In this document: in pieces, positions 1 to 64,000 of the stretch
How the letters are laid out: each line of letters starts with the position of its first letter
How positions within the stretch are numbered: position 1 is the first letter of the stretch
Assembly: GCF_949628265.1 (NCBI RefSeq)
Contig: NC_088787.1
Coordinates: 2,842,501-2,906,500, forward strand
From: Cloeon dipterum
Lineage: Eukaryota; Arthropoda; Insecta; Ephemeroptera; Baetidae
Length of the DNA stretch: 64,000 bases
Direction of reading: 5' to 3'
Position numbers and translations under genes: made by a program
Notes under the pieces: model-generated
Seen by the model: the letters and a program-made list of their open reading frames with translations, nothing else
What the model was told of the DNA's origin: nothing
Database searches by the model: none

Positions 1-2
1 TG

Positions 3-128
3 CATTTGGCGATGAAGCACAATGTGATTGCGAGATCCTTTGAATGTGATTTTTGCAGAAGGAAATATTACCAGAAATCTGAACTTTCAAGTCATATTCA
101 AAAATTTCACTCTGCGGCAAAGAATTGA
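3..128 (+). CDS. C2H2 zinc-finger protein, C-terminal end only
   Basis: The frame starting at base 3 runs open from the window edge to TGA at 126-128. It encodes the end of one finger (HLAMKH, the histidine half) and one complete C2H2 finger with the spacing C-x2-C-x12-H-x4-H (CDFC followed by HIQKFH), then a short basic tail ending in AAKN. This is the C-terminus of a multi-finger, probably nuclear DNA-binding protein. Everything upstream is outside the window, so neither the orthologue nor the number of fingers can be given. A canonical AATAAA lies about 20 bases after the stop, which supports a true gene end. The frame is short but the motif match is exact. Confidence 0.85.
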   Translation, partial: HLAMKHNVIARSFECDFCRRKYYQKSELSSHIQKFHSAAKN

Positions 129-705
129 GCGCATTTATATTGTTTGTTAATAAAAAAAATGACAGTCGATGGAAATTAATTGATGCAAGTGAAAGTGAAG
201 CCGTGATTTCCAATCTCTTTTATTCAATCCTAATTAAGTTGTAAGTTAGATTCAATTATTTGTATATATTCAAATGTTTTCAGAAAATAATAACGTTCAT
301 TGCTCTATTTAAATAAATTCAAATGATGTTCTCGACCTGTATGCTTTTATTTTTATCATACAAAAAAATTGAGCTATAGATAAATAACTATTAAACGATG
401 TGGGGTCGAGAGCCAGAAAGAGGAAAATGTCCCAGATATGCTAAAATGTCTCCCATTGCTTTAAAAAATACAGGAGATAAAAGAAGCATTTATTTAAAAA
501 TTGAATGGAAGTTATGCAATGCAACGTGCTAGGCTTTTTGTCGAGTAAGTTGCATACCTCTAATTTGATTTTTTCAAATCGTCTTGATTTTGACGTCTCC
601 AAATTATTAAAATACATTAATTTATCACGTCGAAACAAATTCTGTGCATCAGACGAGGTCAAGACAAGTCTAATTGTGGCTATTTTTTGCAATTCTGATG
701 GTTAA
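129..705 (+). other. 3' UTR of the zinc-finger gene and AT-rich flank
   Basis: An AATAAA polyadenylation signal lies at about 149-154 and others follow near 308-315. The rest is AT-rich; the short ORFs here resemble nothing I know. Confidence 0.5.
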
Positions 706-798
706 AACCCGAGATTAGGATTGGCGAAAAACGCGAAAAGTGAAAAATTTGCATTTATTTCGCGTTTTTCGAAACTTTGCAGCTTTATATCTCGGGTT
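706..798. repeat. Imperfect palindrome (hairpin or MITE-like)
   Basis: The outer arms AACCCGAGAT (706-715) and ATCTCGGGTT (789-798) are perfectly inverted. Inside them CGAAAAACGCGAAA and TTTCGCGTTTTTCG form a second inverted pair. The whole unit is about 93 bp and could fold into a long hairpin. Confidence 0.6.
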
Positions 799-1329
799 GT
801 AAGCATCTCAATTGCAAAAACTAACTACCGTTGGACTCATCTCAACCAGTTCTAAGTAGCTAAAAGGTTACAGGGTGTTTTTTCTCCACCCCTAAGTTGC
901 CATTCAGCTTTAAAGATGCAACAGAGAGAGCGGCGCAAGGAACGGTTGTCGCTTTTTCTTGAAATAAAATTTAACTTTCTGGAGATCATTTTTAACTAGA
1001 AGCGTGAGTCTAATATTTGTGGTAATTATTGACACAGCTGCGATTTTTCTTCTTGATAATTTTCATCACGCAGTAGTTGCGGCCCTGACTAATTGCGGCA
1101 AGCTTTGAAATAAAATTTTGAATTTCCACTCGTTGAAGTTCCTTCCACATCAGTTGCCCCGATTTAAATATTATTCGGCAACACGCGCGTCTCGGGAAGT
1201 GAGCGGATTGCATAGATTCTGCTTCTGCAGGCGAAATAAAATTTAATATACAGAATTGTCAAGGAAATTAACTGTTGCAAGATAATTTTATTTGTAAAAG
1301 AGCGTATGACAGGAATATGGGTCCTATAT
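799..1329. other. Intergenic, nothing recognised
   Basis: AT-rich sequence in which the string GAAATAAAATTTAA recurs. I see no credible exon or RNA gene. Confidence 0.5.
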
Positions 1330-2400
1330 AAATTACGTAGAATTTTACGGAACGTCTGATAACGTTTGGTTTTCTACTCTACGACCCATGGGAGCCGAGT
1401 TATTAATTTTTAAAATCCAAAAAACGTGATTTGTGACATTTCAAACTTTGGTTTTCAGGGTCCAGGTTGAACCCTGGGGGCAGGACAGTGGTTATTTTGG
1501 CGCCAATCGATGCCCCTTGGTAGGGAATGTCTGCCCGTGTGCGGATTTTCAAAATCAGACCATTTATCGAATTACTAGAAATTATTTTCTGCTAATTTTT
1601 TGAAAAAGATTATTATGTGAGCACAACAATTTAGCGATTTTTTAGTTCTAAATTTTATTCGGCCACGATTACAACCCTATCCTCTTCTAATTGGTAAACA
1701 ATGATGCGAAACCGAGTTTCAGATTTTTCCTGCCCATAGAAGAATTATGGCGATTTTTTTAATAATTGGCTTTTTCACTTTCTCGGCGCAGCAAGGAGCA
1801 GCGCCGCCGACCTCCTGGGCAATTTCTGTCCGTTTTTACGATTAAATCACACCGAGGGAGTTAACAGAAACTCAAATCTCGAGTGTAGTCTTTGGGAATT
1901 TGCTTAAATTAATTTTTTCTGGAGAGCTGAAACGTTCGCACAGCCGTTTTTTTAACCTGGCGCGCAATCTCACCTCTTTTGGTATCCGTCGCCGGCCTGT
2001 GCGAAAAGCGTTTTAAGTCCTTACGGCCGGCTGTGCTAAGCTTTCGTCCTAACATACCTGATTCAGGGCTTTTCTTGCCCATAAAAAATTAAAAATTAAT
2101 TTTTAAAGTTTTTATTTTGGCTTCTCGACCTTGACGCGTAATGCTCACTTGTGAAAGTGGTTTTATTTTTGTTAAAATTCGACTGTTCATCCGATCGTCG
2201 ACCACGACCCCTCATTTGACAGGTCTTAGCCTGTGCTTCAACCTGGCATACCCTGACGACCTTTTTCAGGGTACCCCAACCTGAGATTCGCTTCTTAAAG
2301 TTATTTTTTAGCAATTTACAGCACATTTGTCAATTCCTGGTCAAGATTTGTGATCCTTGCCCTTCACCGACCTTCCTCAGGTCGCGCGACAGGCTGAAAA
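1330..2400. repeat. Dispersed repeat R1, copy A
   Basis: Begins near a TACGACCCATGGGAGCCGAG block and contains the motifs ACCTTTTTCAGGGTACCCC (about 2255-2275) and GACCTTCCTCAGGTCGC (about 2365-2385). Diverged copies with the same order of blocks lie at about 20.26-21.18, 25.85-26.89 and 53.27-53.83 kb, with a partial one at 27.0-27.26 kb. No coding capacity is visible, so it is probably a non-autonomous or decayed transposable element. Confidence 0.65.
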
Positions 2401-3595
2401 TTTGTGTTCTAGTTTTCTAACTCAATTTTCCCTTAAATCTCACGTTAAAAAAGCCAAAAAATGACTAATTTATTTTTACTTCTTGTTTTTAAATCATTTT
2501 AAAATAAATAATTTCACTCTGACGGAGAACACGCTCATAAAAGAAAGTCACGAACTATTATTTTTATTCAAACAGAAATATAAATAATTCATGTCTCAAT
2601 GACAATGAGCGAAAGTTCGTGCCGCGAGTGTGTTTGTGTGTGTGGAGGGAGGATAAAGTTTGTAAGAATGGCCGCGTTGACCGTTGTGTGTGTGTAGCTT
2701 TGCCGCGGAGAAAGAGAGAGAAAAGGCGAGAGTTGGCGTTTGGCGTTGTGCAACTAACTCTCTTTCGCAACTCATTTGGCACGCGCCGCGCAAGCAATAA
2801 TAAAAATAATAATCACACTGCCGCGCGCGCGCTTGCAGCAACGGGGGCGAAAGTTTTCCAACTAATGATGCCGTTGCTGCACTTTTAAATGCACCCCAGG
2901 AATAAATTTACTCTCTTTCTCTCTCGATCCCTCCAATGAAGGCAATAAATCTGCAAGGAATCGCTTCGCGTTGCGATCAAACTATTTCTACGTCATGTGT
3001 ATACCTGAGCTGAGCTAAATATGCGGGCCAGAACCTTGGAAACGAGGGATTTTTTATTCTTTTCTGGAGAATTATAAAATTGAGCGTCAGAATCCTGAAG
3101 AATGCGTGATAACGAGTATTTTTTAATTCTTTTTGGGAAAATTAACAAACTTCTTTAAAAGGATTTGATTTTAAATTTATTTTTCCCGTAGAAAAGGGAA
3201 GAATCGTCACAGATGAGAGCTAAGCACACCGGAAAATTATGCTTTCGACGAACTGAAAGCGGGAAATCGAGTTTTTTATGGTGATAGGCATCTTCAAATT
3301 CAAAAACTACGTTCAAAAGTGGGAAGTATGGAAATCTTTCGAGCAGGAGTGGATTTAAGAGGATAATTCATGTTTTTTTTTAAATTTAAACTTTTCTCAA
3401 TATATTTGTCACTATTCTTAGGACGTAATTAATTTACAATGGCTTCGAACGCGGAAAATGAGCTCTGGTTGACATTTATCAGCGATCTATAAATATAGAA
3501 TTATCCGTTTAATATTTATTTGATTTTTTTAATACCACAGAAAACGTTTAATTGTTTTTATATATCAGTTTTAATCACTCCTCCCGTTTTAGCTT
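2401..3595. other. Intergenic with simple-sequence tracts
   Basis: Contains GT-rich stretches (about 2630-2700) and CT-rich stretches (about 2905-2930). The ORFs here are made of these tracts and look spurious. No gene recognised. Confidence 0.5.
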
Positions 3596-4260
3596 GGCTT
3601 GTGGTCGAATTTTTCCTGGTATACGTGCTCACTTCGAACAGGCTGTGTGTCACTCTGCGGTTTTACATTCGTCAATCACTAATCGGAAATAATTATCTTG
3701 CTTGAAATTTAAAATAGTTTGCTCTAACGTACTTGCGGTCGTATTTGCGGTGAACAACTCTGTTAAAAGGTTCCTGGCTTAGAGTAAAAATAAGTTGCTG
3801 CGCATTTTATTCACAAATAATTTTGAATAATTTCAGGATTTTTATTTCTGTCAATATTTAAGGAAGTTGATTGTTGTCTGATGATATTAAATTACCGATA
3901 CATATAAATTTAATAAATTATCCTCTTAAGTTTTAGTACACAATCTCTGACTGGTAATTTATTTAGACAGTATCCAATATACCCAAATCATGCAGTTCAT
4001 AGGTCTATTAAAAACACTTGAAACCGGCTGACCTATCGACTATTTGCTCAGTTTCTTGTCTTCTAGCATGATTTTCTGTTTACAAATAAATAATGAGCAA
4101 AGGCTCTCGATACCGTCACTTGATAAGAATTGAAGATATAGCTTTTTGTTTATTTTCTCGATCAAAAAGGAAACGCAATCCTCGTTTTTTCTTCCACGTC
4201 CTCATGAGCAATGCAAAATTTAATTTTTAAACTAGTAACCTTCGTTCTGGTTCATGTCAT
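3596..4260. repeat. Duplicated upstream block shared by the YL units
   Basis: The sequence around 3598-3760 (GTGCTCACTTCGAACAGGCTG core) recurs at about 10.10-10.33 and 27.36-27.54 kb. The sequence around 4165-4260 (GAGCAATGCAAAATT) recurs at about 29.47-29.57 and 36.36-36.46 kb. These are parts of the ancestral duplication unit that carried each YL gene with several kilobases of 5' flank. Confidence 0.6.
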
Positions 4261-4638
4261 ATTTTTCTTTATCCCTGCAACCTTTCCCCTCATCCCCTGT
4301 GTTTATAACTATAGCGAGTGAGAAGGATGAACATTTTGCTTAGGCGCTAGGCGGTCGTATTTTTCGAATAAATAAAGCTTAAAGAGTTAGAATTATAAAA
4401 GGAGTTGTATGATTGCTTGAGAGATCACCGGAAGTTTAGCAAGTTAACTTTTATTTCAAGCAATTAATTTAATGCATTTCAACACTGTCCGGCTGTTAGT
4501 GACGGAGTTCGAGGACACCGCCAAATATTGAGATAAATTAAAATCTTAAATGTTTTTTATATTACAATATTTAATAATTTTAATTCTATCTAGGATAAGA
4601 TTTTGAGCTCGATCCTATTTCATGATGCGTTGTGCGTC

Positions 4639-4777
4639 TTATCAAGTCGAGATAAAGCGCGAGGGAATAGTTCCGCGTTGGATGGTTAAAAAGGCTCGAG
4701 TTAAAGCAGGCGAAGCCATTCAGCAATTTGCTTTGTGCCTGCCATTGCTCTCGTTCACTCCGGCTGTTCCTCGAAAG
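4639..4777 (+). promoter_or_regulatory. YL1 promoter with inverted GATA pair and 5' non-coding exon
   Basis: TTATC (4639-4643) and GATAA (4651-4655) form an inverted pair of GATA-factor sites. A TATA-like GGTTAAAAAGG follows at about 4684-4694, and an initiator-like CATTCAGCA lies about 30 bp further on, near 4718. The non-coding exon would run from about 4721 to the donor after 4777 (CGAAAG/GTCAGT). The same arrangement is present in front of YL2, YL6 and YL7, which is the main support; the start site itself is inferred. Confidence 0.55.
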
Positions 4778-4881
4778 GTCAGTAAATAATTTCAAGCATA
4801 AATATCGCTACTAAAACTATAGTTAAAATAAACGTTCGGTTTTTAATTATATTTTCTTTTGCTTTCAGCTCGAACGCAATA

Positions 4882-7800
4882 ATGTCTCCGTTCTTTGCTG
4901 CCATCTTTTTGCTTGGCCTGTGCCTGGCAAACGCCGTCAACTTCACAACCGTCTACGAGTGGCAGAAATTCGATTTCATCTGGCCATCAAGAGCGGACCC
5001 TTCAAATGTACGGATTAAACAACTTTTTGATCCGGATTATGTTATTCTTCAATACATGGCTGTTTTTGGAGAGAGGCTGTTTCTAAGTCTTATTCCGCAG
5101 CCCGGAATTCCCGCCACTTTGGTGTGGCTGCCAACGAGCGGCACGTCGACTGCGCCTCCTAAGCTTGCTCCTTTTCCATCCTGGCATTTACATGTAAGTC
5201 TTTGAATGGAAAACTGACATATATGGTCTCCACTTAGAAAAAACTGGGAAAACTTGACGAGAAATGATCTCATTTAATGAAATATATTTAAAGAGGGGCT
5301 GCTATTAAGTAGGTCAAATGATCAAATTACGGCTTTTTTATTTTCCGTTGTTTTATAATACGTACGCAATATTCCTCTGGGCGATTCAGTTGAAAAGTGG
5401 AATAATATTTTACTTAAAATCACCAAAGTTTACCATCCTTCCCTTAAATTTCATTTTTAGTGCTGTTTTATGCAATATTACGATTTAAAATGAACGGTTA
5501 TATTTAAAATTTTCGCTTCTAGTGCTGAACGAGTCAAATGCAAAAGATTATTCAGTACCAAAATACACATTTCTATTTACTATTTTCGAAAGTAAAAAAG
5601 TTCATTAATATTCTCATGATATTTTAGAATAATCTGCTCTTGTTGTTAGAAATTATTGTAAAAATTTCTGTTTTTATTTCTTGTGCCAGAAAGAGGACAA
5701 GTGCGACATTATTCAGAGGGCCTTCGGTATTGATACGGACCCTGATGGACGGTTGTGGGTACTTGATCAAGGTAACAACAAATGTCCAGGCAAGATTTGG
5801 ATATTCAACCTGCTCAATAATAACAAAATCGAGCGCGTTCACCAGTTCCCGGATGCAGTCGTCTCTCATTCAAAAGATAAAAGGGCCCTGCGTGATATCG
5901 TGCTCGACAAAACAACGGACGATAATCTTGCGTACATCACGGAATATGAATCTGAGCACATCATAGTTTACAGCAATAAAAACGACAAATCCTGGTCAGT
6001 TAAAACACCAGGCAGAAAATGGTATTCCTTGGCCCTCTCTCCCAACAATAAGGGAAAGTTGTACCTTGGAAGAAGAGGTTCTACAGAACTGTATTCGGTG
6101 TCTGTTTCTGAGCTGAGGAATGAAGGCGGAAGCGCTGCTGTGAAATTCATCGGCGAATGGAATAGAAAACCTTACAGAATGCTAATCGACAGTGCCAATG
6201 TCTTGTATGCCGCCATTTGGAGCCAGAATTACGCCTCCAAATGGAATATTTCGGAGCCCTTTCGTGAGCAGCGGTTTCATGAGGTAATGCTTCCCTGTAT
6301 AAATCGTCATCCATTATGCGGAAAAAATTATAAATTTTACATTTGCCGCACAAATGGTAAAATAAGAAAAATCTGCAAATTTGAAGAAAAATGTTTTTAT
6401 TGGGAATTGGCTCGACTTTAATACGTTTAATAAACAAAATATTTTTTCCTCGAGGTTTAATGATATTGTCTCTTTTACAAATTGCAAAAAATTGGCAAAA
6501 CTTGTTATTTGTAACTTAATTAGACAGAGAAGATGCACTATATATGACGGGCAAATATTTTTGGAAATTTGAAAGAAGAATAATATAACATCGTTTTTTA
6601 AATTTAAAACAATATATTATTATATTCCAAATTGAATATTCGTCCTCTCTCAATATTTGCGACAATTTATGATTCGTTAAGCTAACAATCAAATCACTTC
6701 ACACATTTAGGTCGGAAGACTGGGTGGTGCTAATTGGCTATTTACTTTGGCCTTGGACGCGAACGGCAATTTATGGATGATGGAGAGAAATGTAACTGGG
6801 GGTTCGGGTAAGACTAGGCATAAACTGCTCAAGGCTGCAGTCGACGCCAAATCGTATCAATTCAGCGCGACCACAGGTAAATAAAATCCAAATTGCAATT
6901 TCTATAACTAGCAAAAAACGATAAAATATTATTGGGCTTTACCACAAAATATTTGTTTAGATAATATCTATAAACTTTAAAATATCAAACACTAATTTTC
7001 AGACCTAAATTTAAAAAATAATAATAAACACTTACTAATCATAATAATTTTTTAATTTTCAAATTAACTGGTGATTATATACTGTGTTACCTAAAAAACT
7101 GACAAATTAATGACAAAAATTAATCTTGATCTGGCATAGGATGTGATCCAGCACCTGACAGTCTTAAAGGTTAATTTGGTCAGTTTTTTTGTAAAAAAAT
7201 TTTTTGGCTACAGTCTATGTCAATTTTAACTCACTATATATCGGTCCAAAATGATTTAAATTTAAATTATTAGTTATTTGCATAATTTATAAAAATAAAT
7301 TATTGATATTGAAGTTTTTAGTGCTCTGGATCTTCATATGTCCAATTGAACTGATTACAGTTTCGAAGCCCACTCGAACAACTCTCCATGAGACCACAAA
7401 ACAACAGCAGAAAACCACAGCATCAACCACTTCATCCTCTCGTTATCCATCTACCGGTGAGTCAAAAACAGATTGTTGCTACAATATATAACTTCTAATT
7501 CAGTTTTACCATCTAAATTGATTTAATTTTATTTTTACTTATTTAGATAAATTTTCGAAATAAATTTTTGGTATTAAAGTTTCCAATGATAGATCTTAAT
7601 GTGTCCAACTGAATTGATTGCAGTTTCAACGCCCACCCAAGGACCTCTCCGCCTGAAAACCTTGTCTACGACTTACGTGAATGAAGAGACTTCAGAAGTT
7701 GTGAAAAGCTCGTCGACAAGCAAGACTGGAACTCCCCAACCGGCTCTTGAATCTAACGAAACAAGCGATGGTTGCGCTGGTCTTGCCAAAAGTCAGTCTT

Positions 7801-8282
7801 TGAACAAAATTCTGATTTGGTCGCTCGTGTGTTGCTTCAGTTGCTTGGTCTTGAGCGGCACTGTCATTGCGTGGTTGACCCTGAGGATGAGAAGAATGCA
7901 AACCTCTATGATGAAGATGACAATGGACAATCGTGGGGAAATGTCCGTTTTCCCGGACGATCCAGTGTACGACCACGACGCACCTGAAAATTCCGAACCG
8001 GGCTCACCTGAGAATCCTGATGAACCGCTGTACGCTGAAGTTGACCCTGATTACGCCAGTGCCAGGAACCCTTCTTCTGAGCCCTACGAGGTACCTTTTC
8101 ATCTGATGAGAAACGCCAAAGCGGGAAAACCATCAGAACCGGTGTATGACAATGTTGGTCCGACGGAGCAGGATAATATGTACGATGACGTCGGACCAGG
8201 ACCTTCTTCTGGACCGTCACGGATCAAAAAATCGGGACGCAAGCCAGCAGAGTCGGTGCAGTATCTTAAAGTGTTGCCTTAG
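4882..8282 (+). CDS. YL1: membrane-anchored Yellow/MRJP-like protein with tyrosine-motif tail
   Basis: Exons 4882-5193, 5690-6283, 6711-6876, 7361-7456 and 7624-8282 join to 608 residues with matching phases (0,0,1,1) and GT-AG borders. Residues 1-18 are a signal peptide (MSPFFAAIFLLGLCLANA). About 19-358 is the Yellow/MRJP ectodomain, with VYEW, FPSWHLH, GRLWVLDQG and KIWIFNLL; it is shorter than typical Yellow proteins. A Thr/Ser-rich stalk (about 358-450) leads to one TM helix near 452-474, stopped by RMRR. The roughly 130-residue tail has YAEV, YEVP, YDNV, YDDV and a terminal YLKVLP. The start was chosen because it follows a splice acceptor (4868) and gives the signal peptide shared by the paralogues. 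The fold is known from secreted proteins; the TM and tail are read from sequence. Signalling is inferred. Confidence 0.85.
7361..7456 (+). other. YL1 extra stalk exon, probable cassette exon
   Basis: A 96-nt exon, phase 1 at both ends, so including or skipping it keeps the frame. It encodes a Thr/Ser/Gln-rich segment (starting VSKPTRTTLHETT). Its acceptor region and first codons resemble those of the next exon at 7624 (VSTPT), which suggests a tandem exon duplication. Without it the protein would be 576 residues. Confidence 0.6.
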
Positions 8283-8530
8283 CAGTGGCGATACTCGGCA
8301 TTAGTATTCGAGTTATCATTTATTTTATATTGTATTCTCATTTAGCAAAAAGTAGTCTACAGAGACTTATATTAAATGCTTTGTGTTGTGTTTTAATAAG
8401 AATAGTTAATTACAAAATACAATAGAGTGGAACAAAACGCTATTTTTTCTTATTTTCTTTAAAATAATTGTCTTATTTGTGCTAATTTGTAAGAATACTT
8501 CGAGATAAATAAATATATTGCTTATTCCCT
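8283..8530 (+). terminator. YL1 3' UTR and polyadenylation signal
   Basis: AATAAA lies at about 8508-8513. The 3' UTR is nearly identical to that of YL2 (14420-14665), more alike than the two ectodomains are. Confidence 0.6.
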
Positions 8531-8784
8531 TACTAAACTGTTGCCTTTTCTTATCTAACCCATTGATAAGTAGTAGTGTGTAATTAAAATGAAAATAAAA
8601 AAATATTTTTGACTCTTGCCTGATATTTTCTCGTAAAGATAAAACTTAGAATTCACAAGACTGCAGTAAAAATTACAGCTTGACGTTGCATTTTCTTAAT
8701 TTGGCATTTCAATTTGTTTATAAATTTATTTAAATTATGATGGTCAAGCTGTAATGAAGCGCGCTGAATAATTTCTCTTGTTAT

Positions 8785-8822
8785 ATGCAACCTGCACTGT
8801 GCCTTCGTCGAGCCGGTTGCAA
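8785..8822. repeat. ATGCAACC hairpin downstream of YL1
   Basis: Inverted arms ATGCAACC and GGTTGCA around a loop ending GTCGAGCC. Related hairpins lie downstream of YL2 (about 14997-15030), YL4 (about 20132-20169) and YL7 (41021-41058), and in YL9 intron 3 (48065-48102). It belongs to a larger block (8640-8930) repeated after several paralogues. Confidence 0.5.
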
Positions 8823-8930
8823 ACATCGTCAACAACTCTGAGGATTTGACATTTGACGGAAGCAGACGCTCACTTTTTGACGTGAAAATCACGGAACAGC
8901 ACTGTAGATGCTGGAATTGCTATTTATCTC

Positions 8931-9759
8931 TTTTAAAGATAAAATAGCAGTTCATCTTTAGGACTCAGAAGCAATCTTAAGATATTTCTATAATAAATTG
9001 AATCTCAATTTTTAAATTCAATTTTTTTGTGCTTCCCCTTTTTCAAATTTTGTCATGATTGTCTCGACACCAGCGATTACTCGACCGTGTGACACGGGTC
9101 GTCTAGGGTTTGATTAGGAATTAAAACAACTTAATAAAAGAACCGTGTCACAACGGCCTATAGGTGCCGAATGAGTTTCTCCAGATGGGAGCTCCCGCTA
9201 ATTTGCTGTTCTAGCTCCTACTGGCCGCAATGCGTCACCCAGAAGCCGGACACTAACTGACCCTTATTGCCAAATGGGCCGTCAGGGTAGTCGTGTCCTC
9301 GAGTCTCCACCACTGCCAGAAGGGCGAGTGCAAAAGGACGATTACGTAAACTAATTAATGATAAGTTGATAAGGGAAACTCGTCTCGCCGTCTCTGTGGC
9401 TCTGTACAGAGTGATCATCTCTCCGCCCGCTTGGGACGCAAGGAGGTGACGACTAAATAACTGTAAGTGCGGCGGAACAAATACACATTCGCCGCTGCAA
9501 CCGCAAAAGGAGATTAGGAAAAGCACTCGCAAAATGCTCTACTGGCTCCAATCGTCTAGAGAAAACCTTAGGTTTAATTAATTTACAAAAAATAAAATTG
9601 ATACCCTTTAATTTAAAAGAATAAAATAAAAATAAATGAATTAATTTCATTAATTTTAAACAGAAAATGATAATTTTTTTGAAAATTCGAATAAAGCGGC
9701 TGTTTTCATTACCTCTGGAATTATTTTACAGTTATTGTTTGCATTGAAGCAGTAAATAA
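8931..9759. other. Intergenic, nothing recognised
   Basis: Contains a short near-inverted pair (ACCGTGTGACACGGG near 9090 and CCGTGTCACAACGG near 9142). No convincing exon; ORFs on the minus strand have no recognisable motif. Confidence 0.4.
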
Positions 9760-10330
9760 AATACATGGACTGACCCGAAAGGCCAGGAATCCATTAGAAA
9801 AAGCAATAATTAAAAACTTTACAGCCATGAGAAGAACACGAATTAAATAATTTGCTAATAAATTCTTGCCAGCAAAAGCGATAAAAACGTTCCACCTCCT
9901 CCGCTGCCTCCGCGTACACTTGATTCTTTCCTGTGTTTGTGCTATATTTTTTGGCCTAATTAAATAAAACCGCATTTTAGTACATATGGGCACGAATGCG
10001 ATTCGCACGCCAAGCCACATTTTTGCTTTTAAATCAGTGTTCATTTTGTGTCTCATAATTTTTTGTTGTTAATTACTCACAGCCCCTGCTCGAGCGTGTG
10101 TTGCGGTCGAATTTTGTACGTTGTGCGTGCTCACTTCGAACTTCGAACAGGCTGCACGTGTCACTATGTGGTTTAACATATGCCAGCCACTTATAATTAA
10201 TTGGAAAGAAAAGTCGTGCTTGAAATCGAAAATAGTTTGCTGTGACGTTGATGTGGTCAACATCTGGGACATCTGTTTTAAGGTTCCTGGTTCAAAGTCA
10301 AACGCTACTGCGTTTTTTTCACAATTCCGT
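9760..10330. repeat. Duplicated intergenic block upstream of YL2
   Basis: Positions 9760-10040 match 16860-17120 upstream of YL4 (shared string CGAATTAAATAATTTGC and the CCTTTCCTGTGT region). Positions 10100-10330 match the blocks at 3598 and 27357. These are remnants of the ancestral duplicated unit. Confidence 0.55.
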
Positions 10331-10454
10331 TTAAGGGTTCCTTGGGGTCCCAGGAGCCGAGTGGCACGGAGGTTAATTAAGCCTCAATTATCCGTAACCT
10401 TTGCATGGTATCATAAAAATAGGGGCTTTTTACAAATCCAAAATCCAACGGGTC

Positions 10455-10615
10455 TTTTTAGAGAGCAATAAAAGAGCTGGAAGTGAACAGTGTTATTGGT
10501 TTCTCTGGCGGGCGGACGGCGAAAATGGGACATTGTCTCTGCATTTTTGACCTGATGACAAACAACAAGAAAATCGGACCGATTCACAAATTTTATTCAT
10601 TTTTTATTTTTTAGT
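10455..10615 (+). pseudogene. Relic of a Yellow/MRJP-like exon 2 upstream of YL2
   Basis: The sequence from GGAAGTGAACAG to ATTCACAAATTTTATTC is homologous to the better-preserved relics at 28.8 and 36.15 kb. In those, decayed exon 2 sequence can be read: a CxxI-K start, a GR-LW-ADG region and, in another frame, CIFDL followed by IHKFY, equivalent to KIWIFNL and VHQFPD of intact genes. Here ATGGGACATTGTCTCTGCAT opens the same stretch. Frameshifts and missing flanks make it non-functional. It was identified by comparison within the window, so confidence is moderate. Confidence 0.5.
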
Positions 10616-11300
10616 TGCCTTTGAAGCTGAGGAAAAAGACCAAACAGGACACGCTGCTGAGGAAATTTCGATAGTTTTCTGCAAAATATGCGACCCAAGC
10701 TGAGGATTCACACGGTGTCAAATAAGAAAATAAATTAATTTCAAATTTTTCAACGCGCAGAGGTGGTGCACAGCTAAGGATTTTTATCGATCGTGAGTTT
10801 GGATTTTGGTCCAACTTTTTCCTTGTACGTGCCTATTTCGAGGCAGGCTGCGGCTTTACATACGTCAGCAGCCCCTTATCGAAATCAAATATCCGGCTTC
10901 AAATTGAAACGCACTTGATTTTCTCTGATTGCTAACACTGCGGCTTTGAAATAAATTAAAATTGTAGAAAAATGGCATAAAAATTTACCGAAATCGCTTA
11001 TTAGATTGGTTGACTCAGGGCGGGGTCGAATGAAGGGCCAGATGATCAGAATCACCCTCGGACCCATAGCAGAATTCAGAAAAAAAAAATCGGAAAAAGG
11101 ATATATTTTTGCGTTAACTTTTGGGGGTTGAGAGGGTGGGTGGGGATGGCGATGGAGCCCAATATACTCAGAATGTTAACCAAAACTTTGTTTTTTGACC
11201 TTTCTTTTTTTAAACACGATATTTACCAATTTTAATTGATTTCTATGAACATATTTTGTGCTCGGTCCTCGGTCCCATTTTTTGGAGCACGTTGTGTGAG

Positions 11301-11435
11301 TTATCAAAGTCGAGATAAAGTGCGAGAAAAAGTTCCGCGTTGGATGGTTAAAAAAACTCGAGTTGAAGCAGGAAAAGCCATTCGGCATTTCGCTCTGCGC
11401 CTTTGCTCTCGAACACTCTGGCTGTTCCTCAAATG
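11301..11435 (+). promoter_or_regulatory. YL2 promoter with inverted GATA pair and 5' non-coding exon
   Basis: TTATC at 11301-11305 and GATAA at 11314-11318, then GGTTAAAAAAAC near 11345 and CATTCGGCAT near 11379. The exon donor follows 11435 (AAATG/GTAAGT). Same layout as YL1, YL6 and YL7. Confidence 0.55.
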
Positions 11436-11614
11436 GTAAGTGTATAGTCTTTATGTTTTATTGTTTTTGCCACTCGTTGTTTTAATTATTTGATTTTCAC
11501 CATTGTGAATGAAGTAATTTAGCAATATTTTTAACGGAAATCATTTTCTATAGACCATATCTCGGTTCTAAAGCGGTTTTCAATTAGATTTATTTTGCTT
11601 TCAGCTTGACCAAA

Positions 11615-14419
11615 ATGTCTCCGTTCTTAGCAGCCATCTTTTTGCTTGGCCTGTGCCTTGCCAACGCCATCAACTTCACAACCGTCTACGAGTGGGATAA
11701 ATTATACGATGCCATCTGGGCACCTGGAGCGGGCCTTTCAAATGGACCGATTACTATACCGAAGAATATTGAATTTCGATACATGGCTGTTTTTGGAGAG
11801 AGGCTGTTTCTAAGCCTTGATTGGGACGACGGAATTCCCGCCACTTTGGTGTGGCTGCCAACGAGCAGCACGTCGACTGCATCTCCAAAGCTTGCTCCTT
11901 TCCCAACCTTGAATTTACATGTAAGTTTACCTGAAAAGAAAACTGATTTGGGCTTTCAATAATTAGAATAAATTGGAAAATTTTTACATGAAATCAACTC
12001 ATATAAAAGAAAGTATTTTAGCAGTGGCGTGTGGCGTCTGAGTTGGTTATGTTCTCAGATTACTGCATTTCTATATGTCTCGGAACGTTCATTCCTCTGG
12101 GTGATTCAGTAAAAAATGGAATGATATTTTACTGATAATTAACAAAATGTACTGTCTTTCCGTTAAATTTTATTTTTTTTGTGATGTTTTACGAAAAATT
12201 ACGATTGGAATGGTTACAAAATTAGCTATTCATCTTACACGTTTCGAGTAAAAAGCAAAAGATCATTCAGTTAAAAATAAATATTTTTGTTTGATATTAT
12301 TAAAAGTATGTTATTTCATTATTTTCCTCGATTTTTTAGAATAATCTGCATTTTGAATTTATTGTAAAATTTTGATTGATTGGATTCTAGTTAAATAATA
12401 ACTGTATTTATTTATGTTGCCAGAAAAAACAAAACTGCGATTCTATTAAGTCGGCCAAAGGAATAGAAACGGACCGTGATGGTCGGTTGTGGATGCTTGA
12501 TAACGGTAGCTGGGGTTGTCCTTGCAAAATTTGGATATTCAACCTGCTCAAGAACGACACAACCGAGCGCGTTCACCAGTTCCCGGACACAGTCGTCTCT
12601 CATTCATATTCCAATAGGTACCTGCGTGATATAGCGCTGGACAAAACATCAGACGATTACCTTGCGTACATCGCGGACTCTGAATCTGAGCACATTTTAG
12701 TTTACAATCTAAAAATGGACAAATCCTGGTCAGTTGAAACACCAGGGACTCATTACATTTCCTTGGCCCTCTCTGCTAACAGGGAAGCGAGACAGTTGTA
12801 CCTTGGAATAAAAGATTCCAATGAACTTTATTCAACGTCTGTGTCTCAGCTGCAGAACGAAGGCGAAAGCGCTGCTGCGAAATTCATCGGCAAATGGAAT
12901 AGAAAACCTTACAGAATGTTAATCGACGGTGCCAATGTCTTGTATGCCGCCTTCAAAAGCCAGACTTACCTCTCCAAATGGAACATTTCGGAGCCATTTC
13001 GTGAGCAGCAGTTTCATGAGGTAATATTTCCCTGCATAAATCGATTAAATGGAAAAATAGAAAATTTCAATTCTGCCCCATAAATGCCTAAAATTTTATA
13101 CATATGCAAATTGAAGAAGAAATTTTTATTAGGATTTGGTTTGACTTTTAAAACATTTTTCTTTCAGATTTAATGATGTTTTTTCGCAAACTGCAACAAT
13201 ATTGGCGAAACCCGTTTTTGGTAACCCAATTTTAGACAGATATACTATCACACGGGCAAATTTTTCGGAAATTTGAGAGTAGAATTTAAACATTTAAAAT
13301 TCAATATTCCCAACAAATTATGCTTTGTCAGGTTAACAATATCAAAAATCACTGCACTTGTTTAGGTCGGAAAACTAGATGCTGAGTATCCATTTACTTT
13401 TGCCTTGGACGCGAACGGCAGTTTATGGATGACGGAGAGAAAGGAAACTGGGGGTTGGACTAAGCCTAGGCATAAACTACTCAAGGCTGCAGTCTGCGCA
13501 GGATCATATTTTTACAGCACGTCCACAGGTAAATAAAATCCTATTCCAATTTATATTGTTTCTGGCATTGGATGTGATCACCATCTGACGAACTTCAAGT
13601 TAATTTAATATGGTCAAAATTCTCTTTCAAAAAAATATTGTATATATAATCTAATAATTTTAAATCAATCATTAACTGATTTGAATTTTAATATTTACTT
13701 AATTTTTGAGTAATTTCTGAAACTAAACTTCTATACCAAAATTGTCAATACTTGATCTTAATATGACCAGTTGAATTGAATACAGTTTCAACGCCCACCC
13801 GAAGACCTCTCGACCTGACAACCTTCCAACCTTGTCTACGACTCACGTGAATGGAGAGACTACAGAAGTCGTGAAAAGCTCGCCAACGCCGACAAGCACG
13901 ACTGAAACTGTTCCTGATCTTGCAGATGATGACCGCGAAAGTCAGTCTTTGAACAAAATTGTGATTTTGTTCCTTGTGTGTTGCTTGGTCTTGTGCGGAA
14001 CTTTCATCGTGTGGCTGACCTTGAGGATGAGAAGAACGCAAACCTCTTCGAGACAGATTCCAACGGACAATGGTGCGGAAATGTCCGTTTTCCCGGACGA
14101 CCAAGTGTACGACGACGTCGCACCAGAAAATTCCGAACCGGACATACCGGAGAATCCTGACGAACCGCTGTACTCTGAAGTTGACCCTGATTACGCCAGT
14201 GCCAGGAACCCTTCTTCTGAGCCCTACGAGGTACCTTTGCATCTGATGAGAAACGCAAATGTGGGAAATCCATCGGAACCGGTGTATGACGATGTTGGTC
14301 CGACGGAGCCGGATAATATTTACGATGACGTCGGACCAGAACCTTCTGGACCGTCACGCAACAAAAAATCGGGACGCAAGCCAACAGAATCGGTGCATTA
14401 TCTTAAGGTGTTGCCCTAG
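11615..14419 (+). CDS. YL2: Yellow/MRJP-like gene with a frameshift before its membrane exon
   Basis: Exons 11615-11920, 12424-13020 and 13366-13528 encode a signal peptide (MSPFLAAIFLLGLCLANA) and the full Yellow-like ectodomain. The last exon, taken at the conserved acceptor (starts 13786), carries an 8-base tandem duplication (CCTTCCAACC region, about 13820-13832) absent from YL1, so the frame ends at TGA 13848-13850: a secreted product of 376 residues. The original frame stays open from 13832 to TAG 14417-14419 and encodes stalk, TM (IVILFLVCCLVLCGTFIVW) and a tail with YDDV three times, YSEV, YEVP and terminal YLKVLP. Weak alternative acceptors at 13856/13857 or 13865/13866 would restore a membrane form of 542 or 539 residues. 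Whether it is secreted, membrane-bound or both cannot be told from DNA. Confidence 0.75.
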
Positions 14420-14665
14420 CAGTGGCGATACTCGGCATTAGTATTCGAGTTATCATTTATTTTATGTTGTATTCTCATTTAGCAAAAAGTAGTCTACTGT
14501 GACTTATATTTAATGCTTTGCGTTGTGTTTTAATAATAATAGTTAATAATATAATTCAATAGAGTGGAACAAAACGCTATGTTTTTCTTATTTACTTTAA
14601 AATAATTGTCTTACTTGTGCTTATTTGTAAGAATACTTCGAGATAAATAAATATATTGCTTATTC
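14420..14665 (+). terminator. YL2 3' UTR and polyadenylation signal
   Basis: Near copy of the YL1 3' UTR, with GATAAATAAATATATTGC near 14641-14658. Confidence 0.55.
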
Positions 14666-15329
14666 CCTTACTAAACTGTTGCCTTTTCTTATCTAACCCA
14701 TTGATAAGTAGTATAATGTGTAATTAAAATGAAAGTTAAAAATACTTTTGACTCTTGCCTGATATTTTCTCCTAAATTCACAAGACTATAGTAGACAATA
14801 AATTTAGATAAAACAGAGCCTCCCTTTACAAAAAGTTCCTGAACGCATTTAACGTTTTACATTAAAATTAAACAACCAGCATGCGTTTGGCATTCGTTTT
14901 CTTAATTTTGCATATCAATTTGTATATAAATTTATTTTTATTTTAATGGTCGAGCTACTGTAATGAAATCGTGCTGAATATTTTCTCTGGTTTTAAGCAG
15001 CCTGCTCGGCGCTTTTGTCGAGCAGGCTGCAAACATTTTCAACAACTCTGCGGTGATTTGCGCGGCAGAATTTTAGCTGTGGTGATTTGACGGACGCAGG
15101 ACGCATACGTCCACTTTGAAGTAGAAATCATGCGACAGCACTGGGGACGAAAAGGAGGCTGAAATTGTGACTGGATATTTCCCATCTTTGTGAAAATAAA
15201 ATCATTAATTTTATTCTAAAGACACGCAGAGCAATCATTCTAATTTATATTAAAATCTGATTTTCTAACATTTGCGATTATTCTTGTGCTGCTCATCTGT
15301 TCAAAATTTTACGAATAAATTTTTCGCAT
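14666..15329. repeat. Repeated block downstream of YL2
   Basis: Matches the block downstream of YL1 (8560-8930), including the hairpin GCAGCCTGCT/AGCAGGCTGC at 14997-15030 and the GACGGACGCAGG and GCGACAGCACTGG strings. No gene seen. Confidence 0.45.
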
Positions 15330-15564
15330 CCGTCTGACAATGAGCTCTGCATGTTTTTGCGGCTGCGTCACCACAAAGAAGGAAAAAACGCAATGAGAGT
15401 TGTTATCAAACGCTGTCTACCACACTTGGCTCTGATATCGCCGCGTGCCTCCGCAGTTCATCTACAGCTTCTGCCTCTTCAAAAACACACTGAACCGTAG
15501 AGGTGATTAAATATTAACTTAATGTCATGGAAATTTTGGAACTTTTTAAATTTTGTTTCATAGG

Positions 15565-16580
15565 ATGGCCAGTTTGTTCTTATATGCTTTATTTCTCGGC
15601 TTATCCGTGAGCTCTGCTGCAACCGTCTTCGAGTGGACGGATATTGTTTGGGCCAGTGAAGATGACGCGATAAATGCCAATGAGGATACGGAAATCGAAT
15701 TCCTTTACCTAGTGGTACATGGAGAAAGACTTTTCATCAGCCTTTACCATTATCATTCATTATTATGCCTTTGGATACAGGAACTACATTTCCAAATGGG
15801 AAACGAGAAAGCCTTTCAAGCAGGACTGGTTTTACGAGGTGATAATTTCTTACAGAGTTCTAATATAAATATTGATTCATATTTTTAGTTGGAGTTATTT
15901 AATTGTAACCAAGTTCAAAATATATTTTATTAAAATAATCGACTATAAATAGTAAAATTCATGCAACCTAATGTTTTTAGGGTAACGGAAATGGTAAATA
16001 TCACCCGTATACCTTTACTTTGGACGATTCTGGAGATTTATGGCTGACGGACGCAGGCAAAAAATCGCAATATTATCCCGAGTTGAAGATAATAAGGTTA
16101 TCAGTCGGTGCTGCTTCATACTTGCACAACGCTTCATCTGGTAATTAAATATTCGTGCTTAAATTTATTTATTGCGTATTTTAATATTTTTTATCAGTCT
16201 GCAAAGGAGACGAAAAGTGCGATTCAGCTAATGCAGAAAGCCCTTATATTTTTCGGCAGTCTGCTCGCCAGGTTCTCGACTCAGGGTGTGATCACTCCAC
16301 GACAGAAAATCCTACATCCGCGGATAATGATATTTCGACAGAAGAAGAGACACTCGAGATCGTCATCTCGACTACCGAACTTGTTCTTGAAACCGATCTC
16401 GATGTTCGTGCGGATTTGAAAAATTGTCTCGTTTGGAACGTTGCTCTGATTTGCTTGATCGTTGGAACTTTAATTGTGATGGGAGTTGTAATGATTTGGC
16501 AATTTAAAAGGATCCAGATGCTGCGGAAATTAATCGAGAGAAACAAAACAGATAACGAGGAGCTAAAATCGCTTAATTAA
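15565..16580 (+). pseudogene. YL3: internally deleted Yellow/MRJP-like gene
   Basis: A signal-peptide exon (MASLFLYALFLGLSVSSA, then VFEW and HGERLFISL) runs directly, near 15750, into the end of exon 2 (YAFGYRNYISKW to WFYE), so intron 1 and most of exons 1-2 are missing and the frame is shifted. The unspliced frame stops at 15888 (107 residues); splicing the conserved donor (after 15838) to exon 3 gives a stop within two codons. Exon 3 (15981-16140) and the last exon (16198-16580) remain fully open and in phase with each other: acidic stalk, TM (VALICLIVGTLIVMGVVMIW) and a short charged tail without tyrosines. A 5' UTR intron (15503-15563) is plausible. It could be a recent deletion allele, an assembly collapse or a pseudogene with a preserved 3' half. 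Confidence 0.7.
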
Positions 16581-17555
16581 TACCACACGCGAGGAATTGA
16601 AATCAAGAGTTAAATCACTTCCTATTAACATTAAATATTTCGAGAAATGTCAACTGTTAATTGCAGTCAACAATCCAACTCAATTTAAATCGATCTCCTC
16701 TATGTAATCTAAAAAATGTTATTTAACTATCTCATTTTTCGAAATAAAATATATGTATTTGTTTCAATGCAACGAGAAGTTTTTCGAATAAAATGTGTTG
16801 TTTTAGTTACCTCTGCAGTAAAATATTAAGCACTTTTAATTATGATCGAATCTTAAAATTAAATACATGGACCAACCGAGAGGCAGGAATTGATTTAAAC
16901 GCAGCAATAAACAAACTCAACAGCCGTGAGACGCGAGAGGAGCACGAATTAAATAATTTGCGATTAAATTGTTGCCGGCAAGAGCGATAACAAAAACGCT
17001 CCACTTCCTCCGCGCACACTTGGCCCTTTCCTGTGTGTATTTTTGTGTTGCTCTAATTAAACAAAACCGCATTTTAGAGTGGGCACGAGCAATTCACACG
17101 CCTAGCCACATTTTTGCTTAATTCGGTGGTCATTGTGTTTCACAAGCTGGATTATTTGGATTATTTAATAATCGCAATTGCGAGTGAACATATTATCACG
17201 CTATAAAATTTAAGTAAAAATTTATTTTGAATTAAAGATTACGATTTCTCATGGAATTAATTCAATTTTAAAAAAATGACTATAAATGCGTCCGACGGCT
17301 TGATAATGAAGTATTTCCTGCAGTCTTTTTAACACACTGCTAAAATCCTCACGTCCTGTTTGCTCACTCTTCTCCTGAAACGTAGAGGAAATTTGTCGAA
17401 TGTTTCAAACAAGAGTCCCTTTTCAGCAAAATTGAATTTTTAATCAAAATATAACTTTAAAAAATAAAAACTGGCCACTCGATGTGACGTAGCGGACGCA
17501 TGACAATTATACGTCCGGGCAGTAACCTCCGACCGCATTTGCGACTACGCAAGCG
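16581..17555. other. Intergenic between YL3 and YL4
   Basis: AATAAA near 16742 is a likely YL3 polyadenylation signal. Positions 16860-17120 match 9760-10040. The rest is AT-rich without recognisable features. Confidence 0.45.
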
Positions 17556-17760
17556 AGATATACGAAGAAATTTCTGCGTCAAGCGGTAAATTGCGGTGAT
17601 GTTTCCGAGTTGCTTTGCTTTGAAGCACACTGCAGTTGTGTGAGTAGGCTGTGCACCGCGCGTCCATCACCATCTTTTGCTCATCTGTGACTCGAAAAAA
17701 AGGGTAAAAAGCATCGCAATTTCTTGTAGAAGAATTACAAAATCTCAAATATCCCACCAG
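17556..17760 (+). promoter_or_regulatory. YL4 5' non-coding exon and short leader intron
   Basis: CTCATCTGTGACTCGAAAAAAAGG/GTAAAA gives a donor after 17703, and ATCCCACCAG gives an acceptor ending at 17760, 30 bases before the start codon. The end of this exon resembles those of YL5 and YL8 (CTCATCTGC...AAAAAAG/GTA). The inverted GATA pair of YL1/2/6/7 is not seen here. Confidence 0.45.
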
Positions 17761-17790
17761 TTTCAAGCCTGAATTATTGTTTAACAAACC

Positions 17791-19859
17791 ATGGCTTCCG
17801 TCTACCTTTTGGCCCTTTTGCTCTGCGGTGTGGCCTCAATTGATGCCTCCACGTCCACTCCCGTCATAGAATGGGACAAATTCGACTTCCTGTGGCCGTC
17901 AGAGCAGAGAAATCAAGATAATAATCCAGCAAACATCCAACCCAACTTCATGGCAGTGTTTGGTAAGAGGCTGTTCCTCAGTCTCCAACGAGCGAGTGGA
18001 ATTTCCGCTACCCTGGCGTGGCTGCCAGTCTCCAACAACGCATCTTCGAGACTTCAACCCTTTCCTTCCTGGAATTTGCACGTAAGTGAGCTAAATAGGA
18101 AATATTTGTGAACGTATCCCAGCAAGAAATTCGATATCCGTGGATGTATCCGGATGATATACTTCTATACAGCCTGGATATCCCCCTAAGACATCAGGCT
18201 GTTCATCCAGATATCCTTTGGACATACCCGTATATCCTTTGGATATCCTGAAGAATATCATACTGAGATAAATTCAAAAAATATTCTTCGAGTGTAAATT
18301 TGAGAGTAAAATAGTTTATTTTTAAAGGATTACGGGAATTGCAACAGAATTCAAACGGCTAGAGGTTTGGAGGTTGATCCGTTCGGGCGGCTGTGGTTGT
18401 TGGACGACGGCAGCACCACTTGTCCAGCCACCCTCTGGATTTTCAACCTGATCACCAACGACACAATCGAGCTCGTCCACACATTTCCTGACGCAATCGT
18501 CTCTCGTGATTTCGGCAAAAGGCTCCTGCACGATTTGGTGGTGCGAGATTCCGTGGCGTACATCACCGACGTCCATTCCAAGCACCTCGTCGTCTTCAGT
18601 CTGGAGACGAAAGAATCGTGGTCGGTTGAGACGCAGGGAAAGAAGTTTAGAGCCATCGCCCTGGCTGCAGAGAGTAATCTCTTGTACCTCGCGAGACACA
18701 ACTCGAGGGAATTGTATTCGGTGGCTCAGTTCAGGGCCAAGGAACGAAACACAACCCTAAATCTGGTTGGCTCCTGGAAAGCTGAGCCCTACCGGATGGT
18801 AATTGACAGTGAAAACGTCTTGTTTGCCGCCTTTTATGACCGGAACTACATCTCAACCTGGAATGTCACAGAACAATTCAAAGAACGTCGACTCAGTGAG
18901 GAGGTAATAAATATATTTAATCAATAAATGTTAAAGAATTATTTCTGATATTCTCACTGTTCTCAGTTCGGAATATTTAGTGGTCAAAGGAGTCTGTTTT
19001 GTTTTGCCTTGGACTCGTTTGGAACTTTTTGGACGTTGATAGACCACGGAGAAAATATGAAGCCAAGGTTTCAATTGCAGATGGTTGCAGAAAGGAATAT
19101 ATCAGGTACCTCAACCCAGCTGAAGGATATCTAAAGGATATTCAGATGATATTCAAAGGATATTCGGATGATATTCAAAGGATGTCTGGGTGATATCCTT
19201 TCGATATTAGGATGATATTCAAAGGATATCTGGGTGATATCCTTTTGAACAGCCTATGTCATAGGAGGATATCCTCGGATATCCGATTTCTAGCCGGAAA
19301 GGAATGATAAAACATTTTAGATCCGAAATATGTTATGATAAATGAATGATATCCCAATGATATCACGATGTACCTTTTTTCAGGACCAGAACGATACGTA
19401 AGTTCGGATAGGACCCCAAACAAAAGCCCCAGTAAGGATCAAGAATTCCAGAAACCAGTCGTTGAGGTTGCGGCCTGCCTTGCCGAAGATTATCATCAGA
19501 GCCGATTTTTAAACCTGATCTTGATTTGCTCGAACGTCTTCACCTTTTTTGCGATGGGAGCCGTCATTGTGTGGCTCCTGCTGAAAAGGAAAAACTCAAA
19601 GCGCCCGGAGACGACGAACACGGCCGTGGAAAGGCAGCAAGTTTTCGTGCTGTACGACGAAATCGTCAAACCTGTGCCTTGGAACCCAGCGGATTACGGA
19701 TATGTGACCGCTAATAATGTTCTTCCTCCGAGGCTGTTCGAGCGACCCAGAGAGTACGAGGAAATTGGCCTAGTCAATCCGGAGCCTGTGTACAATGAAA
19801 TCAGGCCACACAATGTGCTCATGGATTCGCCAACTTACCTGAAACTCTTCCCCGAATAA
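17791..19859 (+). CDS. YL4: membrane-anchored Yellow/MRJP-like protein with tyrosine-motif tail
   Basis: Exons 17791-18081, 18328-18903, 18967-19105 and 19384-19859 join to 493 residues with phases 0,0,1. The signal peptide (about residues 1-19, MASVYLLALLLCGVASIDA) is followed by VIEWDKFDFLWPS, FPSWNLH, GRLWLLDDG and LWIFNLI of the Yellow/MRJP fold, a short stalk, and a TM helix at about 377-401 (ILICSNVFTFFAMGAVIVW) stopped by KRK. The tail of about 90 residues carries YDEI, YGYV, YEEI, YNEI and terminal YLKLFPE. It is the most diverged of the intact copies around it and its introns are short except where GGATATCC repeats sit. Type I topology is predicted; ligand and partners are unknown. 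Confidence 0.85.
18118..18275 (+). repeat. GGATATCC-rich element in YL4 intron 1
   Basis: Starts CCCAGCAAGAAATTCGATATCC and continues with GGATATCC/GATGATAT motifs and a CAGGCTGTTCATCC segment. Related to the elements at 19112 (inverted orientation) and 43472. Confidence 0.6.
19112..19300 (-). repeat. GGATATCC-rich element in YL4 intron 3
   Basis: Tandem GGATGATATTCAAAGGATAT units ending in GGATATCCGATTTCTAGCC, which is the inverse of the left end of the intron 1 copy. The opposite orientation argues for separate insertions, not a single tandem array. Confidence 0.6.
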
Positions 19860-20239
19860 CGGTTTTTTTTTTATTGAACTCTTCACTATGTATTTTTAAT
19901 ATTCTTCTGTATCGGTTAAATGACTTAGAATAATAAAAAATAAATCCAGAACAAAACATATCGTGGCAATTTTATTATCAGTTTCTTGTTGGATAATCTT
20001 TTGTGGAAGCATATTCAGGGTTGATTTAATTGAAATTTAAAATCGATACAATTTATAGGAGATTGAAATTCACGACTTTTTACTTGCTACGCGTGGCCAT
20101 AATAAAATCAGAAGGAATTTAATCACGTTATATGCAACGTGGTCAGCGTTTGTGTCGAGCCGACTGCATACATTCTTCCTTACTTTACTTATAATACAGC
20201 GCCCGTGCGCACGGTTTTTTTTATCGAAGCACGTATGCC
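19860..20239. other. YL4 3' UTR and flank with ATGCAAC hairpin
   Basis: A likely polyadenylation region (AATAATAAAAAATAAATCC) lies near 19929-19948. A hairpin of the family seen after other YL genes is at about 20132-20169. Confidence 0.45.
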
Positions 20240-20259
20240 GCACAAAACTATATATGTTG

Positions 20260-21185
20260 CAGCCTCTAGCTTACGGGACTAAATCATGAAAAAAAATCGC
20301 CAAACAAAAATGTATCAGCACCAAACCCAGCCGATCAACGCGGAGTAGAGCCAAATGAAGAGATCGACAGTAAAAATCACCATTTGGCGCATAGGGGAGT
20401 TATGAAAAAATCAGAAGAAAAAAGTGACAAAATTGCGTAGATTTTAGGACCAACGGGGGTGGTGGGGGGTGGTGGGAACCCAAAATTCGTAAAAGTTTGC
20501 GGCTAGTTTAACAAATATTAGTTTTTGAGTGTACGAGCCATAGGAACAGAGCTATGAATTTTTAAAGGTGCAAAAACGCGGTTTGTGACAATCCAAAATA
20601 TTGGTTTTCGGGGGCTGGCCGGGGCCCCGTGGGCCAGAGGGCAATGATTTTCGTGCCGGTCGATGCCCCTCTGTAAGGCACGTTTGCCCATGTGCGGTTT
20701 TTCAAAATCAAACCATTCTTCGAATTACCAGAAATTTTTTTCGGCGGAAATTTTGAAAGAAATTAAACTTTTCGGAATTTTTTGCACCCAAATTTTTTTC
20801 TACAACACCCAGCCATCCCGGCTAACTATCGAATGAATATAATTTTGAGAGATTTTTTCAAATTTGAACAGAAAAATATATTTTTTGGGTTTTTTCCGTC
20901 CGACTCAGAAGGTGCACAGCCGACAATGGTTTTATTTTTATTAGAATTCTACCGCTCGTGCTATCCTCCACCACTACCCCTCATTCGATAGGCATTTTGA
21001 TTGGCTGTAAATGGCACAACCCTGGCGACCTTTTTCAGGGTACCCTGACCTGAGATAGCGTCCGCAGCGCGTTTTTTATGCTGTTTCAAGCACATTTAGC
21101 AATACTTGGCGTAGATTTTTCAACCTCGACCTGCATTGACCTTCCTCAGGTCACCTAGTCAGCGCCATCCCTTATTTTTGACCAC
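20260..21185. repeat. Dispersed repeat R1, copy B
   Basis: Same block order as copy A: ACGAGCCATAGGAACAGAGC (about 20533), CGATGCCCCTC (about 20661), TTTTTCAGGGTACCCTGACC (about 21032) and GACCTTCCTCAGGTCACC (about 21139). It lies between YL4 and the YL5 leader exon. Confidence 0.65.
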
Positions 21186-21254
21186 ATCGAGCGTCAAAAT
21201 GCTCTTCTCATGCGGTTTTGCACTCGCGGAGTTGAACACGCGGCGCTCGGACGA

Positions 21255-21605
21255 TTTTCTTTAGTTTTGGCATCACTTTCACACACGCAGGGATTAATTA
21301 GTGCCTGTGGAGCTTTACTGCAGGCCAGTATTTTTTTTATTAAATTTAGATATCCTTCACATAACATGCTGAGAGGGAGAGCGGATGCATATGTTTTTAT
21401 CGCGTGGCCAGCAGGATGATTTGCTTTTCGCTCCGGTCGAAAACAGGAAAATGCGACAAATACGGTGTTTTTATTTTCAATCGCGAGCACTTCATAAAAA
21501 AATGCTGATTGCCGGCCGCACTTGACTTTGAAAACGCCTTCCCGCCGATCCACATCGCCTTCGCCCGTCGGCAAGAATACTTTACACTCATCTGCAACAA
21601 AAAAG
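21255..21605 (+). promoter_or_regulatory. YL5 promoter region and 5' non-coding exon (second leader type)
   Basis: A block ending in the donor AAAAAAG/GTAGAG (after 21605) matches 41260-41517 in front of YL8 and, more weakly, 45535-45736 in front of YL9. Shared parts include GGATGATTTGC, CCGCACTTGACTTTGA and GTCGGCAAGAATACTT. The acceptor for the coding exon is at 22860. Conservation up to a good donor suggests a transcribed leader; the start site is not defined. Confidence 0.5.
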
Positions 21606-21777
21606 GTAGAGCAATATTTTTTAAATATCACTTTTCATAATTAAAAACCTGGAAATAGGGCTGGTATACATAATGGTCCATTATCTCAGCCCTATTTAAC
21701 ATCTTTCTTTGTGCAATGATTTTAAATTCCAAGCTGGAAACGGAGCAAATTTAGGGGGGCGCAGGAGAAACGTTATA

Positions 21778-21990
21778 ATTCATTGGTGTCAATGATGATT
21801 TTCACGGTATTTCTGCTGGCTTTTGCTTAAATTTTAATGAATTTTTGTTGACTTTATTCTGCAAGAGAACGAAATTATTAAAAACACCACTGCTGGTCGA
21901 TAAGGCGCTCGATATGTGCGTCCTGTTCGCGCTATCGCTTCACCAGTGCGCTAACACCCGTTTCTCCTGTTCGCTCATTCCGTTGAAAAT
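21778..21990 (-). repeat. Dispersed repeat, also at 34145-34360
   Basis: Shares with 34145-34360 the strings TGATTTTCACG and TTGTTGACTTTATTCTGC plus a CGTCCTGTT...CGCTATCGCTTC region. The latter recurs inverted at about 28280-28400 and 35610-35730. Confidence 0.5.
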
Positions 21991-22189
21991 TACATGAAAT
22001 CTCAGAAAATCTCTGTTAAAATAAAATAAACGGTCGGAATACATATTTTCAGTGCGTAATTAAGCAATTTTTTTGCTCTTTTTAACCCTGTCCTGGGGGG
22101 ATTGTATTTTGAACTAAGTAAGATTAGAGGAGAGAGTTGCAAAAGAAGTGCTGGGCCGAATGGTTTTAATTCTCAACCCCCACAAATAA

Positions 22190-22640
22190 AATTAACGGCA
22201 CTTGAGGCTGAATTGCGATCTGTATTGATTACCGCCGGTCAGAAGTCAATATGGCGATGAAAGTTATAGTTGTTTGAATAATCGCCCATTTTGAAGCTGC
22301 GCAGTAAACTTGTGCGCATCTTAAGCATGCGCAGTATGTCCAGATCGCTTCTTCATCTCACGGGGAGGCTGAAACTCATCACTGCGCATGCGCGACCTAA
22401 ATTACAACCTTCTGCGCAGTCGTAATTCCCACCGATAAGCGATCTGTGTTGATTCCTGCCGGTCGCAGAAGTCAATATGGCGTCGAAATAATGCAGGCCA
22501 ATCTAGTCGGTCAATCAGAAGCGCCAAAGAAGAGGCGTGCCGATCTAATAATTTAATTCCCGTCCATTTTGTTACATTTCCATCAGCCTGGCGTGCCATC
22601 TAACGGTCCATTCGCTAATTACCGGGCTAATAAGCTGCTA
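22190..22640 (+). repeat. Repeat family R2 with GCGCATGCGC sites, copy in YL5 leader intron
   Basis: Contains AGCTGCGCAGTAAACTTG, AAGCATGCGCAGTATG, CACTGCGCATGCGCG and an end with CATCTAACGGTCCATTCGC. Other copies: 47150-47525 (+), 54890-55290 (-), 57525-58260 (-, two units) and 62560-63150 (+, two units). Confidence 0.65.
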
Positions 22641-22874
22641 GTAAAGAAATAAGACGGCATTTTCGAGATGAATTTTTTTAATTTGACGTTTGAAACTATC
22701 CCAAAGTTTTATATTATGCCATTTTTATTTTCGTTCGATCTTTTAATTCACTTGAGACTATTCTAGAAACTAAATATAGGATTATAGCAAATAATTTTAA
22801 CGGTTTTAGGACACAAATTAAGAAATTGTTATAAATTTGATATTTTTATTTTGCTTTCAGATCGAAGACAAAAA

Positions 22875-25049
22875 ATGTCTCCGTTCTTAGCTGCCATCTT
22901 TTTGTTCAGCCTGGACGTGGCAAACGCCATTAACTTCACAACCGTCTACGAGTGGGACAAATTCGATTTCATCTGGCCATCAGAAGCGGACACTTCAAAT
23001 GGACAGATTAAAAATGAATACAGGCCGGAAAATGTTGTTCCTTCATTCATGGCTGTTTTTGGAGAAAGACTGTTTCTAAGCCTTGCTTCAAATACGGGAA
23101 TTCCCGCCACACTGGTGTGGCTGCCAACGAGCGGAACTTCGACTGCACCTCCAAAGCTCGCTCCTTTCCCTTCCTGGCATTTACATGTGAGTCTCTTAAT
23201 TACTAAACTGTTTGGAGCTTCATTTCAATCGGGAAAATAACTCATTTAATAGATATTATTTGAACAGTGTCGTCTTAAATGTCGAACAAATTCTTCTTTT
23301 TATTTTGCGTCGTTTAAGACTGCACGCAACACATTTCTGAGACTTTGACCCTTCATTTCTCTGAATGATTTTTATTTCTCCTGCCAGAAAAAAGACAAGT
23401 GCGACACTATTCAGATGGCCAAGGGTGTGGAAACGGACACTGATGGTCGGTTGTGGGTGCTTGATGATGGTGGCGAGATTTGCCCAAGCAAAATTTGGAT
23501 ATTCAACCTGCTCAACAAGGACACAATCGAGCGCGTTCACCAGTTCCCGGATACAGTCGTCTCTCATGTATATTCCAATAGGTACCTGCGTGATATCGTG
23601 CTGGAAAAAACAACAGACGATTATCTAGCGTACATCACGGAGTATAGTTCTGAGCACATCATAGTTTACAACCGAAAAGTGGACAAATCCTGGTCAGTTA
23701 AAACACCAGGGAGAAAATGGGTGTCCTTGGCCCTCTCTGCTATCAGGGAAGCGAGACAGTTGTACCTTGCAAGAGTTGAATCCAAAGAACTGTACTCGGT
23801 GTCTGTGTCTGAGCTGAAGAATGAAGGCGTTGGAAGCGTTTCTGTGAAATTAATCGGCGAGTGGACTAGAACACCCTACAGAATGTTAATCGACAGTTCC
23901 AATGTCTTGCATGCCGCCTTTTACGACCAGGATTACACCTCCAAATGGAATATTTCGGAGCCCTTTCGTGAGAAGCGGTTTCATGAGGTAAAATCTTCCT
24001 GTAAAAATAGAATTTTTAGTTCTTTTTGCTCAATGCAACTGTTTGTTTCAACCAAATGAGACAGACTCACCGTCACACTTGAAGATAGAAGTTAACTTCA
24101 TCATTAATTTGCTACACTAGAAATTTTCAAATTAAATATACGTCCTTTAATTGTGAAGCTAACAATCGAATCAACGCGCTCTTTTAGGTCAGAAGACTGG
24201 GTGCTCATTGGCCATTTTCTTTTGCCTTGGACACGAACGGCAATTTATGGATGACGGAGCTAAATGTAACTCGTGGTGGGAATAGGCATAAACTTCTCAA
24301 GGCTGCAGTTGGCGCAAAATCGTCCACAGGTAAATAAAATTCAAGGGCACTTTCCAAAGCGAGGAATTTCGGATTAAAAAAAATTGTCAAACATATTTAA
24401 TCGCATAAGACTTCAATTGCTTCAGTTTCAGAATTTAATTTGGAAGACGAAACACGACCCTCACAATACCAGAGTCTAATAATTTTATTTTTCTGTTCCT
24501 GTCAATTTGGCAGACTTGACTTCGCCTCAAACTGCTTCCGCCTTCCCGTTGACCACAATTCTGATTGTAATGCTCGTGATTTTCTTGGTCTTGAGCTGCG
24601 CCATCATCGTGTTGCTGACCCTGAGGATGAGAAGAATTCGAAACTCTTCGAGACACATTCCGATGGACAATCGTGCGGAAATCCCGGACGATCCAGTGTA
24701 CGACGACGTCGCACCTGAAAATTCCGAAGTGTCCAGACCTGAGAATCCTGACAAATCGCTGCACGCTGATCCTGAGAATTTGACCTTGACTAACTACGAT
24801 TACGTGAGTGCCAGGAGCACTGCTCCTCACATCTACGACGAACCTTTAAGTCTGATATGGACAAACGCGGGAATTCCATCGGAACCGGAGTATGAAGAAG
24901 TTTGTTTGAAGGAGCCGGAAAATATTTACGATGACGTCGGACCAGAACCTTCTTCTGCACCCTCAGGGAACGAAACCTCGGGACGCAAGCCGGCAGAGTC
25001 GGTGCAGTATCTTGAGATGAAACCGTACAGTGGAGGAACTCGGATTTAG
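22875..25049 (+). CDS. YL5: membrane-anchored Yellow/MRJP-like protein with tyrosine-motif tail
   Basis: Exons 22875-23186, 23388-23987, 24188-24329 and 24514-25049 join to 529 residues with phases 0,0,1. Signal peptide (MSPFLAAIFLFSLDVANA), VYEWDKFDFIWPS, FPSWHLH, GRLWVLDDG with the cysteine-flanked KIWIFNLL, and PYRMLIDS are conserved. Exon 3 is slightly shorter than in YL1. For the last exon I chose the acceptor TTTGGCAG (24506-24513), because it has a pyrimidine tract and gives the TM/tail frame; an upstream acceptor at 24425 leads into a different frame. The stalk is short, TM about 363-387 (ILIVMLVIFLVLSCAIIVLL), tail with YDDV, YDYV, YEEV, YDDV and terminal YLEMKP. The upstream ATG of a longer reading lies before the acceptor and is not used. 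Confidence 0.83.
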
Positions 25050-25479
25050 TTTATTTTGCTTTCTCATTTTTTTAATAATCCGTCAGCAAACAGTTTTCTA
25101 CTGAGACTAATATAAAATATTGTGTTTTGCATTTTAATAAATAGTTAATTAAAAAATATATTTAATCGTCTTTTTTAATAGGCCATAATCTTTTATTTGA
25201 GGTACATTAGTATAAATATATTGTGAATTTCCTTTTTAAACACTTAGTTTTTTTATCTTATCAATTTATAAATCTAGAAAAGTTGGTAATGTTAATAAAA
25301 CTGTCTGAATTATATTTTTCTATTACATCTAGCGAAAATTTCACGAATTTTCTGCCTTTTTAGACATTAAAAATAGTTTTAACTCATGCCGGGCAATTTT
25401 CTCGGAAATATAAAGCTAAGAATTCACTAGACTGCAGTAAAAATATCATTTTCTTGAGCAGATATAATTTTGTCTTCCC
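25050..25479 (+). other. YL5 3' UTR and flank
   Basis: Polyadenylation-like AATAAA near 25135. The rest is AT-rich and partly similar to the flank downstream of YL6. Confidence 0.4.
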
Positions 25480-25850
25480 TTTTTTTAAACTCCATTTCCT
25501 GCATTTATGACGTTTTACATTACAAATTTTCTCTGGTTATGCGATTTGCTCTGCGCTCTTGTCGAGCCGGTTGCATAGAATGCCAACAACACTGCGGTGA
25601 TATGAGGAGGAAATTTCTCCGTGTGGATTTGACGGACGCATGCGCCCACTTGGCAGGGAAAATCACGGGACAGCACTGGACGGTTGCTGCGACTGTGGAG
25701 GATTTCTCAACTTCTGGTCAGCGTTTGTGTCGAGCCGACTGCATGCATTCTTCCTTATTTGTAATACAGCGCCCGTGCCAGGTTTTTTAAGAACTACGGG
25801 TGCCGCCTCTGAAAGTTATGTTGCAGCCTAGCTTACGTACTACGTAGCCC
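25480..25850. repeat. Near-identical block shared with 34700-35040
   Basis: Contains GTCGAGCCGGTTGCATAG, ACTGCGGTGATATGAGGA and GACGGACGCATGCGCCCAC. The match to 34700-35040 is far closer than expected by chance; weaker relatives follow YL1 and YL2. Confidence 0.6.
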
Positions 25851-27260
25851 CTTTATGCTTCTCTATCCGTGTAAAATTATCGCAAAAACGGATGGATCAG
25901 CCCCAAACTCGGCCGATTGACGTGAGGCGGTTTCAAATTAAGTGTCCGAAAGTAAAAATCACCCTTTGGCGCATAGGAGAGTAAAGAAAAAAAAATCAGA
26001 AGATATTTAAACATTTTGCTTAGATTTTAGGACCAACTGGGGTTGATGGGGGTGGAAAGGGTTTCCAAAATTATCAGAATTTAGCGGCGTGTTTAACGAA
26101 CATTAGTTTTTGACTGTAGGACCCATAGAAGCCGAGATATAAATTTTTAAATGTGCAAAAACGCGGTTTGTGACATTCCAAAATTTTGGTTTTTGGGGTA
26201 TTTCCGGGGCCTCGTGTTCCAGAGGGGGATGATTCCCGTGCCAGTCGATGCCCCTTAGAAAGGCACGTTCGCCCATGTGTGGGTTTTCAAAATTAAACCA
26301 TTTTTCGAAATTGCACGAATTTTTTTCCGCGGAAATTTTGAAAAAATCAAAATTTTCGTTTTTCTTAAATATTAGGTTCCGACCAGTGCCAACTAACGTG
26401 GAGGACCATTGCACGTCTGCAAACCGAATTTGGGGTTTTTGAGCTCTTAGAAAAATTAAAATTCGTTTTTTCCGGGTTTTTTCACCGTCCGCCTCTGAAA
26501 ATGCACCGCCGACAATGGTTTTATTTTTATTAGAATTCGACTGCTCTTGATATCCTCGACCACGACCCCTCATCAGATTGGCATTTTGGTCGGCTTTAAA
26601 AGTAAATACCCTGGCGACCTTTTTCAGGGTACCCCGACCTGAGATAGCGTCTGCAACGCTTTTTGTATGCTTTTTCAGCACTTTGTAGCACAACTAGCGA
26701 TACTTGACGTAGATTTTTCGGCCTCAACCTACACTGACCTTCCTCAGGTCGCCCCACCTGAGAGCTGATTTTACGTGGTTTACCGGCGCCGTCCCTTATT
26801 TTTTACTACTCCGCGCGTCAAAATGCTCTTCTCGTGCGGTTTTGCTCTCGCCGTGCTGAGCACGCGGCCGACGATTTTCTTTGGTTTTTATTTTACTTTT
26901 AAACGCGCTTTAATCAATTTATAGAAAAATTAATCTTGAGTTTTTTTAGCCGTTTGCGATGCGGCGGAGTTTAATAGAAAAATTAAAATTAATTTTTTTC
27001 GTTCTTTCAGCTTAATTTTTGTTAAAATTCAACCGCTCTTCTGTTCGTCGACCACGAAGCCTTATTGCATAGGTCTCGGTCTGGGCTTTAACCCTGAAGA
27101 CCTTTTTCAGGGTATTCGACCTGACGTCCACTCCCAGGACGGTTTTTGATGTTTATTTTCAGCAATTTCGATAACATTTGACGTTGCTCGGCCAAAATTT
27201 GATTATCTCGCCCCCTTTTCCTGACCTTCACCAGGTCGCGCCACCTGATCTTGCGGCCCA
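25851..27260. repeat. Dispersed repeat R1, copy C, plus a partial copy
   Basis: Copy C spans about 25850-26890, with CTGTAGGACCCATAGAAGCC, TTTTTCAGGGTACCCCGACC and GACCTTCCTCAGGTCGCCCC. A second partial unit at 27000-27260 repeats ACCTTTTTCAGGGTATTCGA and ACCTTCACCAGGTCGC. The long minus-strand ORF here is made of repeat sequence. Confidence 0.6.
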
Positions 27261-27356
27261 ACGCGTGCGGTGCCATTCTTTCGAGAGCAATATTTTTCTA
27301 CTTGCTAAAAGCTAGTTTTCAGTTTCAGTTTAATCTGTCAGCCCGCTTGAGCTTTA

Positions 27357-27540
27357 GATTGTGGTCGAATTTCTTGCGTTGTACGTGCTCACTTCGAACT
27401 CTGCGGCTTTACACACGTCAAGCTCTTATCGAAAATTAATATCCTGTTTTGCTCTGACGTGTTTGCAGCCAACGCATAAAGAAAAAAGTTGCGGCGCATT
27501 TTTCTCACAAATTCTTTCTTAATTTTATTTTTTATTTCGG
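27357..27540. repeat. Duplicated upstream block
   Basis: Third copy of the block at 3598 and 10103 (GTACGTGCTCACTTCGAACT core). Confidence 0.5.
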
Positions 27541-28559
27541 TCAAATCTTCATGGACGCTATTTAAATAGTAAATAAATTGTCCTAAGAAATTTAAAGTAC
27601 GCAATCTCTGAAAATACTAATATGAACAGGAGTGCAGTTAATTCAAGACCATTTTCATCTTCAGGTCTATCAAAATGAGCACGATTAATGCACTTTTAGG
27701 CCTGTCAAGCCGTAAAATTGTCTAAACACCGAATAATTTGGTTCAGTTCGGCACGAATGGCTTGATAGAAGCATGATTTTCGCCTTAAAAATAAACAGGA
27801 AGTTTCTAAAACGAGGAGTTGACTATTTCGCAGTGCCAGCAACCCAACGTGGAAGCCAAGGTCCAAAATCCCTAATTAATGCGGTAACCGCCAGTCTTGT
27901 TAAACTCGATCTTTTCCTTTCTTCTCCCGTCAGTTAGTCGGGGAATAGTTGTAATTATCTCAGGATTAAATAACTCCAAACCAAACAGTAAATATAATTT
28001 TTTTAATTGGATGAAGTTTTTTTAAAACGTCCGGCAAATCACTTCTTTTGCGACTCTCGCCTCTGAAATTACTCAAGAAAATTATTTTTTAAAGTAACAA
28101 AATTATCTTGAATTAATAATAAAAATTAGTCATTCATTGATTTAATTGGGAAAAAATTAGATATTGCTTCAGTTCAATGTGAGGGAGGTTTGGAGACGAA
28201 GTATTTCCTGTGTATTTTTAATTTTTCCAGGCTCAAGCTGCTCGGCTGTTGCTTCGGCCTTTTTTTAATTCTCCTTTTCAGTGGATTGAGCGAACAGGAG
28301 AAACGGGTGCAAGCGCACTGGCGAAGCGATAACACGCGAACAGGACGTACGAATCGAGCGCCTTATCGTCTCACAGTCGAGTCTAACACCAATCGAGGCA
28401 AAAAATTGAATAACATTTTAGCAAATAAAACAAATAAACAATCAAAGGACACAAAAACTTATTACAACCACGATTTCTTAAAATCGGGGCTATTTAAATT
28501 CAATTTTGGCTTAAAAGAAAAATCAATCAGTTTTTTATTTAAAATATACTCGTCCTCTT

Positions 28560-28940
28560 GCAGGAACTTCTCTTCCGTCCACGAGTTTGATGAATTTGCG
28601 ACCTTGATTGGCCGTCGGAGGAGACGCGAGATTCAAGCTTGAATCCCGGCGATTGTCCACTGCGCCTCCGTAACTTTGCTCCGATTCCAGCCTGAAAAAT
28701 ATATGCATGAAAATTAAACAATTTAAAAATAAGGATGGTAGCTCAATTAGATATCTTGCTTTGCAGGAAAAATAAACCCTGTCGTGCCATTAAAAAGCAA
28801 AATGGCTGGAAGTGGACAGTGTTGGAGTGTCGGCCTCTGTGGGCGGACTGCAAAAATGGGAAATTGTCTCTGCATTTTTGACCTGATTAAAAACAACAAG
28901 AAAATTGGACTGATTCATAAATTTTATTCATTTTTTATTT
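28560..28940 (+). pseudogene. Relic Yellow/MRJP-like gene, exons 1 and 2
   Basis: After an acceptor-like CTTGCAG, the frame reads NFSSVHEFDEF, equivalent to NFTTVYEWDKFDF at the start of the intact proteins. It is followed by a decayed CCACTGCGCCTCCGTAACTT, equivalent to the STAPPKLAPFP coding region. After TTTGCAG near 28765 comes an exon 2 start (CRAIKK), then a shifted GR-LW region and CIFDL...IHKFY. Signal peptide, most of exon 1 and everything after the IWIFNL region are missing. The remains are not translatable as one protein. Confidence 0.6.
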
Positions 28941-29400
28941 TTTAGCTGCTTATCGAAGCTGAGTACTCGACCTGACCTCCGCTCCCAAGCCGATTTTTTA
29001 TACTTTTTCAGCAAATTTCGAGCACACTTGATGGTGCTTGGCCAAAATTTGTACATCTCGGAATACCACCAGCCCTTGACAGGACGCGCCACCTGACCTC
29101 GCGGCCTGACAGAACGGAGGGCCAACCGGCGCGAGCCCGTTTTGTGTAATAAAAGATAATATAAATTCTTCCTTAGGGCGTAGTAAAGCCACGCGGTCGA
29201 GAATTTTGCCACCAAGTTTCTACGGTCGGGATTGATAAAAAGCGTCTACTTCGATATGAAAAATTCCACTCCCTGCGAATCATATATTTCTTCCTTCAGC
29301 ATCTTCTTTTGACTCATGAAGGCCGCAAAAGGCCTTTTTGGACTTCTCTCGGCTATAATATTGGAGGTTTTTGTGCGCAGTTGACTGGCTTTTTCACTAT
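28937..29400. repeat. Segment present only in duplication copy A
   Basis: Copy B joins ATTTTATTCATTTTTT directly to GGGCTCTCTCGATATCGG, whereas copy A has about 460 extra bases. Part of it (CGACCTGACCTCC, GCGCCACCTGACC) resembles repeat R1. Either an insertion in A or a deletion in B. Confidence 0.5.
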
Positions 29401-29640
29401 TTTTGGCTCTCTCGATATCGGTGCTTGATAAAATTGGCGATAGCAACTTCCTTTTGAATGTTTCTGGAGCAAAACAGCCACGCAATTCTCGTTTCTGTTC
29501 GCTACACCCTGAGCAATGCAAAATTCCATTTTTTAAACTAAATTAACCATCGTTGTAGTATCCTTGACACATTTTACAATCACTCGATGCTATGAAGAGA
29601 AAATTTCATAATTTATTAAAATAATTTTACTGCTCATCTC

Positions 29641-29830
29641 ATAGGTTGCCATGTCTAGCGTTTCAATGCAGTGCTCGGTGCGGAGGTCAATGGCCCTTGA
29701 GTGGGCTGGGTCCCTGCTGGCGGCCTGGTGCGCCCATGATATCCGTTCGTAGTGTTATTGGCCCCCGGAAGTTTCAGCAATCGTGCTAGTGCAGTGGGCG
29801 CCCTTCCCGCTCCAAGGACAGCGATAAAAA
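29641..29830. other. GC-rich block, function unknown
   Basis: A GC-rich island in an AT-rich setting, with GTGCTCGGTGCGGAGGTC and GCGGCCTGGTGCGCCCAT. It is repeated almost unchanged at 36518-36710 as part of the segmental duplication. No protein or RNA family recognised. Confidence 0.4.
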
Positions 29831-30152
29831 GAGCAAAAATTAAATCACAAAAATGGTATAAAATCTCCCAAAATATTCATATAGGTCTGCCCTTGGTTAT
29901 AACCCTTTATTTAAATATATCAATATCAATTGAGGAAGAGTGCAGGGATGAAACATTTCTCCAAAATATTTAAAAACAAAAAATTTGCGAGCTCATTCCA
30001 TGTAAAGAAAAAAGCAATAAAAATGTTGAGATGGATTCCAATCTCTAAAGAAGAGATTAGTTATTTTTAAAATAAAATATTCACCAATTTTGATTGATTT
30101 CTACGTAAGTATTTTGCGCTTAGTCCAATTTTTCGGTGCGTTGTGCAACAAG

Positions 30153-30287
30153 TTATCACACTTGAGATAAAGCGCGAGAAAAAGCTCTGCGTTGGCTGAT
30201 TAAAAAGGCTCGAGTTGAAGCAGGAAAAGCCATTCGACATTTCACTCTGCGCCTTTGCTCTCGTTCGCTCCGGCTGATCCTCGAAAG
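30153..30287 (+). promoter_or_regulatory. YL6 promoter with inverted GATA pair and 5' non-coding exon
   Basis: TTATC 30153-30157 and GATAA 30166-30170, then GATTAAAAAGG near 30198 and CATTCGACAT near 30231. Donor after 30287 (CGAAAG/GTTAGT); the coding exon begins after the acceptor TTTCGCAG. Confidence 0.55.
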
Positions 30288-30478
30288 GTTAGTAAATACT
30301 TTTTACATTTCATTTAATTGTTTGATTTCTACTAGAATGAATAAGATAAGTTTAGCAACTATTTTTAACGGTTAACTTTTTTTCTTTGAACCATCGCGAA
30401 TAAATATTTCAGTTCTAAAATGATTTTATCTAAGGTTTTCAATTTCATTTTTATTTTTGCTTTCGCAGCTCAAGCGCA

Positions 30479-32670
30479 ATGTCTCCGCTCGTTGCCGCCA
30501 TCTTTTTGCATGGCTTGTGCCTGGCCAACGCCGTCAACTTCACAACCGTCTACCAGTGGGATGAATTCGATTTCATCTGGCCATCAGGAACTGATAGTTC
30601 AATTGAAGAGATGAAAGAGGACTACAAGCGAGGCAATGCTTATCTTAACTACATGGCTGTTTTTGGAGACAGGCTGTTTCTAAGTCTTGATACGAATTAC
30701 GGAGTTCCCGCCACTTTGGTGTGGCTGCCAACGAGCGGCTCTTCGACTGCACCTCCAAAACTTGCTCCTTTCCCATCCTGGCATTTACATGTAAGTACAT
30801 CTGAATGGAAAACTGTTTTAAGCTTTTAATAATTATAACAAATTGGGAAAATTTTTCATTAAATCAACTTATATAAAAGAAAGTATTTTAGCAGTGACTT
30901 CTAAGTAGGTAAAATATTATCAATTTACTATTTTTTAAGTTTACGTTGTTTTACAATACGTATCATTTCTAGTCTCGGAACGTTCATTTCTCTGGGTGAG
31001 TGAGTAAAAATTTGAATAATATTTTTCTTATAATGAACAACATGTACCAACTTTCCCTTAAGTTAAAATTTTTAGTGCTGTTTTATGCAAAATTACGATT
31101 GGAATGGTTACAAAATGAGCTATTTATCTTACACTTTTCGAGTAAAAATCAAAACATCATTCAGTTAGAAATACACACTTTTGTTTAATATTATTAAAAG
31201 TTTATTATTTCATTAGTTTCCTTGATATTTTAGAATAATCTGCTTTTAGAATTTATTGTAAAATTTCGATTGATCGGATTCTAGTTAAACAGCAACTGTT
31301 TTTATTTCTGTTGCCAGAAAAAAGAAAACTGCGATTCTATTCAGAGGGCCTACGGTATTGATACGGACACTGATGGTCGGTTGTGGGTGATTGATCAAGG
31401 AAGTAACAATTGTCCAGGCAAGATTTGGATATTCAACCTTCTCAGTGACGACACAACCGAGCGCGTGCACCAGTTCCCGGATACAGTCGTCTCTCATTCA
31501 AAAGATAATAGAGCTCTGCGTGATATCGTGCTCGACAAAACACCAGACGATTACGTTGCGTACATCACGGACGTTCTGTCTGAGCACATCATCGTTTACA
31601 ACCGAAAAACTGACAAATCCTGGTCGGTTAAAACACCAGAGATAAAATGGTTTTCCTTGGCCCTCTCTCCTATCAGGGAAGCGAGACAGTTGTACCTTGC
31701 AAGATTTGGTTCCAACGAAATGTACTCATTGTCTGTTTCTGAGCTGAGGAAAGAAGGCGGAAGCGCTGCTGTCAAATTAATCGGCAAATGGACAGAATAT
31801 AACCCTTACAGAATGGTAATCGACAGTGGCAATGTCTTGTATGCCACATTTTGGACCCAGAATTACCTCTCCAAATGGAATATTTCGGAGCCCTTTCGTG
31901 AGCAGCGGTTTCATGAGGTAATGCTTCCGTTTTAAAATTGATTATGTAGAGAAATTAGAAATTTTAATTCTGCCCCACTAATGTTAAAAATTAAAAAAAA
32001 AATCTGCAAATTGAAGGAATTGGTTTGACTTGAATACAAACATATTTTTCCTCAAGATTTAAAGGTCGCTCTTTCCGCAAATTGCAACAATTGGTGAAAC
32101 CAGTTTTTCGTAACTTTTTGAAATAAAAAAATATTTTTCAACGTTTCAACGGCGAATGGCTGAACCGATTTTGGTTTTCAGCACGTCAAAAAAGCATATT
32201 AATTGAAGAATTCAAAATAGCTAGATTGAGTCTGAAATCGCAGCGGAAATGCCTTAAAACCGCTTAAAACAACATTTTTAAGAAAGTGTGTGGTTGCGCC
32301 GTCTGTTGGCGGCTTCAATAACTAAGGGTTTATGCAACTGGTCAAATTGACAGATGTACTGTCTCTGTCACACGGGATTTTTTCTGAAAATTGAAATATG
32401 AATTTAACACCGTTCTTAATTTGCAACAATAACAATATTCCAAAATAATTGAATATTCGTCCTCTCTCAATATTCCCGACATTTTATGCTTTGTCAAGCT
32501 AACAATCGCAATTCACTGCACTCTTTTAGGTCGGAACACTGGGTGGTGCTTATAGGCCATTTACTTTGGCCTTGGACACGAACGGCATTTTATGGATGAC
32601 GGAGAGAATTGAATCTGAGGGTTGGTCTAAGCCTAGGCATAAACTAGTCAAGGCAGCAGTCGGCGCATGA
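30479..32670 (+). CDS. YL6: Yellow/MRJP-like protein, secreted by a stop in exon 3
   Basis: Exons 30479-30790, 31318-31917 and 32530-32670 encode 350 residues: signal peptide (MSPLVAAIFLHGLCLANA), VYQWDEFDFIWPS, FPSWHLH, GRLWVIDQG, KIWIFNLL and the exon 3 motif LALDTNGILWMTER. At the position where YL2 has a Gly codon (GGA), YL6 has TGA (32668-32670), about 11 codons before the exon's donor, so no stalk, TM or tail follows. The ectodomain frame is otherwise intact, which suggests a functional soluble protein. YL7 has the same stop. Exon 2 is closest to YL7 and YL1. A stalk and C-terminal tail exon lies downstream (33364-33836) but is out of reach of this frame. Confidence 0.82.
32113..32340. 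mobile_element. Retroelement-like insertion in YL6 intron 2
   Basis: About 230 bp absent from the same intron of YL7. It contains CGAATGGCTGAACCGATTTT, a string resembling the 3' ends of some insect non-LTR or SINE elements. The family assignment is tentative. Confidence 0.4.
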
Positions 32671-33363
32671 TCATATTTACACAGCACGTCCACAGGTAAA
32701 TAAAATCAAATTTCTATTGCGAGGATAATACGATAAAAGTTTGGCTTTTACCACAAAATATTTGAATAAATGTATCGATAAAATTTCAAATGTGAAATAC
32801 CGATTCTCAATTCTAACATTTTGTTCATTTCTTATCTGAAAAATGAACAATAAACGAGTTTGAGTTTTGAATAAAATTATATTTTGTCATTGAGACGCGA
32901 GATAAAACGAAACCCTCAATAATTAAGGCAATTTTTAAATTAATAACTTTTTTGGGATCAATATTGCAATATTGAACCCGTCCTTAAAATTCAAGAGATT
33001 TGCCAGAAATTCTGAGATCGAACCTTACTTAGTTTTGGAATCTTTCTTGCTTTTAGTTGGATTTTGTTACGTAAAAGCTTATCAATTTATCTAATTATTT
33101 TAAATTTTCAAAAAAGTAACCAGCGATTACATACTGTTGTTACCTGAAAAATTAAAGTTGTATATAAATTAATTTTTTCTAGCATATGATATGATCAACA
33201 CTTTTGACAGTCGGTCAATTTATTCTTTCATAAAAAGATTTTGCTACAATCTAAAAATTTTAATCCAGTCATTCCGTCTAAAATGATTCAAATATCAATT
33301 TTTTCTTATTTACATAATTTTTCACATTAAAGTTTTCAATGTGTCCAATTGAATTGATTACAG

Positions 33364-33836
33364 TTCCATAGCCAACTCGAACAACTCTGCATGAAACCAC
33401 AGAAACACAAAAGAAAACCACAGCATCACCCACATCATCCTCTCGTTATCGATCTACTCCTCCTCCTTCTTTAACCTCTAGAAAAACGCAGACTACTTAT
33501 TGGAGTCCTAAATCTGAGGTCACAGAGTCCATTTCTTCGGAAGACCAAATAGTGACCACAGAGTTTAACCTCCCTCCCATTCCCGATCGTTCCACCACAA
33601 CCATGACTACGCCTCCAGCACAAGGAACAACATCAGTGACCACGTCTCCTCGTCGGATTCCTGTTCCTGAGACCACGATGAGTATTCCCTCAGAAGCAAC
33701 GAATCGGCAGATTTTTACCACGGCTTCTAGCCAGCCCTCGTCTGCCCTTCCCTTGAATGAACGTCAGAACGAAAACTCGGGACGTAAGCCAACAGAGTCG
33801 GTGCAGTATCTTGAGGTGTTGCCTAAGAGTGGATAA
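33364..33836 (+). pseudogene. YL6 stalk/tail exon downstream of the stop, TM lost
   Basis: The conserved acceptor (GATTACAG, to 33363) is followed by V-P-stop (TAG 33369-33371). From 33372 to TAA 33834-33836 there are 154 uninterrupted codons: Thr/Ser/Pro-rich mucin-like sequence starting PTRTTLHETT (homologous to the extra stalk exon of YL1), running into SGRKPTESVQYLEVLP, the conserved C-terminus. No hydrophobic segment is left. The TAG itself can serve as an AG acceptor, giving a phase 0 exon that would join in frame to exon 2 if exon 3 were skipped. Dead relic or alternative secreted isoform: undecided. Confidence 0.6.
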
Positions 33837-34110
33837 ACTCGGCTTATAATTTACTATATTGTTTTCTCATTTAGCATAAATATCTTTTAGCATACAGTTG
33901 TCTACTGAGACTTTTATATTAAACAATTTGTGTTGTGTTTTGATAGTAAATAGTTCATTTAAAAATGTAATAAAGCTGAAAATAATCGCTATTTCGTTTC
34001 TTAGTAGAATAATCTTTTATTTGTAAGAATATTTCAAGGTTAATAAAAATATACCTATTTCATATCCCTAAATAAATTGTTCTTTTTTTATCTAATCCAT
34101 TTAGAGCTCT
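33837..34110 (+). other. Downstream region of YL6 with polyadenylation signals
   Basis: Parallels 40454-40700 after YL7. AATAAA strings near 33970 and 34043. Confidence 0.4.
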
Positions 34111-34144
34111 ATGTTTTAATGCTCCTTCAAAATTACTACCTTGT

Positions 34145-34360
34145 AATTTATTGGTGTCAATTATGATTTTCACGCTATACCTGCTGGCTTTTGATTAAAT
34201 TTTAATCAATTTTTGTTGACTTTATTCTGCGAGAGAACGAAATTTTTAAAAACACCGCTGCTGGATTTGTACGTCCTGTTTGCGTTATCGCTTCGCCAGT
34301 GCGCTTTAACATATGTTTCTCCTGATCGCTCAATCCAATTAACATTACATAAATAAAAAC
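34145..34360 (-). repeat. Dispersed repeat, copy of 21778-21990
   Basis: Same order of strings as the copy at 21778, including TTGTTGACTTTATTCTGC and CGTTATCGCTTC. Confidence 0.5.
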
Positions 34361-34699
34361 AAAGCAATTTGTGTTAGGAAAAATTAAAAAAATTAGCGGG
34401 AAATGCTTGGTCTCTACGACGCCTCCTTCAATAAATCTAGAAATGTTGGTTATGCTAATAAAACTGTCTGAATTGTAATTTTGTATCAAATCTAGCAAAA
34501 ATTTCTTGAATTTTCTGCCGTTTTTAGACATTGAAAATAATTTAAACTCGTGCTGGGAAATTTTCTCGGAAAGATAAAGCTTAGAATTTCCTCCGTTTAT
34601 TAAATTAACCTTAACAATTAAACAACCAGCTTGATTTTGCTGTGCGGCAGACAGTTGTTTGTTTAATTTTAAATAAAAATTCATTTATAGTTCGATGAT

Positions 34700-35040
34700 C
34701 AAGCTGTTTCGTATGGCGGAGTAAATTTTCTCTATTTATGCGATTTGCTCTACGCTCTTGTCGAGCCGGTTGCGTAAAATGCCAACAACACTGCGGTGAT
34801 ATGAGGAAGAAATTTCTCCGTGTGGATTTGACGGACGCATGCGCCCACTTGGCAGGGAAAATCACGGGACAGCACTGGACGGTTGCTGCGCCTGTGGAGG
34901 ATTTCTCAACTCCTGGTCAGCGTTTGTGTCGAGCCGACTGCATGCATTCTTCCTTATTTGTAATACAGCGCCCCGGCTGAGTTTTTCTCGAACTGCGGGT
35001 GCCGCCTCTGAAAGTTATGTTGCAGCCTAGCTTACGGAGC
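34700..35040. repeat. Near-identical block shared with 25480-25850
   Basis: Separates the two copies of the segmental duplication and suggests that an additional unit boundary was duplicated with them. Confidence 0.55.
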
Positions 35041-35895
35041 CCCATAAAGCTTCATCCAAACACCGAATAATTTTGTCCAGTTTGGCACGAATGGCTTGTC
35101 TAGAAGCATGATTTTCGCCTTAAAAATGAACAGGAAGCTTGTAATGCGAGGAATTGACTATTTCGCAGTGCCAGCAACCCAACGTGGAAGCCAAGGACCA
35201 AAATCCCTAATTAATGCGGTAACCGCCAGTCTCGTTGAACTCGATCTTTTCCTTTCTTCTCCCGTCAGTTAGTCGGGGGATAGTTATAATTAGCTCAGGA
35301 TTAAATAACTCCAAACCAAACAATAAATAGAATTTTTTTAATTGGATGAAGTTTTTTTAAAACGTCCGGCAAATCACTTCTTTTGCGACTCTCGCCTCAG
35401 AAATTACTCATGAAAATAATTTTTAAAAGTAACAAAATTATCTTGAATTAATAATAAAAATTAGTCATTCATTGATTTAATTGGGAAAAAATTAGATATT
35501 GCTTCAGTTCAATGTGAGGGAGGTGTGGAGACGAAGTATTTCCTGTGTATTTTTAATTTTTCCAGGCTCAAGCTGCTCAGCTGTTGCTTCGGTTTTTTTA
35601 ATTCTCCTTTTCAGTGGATTGAGCGAACAGGAGAAACGGGTGCAAGCGCACTGGCGAAGCGATAACACGCGAACAGGACGTACGAATCGAGCGCCTTATC
35701 GTCTCACAGTCGAGTCTAACATCAATCGGGGCAAAAAAATTGAATGACATTTTAGCAATGAAAACAAACAAACAATCAAAGGACACAAAAACTTATTACA
35801 ACCACGATTTCTTAAAATTTGGGCTATTTACATTCAATTTTGGCTTAAAAGAAAAATCAATCAGTTTTTTATTTAAAATATGCTCGTCCTTGCAG

Positions 35896-36290
35896 GAACT
35901 TCTCTTCCATCCACGAGTTTGATGAATTTTCGACCTTGATTGGCCGTCGGAGGAGAGCAAAACAAAAGCTTTGCTGAACGCGAGATTCAAGCTTGAGAAC
36001 TTGAACTTTGCTAAGAGCGTAACTTTGCTCCGTTTGGAACGTGATGAAAAATATGCATGAAAGTAAAAGAATCAAAAAATAAGGATGGTAGCTCAAATAG
36101 ATATCTTCCTTTGCAGGAAAAATAAACCCTGTCGTGCCATTAAAAAGCAAATTGGCTGGAAGTGGACAGTGTTGGAGTGTCGGCCTCTGTAGGCGGACGG
36201 CGAAAATGGGAAATTGTCTCTGCATTTTTGACCTGATTAAAAACAACAAGAAAATTGGACTGATTCATAAATTTTATTCATTTTTTGGGC
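35896..36290 (+). pseudogene. Relic Yellow/MRJP-like gene, second copy
   Basis: Duplicate of the relic at 28560. NFSSIHEFDEF follows CCTTGCAG near 35896. The exon 2 remnant starts after TTTGCAG near 36116, with CRAIKK, then a shifted CIFDL...IHKFY at about 36215-36270. It differs from the first copy by a small insertion after GRRRR, which shows further decay. Confidence 0.55.
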
Positions 36291-36517
36291 TCTCTCGATA
36301 TCGGTGCTTGATAAAATTGATAGCAACTTCCTTTCGAGTGTTTCTGGAGCAAGACAGCCACGCAATTCTCGTTTCTGTCCGCTACACCCTGAGCAATGCA
36401 AAATTCCATTTTTTTAACTAAATTAACCATCGTTGTAGTATCCTTGACACATTTTACAATCACTCTATGTTATTATCAGAAAATTTCATAATTTATTAAA
36501 ATAATTTTACCGCTCAT

Positions 36518-36710
36518 CTCATGGGTTGCCATGTCTAGCGTTTCAATGCAGTGCTCGGTGCGGAGGTCAATGGCCCTTGAGTGGGCTGGGTCCCTGCTGG
36601 CGGCCTGGTGCGCCCATGATATCCGTTCGTAGTGTTATTGGCCCCCGGAAGTTTCAGCAATCGTGCTAGTGCAGTGCGCGCCATTCCCGCTCCAAGGACA
36701 GCGATAAAAA
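36518..36710. other. GC-rich block, second copy
   Basis: Differs from 29641-29830 at only a few positions. Function unknown. Confidence 0.4.
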
Positions 36711-37031
36711 GAGCAAAAAGTAAATCACAAAAATGGTATAAAATCTCCCAAAATATTCATAGGTCTGCCCTTGGTTTTAACCCTTTATTTAAATATATCA
36801 ATAACAATTGAGGAAGAGTGCAGGGTCAAAACATCTCTCCAAAAATATTTAAAAACAAAATATTTGCGAGCTTATTCCATGTAAAGAAAAGAGCAATAAA
36901 AATGTTGAAATGGATTCAAATCCCTAAAGCTTAGATTAGTTATTTTTAAAATGAAATATTCACCAATTTTGATTGATTTCTATGTAAATATTTTGCGCTT
37001 AGTCCAATTTTTCGGTGCGTTGTGCGACAAG

Positions 37032-37166
37032 TTATCACACTTGAGATAAGGCGCGAGAAAAAGCTCTGCGTTGGCTGATTAAAAAGGCTCGAGTTGAAGC
37101 AGGAAAAGCCATTCGGCATTTCACTCTGCGCCTTTGCTCTCGTTCGCTCCGGCGGTTCCTCGAAAG
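37032..37166 (+). promoter_or_regulatory. YL7 promoter with inverted GATA pair and 5' non-coding exon
   Basis: TTATC 37032-37036 and GATAA 37045-37049, then GATTAAAAAGG near 37077 and CATTCGGCAT near 37110. Donor after 37166. Confidence 0.55.
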
Positions 37167-37375
37167 GTTAGTACAAATACTTTTTACATTTTTCAGTTAT
37201 TTCCAGTCGTTTATTTAATTGTTTGATTTCTACTAGAATGAATAAGTATAGTTTAGGAAATATTTTTAACGGTATTTTTTTCTATAAACACTCGCGCATA
37301 AATATCTCGGTTCTAAAATTCTTTTATCTAAGGTTTTAAATTTCATTTTATTTTTGCTTTCGCAGCTCAAGCGCA

Positions 37376-39280
37376 ATGTCTCCGTTCGTTGCTGCCATCT
37401 TTTTGCTTGGCATTTGCCTTGCCAATGCTGTCAACTTCACAACCGTCTACGAGTGGGAAACATTCGATTTCATCTGGCCATCAGGAACTGATAGTTCAAT
37501 TGAAGAGATGAAAGAGGACTACAAGCGAGGCAATGCTTATCTTAACTACATGGCTGTTTTTGGAGACAGGCTGTTTCTAAGTCTTGATACGAATTACGGA
37601 GTTCCCGCCACTTTGGTGTGGCTGCCAACGAGCGGCTCTTCGACTGCACCTCCAAAACTTGCTCCTTTCCCATCCTGGCATTTACATGTAAGTACATCTG
37701 AATGGAAAACTGTTTTAAGCTTTTAATAATTATAACAAATTGGGAAAATTTTTCATTAAATCAACTTATATAAAAGAAAGTATTTTAGCAGTGACTTCTA
37801 AGTAGGTAAAATATTTTCAAATTACCATTTTTTTTTAAATTTTACGTTGTTTTACAATACGTATCATTTCTATTCTCGGAACGTTCATTCCTCTGGGTGA
37901 GTCACAGTAAAAAATGGAATAATATTTTACTTATAATCAACAAAATTAAGATTGGAATCTGGAATGGTTACAAAATGAGCCATTCATCTTACTTTTCGAG
38001 TAAAAAGCAAAAGATCATTTAGTTAAAAATAAACATTTTTGTTTAGTATTATTAAAAGTATATTATTTCATTAGTTTCCTTGATATTTTAGAATAATCTG
38101 CTATTAGAATTTATTGTAAAATTTCGATTGATCGGATTCTAGTTAAACAGCAACTGTTTTTATTTCTGTTGACAGAAAAAAGAAAACTGCAATTCTATTC
38201 AGAGGGCCTACGGTATTGACACGGACACTGATGGACGGTTGTGGGTCGTTGATCAAGGAAGTATTAATTGTCCAGGCAAGATTTGGATATTCAATCTGCT
38301 TAACAACGACCAAACCGAGCGCGAGCACCAGTTCCCGGACGCAGTCGTCTCTCATTCAAAAGATAAAAGGGCCCTGCGTGATATGGTGCTCGACAAAACA
38401 ACAGACGATTATCTTGCGTACATCACGGACGTTTGGTCTGAGCACATAATCGTGTACAGCCGAAAAATGGACAAATCCTGGTCAGTTAAAACACCAGAGA
38501 TAAAATGGTTTTCCTTGGCCCTCTCTCATCCTATCAGGGAAGCGAGACAGTTGTACCTTGCAAGATTTGGTTCCAATAAACTGTATTCGGTGTTTGTGTC
38601 TGAGCTGAAGAATGAAGGCGGAAGCGCTGCTGTCAAATTCATCGGCAAATGGACAGAATATAACCCTTACAGAATGGTAATCGACAGTGGCAATGTCTTG
38701 TATGCCACCTTTTGGACCCAGAATTACCTCTCCAAATGGAATATTTCGGAGCCCTTTAATGAGCAGTGGTTTTATGAGGTAATGCTTCCCTTTTAAAATC
38801 GATTATGTGGAAAAATTAGAAATATTAATTCCGCCCCACTAATGTTAAAAACTAAAAAAATCTGCAAATTGAATTAATTGGTTTGACTTTAATACAAACA
38901 TATTTTTCCTCAAGATTTAAAGGTTGCTCTTTCCGCAAATTGCAACAATTGGTGAAACCTGTTTTTCGTAACCCAATTATAGACAGACGTACTGTCTCTG
39001 TCGTATGGGATTTTTTCTGAAAATTGAAATATGAATTGAACACCGTTCTTAATTTGCAACAATAACAATATTTCAAATTGAATATTCCCGACAAATTATG
39101 CTTTGTCAAGCTAACAATCCATTCACTGCACCCTTTTAGGTTGGAAGACGGCGTGGTGCTCATAGGCCATTTACTTTTGCCTTTGACACGAACGGCATTT
39201 TATGGATGACGCAGAGAGATGAATCTGAGGGTTGGTCTAAGGCTTGGCATAAACTAGTCAAGGCTGCAGTCGGCGCATGA
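37376..39280 (+). CDS. YL7: Yellow/MRJP-like protein, secreted by a stop in exon 3
   Basis: Exons 37376-37687, 38176-38778 and 39140-39280 encode 351 residues. Signal peptide (MSPFVAAIFLLGICLANA), VYEWETFDFIWPS, FPSWHLH, GRLWVVDQG and KIWIFNLL are present. From the variable loop through the end of exon 1 the protein is the same as YL6; exon 2 differs at many residues and carries one extra codon (SLALSHP). The TGA at 39278-39280 is at the same site as in YL6, so the stop predates their duplication, and the ectodomain frame has stayed open in both since. Predicted soluble extracellular protein. Confidence 0.82.
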
Positions 39281-39983
39281 TCGTATTTATTCGGCACGTC
39301 CACAGGTAAATAAAATCCAATTTTTATTGCGAGGATAATACGACAAAATTTAGGCATTTACCACAAAATATTTGTATTAATGTATCTATAAAATTTCAAA
39401 TATGAAATACCGATTCTCAATTCTAACATTTTGTTCATTTCTAGTCCGAAAAAACGAACAATAAACGAGTTTGAGCTAAATTTTTTATCTGAATAAAATT
39501 ATATTTTGTCATTGAGATGCGAGATAAAACGAAACCTCAATAATTAAGCCAATTTTTAAATTAATAACTTTTTTGGGATCAATATTGCAATATTGAACCC
39601 GTCCTTAAAATTCAAGAGATTTGCCAGAAATTCTGAGATCGAATCTTAATTAATTTTGGAATCTTTCTTGCTTTTAGTTGGATTTTGTTCGGTAAAAACT
39701 CATCTATCTATCTAATTATTTTGGATTTTCAAAAAAGTAACCAGCGATTACATACTGTTGTTACCTGAAAAATTAAAGTTGTATATAAATTAATTTTTTC
39801 TAGCATATGAAATGATCAACACTTGACAGTCGGTCAGTTTATTCTTTCATAAAAAGATTTTTGCAACAATCTAAAAATTTTAATTCAGTCATTCCGTCTA
39901 AAATGATTTAAATATCAATTTTTTATTATTTACATAATTTTTCACATTAAAGTTTTCAATGTGCCCAATTGAATTGATTACAG

Positions 39984-40453
39984 TTCCATAGCCAACTCGA
40001 ACAACTCTGCATGAAACCACAGAAATACAAAAGAAAACCACAGCATCAACCACTACTTCATCCACTCGTTATCGATCTACTCCTCCTCCTCCCTCTTTAA
40101 CCTCTAGAAAAACGCAGACTACTCCTAAATCTGAGGTCACAGAGTCCATTTCTTCGGAAGACCAAATAGTGACCACAGAGTTTAACCTTTCTCCCATTCC
40201 CGATCGTTCCACCACAACCATGACTACGCCTCCAGCACAAGGAACAACATCAGTGACCACGTCTCCTCGTCGGATTCCTGTTCCTGAGACCACGATGAGT
40301 CTTCCCACACAAGCACCGAATGGGCAGATTTTCACCACGGCTTCTAGCCAGCCTTCGTCTGCCCTTCCCTTGAATGAACGTCAGAACGAAAACTCGGGAC
40401 GTAAGCCAACAGAGTCGGTGCAATATCTTGAGGTGTTGCCTAACAGTGGCTAA
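39984..40453 (+). pseudogene. YL7 stalk/tail exon downstream of the stop, TM lost
   Basis: As in YL6, the frame begins V-P-stop (TAG 39989-39991) and is then open for 153 codons from 39992 to TAA 40451-40453, ending SGRKPTESVQYLEVLP plus four residues. Three length differences from YL6 (a Thr codon gained, a Pro codon gained and three codons lost) are all multiples of three. Confidence 0.6.
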
Positions 40454-41255
40454 ACTCGGCTTATAATTTACTATATTGTTTTCTCATTTAGCATAAATAT
40501 CTTTTAGCATACAGTTGTCTACTGAGACTTATATTAAACAATTTGTGTTGTGTTTTAAAAATAAATACAATAGAGTTGAACATAATCGATATTTCGCTTT
40601 TTAACAGAATTATCTTTTATTTGTAAGAATGCTTAGAGGTTAATAAAAATATCTACCAAAATAAACTGTTCTTTTTTTCATATCCAATCCATTTAGAAGT
40701 CCAGAGAGGATAAAAAATTCTTGCAGATACGTAACAAATTTGTTTAAAACAACTCGCAGTAATTTATTGAGGTTTGTGCCTCATTCCCAGTAACGAGAAG
40801 TTAAAAAGACCTGATAAAATAATTTTTCTCCGAAAGACAAAGCTGAACATTCACAAGCAAAGTAAAAATTTTATAAACAGATATAATTTCGTTTTTCTTT
40901 ATATTTTAATCCCATTCTGCATCCAATTTTACATAAAAATTGAACAAACAGATTAACAAAAATTCAATAAGAGGGATTTTTTACTTATTAATATGTGTAA
41001 TAAAATCAGAAGATATTTATATGCAACCTGGTCTACGTTTGTGTTGAGCCGGTTGCATACATTTCAAACTAGCATTCTGGTGGTTTGTACGGCTGCATTT
41101 TAACTGTTGTGCTTTATTGGCAGCACTCATTTCCGCAGAAAAAAATTTAAAAAACCCTAAATGCGCGCAGCAATAAGTAAATTGAAGAAATTATGCCTTC
41201 ATCTAGATAAATTCACCCAAAATATTGAGGTGAAGGTATAGCTTACACAGGCCAG
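40454..41255. other. Intergenic downstream of YL7 with hairpin
   Basis: Polyadenylation-like AATAAA strings near 40562 and 40640. A perfect hairpin ATGCAACC/GGTTGCAT is at 41021-41058. No gene recognised. Confidence 0.45.
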
Positions 41256-41259
41256 TATT

Positions 41260-41517
41260 TTTTTATTTTAAAAATCTATTAATAAATTTAGATATCCTGA
41301 CATGAGGGAGCGGATGCAATGTCCAGCCGGATGATCTGCGCGTCTCGCTCTGGTCAAGAACCAGGAAAATGCGACACTTAATAATGCGGTGTTCGCAACC
41401 ACAGCATAAACGCAGTTTGCGAGCCGCACTTGACTTTGACATCGCCTTCCCGCCGCTCCACATCGCCTATGTCCGTCGGCAAGAATACTTAACTCTCATC
41501 TGCTGCAACTAAAAAAG
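41260..41517 (+). promoter_or_regulatory. YL8 5' non-coding exon region (second leader type)
   Basis: Matches 21255-21605 and ends at the donor AAAAAAG/GTACAT (after 41517). The acceptor for the coding exon is TTGTTTCAAG, ending about 42456. Confidence 0.5.
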
Positions 41518-41955
41518 GTACATCAAAATTTTTTGTGCATTTTTCAGCATATAACACTTTAAAATTCCATTCCATTTTATCTGAGCTATTTAGCTCCTAA
41601 ATTAGCCAAGTCGGGTAAGAGCTAAATTAATTAATTTATCTTATGTGGTTTGGCAATTAAAACTGCTGTTGGGAAAGGCATAAAACTTGCTCGGAAAGAG
41701 TAAAAAATATTACTGCGAAGCGTTTGAAGCAGGAAATTCAGTGAAATATAATGGTACTCCACCAGAACACGCATTATTCGGAAGCAACCTCAGCACATGC
41801 AGCGCTTGTTTGTGACGTCAGAGGGGAGGGGAGGGTTGACCGGCAAGCAGAGCAGGAAATGCCGATGGCGGGCTAGCTGCGGAAAGTACATTAAATTCCT
41901 GAAAGCTGCAGTTTCCGGCCATTTTAATCATGGATGGAGATTAGATTATACTAAA

Positions 41956-42320
41956 GACCGTCTTTGACGAAGTTTCTGAGCTCACCAATCGATTCCTGAG
42001 GGTCGAATTAGGTAAAAGGGACATTTTTCCGACCAAAAAGTGCAGCGCGACGTGGGAACTTTTTTTCCCGCCAAAAACAACATGAATGCGAGAACTGCGC
42101 ATGCGTCAGAGCTGGTTTGCAGGGAGACCGCCTGTACGATTGACTTCTTTGTCACATCAAGCCAGCTCTGACGCATGCGCACTTCTCGCATTCATATTGT
42201 TTTGGCGGGAAAAAAGTTCGCACGTCCCGCTGCACTTTTTTAACGGAAAAAACCTCCAATTTAACTAATTCGACCCTCAGGAATCGATTGGTGTGCTCAG
42301 AAACTTCGTCAAAGACGGTC
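41956..42320. mobile_element. MITE with long terminal inverted repeats, in YL8 leader intron
   Basis: The left end GACCGTCTTTGACGAAGTTT is inverted at the right end (AAACTTCGTCAAAGACGGTC). The inverted similarity runs through CAATCGATTCCTGAGGGTCG and further to a centre near 42135, so each arm is over 150 bp. No coding capacity. Copies at 45755-46084 and 60439-60810; partial copies at 56812 and 61165. Confidence 0.75.
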
Positions 42321-42471
42321 ATATCTTTAAATAATGAAAAATGAAAGCTCAAATAATTTCCCGCCTTTTCTCTCTCTTTCTGGATATTGGAAAAACGCTT
42401 GGTCTTTTACGGCACTTTGTATTCAAATTAATATTTCTCTCCCATCTTGTTTCAAGGTCGGACATTGAAAC

Positions 42472-44555
42472 ATGCATCCTTTCTTCCTATTCCCCTTTCT
42501 GCTGGGCCTGTCCTTGACCAACGCAGTGAACTTCACCACCGTTTTCGAGTCGAATGTATTGGTTTACAACCGGACAAGGGCCATTCAAGACCTAATTCAG
42601 CCACAGTACATGGCAGTTTTTGGCGATCGGATCTTCATCAGCCTTCATAAAGCCAATTCTAACTTGGACACTTCCGTGACGAACTTGGTTTGGATGCCGA
42701 CCACCGGCGCCCGGAAACTTACCCCTTTTCCATCCCGTGAATTCTATGTAAGCTTTATCCAAGAGAAGAAGAACTATACTATTAAAACATTTCCTATAGG
42801 ATGCGGATACAGGGGCCTGCGGAAGTGCAATTCATTCAGCGAAGGGCTTGGAGGTGGATTCAGAAGGTCGGCTTTGGGTGCTTGACAATACAGCTTCGCG
42901 CTGTTTCGCATCAAAACTGTGGATTTTTAATTTAGCCAAAAACGATACAGTCGAAATAGTCCACGAATTTTCTCGTCAGTATAACCCTTACATTCATTTG
43001 GTTTTGGATCTGGTGCTGGACGAAACGCAGGGAGATTGGCTCGCTTATATCATTGGCGAGCGTGATACTCGAATGATCGCATTCAGCCTGAGAAGAAACA
43101 TCTCGTGGCAGGTGCAGGTTGAGAGTGCTGAACGTCGGAATTTCAACGGATTCTCAGCCATCGCCCTCTCTGCCAAGGGAGAAACGAGGCAGCTGTACCT
43201 GAAACCTAGATACGCCAGAGAACTGCTTTCAGTTCCTGTGGACAGACTGAGGGCGGGAAATCGAGTCGTTCTTGCTAATGAGACACAAACGCTTGGCAAA
43301 TTGGTCTATAAAATGTTGATAAACGAGATCAACGTCATGTATTTTGGCGTTTCAAATGAGGGTTACATCGCAAGCTGGAAAACTACGGAGCCCTTTGAAG
43401 AGAAGCGTTTCTACGAGGTGAGGACTATAGAAAACATAATTTTACAGGGAGATTAATTATAATTCTGCTGTTCCCGGCAAGAAATTTGATATCCGCCCTA
43501 TGACACCGGGCTGTGCAAATGTATATCCTCCGGATATCCATGGATATCCACATCTTTTGGATATCCTGAAGGATATTTTTTGGATATCCTGAAGGCTAAG
43601 GATATCCTGATTGACATTTTTGGATATCCTTTAGGATATCTATTGGATATCCGGATGAAATACTTTTGGATATCCTGAAGGGCATCTTTTAGTTATCTTT
43701 TGGATGTCCTGAGGATCTCTTTTGGATATCCGGATGATATACTTTTTTACATCCTTTGGATGTATTTTTGATATCTAATTTCTTGCTTGCTGCATTGTTC
43801 TAACAAGAGTTAAAATAAATATTTCTAACAGTTTTTCCGATCGTTTATGGGTTAATTATTCTTTCGAGGCTGGAGAATCAAAGTCTACTTGGCCGTTCAC
43901 CTTTGCCTTGGACTCGACCGGAACCTTTTGGATAATGGTGTTTAACAAAACTGGGAAACCGAGGTACAGGCTCCTGAAAGCCGCAGTCGGGGCCAGATCG
44001 TATCTATTTAACACCTCAACAGGTAGTTTCCTACAAATTTCCTTGAGAAAGAAAGTAAAAATGATTATTGTTTTGATTTCAGTGCCTGCTGTGTTTACAC
44101 AAAACGGTGACATTGCCGGAATAACCAGAGAAAGTGACTCAGCAGGAGTTGATGGATTAAACATCGGTCTCATCTGCTTGACCGTCGTGGTTTTCGTCTC
44201 AATGGGAACGGTCATCGTTTGGTTGCTCTTGCGGTTAAAAAGACGAAATTCGCTTCCACAATCGAGAAACGACGAGCCTTGTGGAGAAACGCGAAATATC
44301 CCCGTTGAGCCAGTTGATAAATTCGAACCCGACGAGCCGCAATATGATTACGTCACTGTGCCCAGAGAGATCGAGCTGTATGAACAACCTCTAACCGCAG
44401 CAAACATCAGAGACCGCGGCAGAACGGCTCACAGTCGTGTTGTGGACGACGAGTATGACGACATCGGCCCCATACAGCCACCGGAAGTTATTTATGAAAA
44501 TGTTACACCTGGACCTTCCAAATCGTCGCTTTACTTGAAAGTTGTACCCACTTAA
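42472..44555 (+). CDS. YL8: membrane-anchored Yellow/MRJP-like protein with tyrosine-motif tail
   Basis: Exons 42472-42747, 42800-43417, 43869-44022 and 44083-44555 join to 506 residues with phases 0,0,1. Signal peptide (MHPFFLFPFLLGLSLTNA), VNFTTVFES, YMAVFGDRIFISL, a diverged FPSREFY, GRLWVLDNT and LWIFNLAKND are seen; this copy is well diverged from YL1-YL7. TM about 377-399 (IGLICLTVVVFVSMGTVIVW), followed by RLKRR. The tail of about 105 residues has YDYV, YDDI, YENV and terminal YLKVVPT. Introns 1 and 3 are very short (52 and 60 nt). Intron 3 is a multiple of three without stop codons, so a retained form would also be translatable. Intron 2 carries a GGATATCC element. Confidence 0.85.
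43472..43795 (+). mobile_element. GGATATCC-rich element with terminal inverted repeats in YL8 intron 2
   Basis: Left end GGCAAGAAATTTGATATC and right end GATATCTAATTTCTTGC are inverted repeats. The interior is a tandem series of GGATATCCTGAAGG-type units. Best-preserved member of the family also found in YL4 introns 1 and 3. Confidence 0.65.
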
Positions 44556-45530
44556 GACCTAAAAATCACCAGCGGGGACTAGATGTGCGATAAAATTGGT
44601 TCGCACTGCGCTGATCCAAGATGGCGTCTGAATTTGGGAGACAAAAAGCTCTATATGGAATGCCGTACGAGTGTCAAGAGTTTGTTTTTACGATCCAAAA
44701 GACACAATTAGTTAAGAGTAAAAATTTAATATTGACCAAAACTTTGTTCTTTCCACGCATTCTCACGTGACCCTTTTTTCCCGCCATACTCCACGCTGGT
44801 TTATTTTAGTGTAAGCAAAATATCCTATCGAAATAAAATTTCTTTAATTTAATTCTTTGGTTTCTATTATTTGTACTTTTGACATTTATAAGGAATGAAG
44901 GATGGCCAGACTCCGCCTCGTCCCTCCTCCTGCTGGAAGTTCTGTTCATCGGCGATATAATATATGGAAATATTTATCTCTTAGTAAAATTTTCAATAAT
45001 TTATCCTCTTAAATAGCATTTTATTATTTCATTAAATTGACTGAAAGTAAAATAGGGAGACTTGAACTCTCGGTTGGAACGTGTATCTTTAAATTATTGG
45101 AATTATTCAAACAAATAAACAATCTTTGAGATTTAACTGCGTCATTCTTTCACATTCTGCGGAATTCTTTCAATAAAATTAAATAACATCCGTTTTCCTT
45201 AAGTATTTCGCTCCTCTTATCTAGCAGCAGGGCGTTGTTTGACCGCAATAAAAAGGATTAATTTTAAATGCGAGTCATTATAAAGCAAAATAAGCTTCCA
45301 CGCGGTTAGTAGGAAAAAAACAAGAAGTATATGCGTCACTGCGTTTGTGCAACACATCTTGCGGTTTACTGCTCCATTATATAAAAATTTCTTTACATAA
45401 AAATATGTTTTCCTGCTGCAACATTTTATTAAAATTAAATTCCTAACACAATTTATTATTTTAAAATAATAATTTAATTATTTTATTTAGAGGTGACAAC
45501 CATAGCGTTCTATTATTTTTCTTTATTATT
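44556..45530. other. YL8 3' UTR and intergenic DNA
   Basis: Likely polyadenylation signal AATAAA near 44832. An AAGATGGCGTC string lies near 44619. Otherwise AT-rich without recognised features. Confidence 0.4.
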
Positions 45531-45534
45531 TTGG

Positions 45535-45736
45535 CCTACGTGCATGATTATCATCTGCGTCTCTCGCCCGCCTCAAATGAGGAAAAATGAACGACAAAAA
45601 GCGGTTTTTGTTTCCATCCTGCATGGCTTCTTATCAGGCGCTACAAAAACGCTTTCTGCGCCGCACTCGACTTTGATAAAAGGCCTCTCAAGCACGACTC
45701 ACTCTCACACCATCTAAACTCTCTGCGGCGCATCAG
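45535..45736 (+). promoter_or_regulatory. YL9 5' non-coding exon region (second leader type)
   Basis: Weak relative of the YL5 and YL8 leader blocks (CCGCACTCGACTTTGATAAA), ending at the donor GCATCAG/GTACAT (after 45736). The coding exon starts after the acceptor GGTTTTCAG at 46120. Confidence 0.4.
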
Positions 45737-45754
45737 GTACATTTCTGTTAAAAA

Positions 45755-46084
45755 TACCGTCTTTGACGAAGTTTTTGAGCACATCAATCGATTCTCGAAG
45801 GTCGAATTAGTTAAAAGCCGGTGCGAACCTTTTTTCCCGCCAAAACAATATGCATGTATTTGCGAGGACTGCGCATGCGTGAGAGCTGGCTGGATGTGAC
45901 AAAAAAAGTCATTCGAACAGGCGGTCTCTCTGCAAGTGCTCAAACCTGCTCTGACGCATGCGCAGTCCTCGCAAATACGTTCATTTGGTTTTGGCGGGAA
46001 AAAATTTCGGACGAAAAAATCCAATTTACCTAATTCGACCCTCAGGAATCGATTGGTGTGCTCAGAAACATCGTCAAAGATGGT
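45755..46084. mobile_element. MITE with long terminal inverted repeats, in YL9 leader intron
   Basis: Same family as 41956-42320: ACCGTCTTTGACGAAGTTTT at the left and ATCGTCAAAGATGGTC at the right, with TGACGCATGCGCAGTCCTCG inside. It nearly fills the leader intron. Confidence 0.75.
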
Positions 46085-46126
46085 CTTTAAGAATAAAAAA
46101 ATTAACTCTCCGGTTTTCAGTCAGAA

Positions 46127-48705
46127 ATGGCGGCTCCGCTTGTCCTTCTGACATTATTTCTGCTCGACCTGTGCTGGTGCTGCTCCTCCTCTGTCCACGT
46201 CACTTCCGTCTTCCAGTGGGACGTGATGGATTTCAACTGGCCCTCTGAGGAGAAGAGAACCAAGGCCGTGCTCGACAAAAGCTTCAAACCTGAGAGTATT
46301 AGTCCGCGATACGCGGCCGTTTTCGGCAACAGACTCTTCCTCAGCCTCTCCAAAGAAAATGGCGGCAATCCCGTGTCTCTGGCATGGCTGCCAACCAGAA
46401 GCACGTCAGCTTCAGAGCCGCCCAAACTCAATCCTTTTCCATACTGGCGAATGCACGTGAGTTTTAAATTTAATTTTCTCGTAAAATTCGTGCCACGCCC
46501 CCCTCTGTTAGCCAATCAGATTGTTTGTTGTAAAACAGGAAGGACCGAACCGCAGTGACACGATAATGCGGGCGACGGGTCTGGAAGTCGACCGACTCGG
46601 CAGGTTGTTGTGGGTGTTGGACGTGAGTTATCAAAACTCGAAATCAAAGCTCTGGATCTTCAACCTGAAGGAAAACGATGCCATCCATCTCGTGCATCAG
46701 TTTGGCGACATTTTCGGCCTGAACGACCTGGTGTTGGACGAGACGCCGGACGACTGGCTGGCCTACATCACGTATTACCTCTCCGACAACCTCATTGCTT
46801 TCAGCTTGAAGACAAATCAATCGTGGCTCGTGGAAACGCAGGGCCAGAGATTCGTCGCAATCGCCATTTCGCCTAAAAATGAGCAGATTTATCTCAGCAA
46901 CCACGGCTCCAAGGAATTGTATTCGATCGGCTCGGTAGGACTCAGGAACGGAAGCAGAGCCGCAAATCCGGAGTTGATTGGAAACTGGACAGCGCAACCT
47001 TGTAGATTGGTGGTAGACAAACATGGCGGCCTGCTCGCATCCTTTTTCTACGCAAACTTCACTGCAATTTGGAATACAACACAGCCATTTCAGGAGCAAA
47101 GTTTATATGAGGTATAAAAAGGTCTTAAAATTATAGTTTTACTTTTAACCGCCGGGTGTTGAAGCTGCGCAGTAAACTTGTGCGCAACTTCCGCATGCGC
47201 AATATGTTCAGATCGCTTCTTAATTTCACAGGGAAGCTGAAACTTTTCACTGCGCATGCGTGAACCAAATTAAAACCTTCTGCGCAGTCGTATTTCCCAC
47301 CGGGGTTGCGATCTGTGTTGGTTCTTGCCGGTCAAAATGGAGTCGAAGTAATGGCGGACAATGGTAGACAGTCCAGCGGCCAATTAAAAGCGTTAAAAAA
47401 GAGGCGTGCCGACCTAATAATTTCATTCCCGCGTATTTTGTTAAATTTCCATTAGCCCAATGTGCCATCTAACGGTCGATTCGCCAATTACCGGGCTAAT
47501 CAGCTGTTAGTAAAGATATAACAACAACTTTGCCACCGTACTAAATGCGCGTCACGTGAATCCAGCCCCTGGAGCATTTAACACGTCTATAAATTAATTT
47601 AATTTAATTTAAACAAATTTTTAACTCTCTAAAAAATAATTTAAAATTGCGGAATAAATTTTTAAATTTATTTGGGGCTCTTGGTCAGTTTATTAACTTG
47701 TAATTTCCTCTATTTAGGTCAAGGCTGCGAATACTTACTGGCCGATTACGCTTGCCTTGGACACATCCGGAACTCTTTGGATGACGGTGCAGAGTAAAAT
47801 TATGGATAAGCCGCGGTACAGGCTTCTGAAGGCCGCAGTCGGAGCCAAATTTAATGTTCCAAAAGGTAATTTTATTCAATAGTTTTTTATCTTCTTGCTA
47901 TTAAATTGTCATAATTTCTCTCACCCCGGAAGCAATTAATTTCCTTTGCTCAAAAAAGAGGGCGTAACTGGTACAATTTGAAAAATTGGATTTTGGGGGC
48001 ATTTTTTCTAAAAAAATTGCTATTTATTAGTAAATAACATTAATTTATATTATTTATTAGAGTTATGCAACCTGTTAGACTGACGGTTAAAGCCGGTTGC
48101 ATACTCTTTTCTCCGACATTCCTGACTAAAATCCGCTAATTATAATTTCAGAGCCGAAAATAAAGAAAAATCGGAAAAATCCAACTGCTTGTGTGCATCT
48201 TGAAGAGCGCAACTGTTCCTTCACCAATGGAAGTGACCAATTTCGAGAAAATCACAAAAACAGGAGCTCTATCAACGTTTTACCCATAATTCTGATCTGC
48301 TTGGCCGTCATCATCATCGTTTCAATAGCAATTCTCATTGCGTATTTCCTCGCGCGGGCAAAAAAGCAACGAAACTCGGCCGACCTGCCGAGATTCCACG
48401 AGCTGCAACAAATGATTGAAATTCCTTTAAATGCTGCCCGTCCTCCGTCTCCGGGGCTCTACGAAACGCCGAAATCTCGTTCTTCTGACGACAATAAGAT
48501 CAGAGAATTCAAACCCTGCCCCACGGTGGCGGAGATCATGGACCGATTGGGGCCGCCGCCTCCCATCCCGACGAGTGAGTACGACGACGTCGGCCCTCTG
48601 GAGCCGCAACCGGAAAATCTGTACGTCCTAGCAGGACCTTCCAGGTCGTCGAACTACCTGAGAATCTTGCCCAGTGTAGATCGACCCCAGGATTTGAGCT
48701 ATTGA
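46127..48705 (+). CDS. YL9: membrane-anchored Yellow/MRJP-like protein with tyrosine-motif tail
   Basis: Exons 46127-46456, 46539-47111, 47718-47865 and 48152-48705 join to 534 residues with phases 0,0,1. The signal peptide (about 1-21, MAAPLVLLTLFLLDLCWC) precedes VFQWDVMDFNWPS, FPYWRMH, a variant GRLLWVLDVS with LWIFNLKEND, and LALDTSGTLWMTV. Several NxT/S sites are present. TM about 392-416 (VLPIILICLAVIIIVSIAIL), followed by ARAKK. The tail (about 115 residues) has YETP, a PPPPIP run, YDDV, YVLA and YLRILP, then 12 extra residues. It is the last copy of the array and among the most diverged. The start codon lies 6 bases after the acceptor. Confidence 0.85.
47150..47525 (+). repeat. Repeat family R2 copy in YL9 intron 2
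   Basis: AGCTGCGCAGTAAACTTGTG, CCGCATGCGCAATATG, CACTGCGCATGCGTGAACC and CATCTAACGGTCGATTCGCC, in the same order as at 22190. Confidence 0.65.
48065..48102. repeat. ATGCAACC hairpin in YL9 intron 3
   Basis: Perfect arms ATGCAACC/GGTTGCAT with flanking AGAGT and ACTCT extending the stem. Confidence 0.5.
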
Positions 48706-49290
48706 CGCCATTTGTTTAAAAAAAATGGATTTTTGGGATTTTATCAAATAAAAATGGCGTCAATAATTCACTTCAGGGGCTTTTTATAATTTTTAATTTA
48801 ATAAATATAAACATATTCATGTTTTTAACTACAAAAATTCGACAATTTTATTGAATTTTTAATTGGGTAATTTTTTAAACACGTTAAAAAAGAAAATGAG
48901 ATTCTAGATTAGACGAAATTTGTGCGAGAATGGTAAATTTGAGAAAAATTTGCACAGTAGGAAAAAAACTGGAAATTTAATCAGCTTTCTGAATAAAGGC
49001 AGTTTTTGTGGCTACTTTCAACTGCTGAATTTTAATCAGGCCAAACACAAACCCATTTCAAAAATCTGCAATTTTTGAATAAATACAAAATATCTTTCAA
49101 GACTCTAAAGTATCATTTTTTATCTTCTCACTATTTAACTTTCGCAATTTTTCTCTTCCAGGAAGCAATTAATTTCCTTTGCTAAAACAGTTTCCCTTTT
49201 TACCCGCAATTTAAAATTCAACAAATCAGATTAATTTTGATTACTCGTCGTGGCCTCAAATCCATCCAACCCCTAATAATTTAAATAATT
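48706..49290. repeat. YL9 3' UTR and dispersed repeat R3
   Basis: AATAAA strings at about 48747 and 48798 are likely polyadenylation signals. About 48905-49205 is the inverted counterpart of 59050-59345 (GGAAATTTAATCAGCTTTCT, GAAGCAATTAATTTCCTTTG). A fragment of the same repeat is in YL9 intron 3 near 47930. Confidence 0.5.
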
Positions 49291-50470
49291 AATCATAAAG
49301 CGTGACAGCAGCTTGCATCTCCGAGATGTTCCGGGATGACGTGGGTCTCTTTCTTGCGCTCGGCATACATATAATATTTTCTCTCACCTTTCTGCGAGCA
49401 GAGATTAATGATGCAAATCAGCAGCGTGTCGTCATCTTCCATTAGCGCTGCGCAAACACTCAATCGATCCGGCAGACGCAAATCCATCACGCCTCGCAAA
49501 TCACACACCAATTAATCTGCATATAATTCCTCCAGAAAACAAAAAAACAACAATTGTCTCGTTTTATGCAACGAAGGATTTATTTCGTAATCTTTGATGC
49601 ACACTTATGAGTAACTTGAACGTTTTTGGTAACATTATAGCGTCACTAAACTCTGAAATTGTTTGTTTTCCGTCTTTGGCATCAACAAAACAAAAAAAGA
49701 AGCAATCGATTCCAAAATGGCGGCGATGCGAATCTAGCGTCACTTCTTCCAGACTACAGCAGGAACGTTGCGTGATTGTGGTTAACAATACCGTATTTTT
49801 TTCTTATTAAATTACACTACGCGAAGATAGAGAGAGAGAGAGAGAGAGCGAAAGCTGAGTTAAAAACACGACTAATTTCCCAACGAAAACAACTCTCCCT
49901 TCCGGCGGTAATACATATTATATCTATATTTTTATATTTGCAACAGTAAAGTCGTAGTTTTATTTTTATACAGTTGGCGTCTTGAACCGTGTAAAACGCT
50001 TAATATTTAGCAAATGTTCGCTTTTGGACATTCATCACAGATAAATCACTTCTCTGAAAATGCAGCACTCTCTCGCATTTATTTATTTAATTTAAAGTTA
50101 TTGACTTGTCATTTTGCGCAGCGTGCACAGGGAGTTTGACAGCTGGGTTTTTCATTTTTTATTTATTTCTCGCGGACACGCACGAAACCTTGAACACAGT
50201 TATAAATAATCCAGCGTTCACATCAAACTCTGAGATCTTTTGAAAGTGAAAGGGAAAAATCCGCCTCTTTTCCAGGTAGAGGAGAACCTTTCCCTTTCGG
50301 CTCAGATATTAAACTCTAAAACTTCGATTCGAAAATAAAAAAGCGGTGTGTTCTTTTCCGGAGGCTCAGGTCGGAAAAGGTTATTTTCAATTCAACATTC
50401 AGCGCAAATAAATAAAACTGACTTCAATGGAACCAGCATGCTCCATTCATTACGAAAATAGGGGAAGTGA
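49291..50470. other. Intergenic, with an AG microsatellite
   Basis: An (AG)10 run lies at 49829-49848 and a CCAAAATGGCGGCGA string near 49713. Minus-strand ORFs have no recognisable domain. Confidence 0.4.
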
Positions 50471-50473
50471 ATT

Positions 50474-51420
50474 AAGGTTGGAGGGGAGGTTGGCGTGGCC
50501 GTCGGAATCTTGTCACAGAAGGGACAAAAATATCGTCTCTAGGCTCAAGAGGAGAGGCGAAACGTATTTAAGAGCGTAAAGAGAGTTTAAACCTTCTTTC
50601 AGGTTGGAGGGGAGGGAGAGATTGACCCTTGAAATCAGACGAAGGGTATTGATACTACAGAGTCGAGTGGGAGGTATGATTGACCTTGAGAGAAGACCAG
50701 GGAAGTTTTTTCAGTTTCATCTCAGGTTGAAGGGGAGGTTAAACTGTCAATTAGAATCTTGAAAATTCGCCCAAAGGTTAAAATAGGAGAGAACAAATTA
50801 ATTATTTATTATTACACAGCTTTAATCAACCAAAGGGGCACAATCTTAGTCTTATTTCAGGTTGGAGGGGAGGGAGAGAATAACCCTTGAAATCAGACGA
50901 GGGGTTTTAATATTGCATAGCCTTTGAAGAAGGCCAGGGAAAGTTTTTTCAGATTACTCAGGTTGGAGGGGAGGTTTAACTGGCAAAAAAGTCTTGAAAA
51001 ATCGTCCGAAGGTTAAAAAAAGGAAAAGACTCAGGTCTATGGGAGGGAGAGAACGACCTTTGACAGCAGCAGGGTCTTGTTAGTGCAGAGGATCTTTACT
51101 AGTTGTGGGGAGATGTTTATAGCACCTGTCAAGAAAGCACTTCAGTCTTCTCTCAGGTTAGAGGGGAGGGTAAACTGGCCATTAGGGAATCATCCTGTCA
51201 TAACAGGGTAACTTAAACCAAAGAGTTTAGGTCGCAGGAGAAGTGTCCAGTCAATAAGCAATTCTCTTCTCAAGCTTCTCAGGTGAAAGGTAATAGGGGA
51301 AGTGCGGTAACTTGCAACAATTAGAAAACACAGGTCAGAGGGGAGGGGAACAGAGTCTTCTAGAGAGCAAAAACGGCCATGGTGGTGAGTTTTTTGAGTC
51401 TCAGGTCGGAGGGGAAGGCT
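50474..51420. repeat. Purine-rich tandem array with a dimeric higher-order unit
   Basis: The core CAGGTTGGAGGGGAGG recurs near 50474, 50601, 50723, 50859, 50960, 51032, 51155, 51331 and 51402. Two spacer types alternate: one starting GGGAGAGA...ACCCTTGA, the other starting GGTTAAACTG, giving a composite unit of about 250 bp. On the minus strand it follows the receptor stop codon, so it may be transcribed in that gene's 3' UTR. Confidence 0.6.
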
Positions 51421-51520
51421 AGGCAGGGCGGAGGGACTAGCAGTGGGGGGTGGGCGTGGCCCTGCGGAAGCTGAGCACGCGGCTGACGACCGAGGAGGAG
51501 GCGTCGAGCCGCGGCGGGCG

Positions 51521-54500
51521 TCATGCCCGCTGGGAGACGCTGCGGCTGGGCCCGTGGTGGGGCCCTGGGGCCTCGGCGGCCCACTCGGCCCCCCGGCGGC
51601 ACATGAGCAGGTTCTTGTAGGCCTGGCGGTACTCGGAGCTCATCACCACGTAGATGACCGGATTGGTGCACGTCGTCAGGTAGATGAGCATGTAGCTGAG
51701 CAGGTTCAGGTCGCGCAGCTCGGACGCCTTGAAGGTCTTGGTCAGGGTGATGGGCAAATAGCACACCAGGAAGCACACGAAGATCACCAGGATCATCTTC
51801 AGCAGCTTCTTGTCCTTGGCGGTCATCTTGCCCGGCTGCGGCGGCGCCGTCGACGTCGTGGCCGACGTCCGGCGCCGCCGTCGACTCCGCCGCAGCACCG
51901 ACGCCAACTGCGACAGGGCCGACGTCACCGTCGCCGCGGAGGTCGTCCGCTCACGCCGGCCTGGAGTGGGCGACGGCGTCGCCGAGCGATCTGGGGAAGG
52001 ACCGCCGTCGTCATCGGCGCCGCCACACGCGTCGACGCCGGAGGTCGACTGCTCCTCCATGCGAAACGCTTTGCCTGAAAGCAAAATTTACGTTTTCTTT
52101 GGTGTATAAGATCATAAAGTAGTCATTTTTAATTTCAACAAGGCAAAATGAACGTTCAATTGCCCCGCCCACTTTTGTATCCCTCTACAGAGTCAGCTGA
52201 TCGAAGTAGCATCGCTTAGAGCTAACTTCACTTCGATCAGCTGACTCGTGTGCGCGATGCAGAGGGATACAAAAGAGGGCGGGGCGTAAACTTGGGTCAT
52301 TTTTCTTCAGCTCAAACGCGAATGAATTATCAAAAATAAATTTTGGACGCCATTTTATATCAGAAAATTCTTAGCAGCGTTCTGGCCGCCATTTTGAAGT
52401 TTTAAAAATTCAAGATGGCGTAGGAAAAGTGTAAGAATTTTACCTGGTAGCTGAAGTCGCATGGGCGTGAGGAAGGAGTTGCTGCGGGGGGCGTGGTCCG
52501 AGTGTCCGTTGGCGTCGGCGAGGCTGCTGAGCCCGAGGGCCGAGTCATCGGAAGCGAGGCGGCACGTGACGGCCGACACCTCCGCCGAGCGTGGCGCTAG
52601 TGGGCCGGTGGTGGCGTTGGCGTTCGCAGGGGGCGCGCGGCGCGAACGCAGCGCCGTGCGGCGGACGATGTAGAAAATGCGTGCGTAGCAGACGACGATG
52701 GCGGCGCACGGAACTACGAATCCGACTATGAAAAGGAACTCTTTGGGCGAGCTGCCGTTTTCGTCCGGCAGAATGCTGCAACTGCCGATCTGCGTGTCCA
52801 GCCCGAAGCGGCCCCACTCGCCCAAAAGCGTCGGAATCAACGCCCCGAACCCCGTCACCCACGTCGTCGCCACCATCAGCGCCAGGTACCGACGCTTGTA
52901 CAGCCTGCGAACAGAACAAACGGGTGTTAAGGAAAATCCAAGATGGCGGGAGAACGTAAATAATTGGCATATATATCTAAAATGGTGGATAGGAGTACAG
53001 AAATAGGCCATGATCCCTGGTGATTACGTTTTAGCCATTTTTAATTGTAATTCCTATTAAGAAATTCAAAATGGTGGATGTCAAATAAAAATATCAGAAT
53101 TCGAATCTCTAAAATCGGCCATTTTGGATTTAAAAATTCCCCTATTGAACATGTATAAACGAAAATAGTGGCAATTAAATTTTAAAAATGGCGGATGGGT
53201 TGTTCGGAAGCCCAAAATTTTAAAATGGTGGATTAATCAACTCATAATACCCGAAGGTGGGAGGATTTTTTTTGTAGAATCCGGAGGTTTTCACGCAGCG
53301 GGGGCGCACGGGCCCCGCTTTAAAGGGCCCATTCGACGCAGAATTTTACCACGAGTCCAACCAACAATGGATTTTGACTGTACGACCCATAGGAGCTGAG
53401 TTATTAATTTTTAAATGTTAAAAAACGTGAATTGGACATTACAAAATTTCGGTTTTTGGGGCCCAGCTGCGGCCCTGTGGGCCCAACGGCGATGATTTCT
53501 GCACCAGTAGACGCCCCTCGGTGCGGCACAAAATCTCATGTTCAGTTTTTCAAAATTTGACCATTTTTCGAATTTCTACGATTTTTGAATGCCCGAAATT
53601 CTGAAAAGCTCAATATTTTAGAAAAATCTTAATAATTCGGCGGATTGATGGATTTCAATTCACAAGATCTTAAATGAAAGGTCTCACTGAGCTCTATCAC
53701 CTGACCAACCCTGATGACCTTTTTCAGGGTACCCCACCCTGAAATCAGTCCCAAAGCCACTTTTCGCGACTTTTCCAACGCCATGTTCATCCATTTTAGA
53801 TGATTTTTAATGTCAGCCATGATGCACTTTTACATCTCCTTCAATTCATCCCTCAAAATCCATCATCTCCAAAGTTAATAATTTAATAAAAAAGCCGCCG
53901 TCAAGTGTCTGATCATAAAAAATGGGGCTGGTGATGAGCATTGCACCGGAAAGATTGAAAAATGTTCTTTTGTTAAGGGGAACGACCTCGTTGGGCCGTC
54001 GTACGCGAGTTATAATGCAATCGGGGGGCGGAAACACAAAGTTATCCTTGTCAGCGGCGGCGGCGGCGGCGGCGGCGAAAAACGGCCAAAGAATAAGTCG
54101 CAACTTTTGCGCGAGCCGAGCAAACTTGGCGAGCGGCTTTTTTCGCGGCCGACTTTTGCTCTCGAGAGAAAGAGAGATTAGGTCGGAACGGGGTCAAACG
54201 CGCGGCAACAAAAATGGCAAGACGAATCGCTTGTTCTCTCTCGCCAAATGACCGATCGCTTTTTCCCTTCGTGCGAATAAATATCAGCGTCGTTGTGAAC
54301 GAGACTAAACGTCGACCTGGATCAAAGCTGGACGTGGAGACGTGGAGAAGGGAAAAAATGGGTTTTTTTCTTAAAGGAACATTCGACTTCGGATAAAATT
54401 TTCATTATTTTACCTCAAAATGATAAAAAAAACGGCAAATTTTCGCAATTTCCGCAAAACATGTATTTTAAACGCACAAAAGTGATAAGGAGGAAAAGGG

Positions 54501-54756
54501 AGGAGGTTGAAACCCACCTTGGATAGAGTTGAGGGTGTCCGATCATGACGTAACGGTTGAGGGTGATGGCCAGCACCGTGAAGAGCGAGACGGCGACCAG
54601 TCCGTACCTCAGCAGCGGCAGCAAAACGCACAGCAGGTGGCCGTGGCGCCACGCTCGCTGGTAGAACAGCGACGCCACCAGCGGCAGGTTGAAGCAACAC
54701 AGCATCAGGTCCGACACGCTCAGGTTGATGATGAACACTGCTGTCGCGTTCCGAAC
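51521..54756 (-). CDS. moody: Moody/Tre1-like class A GPCR, 3' exons (TM2 to C-terminus)
   Basis: Minus-strand exons 54756-54518, 52904-52444 and 52074-51521 join in phase (0,2,1) to 417 codons plus TGA. Order: TM2 (NLSVSDLMLCCFNLP), TM3 with the NRY motif of this subfamily (ITLNRYVMIGHP), TM4, an extracellular loop with WGRFGLD and IGSCSI, TM5 with the motif VCYARIFYIVRRT, a third intracellular loop of over 150 residues rich in Ser, Ala and Arg, TM6 with CYLP in place of CWxP, and TM7 with TNPVIYVVMSSEYR. The TM1 exon is not between 54.8 and 64 kb. In Drosophila, Moody acts in blood-brain barrier glia and Tre1 in germ-cell migration. The loop motifs favour Moody, but Tre1 cannot be excluded. 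The exons are far more GC-rich than the YL genes. Confidence 0.78.
52162..52285. mobile_element. Short MITE-like hairpin in the last receptor intron
   Basis: GCCCCGCCCACTTTTGTATC at the left is inverted at the right (GATACAAAAGAGGGCGGGGC). An inner pair GAGTCAGCTGATCGAAGT/ACTTCGATCAGCTGACTC strengthens the stem. Confidence 0.65.
53270..53830. repeat. Dispersed repeat R1, copy D, in a receptor intron
   Basis: Contains GACTGTACGACCCATAGGAG and ACCTTTTTCAGGGTACCCCA in the same order as copies A-C. Confidence 0.6.
54054..54077. repeat. (CGG)n microsatellite
   Basis: About eight CGG repeats within the 1.6-kb receptor intron. Confidence 0.8.
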
Positions 54757-54889
54757 CTGAACAACAGAAGGAAAAATATCTAAGTAAGAGTCCATAAATC
54801 CAAGATGGCGGGATTTTAAAATTTTCAACGGGGCCTGATTCAGATATGGCGGAAATTTACAAACGGAAATTAATATTTTTGTTGTTATT

Positions 54890-55290
54890 TCTTTAGTAAC
54901 AGCTGATTAGCCTGGTAATTGGCCAATCGACCGTTAGATGGAACATCAGACCGATGAAAATGCAACAAAATACGCGGGAATTGAATTATTAGGTCGGCAC
55001 GCCTCTTTTTTGACGCTTTTGATTGGCCGCTGGACTGTCTCCTGATTGGCCTCCACTATTTCGACGCCATTTTGACTTTTGACCGGCGGGAAACCAACAC
55101 AGATCGGAACTCGGACCCCGGTGGGAATTACGACTGCGCAGAAGGTTTTAATTTGAGTCACGCATGCGCAGTGATGAGTTTCGGCCTCCCTGTGAAATCA
55201 AGAAGCGATCTGAACATACTGCGCATGCTTCAGATGCGCACAAGTTTACTGCGCAGCTTCGAAACAGGCGAATATTCAAACAACTATTGA
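54890..55290 (-). repeat. Repeat family R2, minus orientation
   Basis: Inverse of the 22190 copy: GACCGTTAGATGG near 54930, then CACGCATGCGCAGTG and CATACTGCGCATGCTTC, ending GCGCAGCTTCG. Confidence 0.65.
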
Positions 55291-56811
55291 TACGTTAATT
55301 CAAGCGTGAAAGGAACCGAATTTCGGTTACTGCGTGGATTTATTTGGTTCTACGATGGAACCGGATGGTTTTGGTCCTGATTAAAATTTTAGATCCGTTT
55401 TGAAGGGACCGTCCGGTCCATCGTGGGACCAAACATTTCGCGGGACCGTTTTTGTTGTTTTAAATTTGTGAATTTAGGAAATTTGCCGATTGTGAATTTA
55501 TATCTTAATTCAACAATGCCATAAATAAATTTAAAAATAAACTCAAGATGGCGTCTAGCTAATTCCACCTTAAAAAAAATAGTTTCAAATATTGGATTTA
55601 AGGTTCGAAATGAATTTTCTTTGACAAAGTCCTTTAATAAAATGACGCAATAAGAGTTGCAAATCTCAGTTTGAGTTTCTCCTTAATTAAAACTATAGCA
55701 GCCTTTCGCGACTTTTCGGCAAGACGCGAGACGAGCTATATATTTTTTTCCTTTGGTGTGTTTGCTTACTTTCGCGCCGGCAGTTTGTTGAAAGCTTTCG
55801 CCGCAATTGCCTCTCGAAATAAATAAATCCGGTGAAAGAGTGAGGGAAAAGGCAGCCGAGCGGAAATTTGCTGCTGCTTTCGGCAGAAAATCCATTTTTA
55901 TTGTCGCCGCAGACCTCGACTGGAGCGATCAAAAATTATTGCAGCCAAAAGCGCTACACACACACGGCAATTCTTTCTGAGAAACCGCAAAATCACTACG
56001 CGGAATAAAGCTTGAATAATGAAAATCGGTTTTCGTGCATGTCGAATTAAGGCAATTGAATTAAAAATGTTTTTTCGCGTTATTTGGGGGTGCGAAGGGG
56101 ACAATAAGGGTTGATTGGTGTTTTGGTGAGTGTCGTAAAGGTGTGTGCGTCGGCTGGCAATAAAAGGCGCCCCAGTTTTTTGTTGCCGAGCCGCAAGGAC
56201 GGAGAGCGCAGCGTGAAATTAAAAGTCTCTTTCGATGCCGCTCTCGGAATTGCTGCTATAATGGCAAAGGTGCATTTCAACGACGCAACAACAAGTTTCT
56301 TTGAGAGAGCATTCGGCTCTTCCGTAACGTCGCTCAAAGCGAACAAAGCAATGACTTCTTTTTCTCAACTGCGCGCAAACAATTTCCGGCGCGGAAAAGA
56401 GTGAAGGAAAAAAATAAAGTGGAATAAAAACTGCTTATTTATTCTAGAACGTTCTCTTGTGCGCTCGGTTTTTTTTAAATTCAAGGTTATTTTTTTAATT
56501 AGAAGCGTTGCACAACGTTTTTCTATGGATAAAAGTGAAATAAAAAATACAGGCTTTATGTAGATCTAATATTTACATTCTCTTTTAAGAGGATAGTATT
56601 TAATATTGTCATTCGTCTACCACTAAATCAAATCTAAAAAATATTGGACATTTTTGTTGTTATATTTATTCTAAATATATACTATTTTAATTTATGGCCT
56701 AAATTGTGATGAAAATTTGTTAGAAATTATTAAAAAATATATATTTCTTTGAAATAATAAACAAATCCTCTTCCCACATTATTTAAAAATATATCATTTC
56801 ATTAAAAACCG

Positions 56812-56940
56812 TCTTAGACGAGATTTCTGAGCACACCAATCGATTCCTGAGGGTCGAATTAAAGCGAAAATCGAAGCTAATTACCTCGATTCACGAATTT
56901 ACGGCCTGCTTTTTTATCTCTAGCAAAATATCATCAATTT
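56812..56940. repeat. Partial MITE end plus adjacent repeat, paired with 61165-61315
   Basis: CCGTCTTAGACGAGATTTCT and CAATCGATTCCTGAGGGTCG match the left end of the 41956 MITE. The following AAGCGAAAATCGAAGCTAAT and TTTACGGCC strings recur at 61255-61315, next to a right-end MITE fragment. Confidence 0.5.
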
Positions 56941-57524
56941 CACTTAAGAGAATTAATTTAATTTCATCGTTTATGGTTGAATAAGTTGGTAGTAGTCATA
57001 ATTAGTCATTTAAATTTTTTAAAAAATAGTTTTCGCAAAGCTACAGCTGAAAAATTATTTTTTTTTAAATTCAGATCGCAAATTATTCTGGTTAACACAA
57101 TAATATTCAATTTTTCAAATGACCTACATTTTAATCAATAAACAGCTGCGTGAAATTTAAATTTTCCCCGCTTTAGATAAGCAGAAACACGCCTATTTCG
57201 CCTTTTAGCGTGGGAGCGTGGAGGGCTGGCTGGATGCGCATTTGTGTTTCTATTTTTGGCTCAAGCGGCAAATAATGTTGTAACAAGGAAATAATTTTCG
57301 CGCTTAATATACCGCGACGCAAGACTCAGCATCTGAATTAAGCTAATCCCGAGGCGCGCGTTTAAACCGGCTCTGCGCCACCGCGAAGCAAATAAGTGCT
57401 GTAAACTCTCGTTAACAAACTCTCAGAGTCGGCATCTTTTCAAGTTTGCAATTCTTAAAATAAAGAATAAAATCCTACGGGGGCTGGATTCACACGACGC
57501 GTAGATATGGCGTCTGGAAGATTA

Positions 57525-58260
57525 TGGCGGGAAATTCTTTACTAACACCTGATTAGCCCGGTGATTTGCGAATCGACGGTTAGATGGCACATCAGGCTAA
57601 TGGAAATGTAAAAAATACGCAGAAATGAAATTATTAGGTTGGCACGCCTCTTTTTTGACGCTTCTGATTGGCCGCTGGACTGACTCCTGATTGGCCTCCA
57701 TTATTTCGACTCCATATTGGCTTTTGACTGGCGGGAAACCAACACAGATCGCATCCCGGTCCCCCGGTGGAAATTACGACTGCGCAGAATGTTTTAATTT
57801 GGGTCAAGCATTCGCAGTGATGCGTTTTGGCCTCTCAGTGAGATGAAGAAGCGATTTGAACATACTGCGCATGCTTAAGTTGCGCTCAAGTTTACTGCGC
57901 AGCTTCAAAATGAGCGAATTTTTCAAGCTGATTGATTTAACAAAAAATAAGTTATGTCTCCTGATTGGCCTCCATTTTTTCGACGCCATATTGACTTCTG
58001 ACCGGCGGGAACCAACGCAGATCGTAATCCAGACCTCCAGTGGGAATTACGCCTGCGCAGAAGGTTTTAATTTTGGTCAAGCATGCGCAGTGATGAGTTT
58101 CAGCCTCCCTGTAAGATGAAGTAGTGATCTGAACTTACTGCGCATGCTTAAGATGCGCACAAGTGTACTGCGCAGCTTCAAAATGCGGGAATATTCATAC
58201 AACTATTAAAATTCAACGCCATATTTACGTCTGACCGGCGGAAATCGACACAGATCCCCG
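57525..58260 (-). repeat. Repeat family R2, two tandem units, minus orientation
   Basis: First unit about 57525-57945, second (shorter) about 57955-58260. Each has ACTGCGCAGAA, a GCATGCGCAGTG-like site and CTGCGCATGCTTAAG. Confidence 0.6.
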
Positions 58261-59049
58261 ATGGAATACACGTAGACGGTGTCTCGCGACATTCGATTAT
58301 TGTTTGCTTAGCACAAAAAATTGCAAACCGATTTTTTTGTATCCGTGGCGGCTCGTGTGCTCAAGAGTCACAAACTTTTTACGACTGCAAAAACAATAAA
58401 AGAATTTAGTGGCAGTAAATTTTTACGGCTGCCTCCATTAATTTTTCCTAATTTAGAACAAACAAACTATTCCTGGGAGGGTGTGCCGCGCGCCCTTCGA
58501 GACCCGTAAATAAAACCAGGTGATGATTTTTTTTTTTGTTTAATCAAAGCAATCAATCAAAAATAATTAATCGTGTCGGAAGCAGAGAAAAAAGTGGGAG
58601 GAAGCATGCTGTTGTTGTTGTTGTGCGTTATTTGGCGGCTTGTTTGGCGCTTGTTTCGCCTTGCGGGCGGGCGGTTGTTTTTAATGCTCAGTGAGTCGGC
58701 GGCGGCGATTACGCGATCGTGTTTGATGCGAATTCGGCTCATCCATCACTGCATGGCCGACGTGCGCCAGATTGATGATTGCCACGCGCTTATTTCTTCC
58801 TTCGCGAGGCATTAACGCCCGCCGTCACACAGAGACGAACCATATAAGAGCCTCCCCAAACGACCGCGGCCAATTGCCACCCCCGCACCACCGGCCCCGC
58901 CATCGATCCGCGCCCGCTCGTTAGCAAACCAAACACTACTTCCCAAGCTTCCTCCTTCAATTTTCTAAATTTGAGTGATTTTATTATTTAAAAAATTATA
59001 TTTCATGAAAAGTAAATAGAAACGACTAATAAACCGATTATTCCAATTT

Positions 59050-59345
59050 TACTGATTACGCCCCCTTTTTGAGCAAAGGAAATTAATTGCTTCAGGGGTG
59101 AGAAAAATTATGTAAATTAAATTGTGACGAGATTAAAAATAGTGCTTTTGAGCTTTGAAAGTTATTTTTTATTTTTTTAAAAAGTAGCAGATTTTTGAAA
59201 GGGGTGTGTGTTTAGCCTGATTAAAATTCAGCAGTTGATAACAGCGCCAAAAACTGCCGAAATTCAGAAAGCTGATTAAATTTCCAGTTTATTCCTATTG
59301 AGCAATTATTTTCAAAATTATAATTTTCGCACAAAATTCGTCTGA
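59050..59345 (-). repeat. Dispersed repeat R3, minus orientation
   Basis: Inverse counterpart of 48905-49205: AAAGGAAATTAATTGCTTC at one end and AGAAAGCTGATTAAATTTCC further on. Confidence 0.55.
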
Positions 59346-60438
59346 AAATTTTAACTGGCCGTTAAAGAACCTTTAATTTTTTTTGGAAAATTAGAAATAC
59401 CCAAAATTGAGTTAATTTGTTCGAAAATCATCTCAAAATATTTCATTTTTTATTTTAAAATTTAAAAGATACGCAAATTTCAAAATTTTCTTGTAATAAA
59501 AACGTAATTAAAATGCAAAATTCAAAATTTCCCGCCACTGAATAGCTGCGACTGCAGCGCCTCTAGTTGTCAGGTGTGTTTAGAAAGGAGTTAAGTAAAT
59601 TTTCTTAAGTTCTTGATACCTTTTTACAAAGAAAATAATATTTTTAGTAACACAATTACTAAATCTTTCAAGGAAACATATTAAGGTCACTTCACGTCTC
59701 ATTTTGCGCCGATAAGAGGAATTTAAAGCCCTCGCGAGTTGAGAAAATCGTCGTAGCGAGAGCAATTGGACGCAGAGCGATGAGGCTCGCGAGACCGATT
59801 TTCCGCTGATTATGCCTTCAAAGACAAAGAGAAAATCGAATTGATGCAAATGTGCGGACAAATGCACAAAACTTACCCTCGCAAGTCGATCGCAACCCTT
59901 GCAATTTTCTTTTCCATTTATTTTTTTTTGTGTTTGCCTTTTGAAAATCAAAAGTACACAAAGTTTCACGACCCCGCATGTTTTTTAGGGGAAAAAACGC
60001 CCATCCATCGAATATATGTGTGTATTCAGGACGAAAAGCGATAAAAAAAGGCCGAACATACATGCTGAGAACTTTGTGATCGGATTTTCTGCTCTCGCTG
60101 CAGCTGTGTTGCAGCTCTCGCGCTGGAAAATGTGTTTAGTCGGGCACAATTTCCATTCGGCGTGCCGAGCAGAAAAGCAACTTTTGCGGTCACGTTCGAC
60201 ACTCGGCTTTTGCCAGGAATTCGCCTCAAGTTCGCTCTCGCTGTTTATTAACCAAGCAATTTCGCCCGGCGCGCAGACTGAACTTTTGCCACAAATTTAG
60301 TTAGAAATAATATTTGGGCGTGCGGGAAATGCCTCCGCGTCTGGGTCAGTCATTAAGGATTCAAGATGGCAGCCTTTTCGACTAATTAACTAATTTTGTG
60401 AACGAAATTTTGCGTGGAGATGCTTTTCCTTGGTTAAA

Positions 60439-60810
60439 GACTGTCTTTGACGAATATTCTGAGCCCACCAATCGATTCCTGAGGGTCGAGATAGGTAAAG
60501 TGGATGTTTTTCCGACCAATAAGTGCAGTGCGACGCGTGAACCTTTTTCCCGCCAAAATATTATGAACGCATTTGTGACAAGTGCGCATGCGTGAGAGCT
60601 GGCTGGATGTGACAAAGAAGTCATTTGTACAGGTGGTCTCTCTGCAAGTGATCAAACCAGCTCTCACGCATGCGCAGCTCTCGGAATTACGTTTATTTTG
60701 TTTTGGCGGGAAAAACGTTCGTGCACTTTACGGTCGGAAAAATGTCCAATATACCTAATTCGACCATCAGGAATCGATTTGAGTGCTCAGAATCTTCGGA
60801 AAATACGATC
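60439..60810. mobile_element. MITE with long terminal inverted repeats, third full copy
   Basis: GACTGTCTTTGACGAATATT at the left and a decayed GGAAAATACGATC at the right. The inner arms with CAATCGATTCCTGAGGGTCG, TGCGCATGCGTGAGAGCTGG and its inverse are well preserved. Confidence 0.7.
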
Positions 60811-62559
60811 TTTAACGGAAAATATCGTTTTTTCTGCGGAAAATTGTCCTAAGATAATTTTAAAATCCCTGCCCATCGTCCAGACGAGTCACCTGATCAC
60901 AGTGACGTTATTAAATGCTGGAAATTAAATTATTATCCAACTTCAGTCCAATCAAATGACCCGTATGCGCACAGCACTGCATTAAAAAAGGGGGCGTCGG
61001 ACAAATTTCCGCGGCAAGAACGATTTTTAAGTTTGAATTGGATTTGTTTCATCAAGACCATTTGAATTAACACCAAATTCAGGGTCAATGGTATTTTTCT
61101 TAGAACAATTTTTGTTTTTCAGAATTTTATTTAAATAATTGCAATTGTTATAATGCTTAAAATCGTTGTATTAGCGGGAAAACATCCAATTAACCTAATT
61201 TTACCCTCAGGAATCGATTGTTGCGCTCAGAAACTTCGTAAAAGACGGTATTTTAAGCGAAAATCGAAGCTAATTACCTCGATACGCAAATTTACGGCCA
61301 GCTCTTTTTATCTCTCGCGCGTTAAATGAAAAAATCCAAGCACGTAACTGCAAATTGAAACTTTTATCTCACAATATCCATTTTTCAACAGAGAAAATAA
61401 ATATTTAGAGAGAAACAAAAAAGGAAAATCAGATGTGCAGATAATTGCGGAATTTGGCAGGAGTTGGGCGCCGGCTTTTTGCGTCGGAAGTCGGAAAGGT
61501 TGCCGGGAAAGAAGAAAGAAAGAAAGTTGCGTGCGTCGGCGTCTGCGGCAATAAAAGCGCTTTTTCGCGCACACAGATAGATGTATATCATATCTGGCTT
61601 TATTTGCCTCGCCGCGCCGATCGTAAAAAGCTAATTCCGATCGAGTGTTTTAATTCCATCGACTCTGCTTTTATTGCCGCGCGCAGCCGCCCCGCACCGA
61701 AGCGAATTCAATAATTGCACCTCCGCAATTCCATTTCGCATTCACGCATCGCCAACTCTGCGCTTTCGCAATCTCCGCAAATTGGACACGTTAATTTTGA
61801 CGCATCCATTTATCAGAGGGGGAAAAATCCAGCAGAGATTGATTTTTTATTTCATTTCTTACTGATAAAATTGATTTTTAATAATTAATAATTAAATCTT
61901 TAGGACCAAAGAGTCTACAATTTATTTATAAACATTTTTCCATATAAAATTTAATTTTAAAAATCAAAAATCGAATTTTCAAGTCCATTTGAATTGAGAA
62001 AAAATAAAAAATAAATTTCCTGTCACTTGTTGCTAAAAAATACTAATTGTCGAATGCGGGGGAGAAGTGTGGCGCCAGCGGGCGAATGTTTTGGTTGCAA
62101 AACGCGATTAAGGCCGAGAGTTAATGCGCTCGTGTCGGGGCAGGCAGAGGATGAGAAAGCCGTTTGTTTCCTTTTCCACCAGATTAAACTGGAAGCGAGC
62201 GAGCGGCCAGATGCGGACTTCTTGGCTCTCTCGCTGCTCCTTTTAAACTCGAATGAAAAGCGAAATTGTTCTGTCAAAGCTGTGCGCACGCTCTATTTAT
62301 TTGCGTGCTCTCTGCCATGTCCTTTAATCGTTATTCTACACAGTTTATACGTCGCTTTCTGCACTTTATGGCCGTTGCAAAGAAGCTGTCTTAAAGGAAA
62401 ATCACAAAAGAAAGAATTCATTCCGCCATATTGAAAAAACATCGATAAAATGGCTAATTTCCTCGGTTTAATTTTTTTAATGAGCTCTTTAATTCAAAAT
62501 GGTGGTTTAAAGGCACGATTGACGCCATTTTTATTTTTAATGTGACTCTAGAACTATCA

Positions 62560-63150
62560 TCCGGGGGTCTTGTTGCGATCTGTGTTGGTTACCGCAAGTA
62601 AAATTAACGTTTTTATAGTTGAATCTAGTAAACTTGAAAAATTCGCTCATTTTGAAGCTGCGCAGTAAATTTGAGCGCAACTTAAGCATGCGCAGTATGT
62701 TCAGATCGCTTCTAACACTCACAAGGAGGCTTAACCTCATCATTGCGCATGCGTGACCCAAATCAAAACCTTCTGCGCAGTCGCAATTCCCACCGGGGGG
62801 CCAGGTAGCGATCTGTGCTTGTTCCCACCGGCCAGAAGTCAAAATGGCGACGAAATAATGGAGGCCAATCAGGAGAGACATAACTCGTTTTTAGTTAAAT
62901 CAGTCAGCTTCATAAATTCGCCCAATTGGAAGCTGCGCAGTAAACTTGTGCGCATCTTAAGCATGCGCAGTACGTTCAGATCGCTTCTTCATCTCACTGA
63001 GAGGCTAAAACTCATCACTGCGCATGCGTGGCCAAGATTAAAACCATCTGCGCAGTCATAATTCCCACCGGGGTGCCGGGTTGCGATCTGTGTTGGTTTT
63101 CCCGCCGGTAAGAAGTCAATATGGCGTCGAAATAAAGAGTAATTTCATAA
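62560..63150 (+). repeat. Repeat family R2, two tandem units
   Basis: Units at about 62560-62885 and 62885-63150, each with AGCTGCGCAGTAAA, AAGCATGCGCAGTA, TGCGCATGCGTG and CTGCGCAGTC sites. Confidence 0.65.
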
Positions 63151-64000
63151 TCAGACGAACATCAAAGTAATTCCAACATGGCGGAATGAATTCTCGCTAC
63201 TGTTCCATGAAACATGTGTTTTCACGGAGTAATAACCTGACGCCTCTCTAATCAAAGAGACAATTTTCGCGGAGAACAGCAGCGCGAGTGTGTGTGTGTG
63301 AGCGAAAATGCAATTTGCACGTTGAGTGCGTTCTGCTTCACGATCCGGTCCCGCAGGAGCGAAAGTATAATAAATGTCGTGCCGCTGCAGAAAGGAAATT
63401 TCGCAATTCGCATGCTGAAAATGCCGAGTCCCGAGCGAGCAGCGCCGAGGAAATGAGCAGAGTGCGGCCGGTTTGTCGGCGGCCTCGGACAGCCCAGAGT
63501 CGATCGTTTGACATGCAAATCAGGCACAATTGCAGAGGCCAATCACAAAGCCAGCTTCAAAATGCAAATTGCCACAAAGAGGCATTGCTGCAAATGAGTT
63601 TTACGGTTTAAATCTCATTTTTGTCCGTTCGGCAGATTTAAAATCAAAATTGGACAATGTTAAATGGTCGCCATCTTGTAAAAATGGTGGTTTCGCAGAA
63701 TTCTCAGCTAGCCGCCATTGTTGTAAAATTATTTAAAAATGGCGTTTTACTGGAACAAACATTTTTAGATGGTTTTTCTTCATCTTGAAAATTTGCCCGC
63801 CAAAAATTCAAACCCCTCGGGGCGCATCAACATTCCGCCTTTTGGAATTCGCGCGCCCTTTGTCAGAAGGAGCGATATATGTATTGCATAATTGTGCGGC
63901 GTCGGCGGGAATTTATCGGCGAAATGCTTTTGAAGTCGAAACCGATAAATAATGCCCGAGATTTACGGCCGGCGCGCGCTCGTTATTTTGCCCAATTTCC

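Follow-up and report, generated by a model that had tools for sequence, protein, structure and literature searches.

Candidate membrane receptors within a very large, probably lineage-specific family of Yellow/MRJP-like proteins in Cloeon dipterum

Introduction

A typical Yellow protein has a signal peptide and one MRJP domain, suggesting an extracellular location (PMC6678240). A figure legend in the same paper, on DCT and DCE proteins, mentions transmembrane motifs and leaves the proteins that own them unspecified. Our searches of the Yellow/MRJP literature, which covered titles and the starts of abstracts in open-licence papers, returned none that named a Yellow family anchored in the membrane or expanded on a massive scale. 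In the accessible parts of two further papers, the word "yellow" is absent (the Cloeon dipterum genome, PMC7250882) or occurs once, as a colour (PMC11597413). In these sources we found no earlier description of a receptor-like Yellow family of this kind.

Among the relatives of Yellow proteins, those of the LJM11 type use the propeller for ligand binding. FREPs, VLRs, and NITRs are diversified innate recognition families, and insects are generally regarded as dependent on germline receptor sets of modest size. We know of no case in which the Yellow fold serves as a variable immune-type receptor. Here, we describe a tandem cluster of Yellow/MRJP-like loci in a window of 64,000 nucleotides of Cloeon dipterum DNA and the family to which these loci belong.

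Results

Gene models YL1 to YL9 were made by predicting splicing from the DNA sequence. All nine lie on the + strand, and positions are those of the window. YL1 (4882-8282) has exons at 4882-5193, 5690-6283, 6711-6876, 7361-7456 (Ser/Thr), and 7624-8282, the last of which encodes the stalk, a transmembrane (TM) helix, and a tail with the motifs YAEV, YDNV, YDDV, and YLKV. YL4 (17791-19859; exons 17791-18081, 18328-18903, 18967-19105, and 19384-19859) has the tail motifs YDEI, YGYV, YEEI-x8-YNEI, and YLKL. There is almost no stalk in YL5 (22875-25049; exons 22875-23186, 23388-23987, 24188-24329, and 24514-25049), the tail of which carries YDDV, YDYV, YEEV, and YDDV. The exons of YL8 (42472-44555) are at 42472-42747, 42800-43417, 43869-44022, and 44083-44555, and a single open reading frame (ORF) at 43779-44555 spans the end of the propeller, the TM, and the tail. 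YL9 (46127-48705; exons 46127-46456, 46512-47111, 47718-47865, and 48152-48705) has a tail with YDDV and YLRI. At these five loci, exons 1, 2, and 3 lead to the TM/tail exon through GT/AG junctions in phases 0, 0, and 1. The architecture that the initial annotation gave to these five paralogues therefore stands with regard to in-phase joining, with corrections to the stalk and the motif counts that are given below.

YL2 (11615-14419) has the same exon set as YL1 (11615-11920, 12424-13020, 13366-13528, and approximately 13786-14419). It had been described as having the same parts behind a frameshift, and we found this frameshift in the stalk exon, upstream of the TM. YL3 (15565-16580) is a remnant made up of part of exon 1, the final 28 residues of exon 2, an exon-3-like piece, and a TM exon. 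YL6 (30479-33836; exons 30479-30790, 31318-31917, and 32530-32695) and its duplicate YL7 (37376-40453; exons 37376-37687, 38176-38778, and 39140-39305) have in common an in-frame TAA right after the propeller, and the TM is absent in both. A Ser/Thr ORF is found downstream in YL6 (33372-33836, without a TM) and also in YL7 (39992-40453). The product of YL6, if functional, is probably soluble.

A Pfam search upheld the description of the ectodomain as Yellow/MRJP-like: the MRJP domain (PF03022) was matched above the curated cut-off in all eight exon-2 ORFs tested, with E values from 4e-12 to 9e-23. Sequence relatives are MRJP1, dopachrome conversion enzyme, and LJM11. An AlphaFold model of exon 2 alone (200 residues, four blades of the six-bladed propeller) had a pLDDT of 92.7. 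The top PDB matches to this model were 9w1k, 5yyl, 7asd, and 3q6k, and the best fold matches were Aedes dopachrome conversion enzyme, MRJP1, and LJM11. By hydropathy, the N-terminus is hydrophobic in a manner typical of signal peptides, and the start of the protein is in this sense signal-peptide-like. Judged from these sequences, the Yellow propeller is the conserved scaffold of the family.

As initially annotated, a single TM helix and a tyrosine-rich tail are present in YL1, YL4, YL5, YL8, and YL9; the 19-residue Kyte-Doolittle mean of the helix is 2.25-3.55 and basic residues come after it. At YL8 and at two loci outside the window, L028 and L027, a single ORF without interruption takes in the end of the propeller as well as the TM. 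This answers in part whether the TM/tail exons join the ectodomain exons and, together with the agreement of phases, makes it unlikely that the TM exons are separate genes. The Ser/Thr-rich stalk, which had been ascribed to all five paralogues, can be made out clearly in YL1 and YL2 but only weakly in YL4, and there is hardly any of it in YL5, YL8, and YL9. Likewise, where three to seven YxxV/I/L-type motifs had been reported for each tail, a strict count gives two to five (4 in YL1, 5 in YL2, 5 in YL4, 4 in YL5, 5 in YL8, and 2 in YL9).

We compared the frequency of YxxV/I/L with that in shuffled tails. In a set of 15 tails, consisting of the six from the window and nine from other loci selected for a long tail, 67 of 103 tyrosines are in such a motif versus 15.0 ± 3.5 after shuffling (maximum 26; 2,000 shuffles). 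In 10 less related tails the corresponding values are 45 of 69 versus 10.4 ± 2.8 (maximum 21). Shuffling thus rules out that the YxxPhi motifs arose by chance. Among these 45 motifs, D or E is at +1 in 31 and at +2 in 27, and V is at +3 in 35. Intact long forms have acidic YxxV/I motifs, often paired as Y[DE][DE]V, most have a C-terminal YLK(V/I)-type motif, and the tyrosine motifs are retained across divergent tails. The Y-to-Y spacing of motif pairs is 12-13 in YL1, YL2, YL4, YL5, and YL8. Tested against YxxL/I-x6-12-YxxL/I, this spacing fits and the YEEI-x8-YNEI of YL4 is a full fit; most of the others end in V. Because the final residue is mostly V and not the classical L/I, the tails are at best candidates for the label of classical ITAM. 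No Pfam domain scored above the cut-off in the four tails that were scanned.

Searches with three family exons, taking the best 150 matches for each query, matched at least 250 distinct places in the genome, at least 224 of which are on C2. These genome-wide searches rule out that the copies in the window are an ordinary small cluster. Searches for other families gave one odorant-binding-protein (OBP) match and 5 matches to the insect odorant-receptor family 7tm_6, in keeping with an insect; the OBP result falls far short of the OBP expansion that PMC7250882 reports, although a search by exon may overlook genes that are split. For COX1 there was a single match, which was below the cut-off and contained stops. 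There was no stop in 149, 148, and 149 of the best 150 scored matches to the three queries, and an open long tail is kept in about 40 copies. We also sampled 24 stretches, picked by eye and fetched for exon 2. In the 32 judgeable models from this sample a TM is present in 20 and none was found in 12, and only four have a tail in which YxxV/I/L occurs at least four times. The family is mixed and not all of its members are candidate receptors, with many copies being short-tailed or without a detectable TM.

All 47 sampled copies form one clade (SH-aLRT 99), the sister of which is L004, a single Yellow gene with a GPI-like end and an MRJP domain match of E 2.6e-38. One sister gene versus at least 250 places, within a single genome, fits a lineage-specific origin. 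Long tails occur in early branches (YL8, YL4, YL1/2/5, and YL9), and the tree points to a long tail that arose early and has been shortened or lost on several occasions. Labels for full and short tails are scattered over the tree with 9 changes, and 137 and 116 of 500 shuffles were as low. The initial proposal, a lineage-specific family of receptors with the Yellow propeller as its base, draws support from the anatomy, the tree, and the pattern of selection; the family is far larger than the window shows, and the many copies in which no TM was found count against it.

Variable residues are concentrated on one face of the propeller, with the D-A and B-C loops on this face being hypervariable. 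Entropy is 2.01 bits in the top loops (54 positions), 1.33 in the bottom loops (49), and 1.15 in the strands (95), with a permutation p of 0.0004 for the comparison. Hypervariable positions sit in loops and several are often W, Y, G, S, or R. With a counting method applied to 12 pairs, dN/dS is 1.56 (1.21-1.95) at hypervariable columns and about 0.4 elsewhere; it is 1.11 (0.91-1.31) in the top loops, 0.43 in the bottom loops, and 0.41 in the strands. A value above 1 at hypervariable columns is absent in two of the 12 pairs (L016/L017, 0.83; YL6/YL7, 0.43). If each class of sites is instead scaled by its own dS, dN/dS is 1.19 at the hypervariable columns and, over three variants, 0.95-1.18 in the top loops, and because of these values relaxed constraint keeps a small share of the probability. 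Values of 0.3-0.55 show constraint on the strands and bottom loops.

Synonymous divergence is far lower in the tail than in the head for L030/L040, L014/L016, and L014/L017 (p 1.6e-5 to 2.4e-9), a signal that was not seen in L030/L025 (p 0.58). Since some tail exons are much closer than their heads at silent sites, we conclude that exchange of these exons between loci took place.

Discussion

We favor the reading, to which we assign a probability of about 0.6, that these loci encode type I membrane glycoproteins. They would belong to a giant and probably lineage-specific family, kin of a single Yellow gene whose end is GPI-like, and would form a diversified receptor repertoire signalling via tyrosine motifs. 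A role in immune or cell-surface recognition can reasonably be inferred from the hypervariable face and the exchanged tails. In this role, the variable face would bind a range of different ligands, most likely surface molecules, whether foreign or self. Upon clustering, a Src-family kinase could then phosphorylate the tail, after which pYEEI-like tail sites may recruit SH2 proteins, and short-tailed and soluble copies might act as decoys or modulators. More tentatively, and at somewhat worse than even odds, the family may be an innate insect analogue of variable immune receptor families. By this account a Yellow protein became membrane-anchored and then a signalling receptor, with hundreds of loci, a CDR-like face of W/Y/G/S/R-rich loops under diversifying selection, tails that moved between heads through the exchange of exons, and decoys that are soluble or lack a tail.

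It is unlikely, but deserves some weight, that these are scavenger or uptake receptors in which YxxV/I/L motifs are AP-2 sorting signals and the proteins take up their ligands instead of signalling. There are several such motifs in each tail, YxxPhi agrees with the sorting consensus, and endocytic receptors may carry repeated motifs. However, the mostly acidic +1 and +2 positions and the predominance of V at +3 are, by the known preferences of AP-2 and Src SH2 domains, nearer to the pYEEI type, and uptake and signalling are compatible rather than mutually exclusive. We consider improbable a chemosensory family in which small molecules are captured on the propeller face and the role of the tail is to signal or to localise the receptor. 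LJM11, a relative in both sequence and fold, binds amines, and chemoreception typically involves large tandem families, whereas the hypervariable sites here are in loops, several of them often W, Y, G, S, or R, and insect chemoreceptors do not usually combine a single-pass TM with a tyrosine tail. The chances seem just as slim for self or gamete recognition (allorecognition, sperm-egg, or eggshell) driven by sexual or self/non-self conflict; fast change on one face is also typical of reproductive proteins and some cnidarian allorecognition proteins have ITAM-like tails, but defence explains hundreds of loci and tail-less forms at least equally well. Least probable are Yellow enzymes of the ordinary kind that have been tethered to the surface, together with decaying duplicates and with relaxed constraint as the source of the variation: dopachrome conversion enzymes are Yellow proteins, YL2, YL3, and YL6/7 are broken, many tails are truncated, and own-dS dN/dS of the top loops is about 1, yet there is constraint on the strands and bottom loops (0.3-0.55) but not on one face, 148-149 of the best 150 scored exon-2 matches are stop-free, and tyrosine motifs are maintained among divergent tails.

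If the receptor repertoire that we favor is real, then few single-fold receptor-like families in an insect would be larger than this one, with its approximately 250 or more Yellow proteins in membrane and soluble form, and a role in recognition would be added to those in pigment and royal jelly for which the Yellow/MRJP fold is known. This reading yields testable predictions about binding loops, signalling tyrosines, and tail-less copies as decoys.

The family resembles FREPs, VLRs, and NITRs in its tandem expansion, hypervariable head, exchanged tails, and truncated and soluble-like forms, but has an unrelated fold. With ITAM/ITIM-type and Draper-like immune receptors it shares a single-pass type I layout and spaced YxxPhi pairs; it differs in having a Yellow propeller as the head rather than Ig, lectin, or EGF domains and in the last motif position being mostly V. 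The sand-fly salivary Yellow-related proteins of the LJM11 type have the same fold and a distantly similar sequence, but to our knowledge are secreted in saliva with no TM, tail, or large expansion. Secretion without a TM, a trait of the Yellow/MRJP family (PF03022), could apply to YL6, YL7, and the 12 of 32 models without a TM, in contrast to YL1, YL4, YL5, YL8, YL9, and the 20 of 32 models with one. As a whole, the family shares with the Yellow/MRJP proteins the propeller, a signal-peptide-like start, and domain and fold matches to MRJP1, Aedes dopachrome conversion enzyme, and LJM11, and departs from them in its C-terminal TM helix, tyrosine-rich tail, at least 250 places in the genome, and hypervariable face.

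Organization of the array

Nine Yellow-like copies (YL1–YL9) are arranged head to tail on the plus strand between 4.9 and 48.7 kb of the window. Three ectodomain exons, with end phases of 0, 0 and 1, are repeated across copies and are followed by a phase-1 exon for the transmembrane helix (TM) and tail; YL1 has an additional Ser/Thr exon (phase 1-1). Using the YL1 exons as tblastn queries, the other window copies were recovered exon by exon. For eight exon-2 open reading frames (ORFs), the match to Pfam MRJP exceeds the curated cut-off (E 4e-12 to 9e-23), which bears out the domain assignment of the initial annotation. As that annotation also held, YL1, YL4, YL5, YL8 and YL9 are whole copies with all junctions in phase, and YL2 has a frameshift, located in its stalk exon. 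YL3 is a remnant.

YL6 and YL7, both lacking the TM, share an in-frame TAA at the propeller end. Because their exons 2 differ by a dN of 0.061 and a dS of 0.190, this soluble form may still be constrained. Ser/Thr-rich ORFs of 153–154 codons lie 3' of the two stops (33372–33836 and 39992–40453), finish in the family's YLEVLP-type tail without a TM and differ by a dN of 0.031 and a dS of 0.070.

Short repeats of the GGATATCC type (11/22 bases) occur in introns of YL4 (19123–19245) and YL8 (43552–43746). An interspersed repeat of about 200–270 bases, in both orientations and roughly 70–92% alike, is found at 22266–22462, 47134–47330, 55088–55276, 57734–58195 and 62627–63098, with two tandem pairs. 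A Rhodopsin-type GPCR gene divided among several exons adjoins the array (51190–54906, minus strand); three of its ORFs match 7tm_1, at E 2e-16, 6e-10 and 3e-9.

The TM as a predicted part of the protein

Splicing of the TM exon is predicted, and three lines of evidence speak for the TM belonging to the same protein as the propeller. Junctions keep phase throughout the five whole copies; the propeller end and TM share an open frame in YL8 and in two loci elsewhere in the genome, L028 and L027; and the layout recurs across loci outside the window. In YL8, propeller end, TM and tail form one ORF with or without removal of a 60-base intron, and in L028 (6814) and L027 (554) genomic DNA reads stop-free from propeller end into TM.

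To sample the layout, 24 stretches retrieved for their exon 2 were picked by eye for spread; these gave 35 exon-2 models after copies cut by a stretch end were left out; three were not judgeable (L039 first copy, L034 second copy and L043). In this sample a TM ORF follows exon 3 in 20 of the 32 judgeable models, at a hydropathy cut of 1.9 (the first copy of L035 reaches only 1.76 but resembles its neighbour). A TM was not found in the other 12; L030 minus, L040 plus and L033, where a downstream hydrophobic ORF is unlike the family TM exon, were scored as lacking it. Four models (L020, L025, L030 and L040 minus) have at least four YxxV/I/L motifs in the tail.

Family size and origin

Genome searches with exon 2 of YL9, L021 and YL1 gave 362, 370 and 367 candidates. 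The best 150 of each were scored, all with E < 1e-40, and 149, 148 and 149 of these were stop-free. Merged, these searches mark at least 250 distinct places in the 190.1 Mb genome, and a Pfam search added at least 23 candidate places. At least 224 of the 250 are on C2, the large contig holding the window (2842501–2906500), with at least 215 below 5.4 Mb and at least nine above 35 Mb; C1, C5, C3 and C4 have at least 14, nine, two and one. Many off-array members are near chromosome ends (C1 36.8–42.2 of 43.2 Mb, C2 35.6–36.6 of 37.5 Mb, C3 35.4 of 37.1 Mb, C4 32.8 of 36.4 Mb), and others are away from them (C3 7.7 Mb, C5 8.6 and 26.5 Mb). About 40 long tails are stop-free (25 of L014 type, 12 of YL1 type including that of YL2, and those of YL4, YL8 and YL9).

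In a 50-row tree, 47 family copies form one group (SH-aLRT 99) whose sister is a Yellow gene, L004 (C3:14510456–14514085, at 14.51 Mb); the root position is less sure because the two outgroup Yellow genes have long branches. L004 has exon cuts identical to those of the family and a stronger MRJP score (E 2.6e-38). The C-terminus of L004 appears GPI-anchor-like: small polar residues precede a short hydrophobic segment, the succession with which GPI-anchored proteins finish. The early branches YL8, YL4, YL1/2/5 and YL9 are all long-tailed, which makes it probable that the long tail is ancient and that several later losses or shortenings took place. Tail-length labels require nine changes on this tree, and L028 and L032 retain remains of a longer tail beyond stops or frameshifts. 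An ordinary Yellow cluster (C1 18.972–18.990 Mb) contains an apparent 10,367-base tandem duplication, with equal scores at that offset.

A variable face on a constrained propeller

The exon-2 structure model (mean pLDDT 92.7, pTM 0.90) has its best PDB matches in Aedes dopachrome conversion enzyme, MRJP1 and LJM11, which sequence profiles also match together with designed Pizza propellers. The D-A and B-C loops of a propeller lie together on one side, termed top here, and the A-B and C-D loops on the opposite side, termed bottom. In the alignment of 47 exon-2 sequences, positions above 2.5 bits number 22/54 in top loops, 4/49 in bottom loops and 6/95 in strands of the model (permutation p 0.0004 for the difference of mean entropies). 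When positions flanking the loops are counted as well, those of the top are 1, 2, 4, 10, 27, 30, 56, 65, 66, 86–89, 105, 109, 110, 112, 129–131, 133, 162 and 179–181, and those of the bottom 42, 46, 120, 142 and 194. The first loop layout was hand-drawn after the entropies were seen, and the structure model agreed later. At residues 66, 130 and 180, W is commonest, and the alternatives include Y, S, G and R.

Selection was estimated over 12 fairly close pairs (exon-2 dS 0.04–0.48), hypervariable columns being defined without the pair concerned. These columns have a dN/dS of 1.56 against all-site dS (bootstrap over pairs 1.21–1.95) and 1.19 against their own; the remainder has 0.44. At hypervariable columns the ratio exceeds 1 in 10 of 12 pairs, the exceptions being L016/L017 (0.83) and YL6/YL7 (0.43). 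By model loops, dN/dS is 1.11 (0.91–1.31) for the top, 0.43 (0.34–0.56) for the bottom and 0.41 (0.37–0.44) for strands; extending the loops by one strand-end residue gives 1.01 (0.82–1.17) for the top. With own-class dS, the hand-drawn top gives 1.04; the value is 1.18 when gappy columns are dropped and 0.95 when only the seven closest pairs are used. Counting over pairs thus shows a scaffold under constraint and one face that is free or driven; the columns that vary most are probably driven.

Tail motifs and exon exchange

The 15 long tails examined contain 103 tyrosines, of which 67 belong to YxxV/I/L motifs, against 15.0 ± 3.5 expected. The 45 motifs of ten representative tails have D/E at +1 in 31, D/E at +2 in 27 and V at +3 in 35. 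In most long tails, two near-end motifs are 12–13 residues apart and the last motif is YLK(V/I/L)-like. No Pfam domain was found in the four tails scanned.

We compared synonymous divergence of tail and exon 2 in seven pairs (p per pair, uncorrected). Differences in L030/L040 were 10.0 of 121.7 sites in the tail versus 37.3 of 122.8 in exon 2 (p 1.6e-5), and in L014/L016 24.5 of 112.5 versus 69.2 of 117.7 (p 5.8e-9). L014/L017 (p 2.4e-9), L016/L017 (0.003), L030/L016 (0.008) and YL1/YL2 (0.036) also differed; L030/L025 did not (p 0.58). Some tails therefore have histories separate from their heads, a pattern that gene conversion or exon shuffling inside the arrays would be expected to leave.

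Possible function and known systems

The architecture, scale and kinship of the family, its one-sided variability, motif enrichment and exchange are shown at the level of predicted genes. We propose that the variable face would bind ligands, the tail would recruit a kinase and SH2 proteins, short or soluble forms would act as decoys, and defence would have driven the diversification. That the family serves endocytic uptake is improbable, and chemosensing and self or gamete recognition are each slightly less probable again. The optimum of Src-family SH2 domains is pYEEI, which the tail motifs resemble, and YENV/YDNV in the tails resemble the pYxN type of Grb2/Drk. In the parts of the Yellow/MRJP literature consulted, a membrane-anchored or massively expanded Yellow family was not found. 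The Yellow fold, the single TM and YxxPhi tails are individually known; their predicted combination, and its scale, are new to us.
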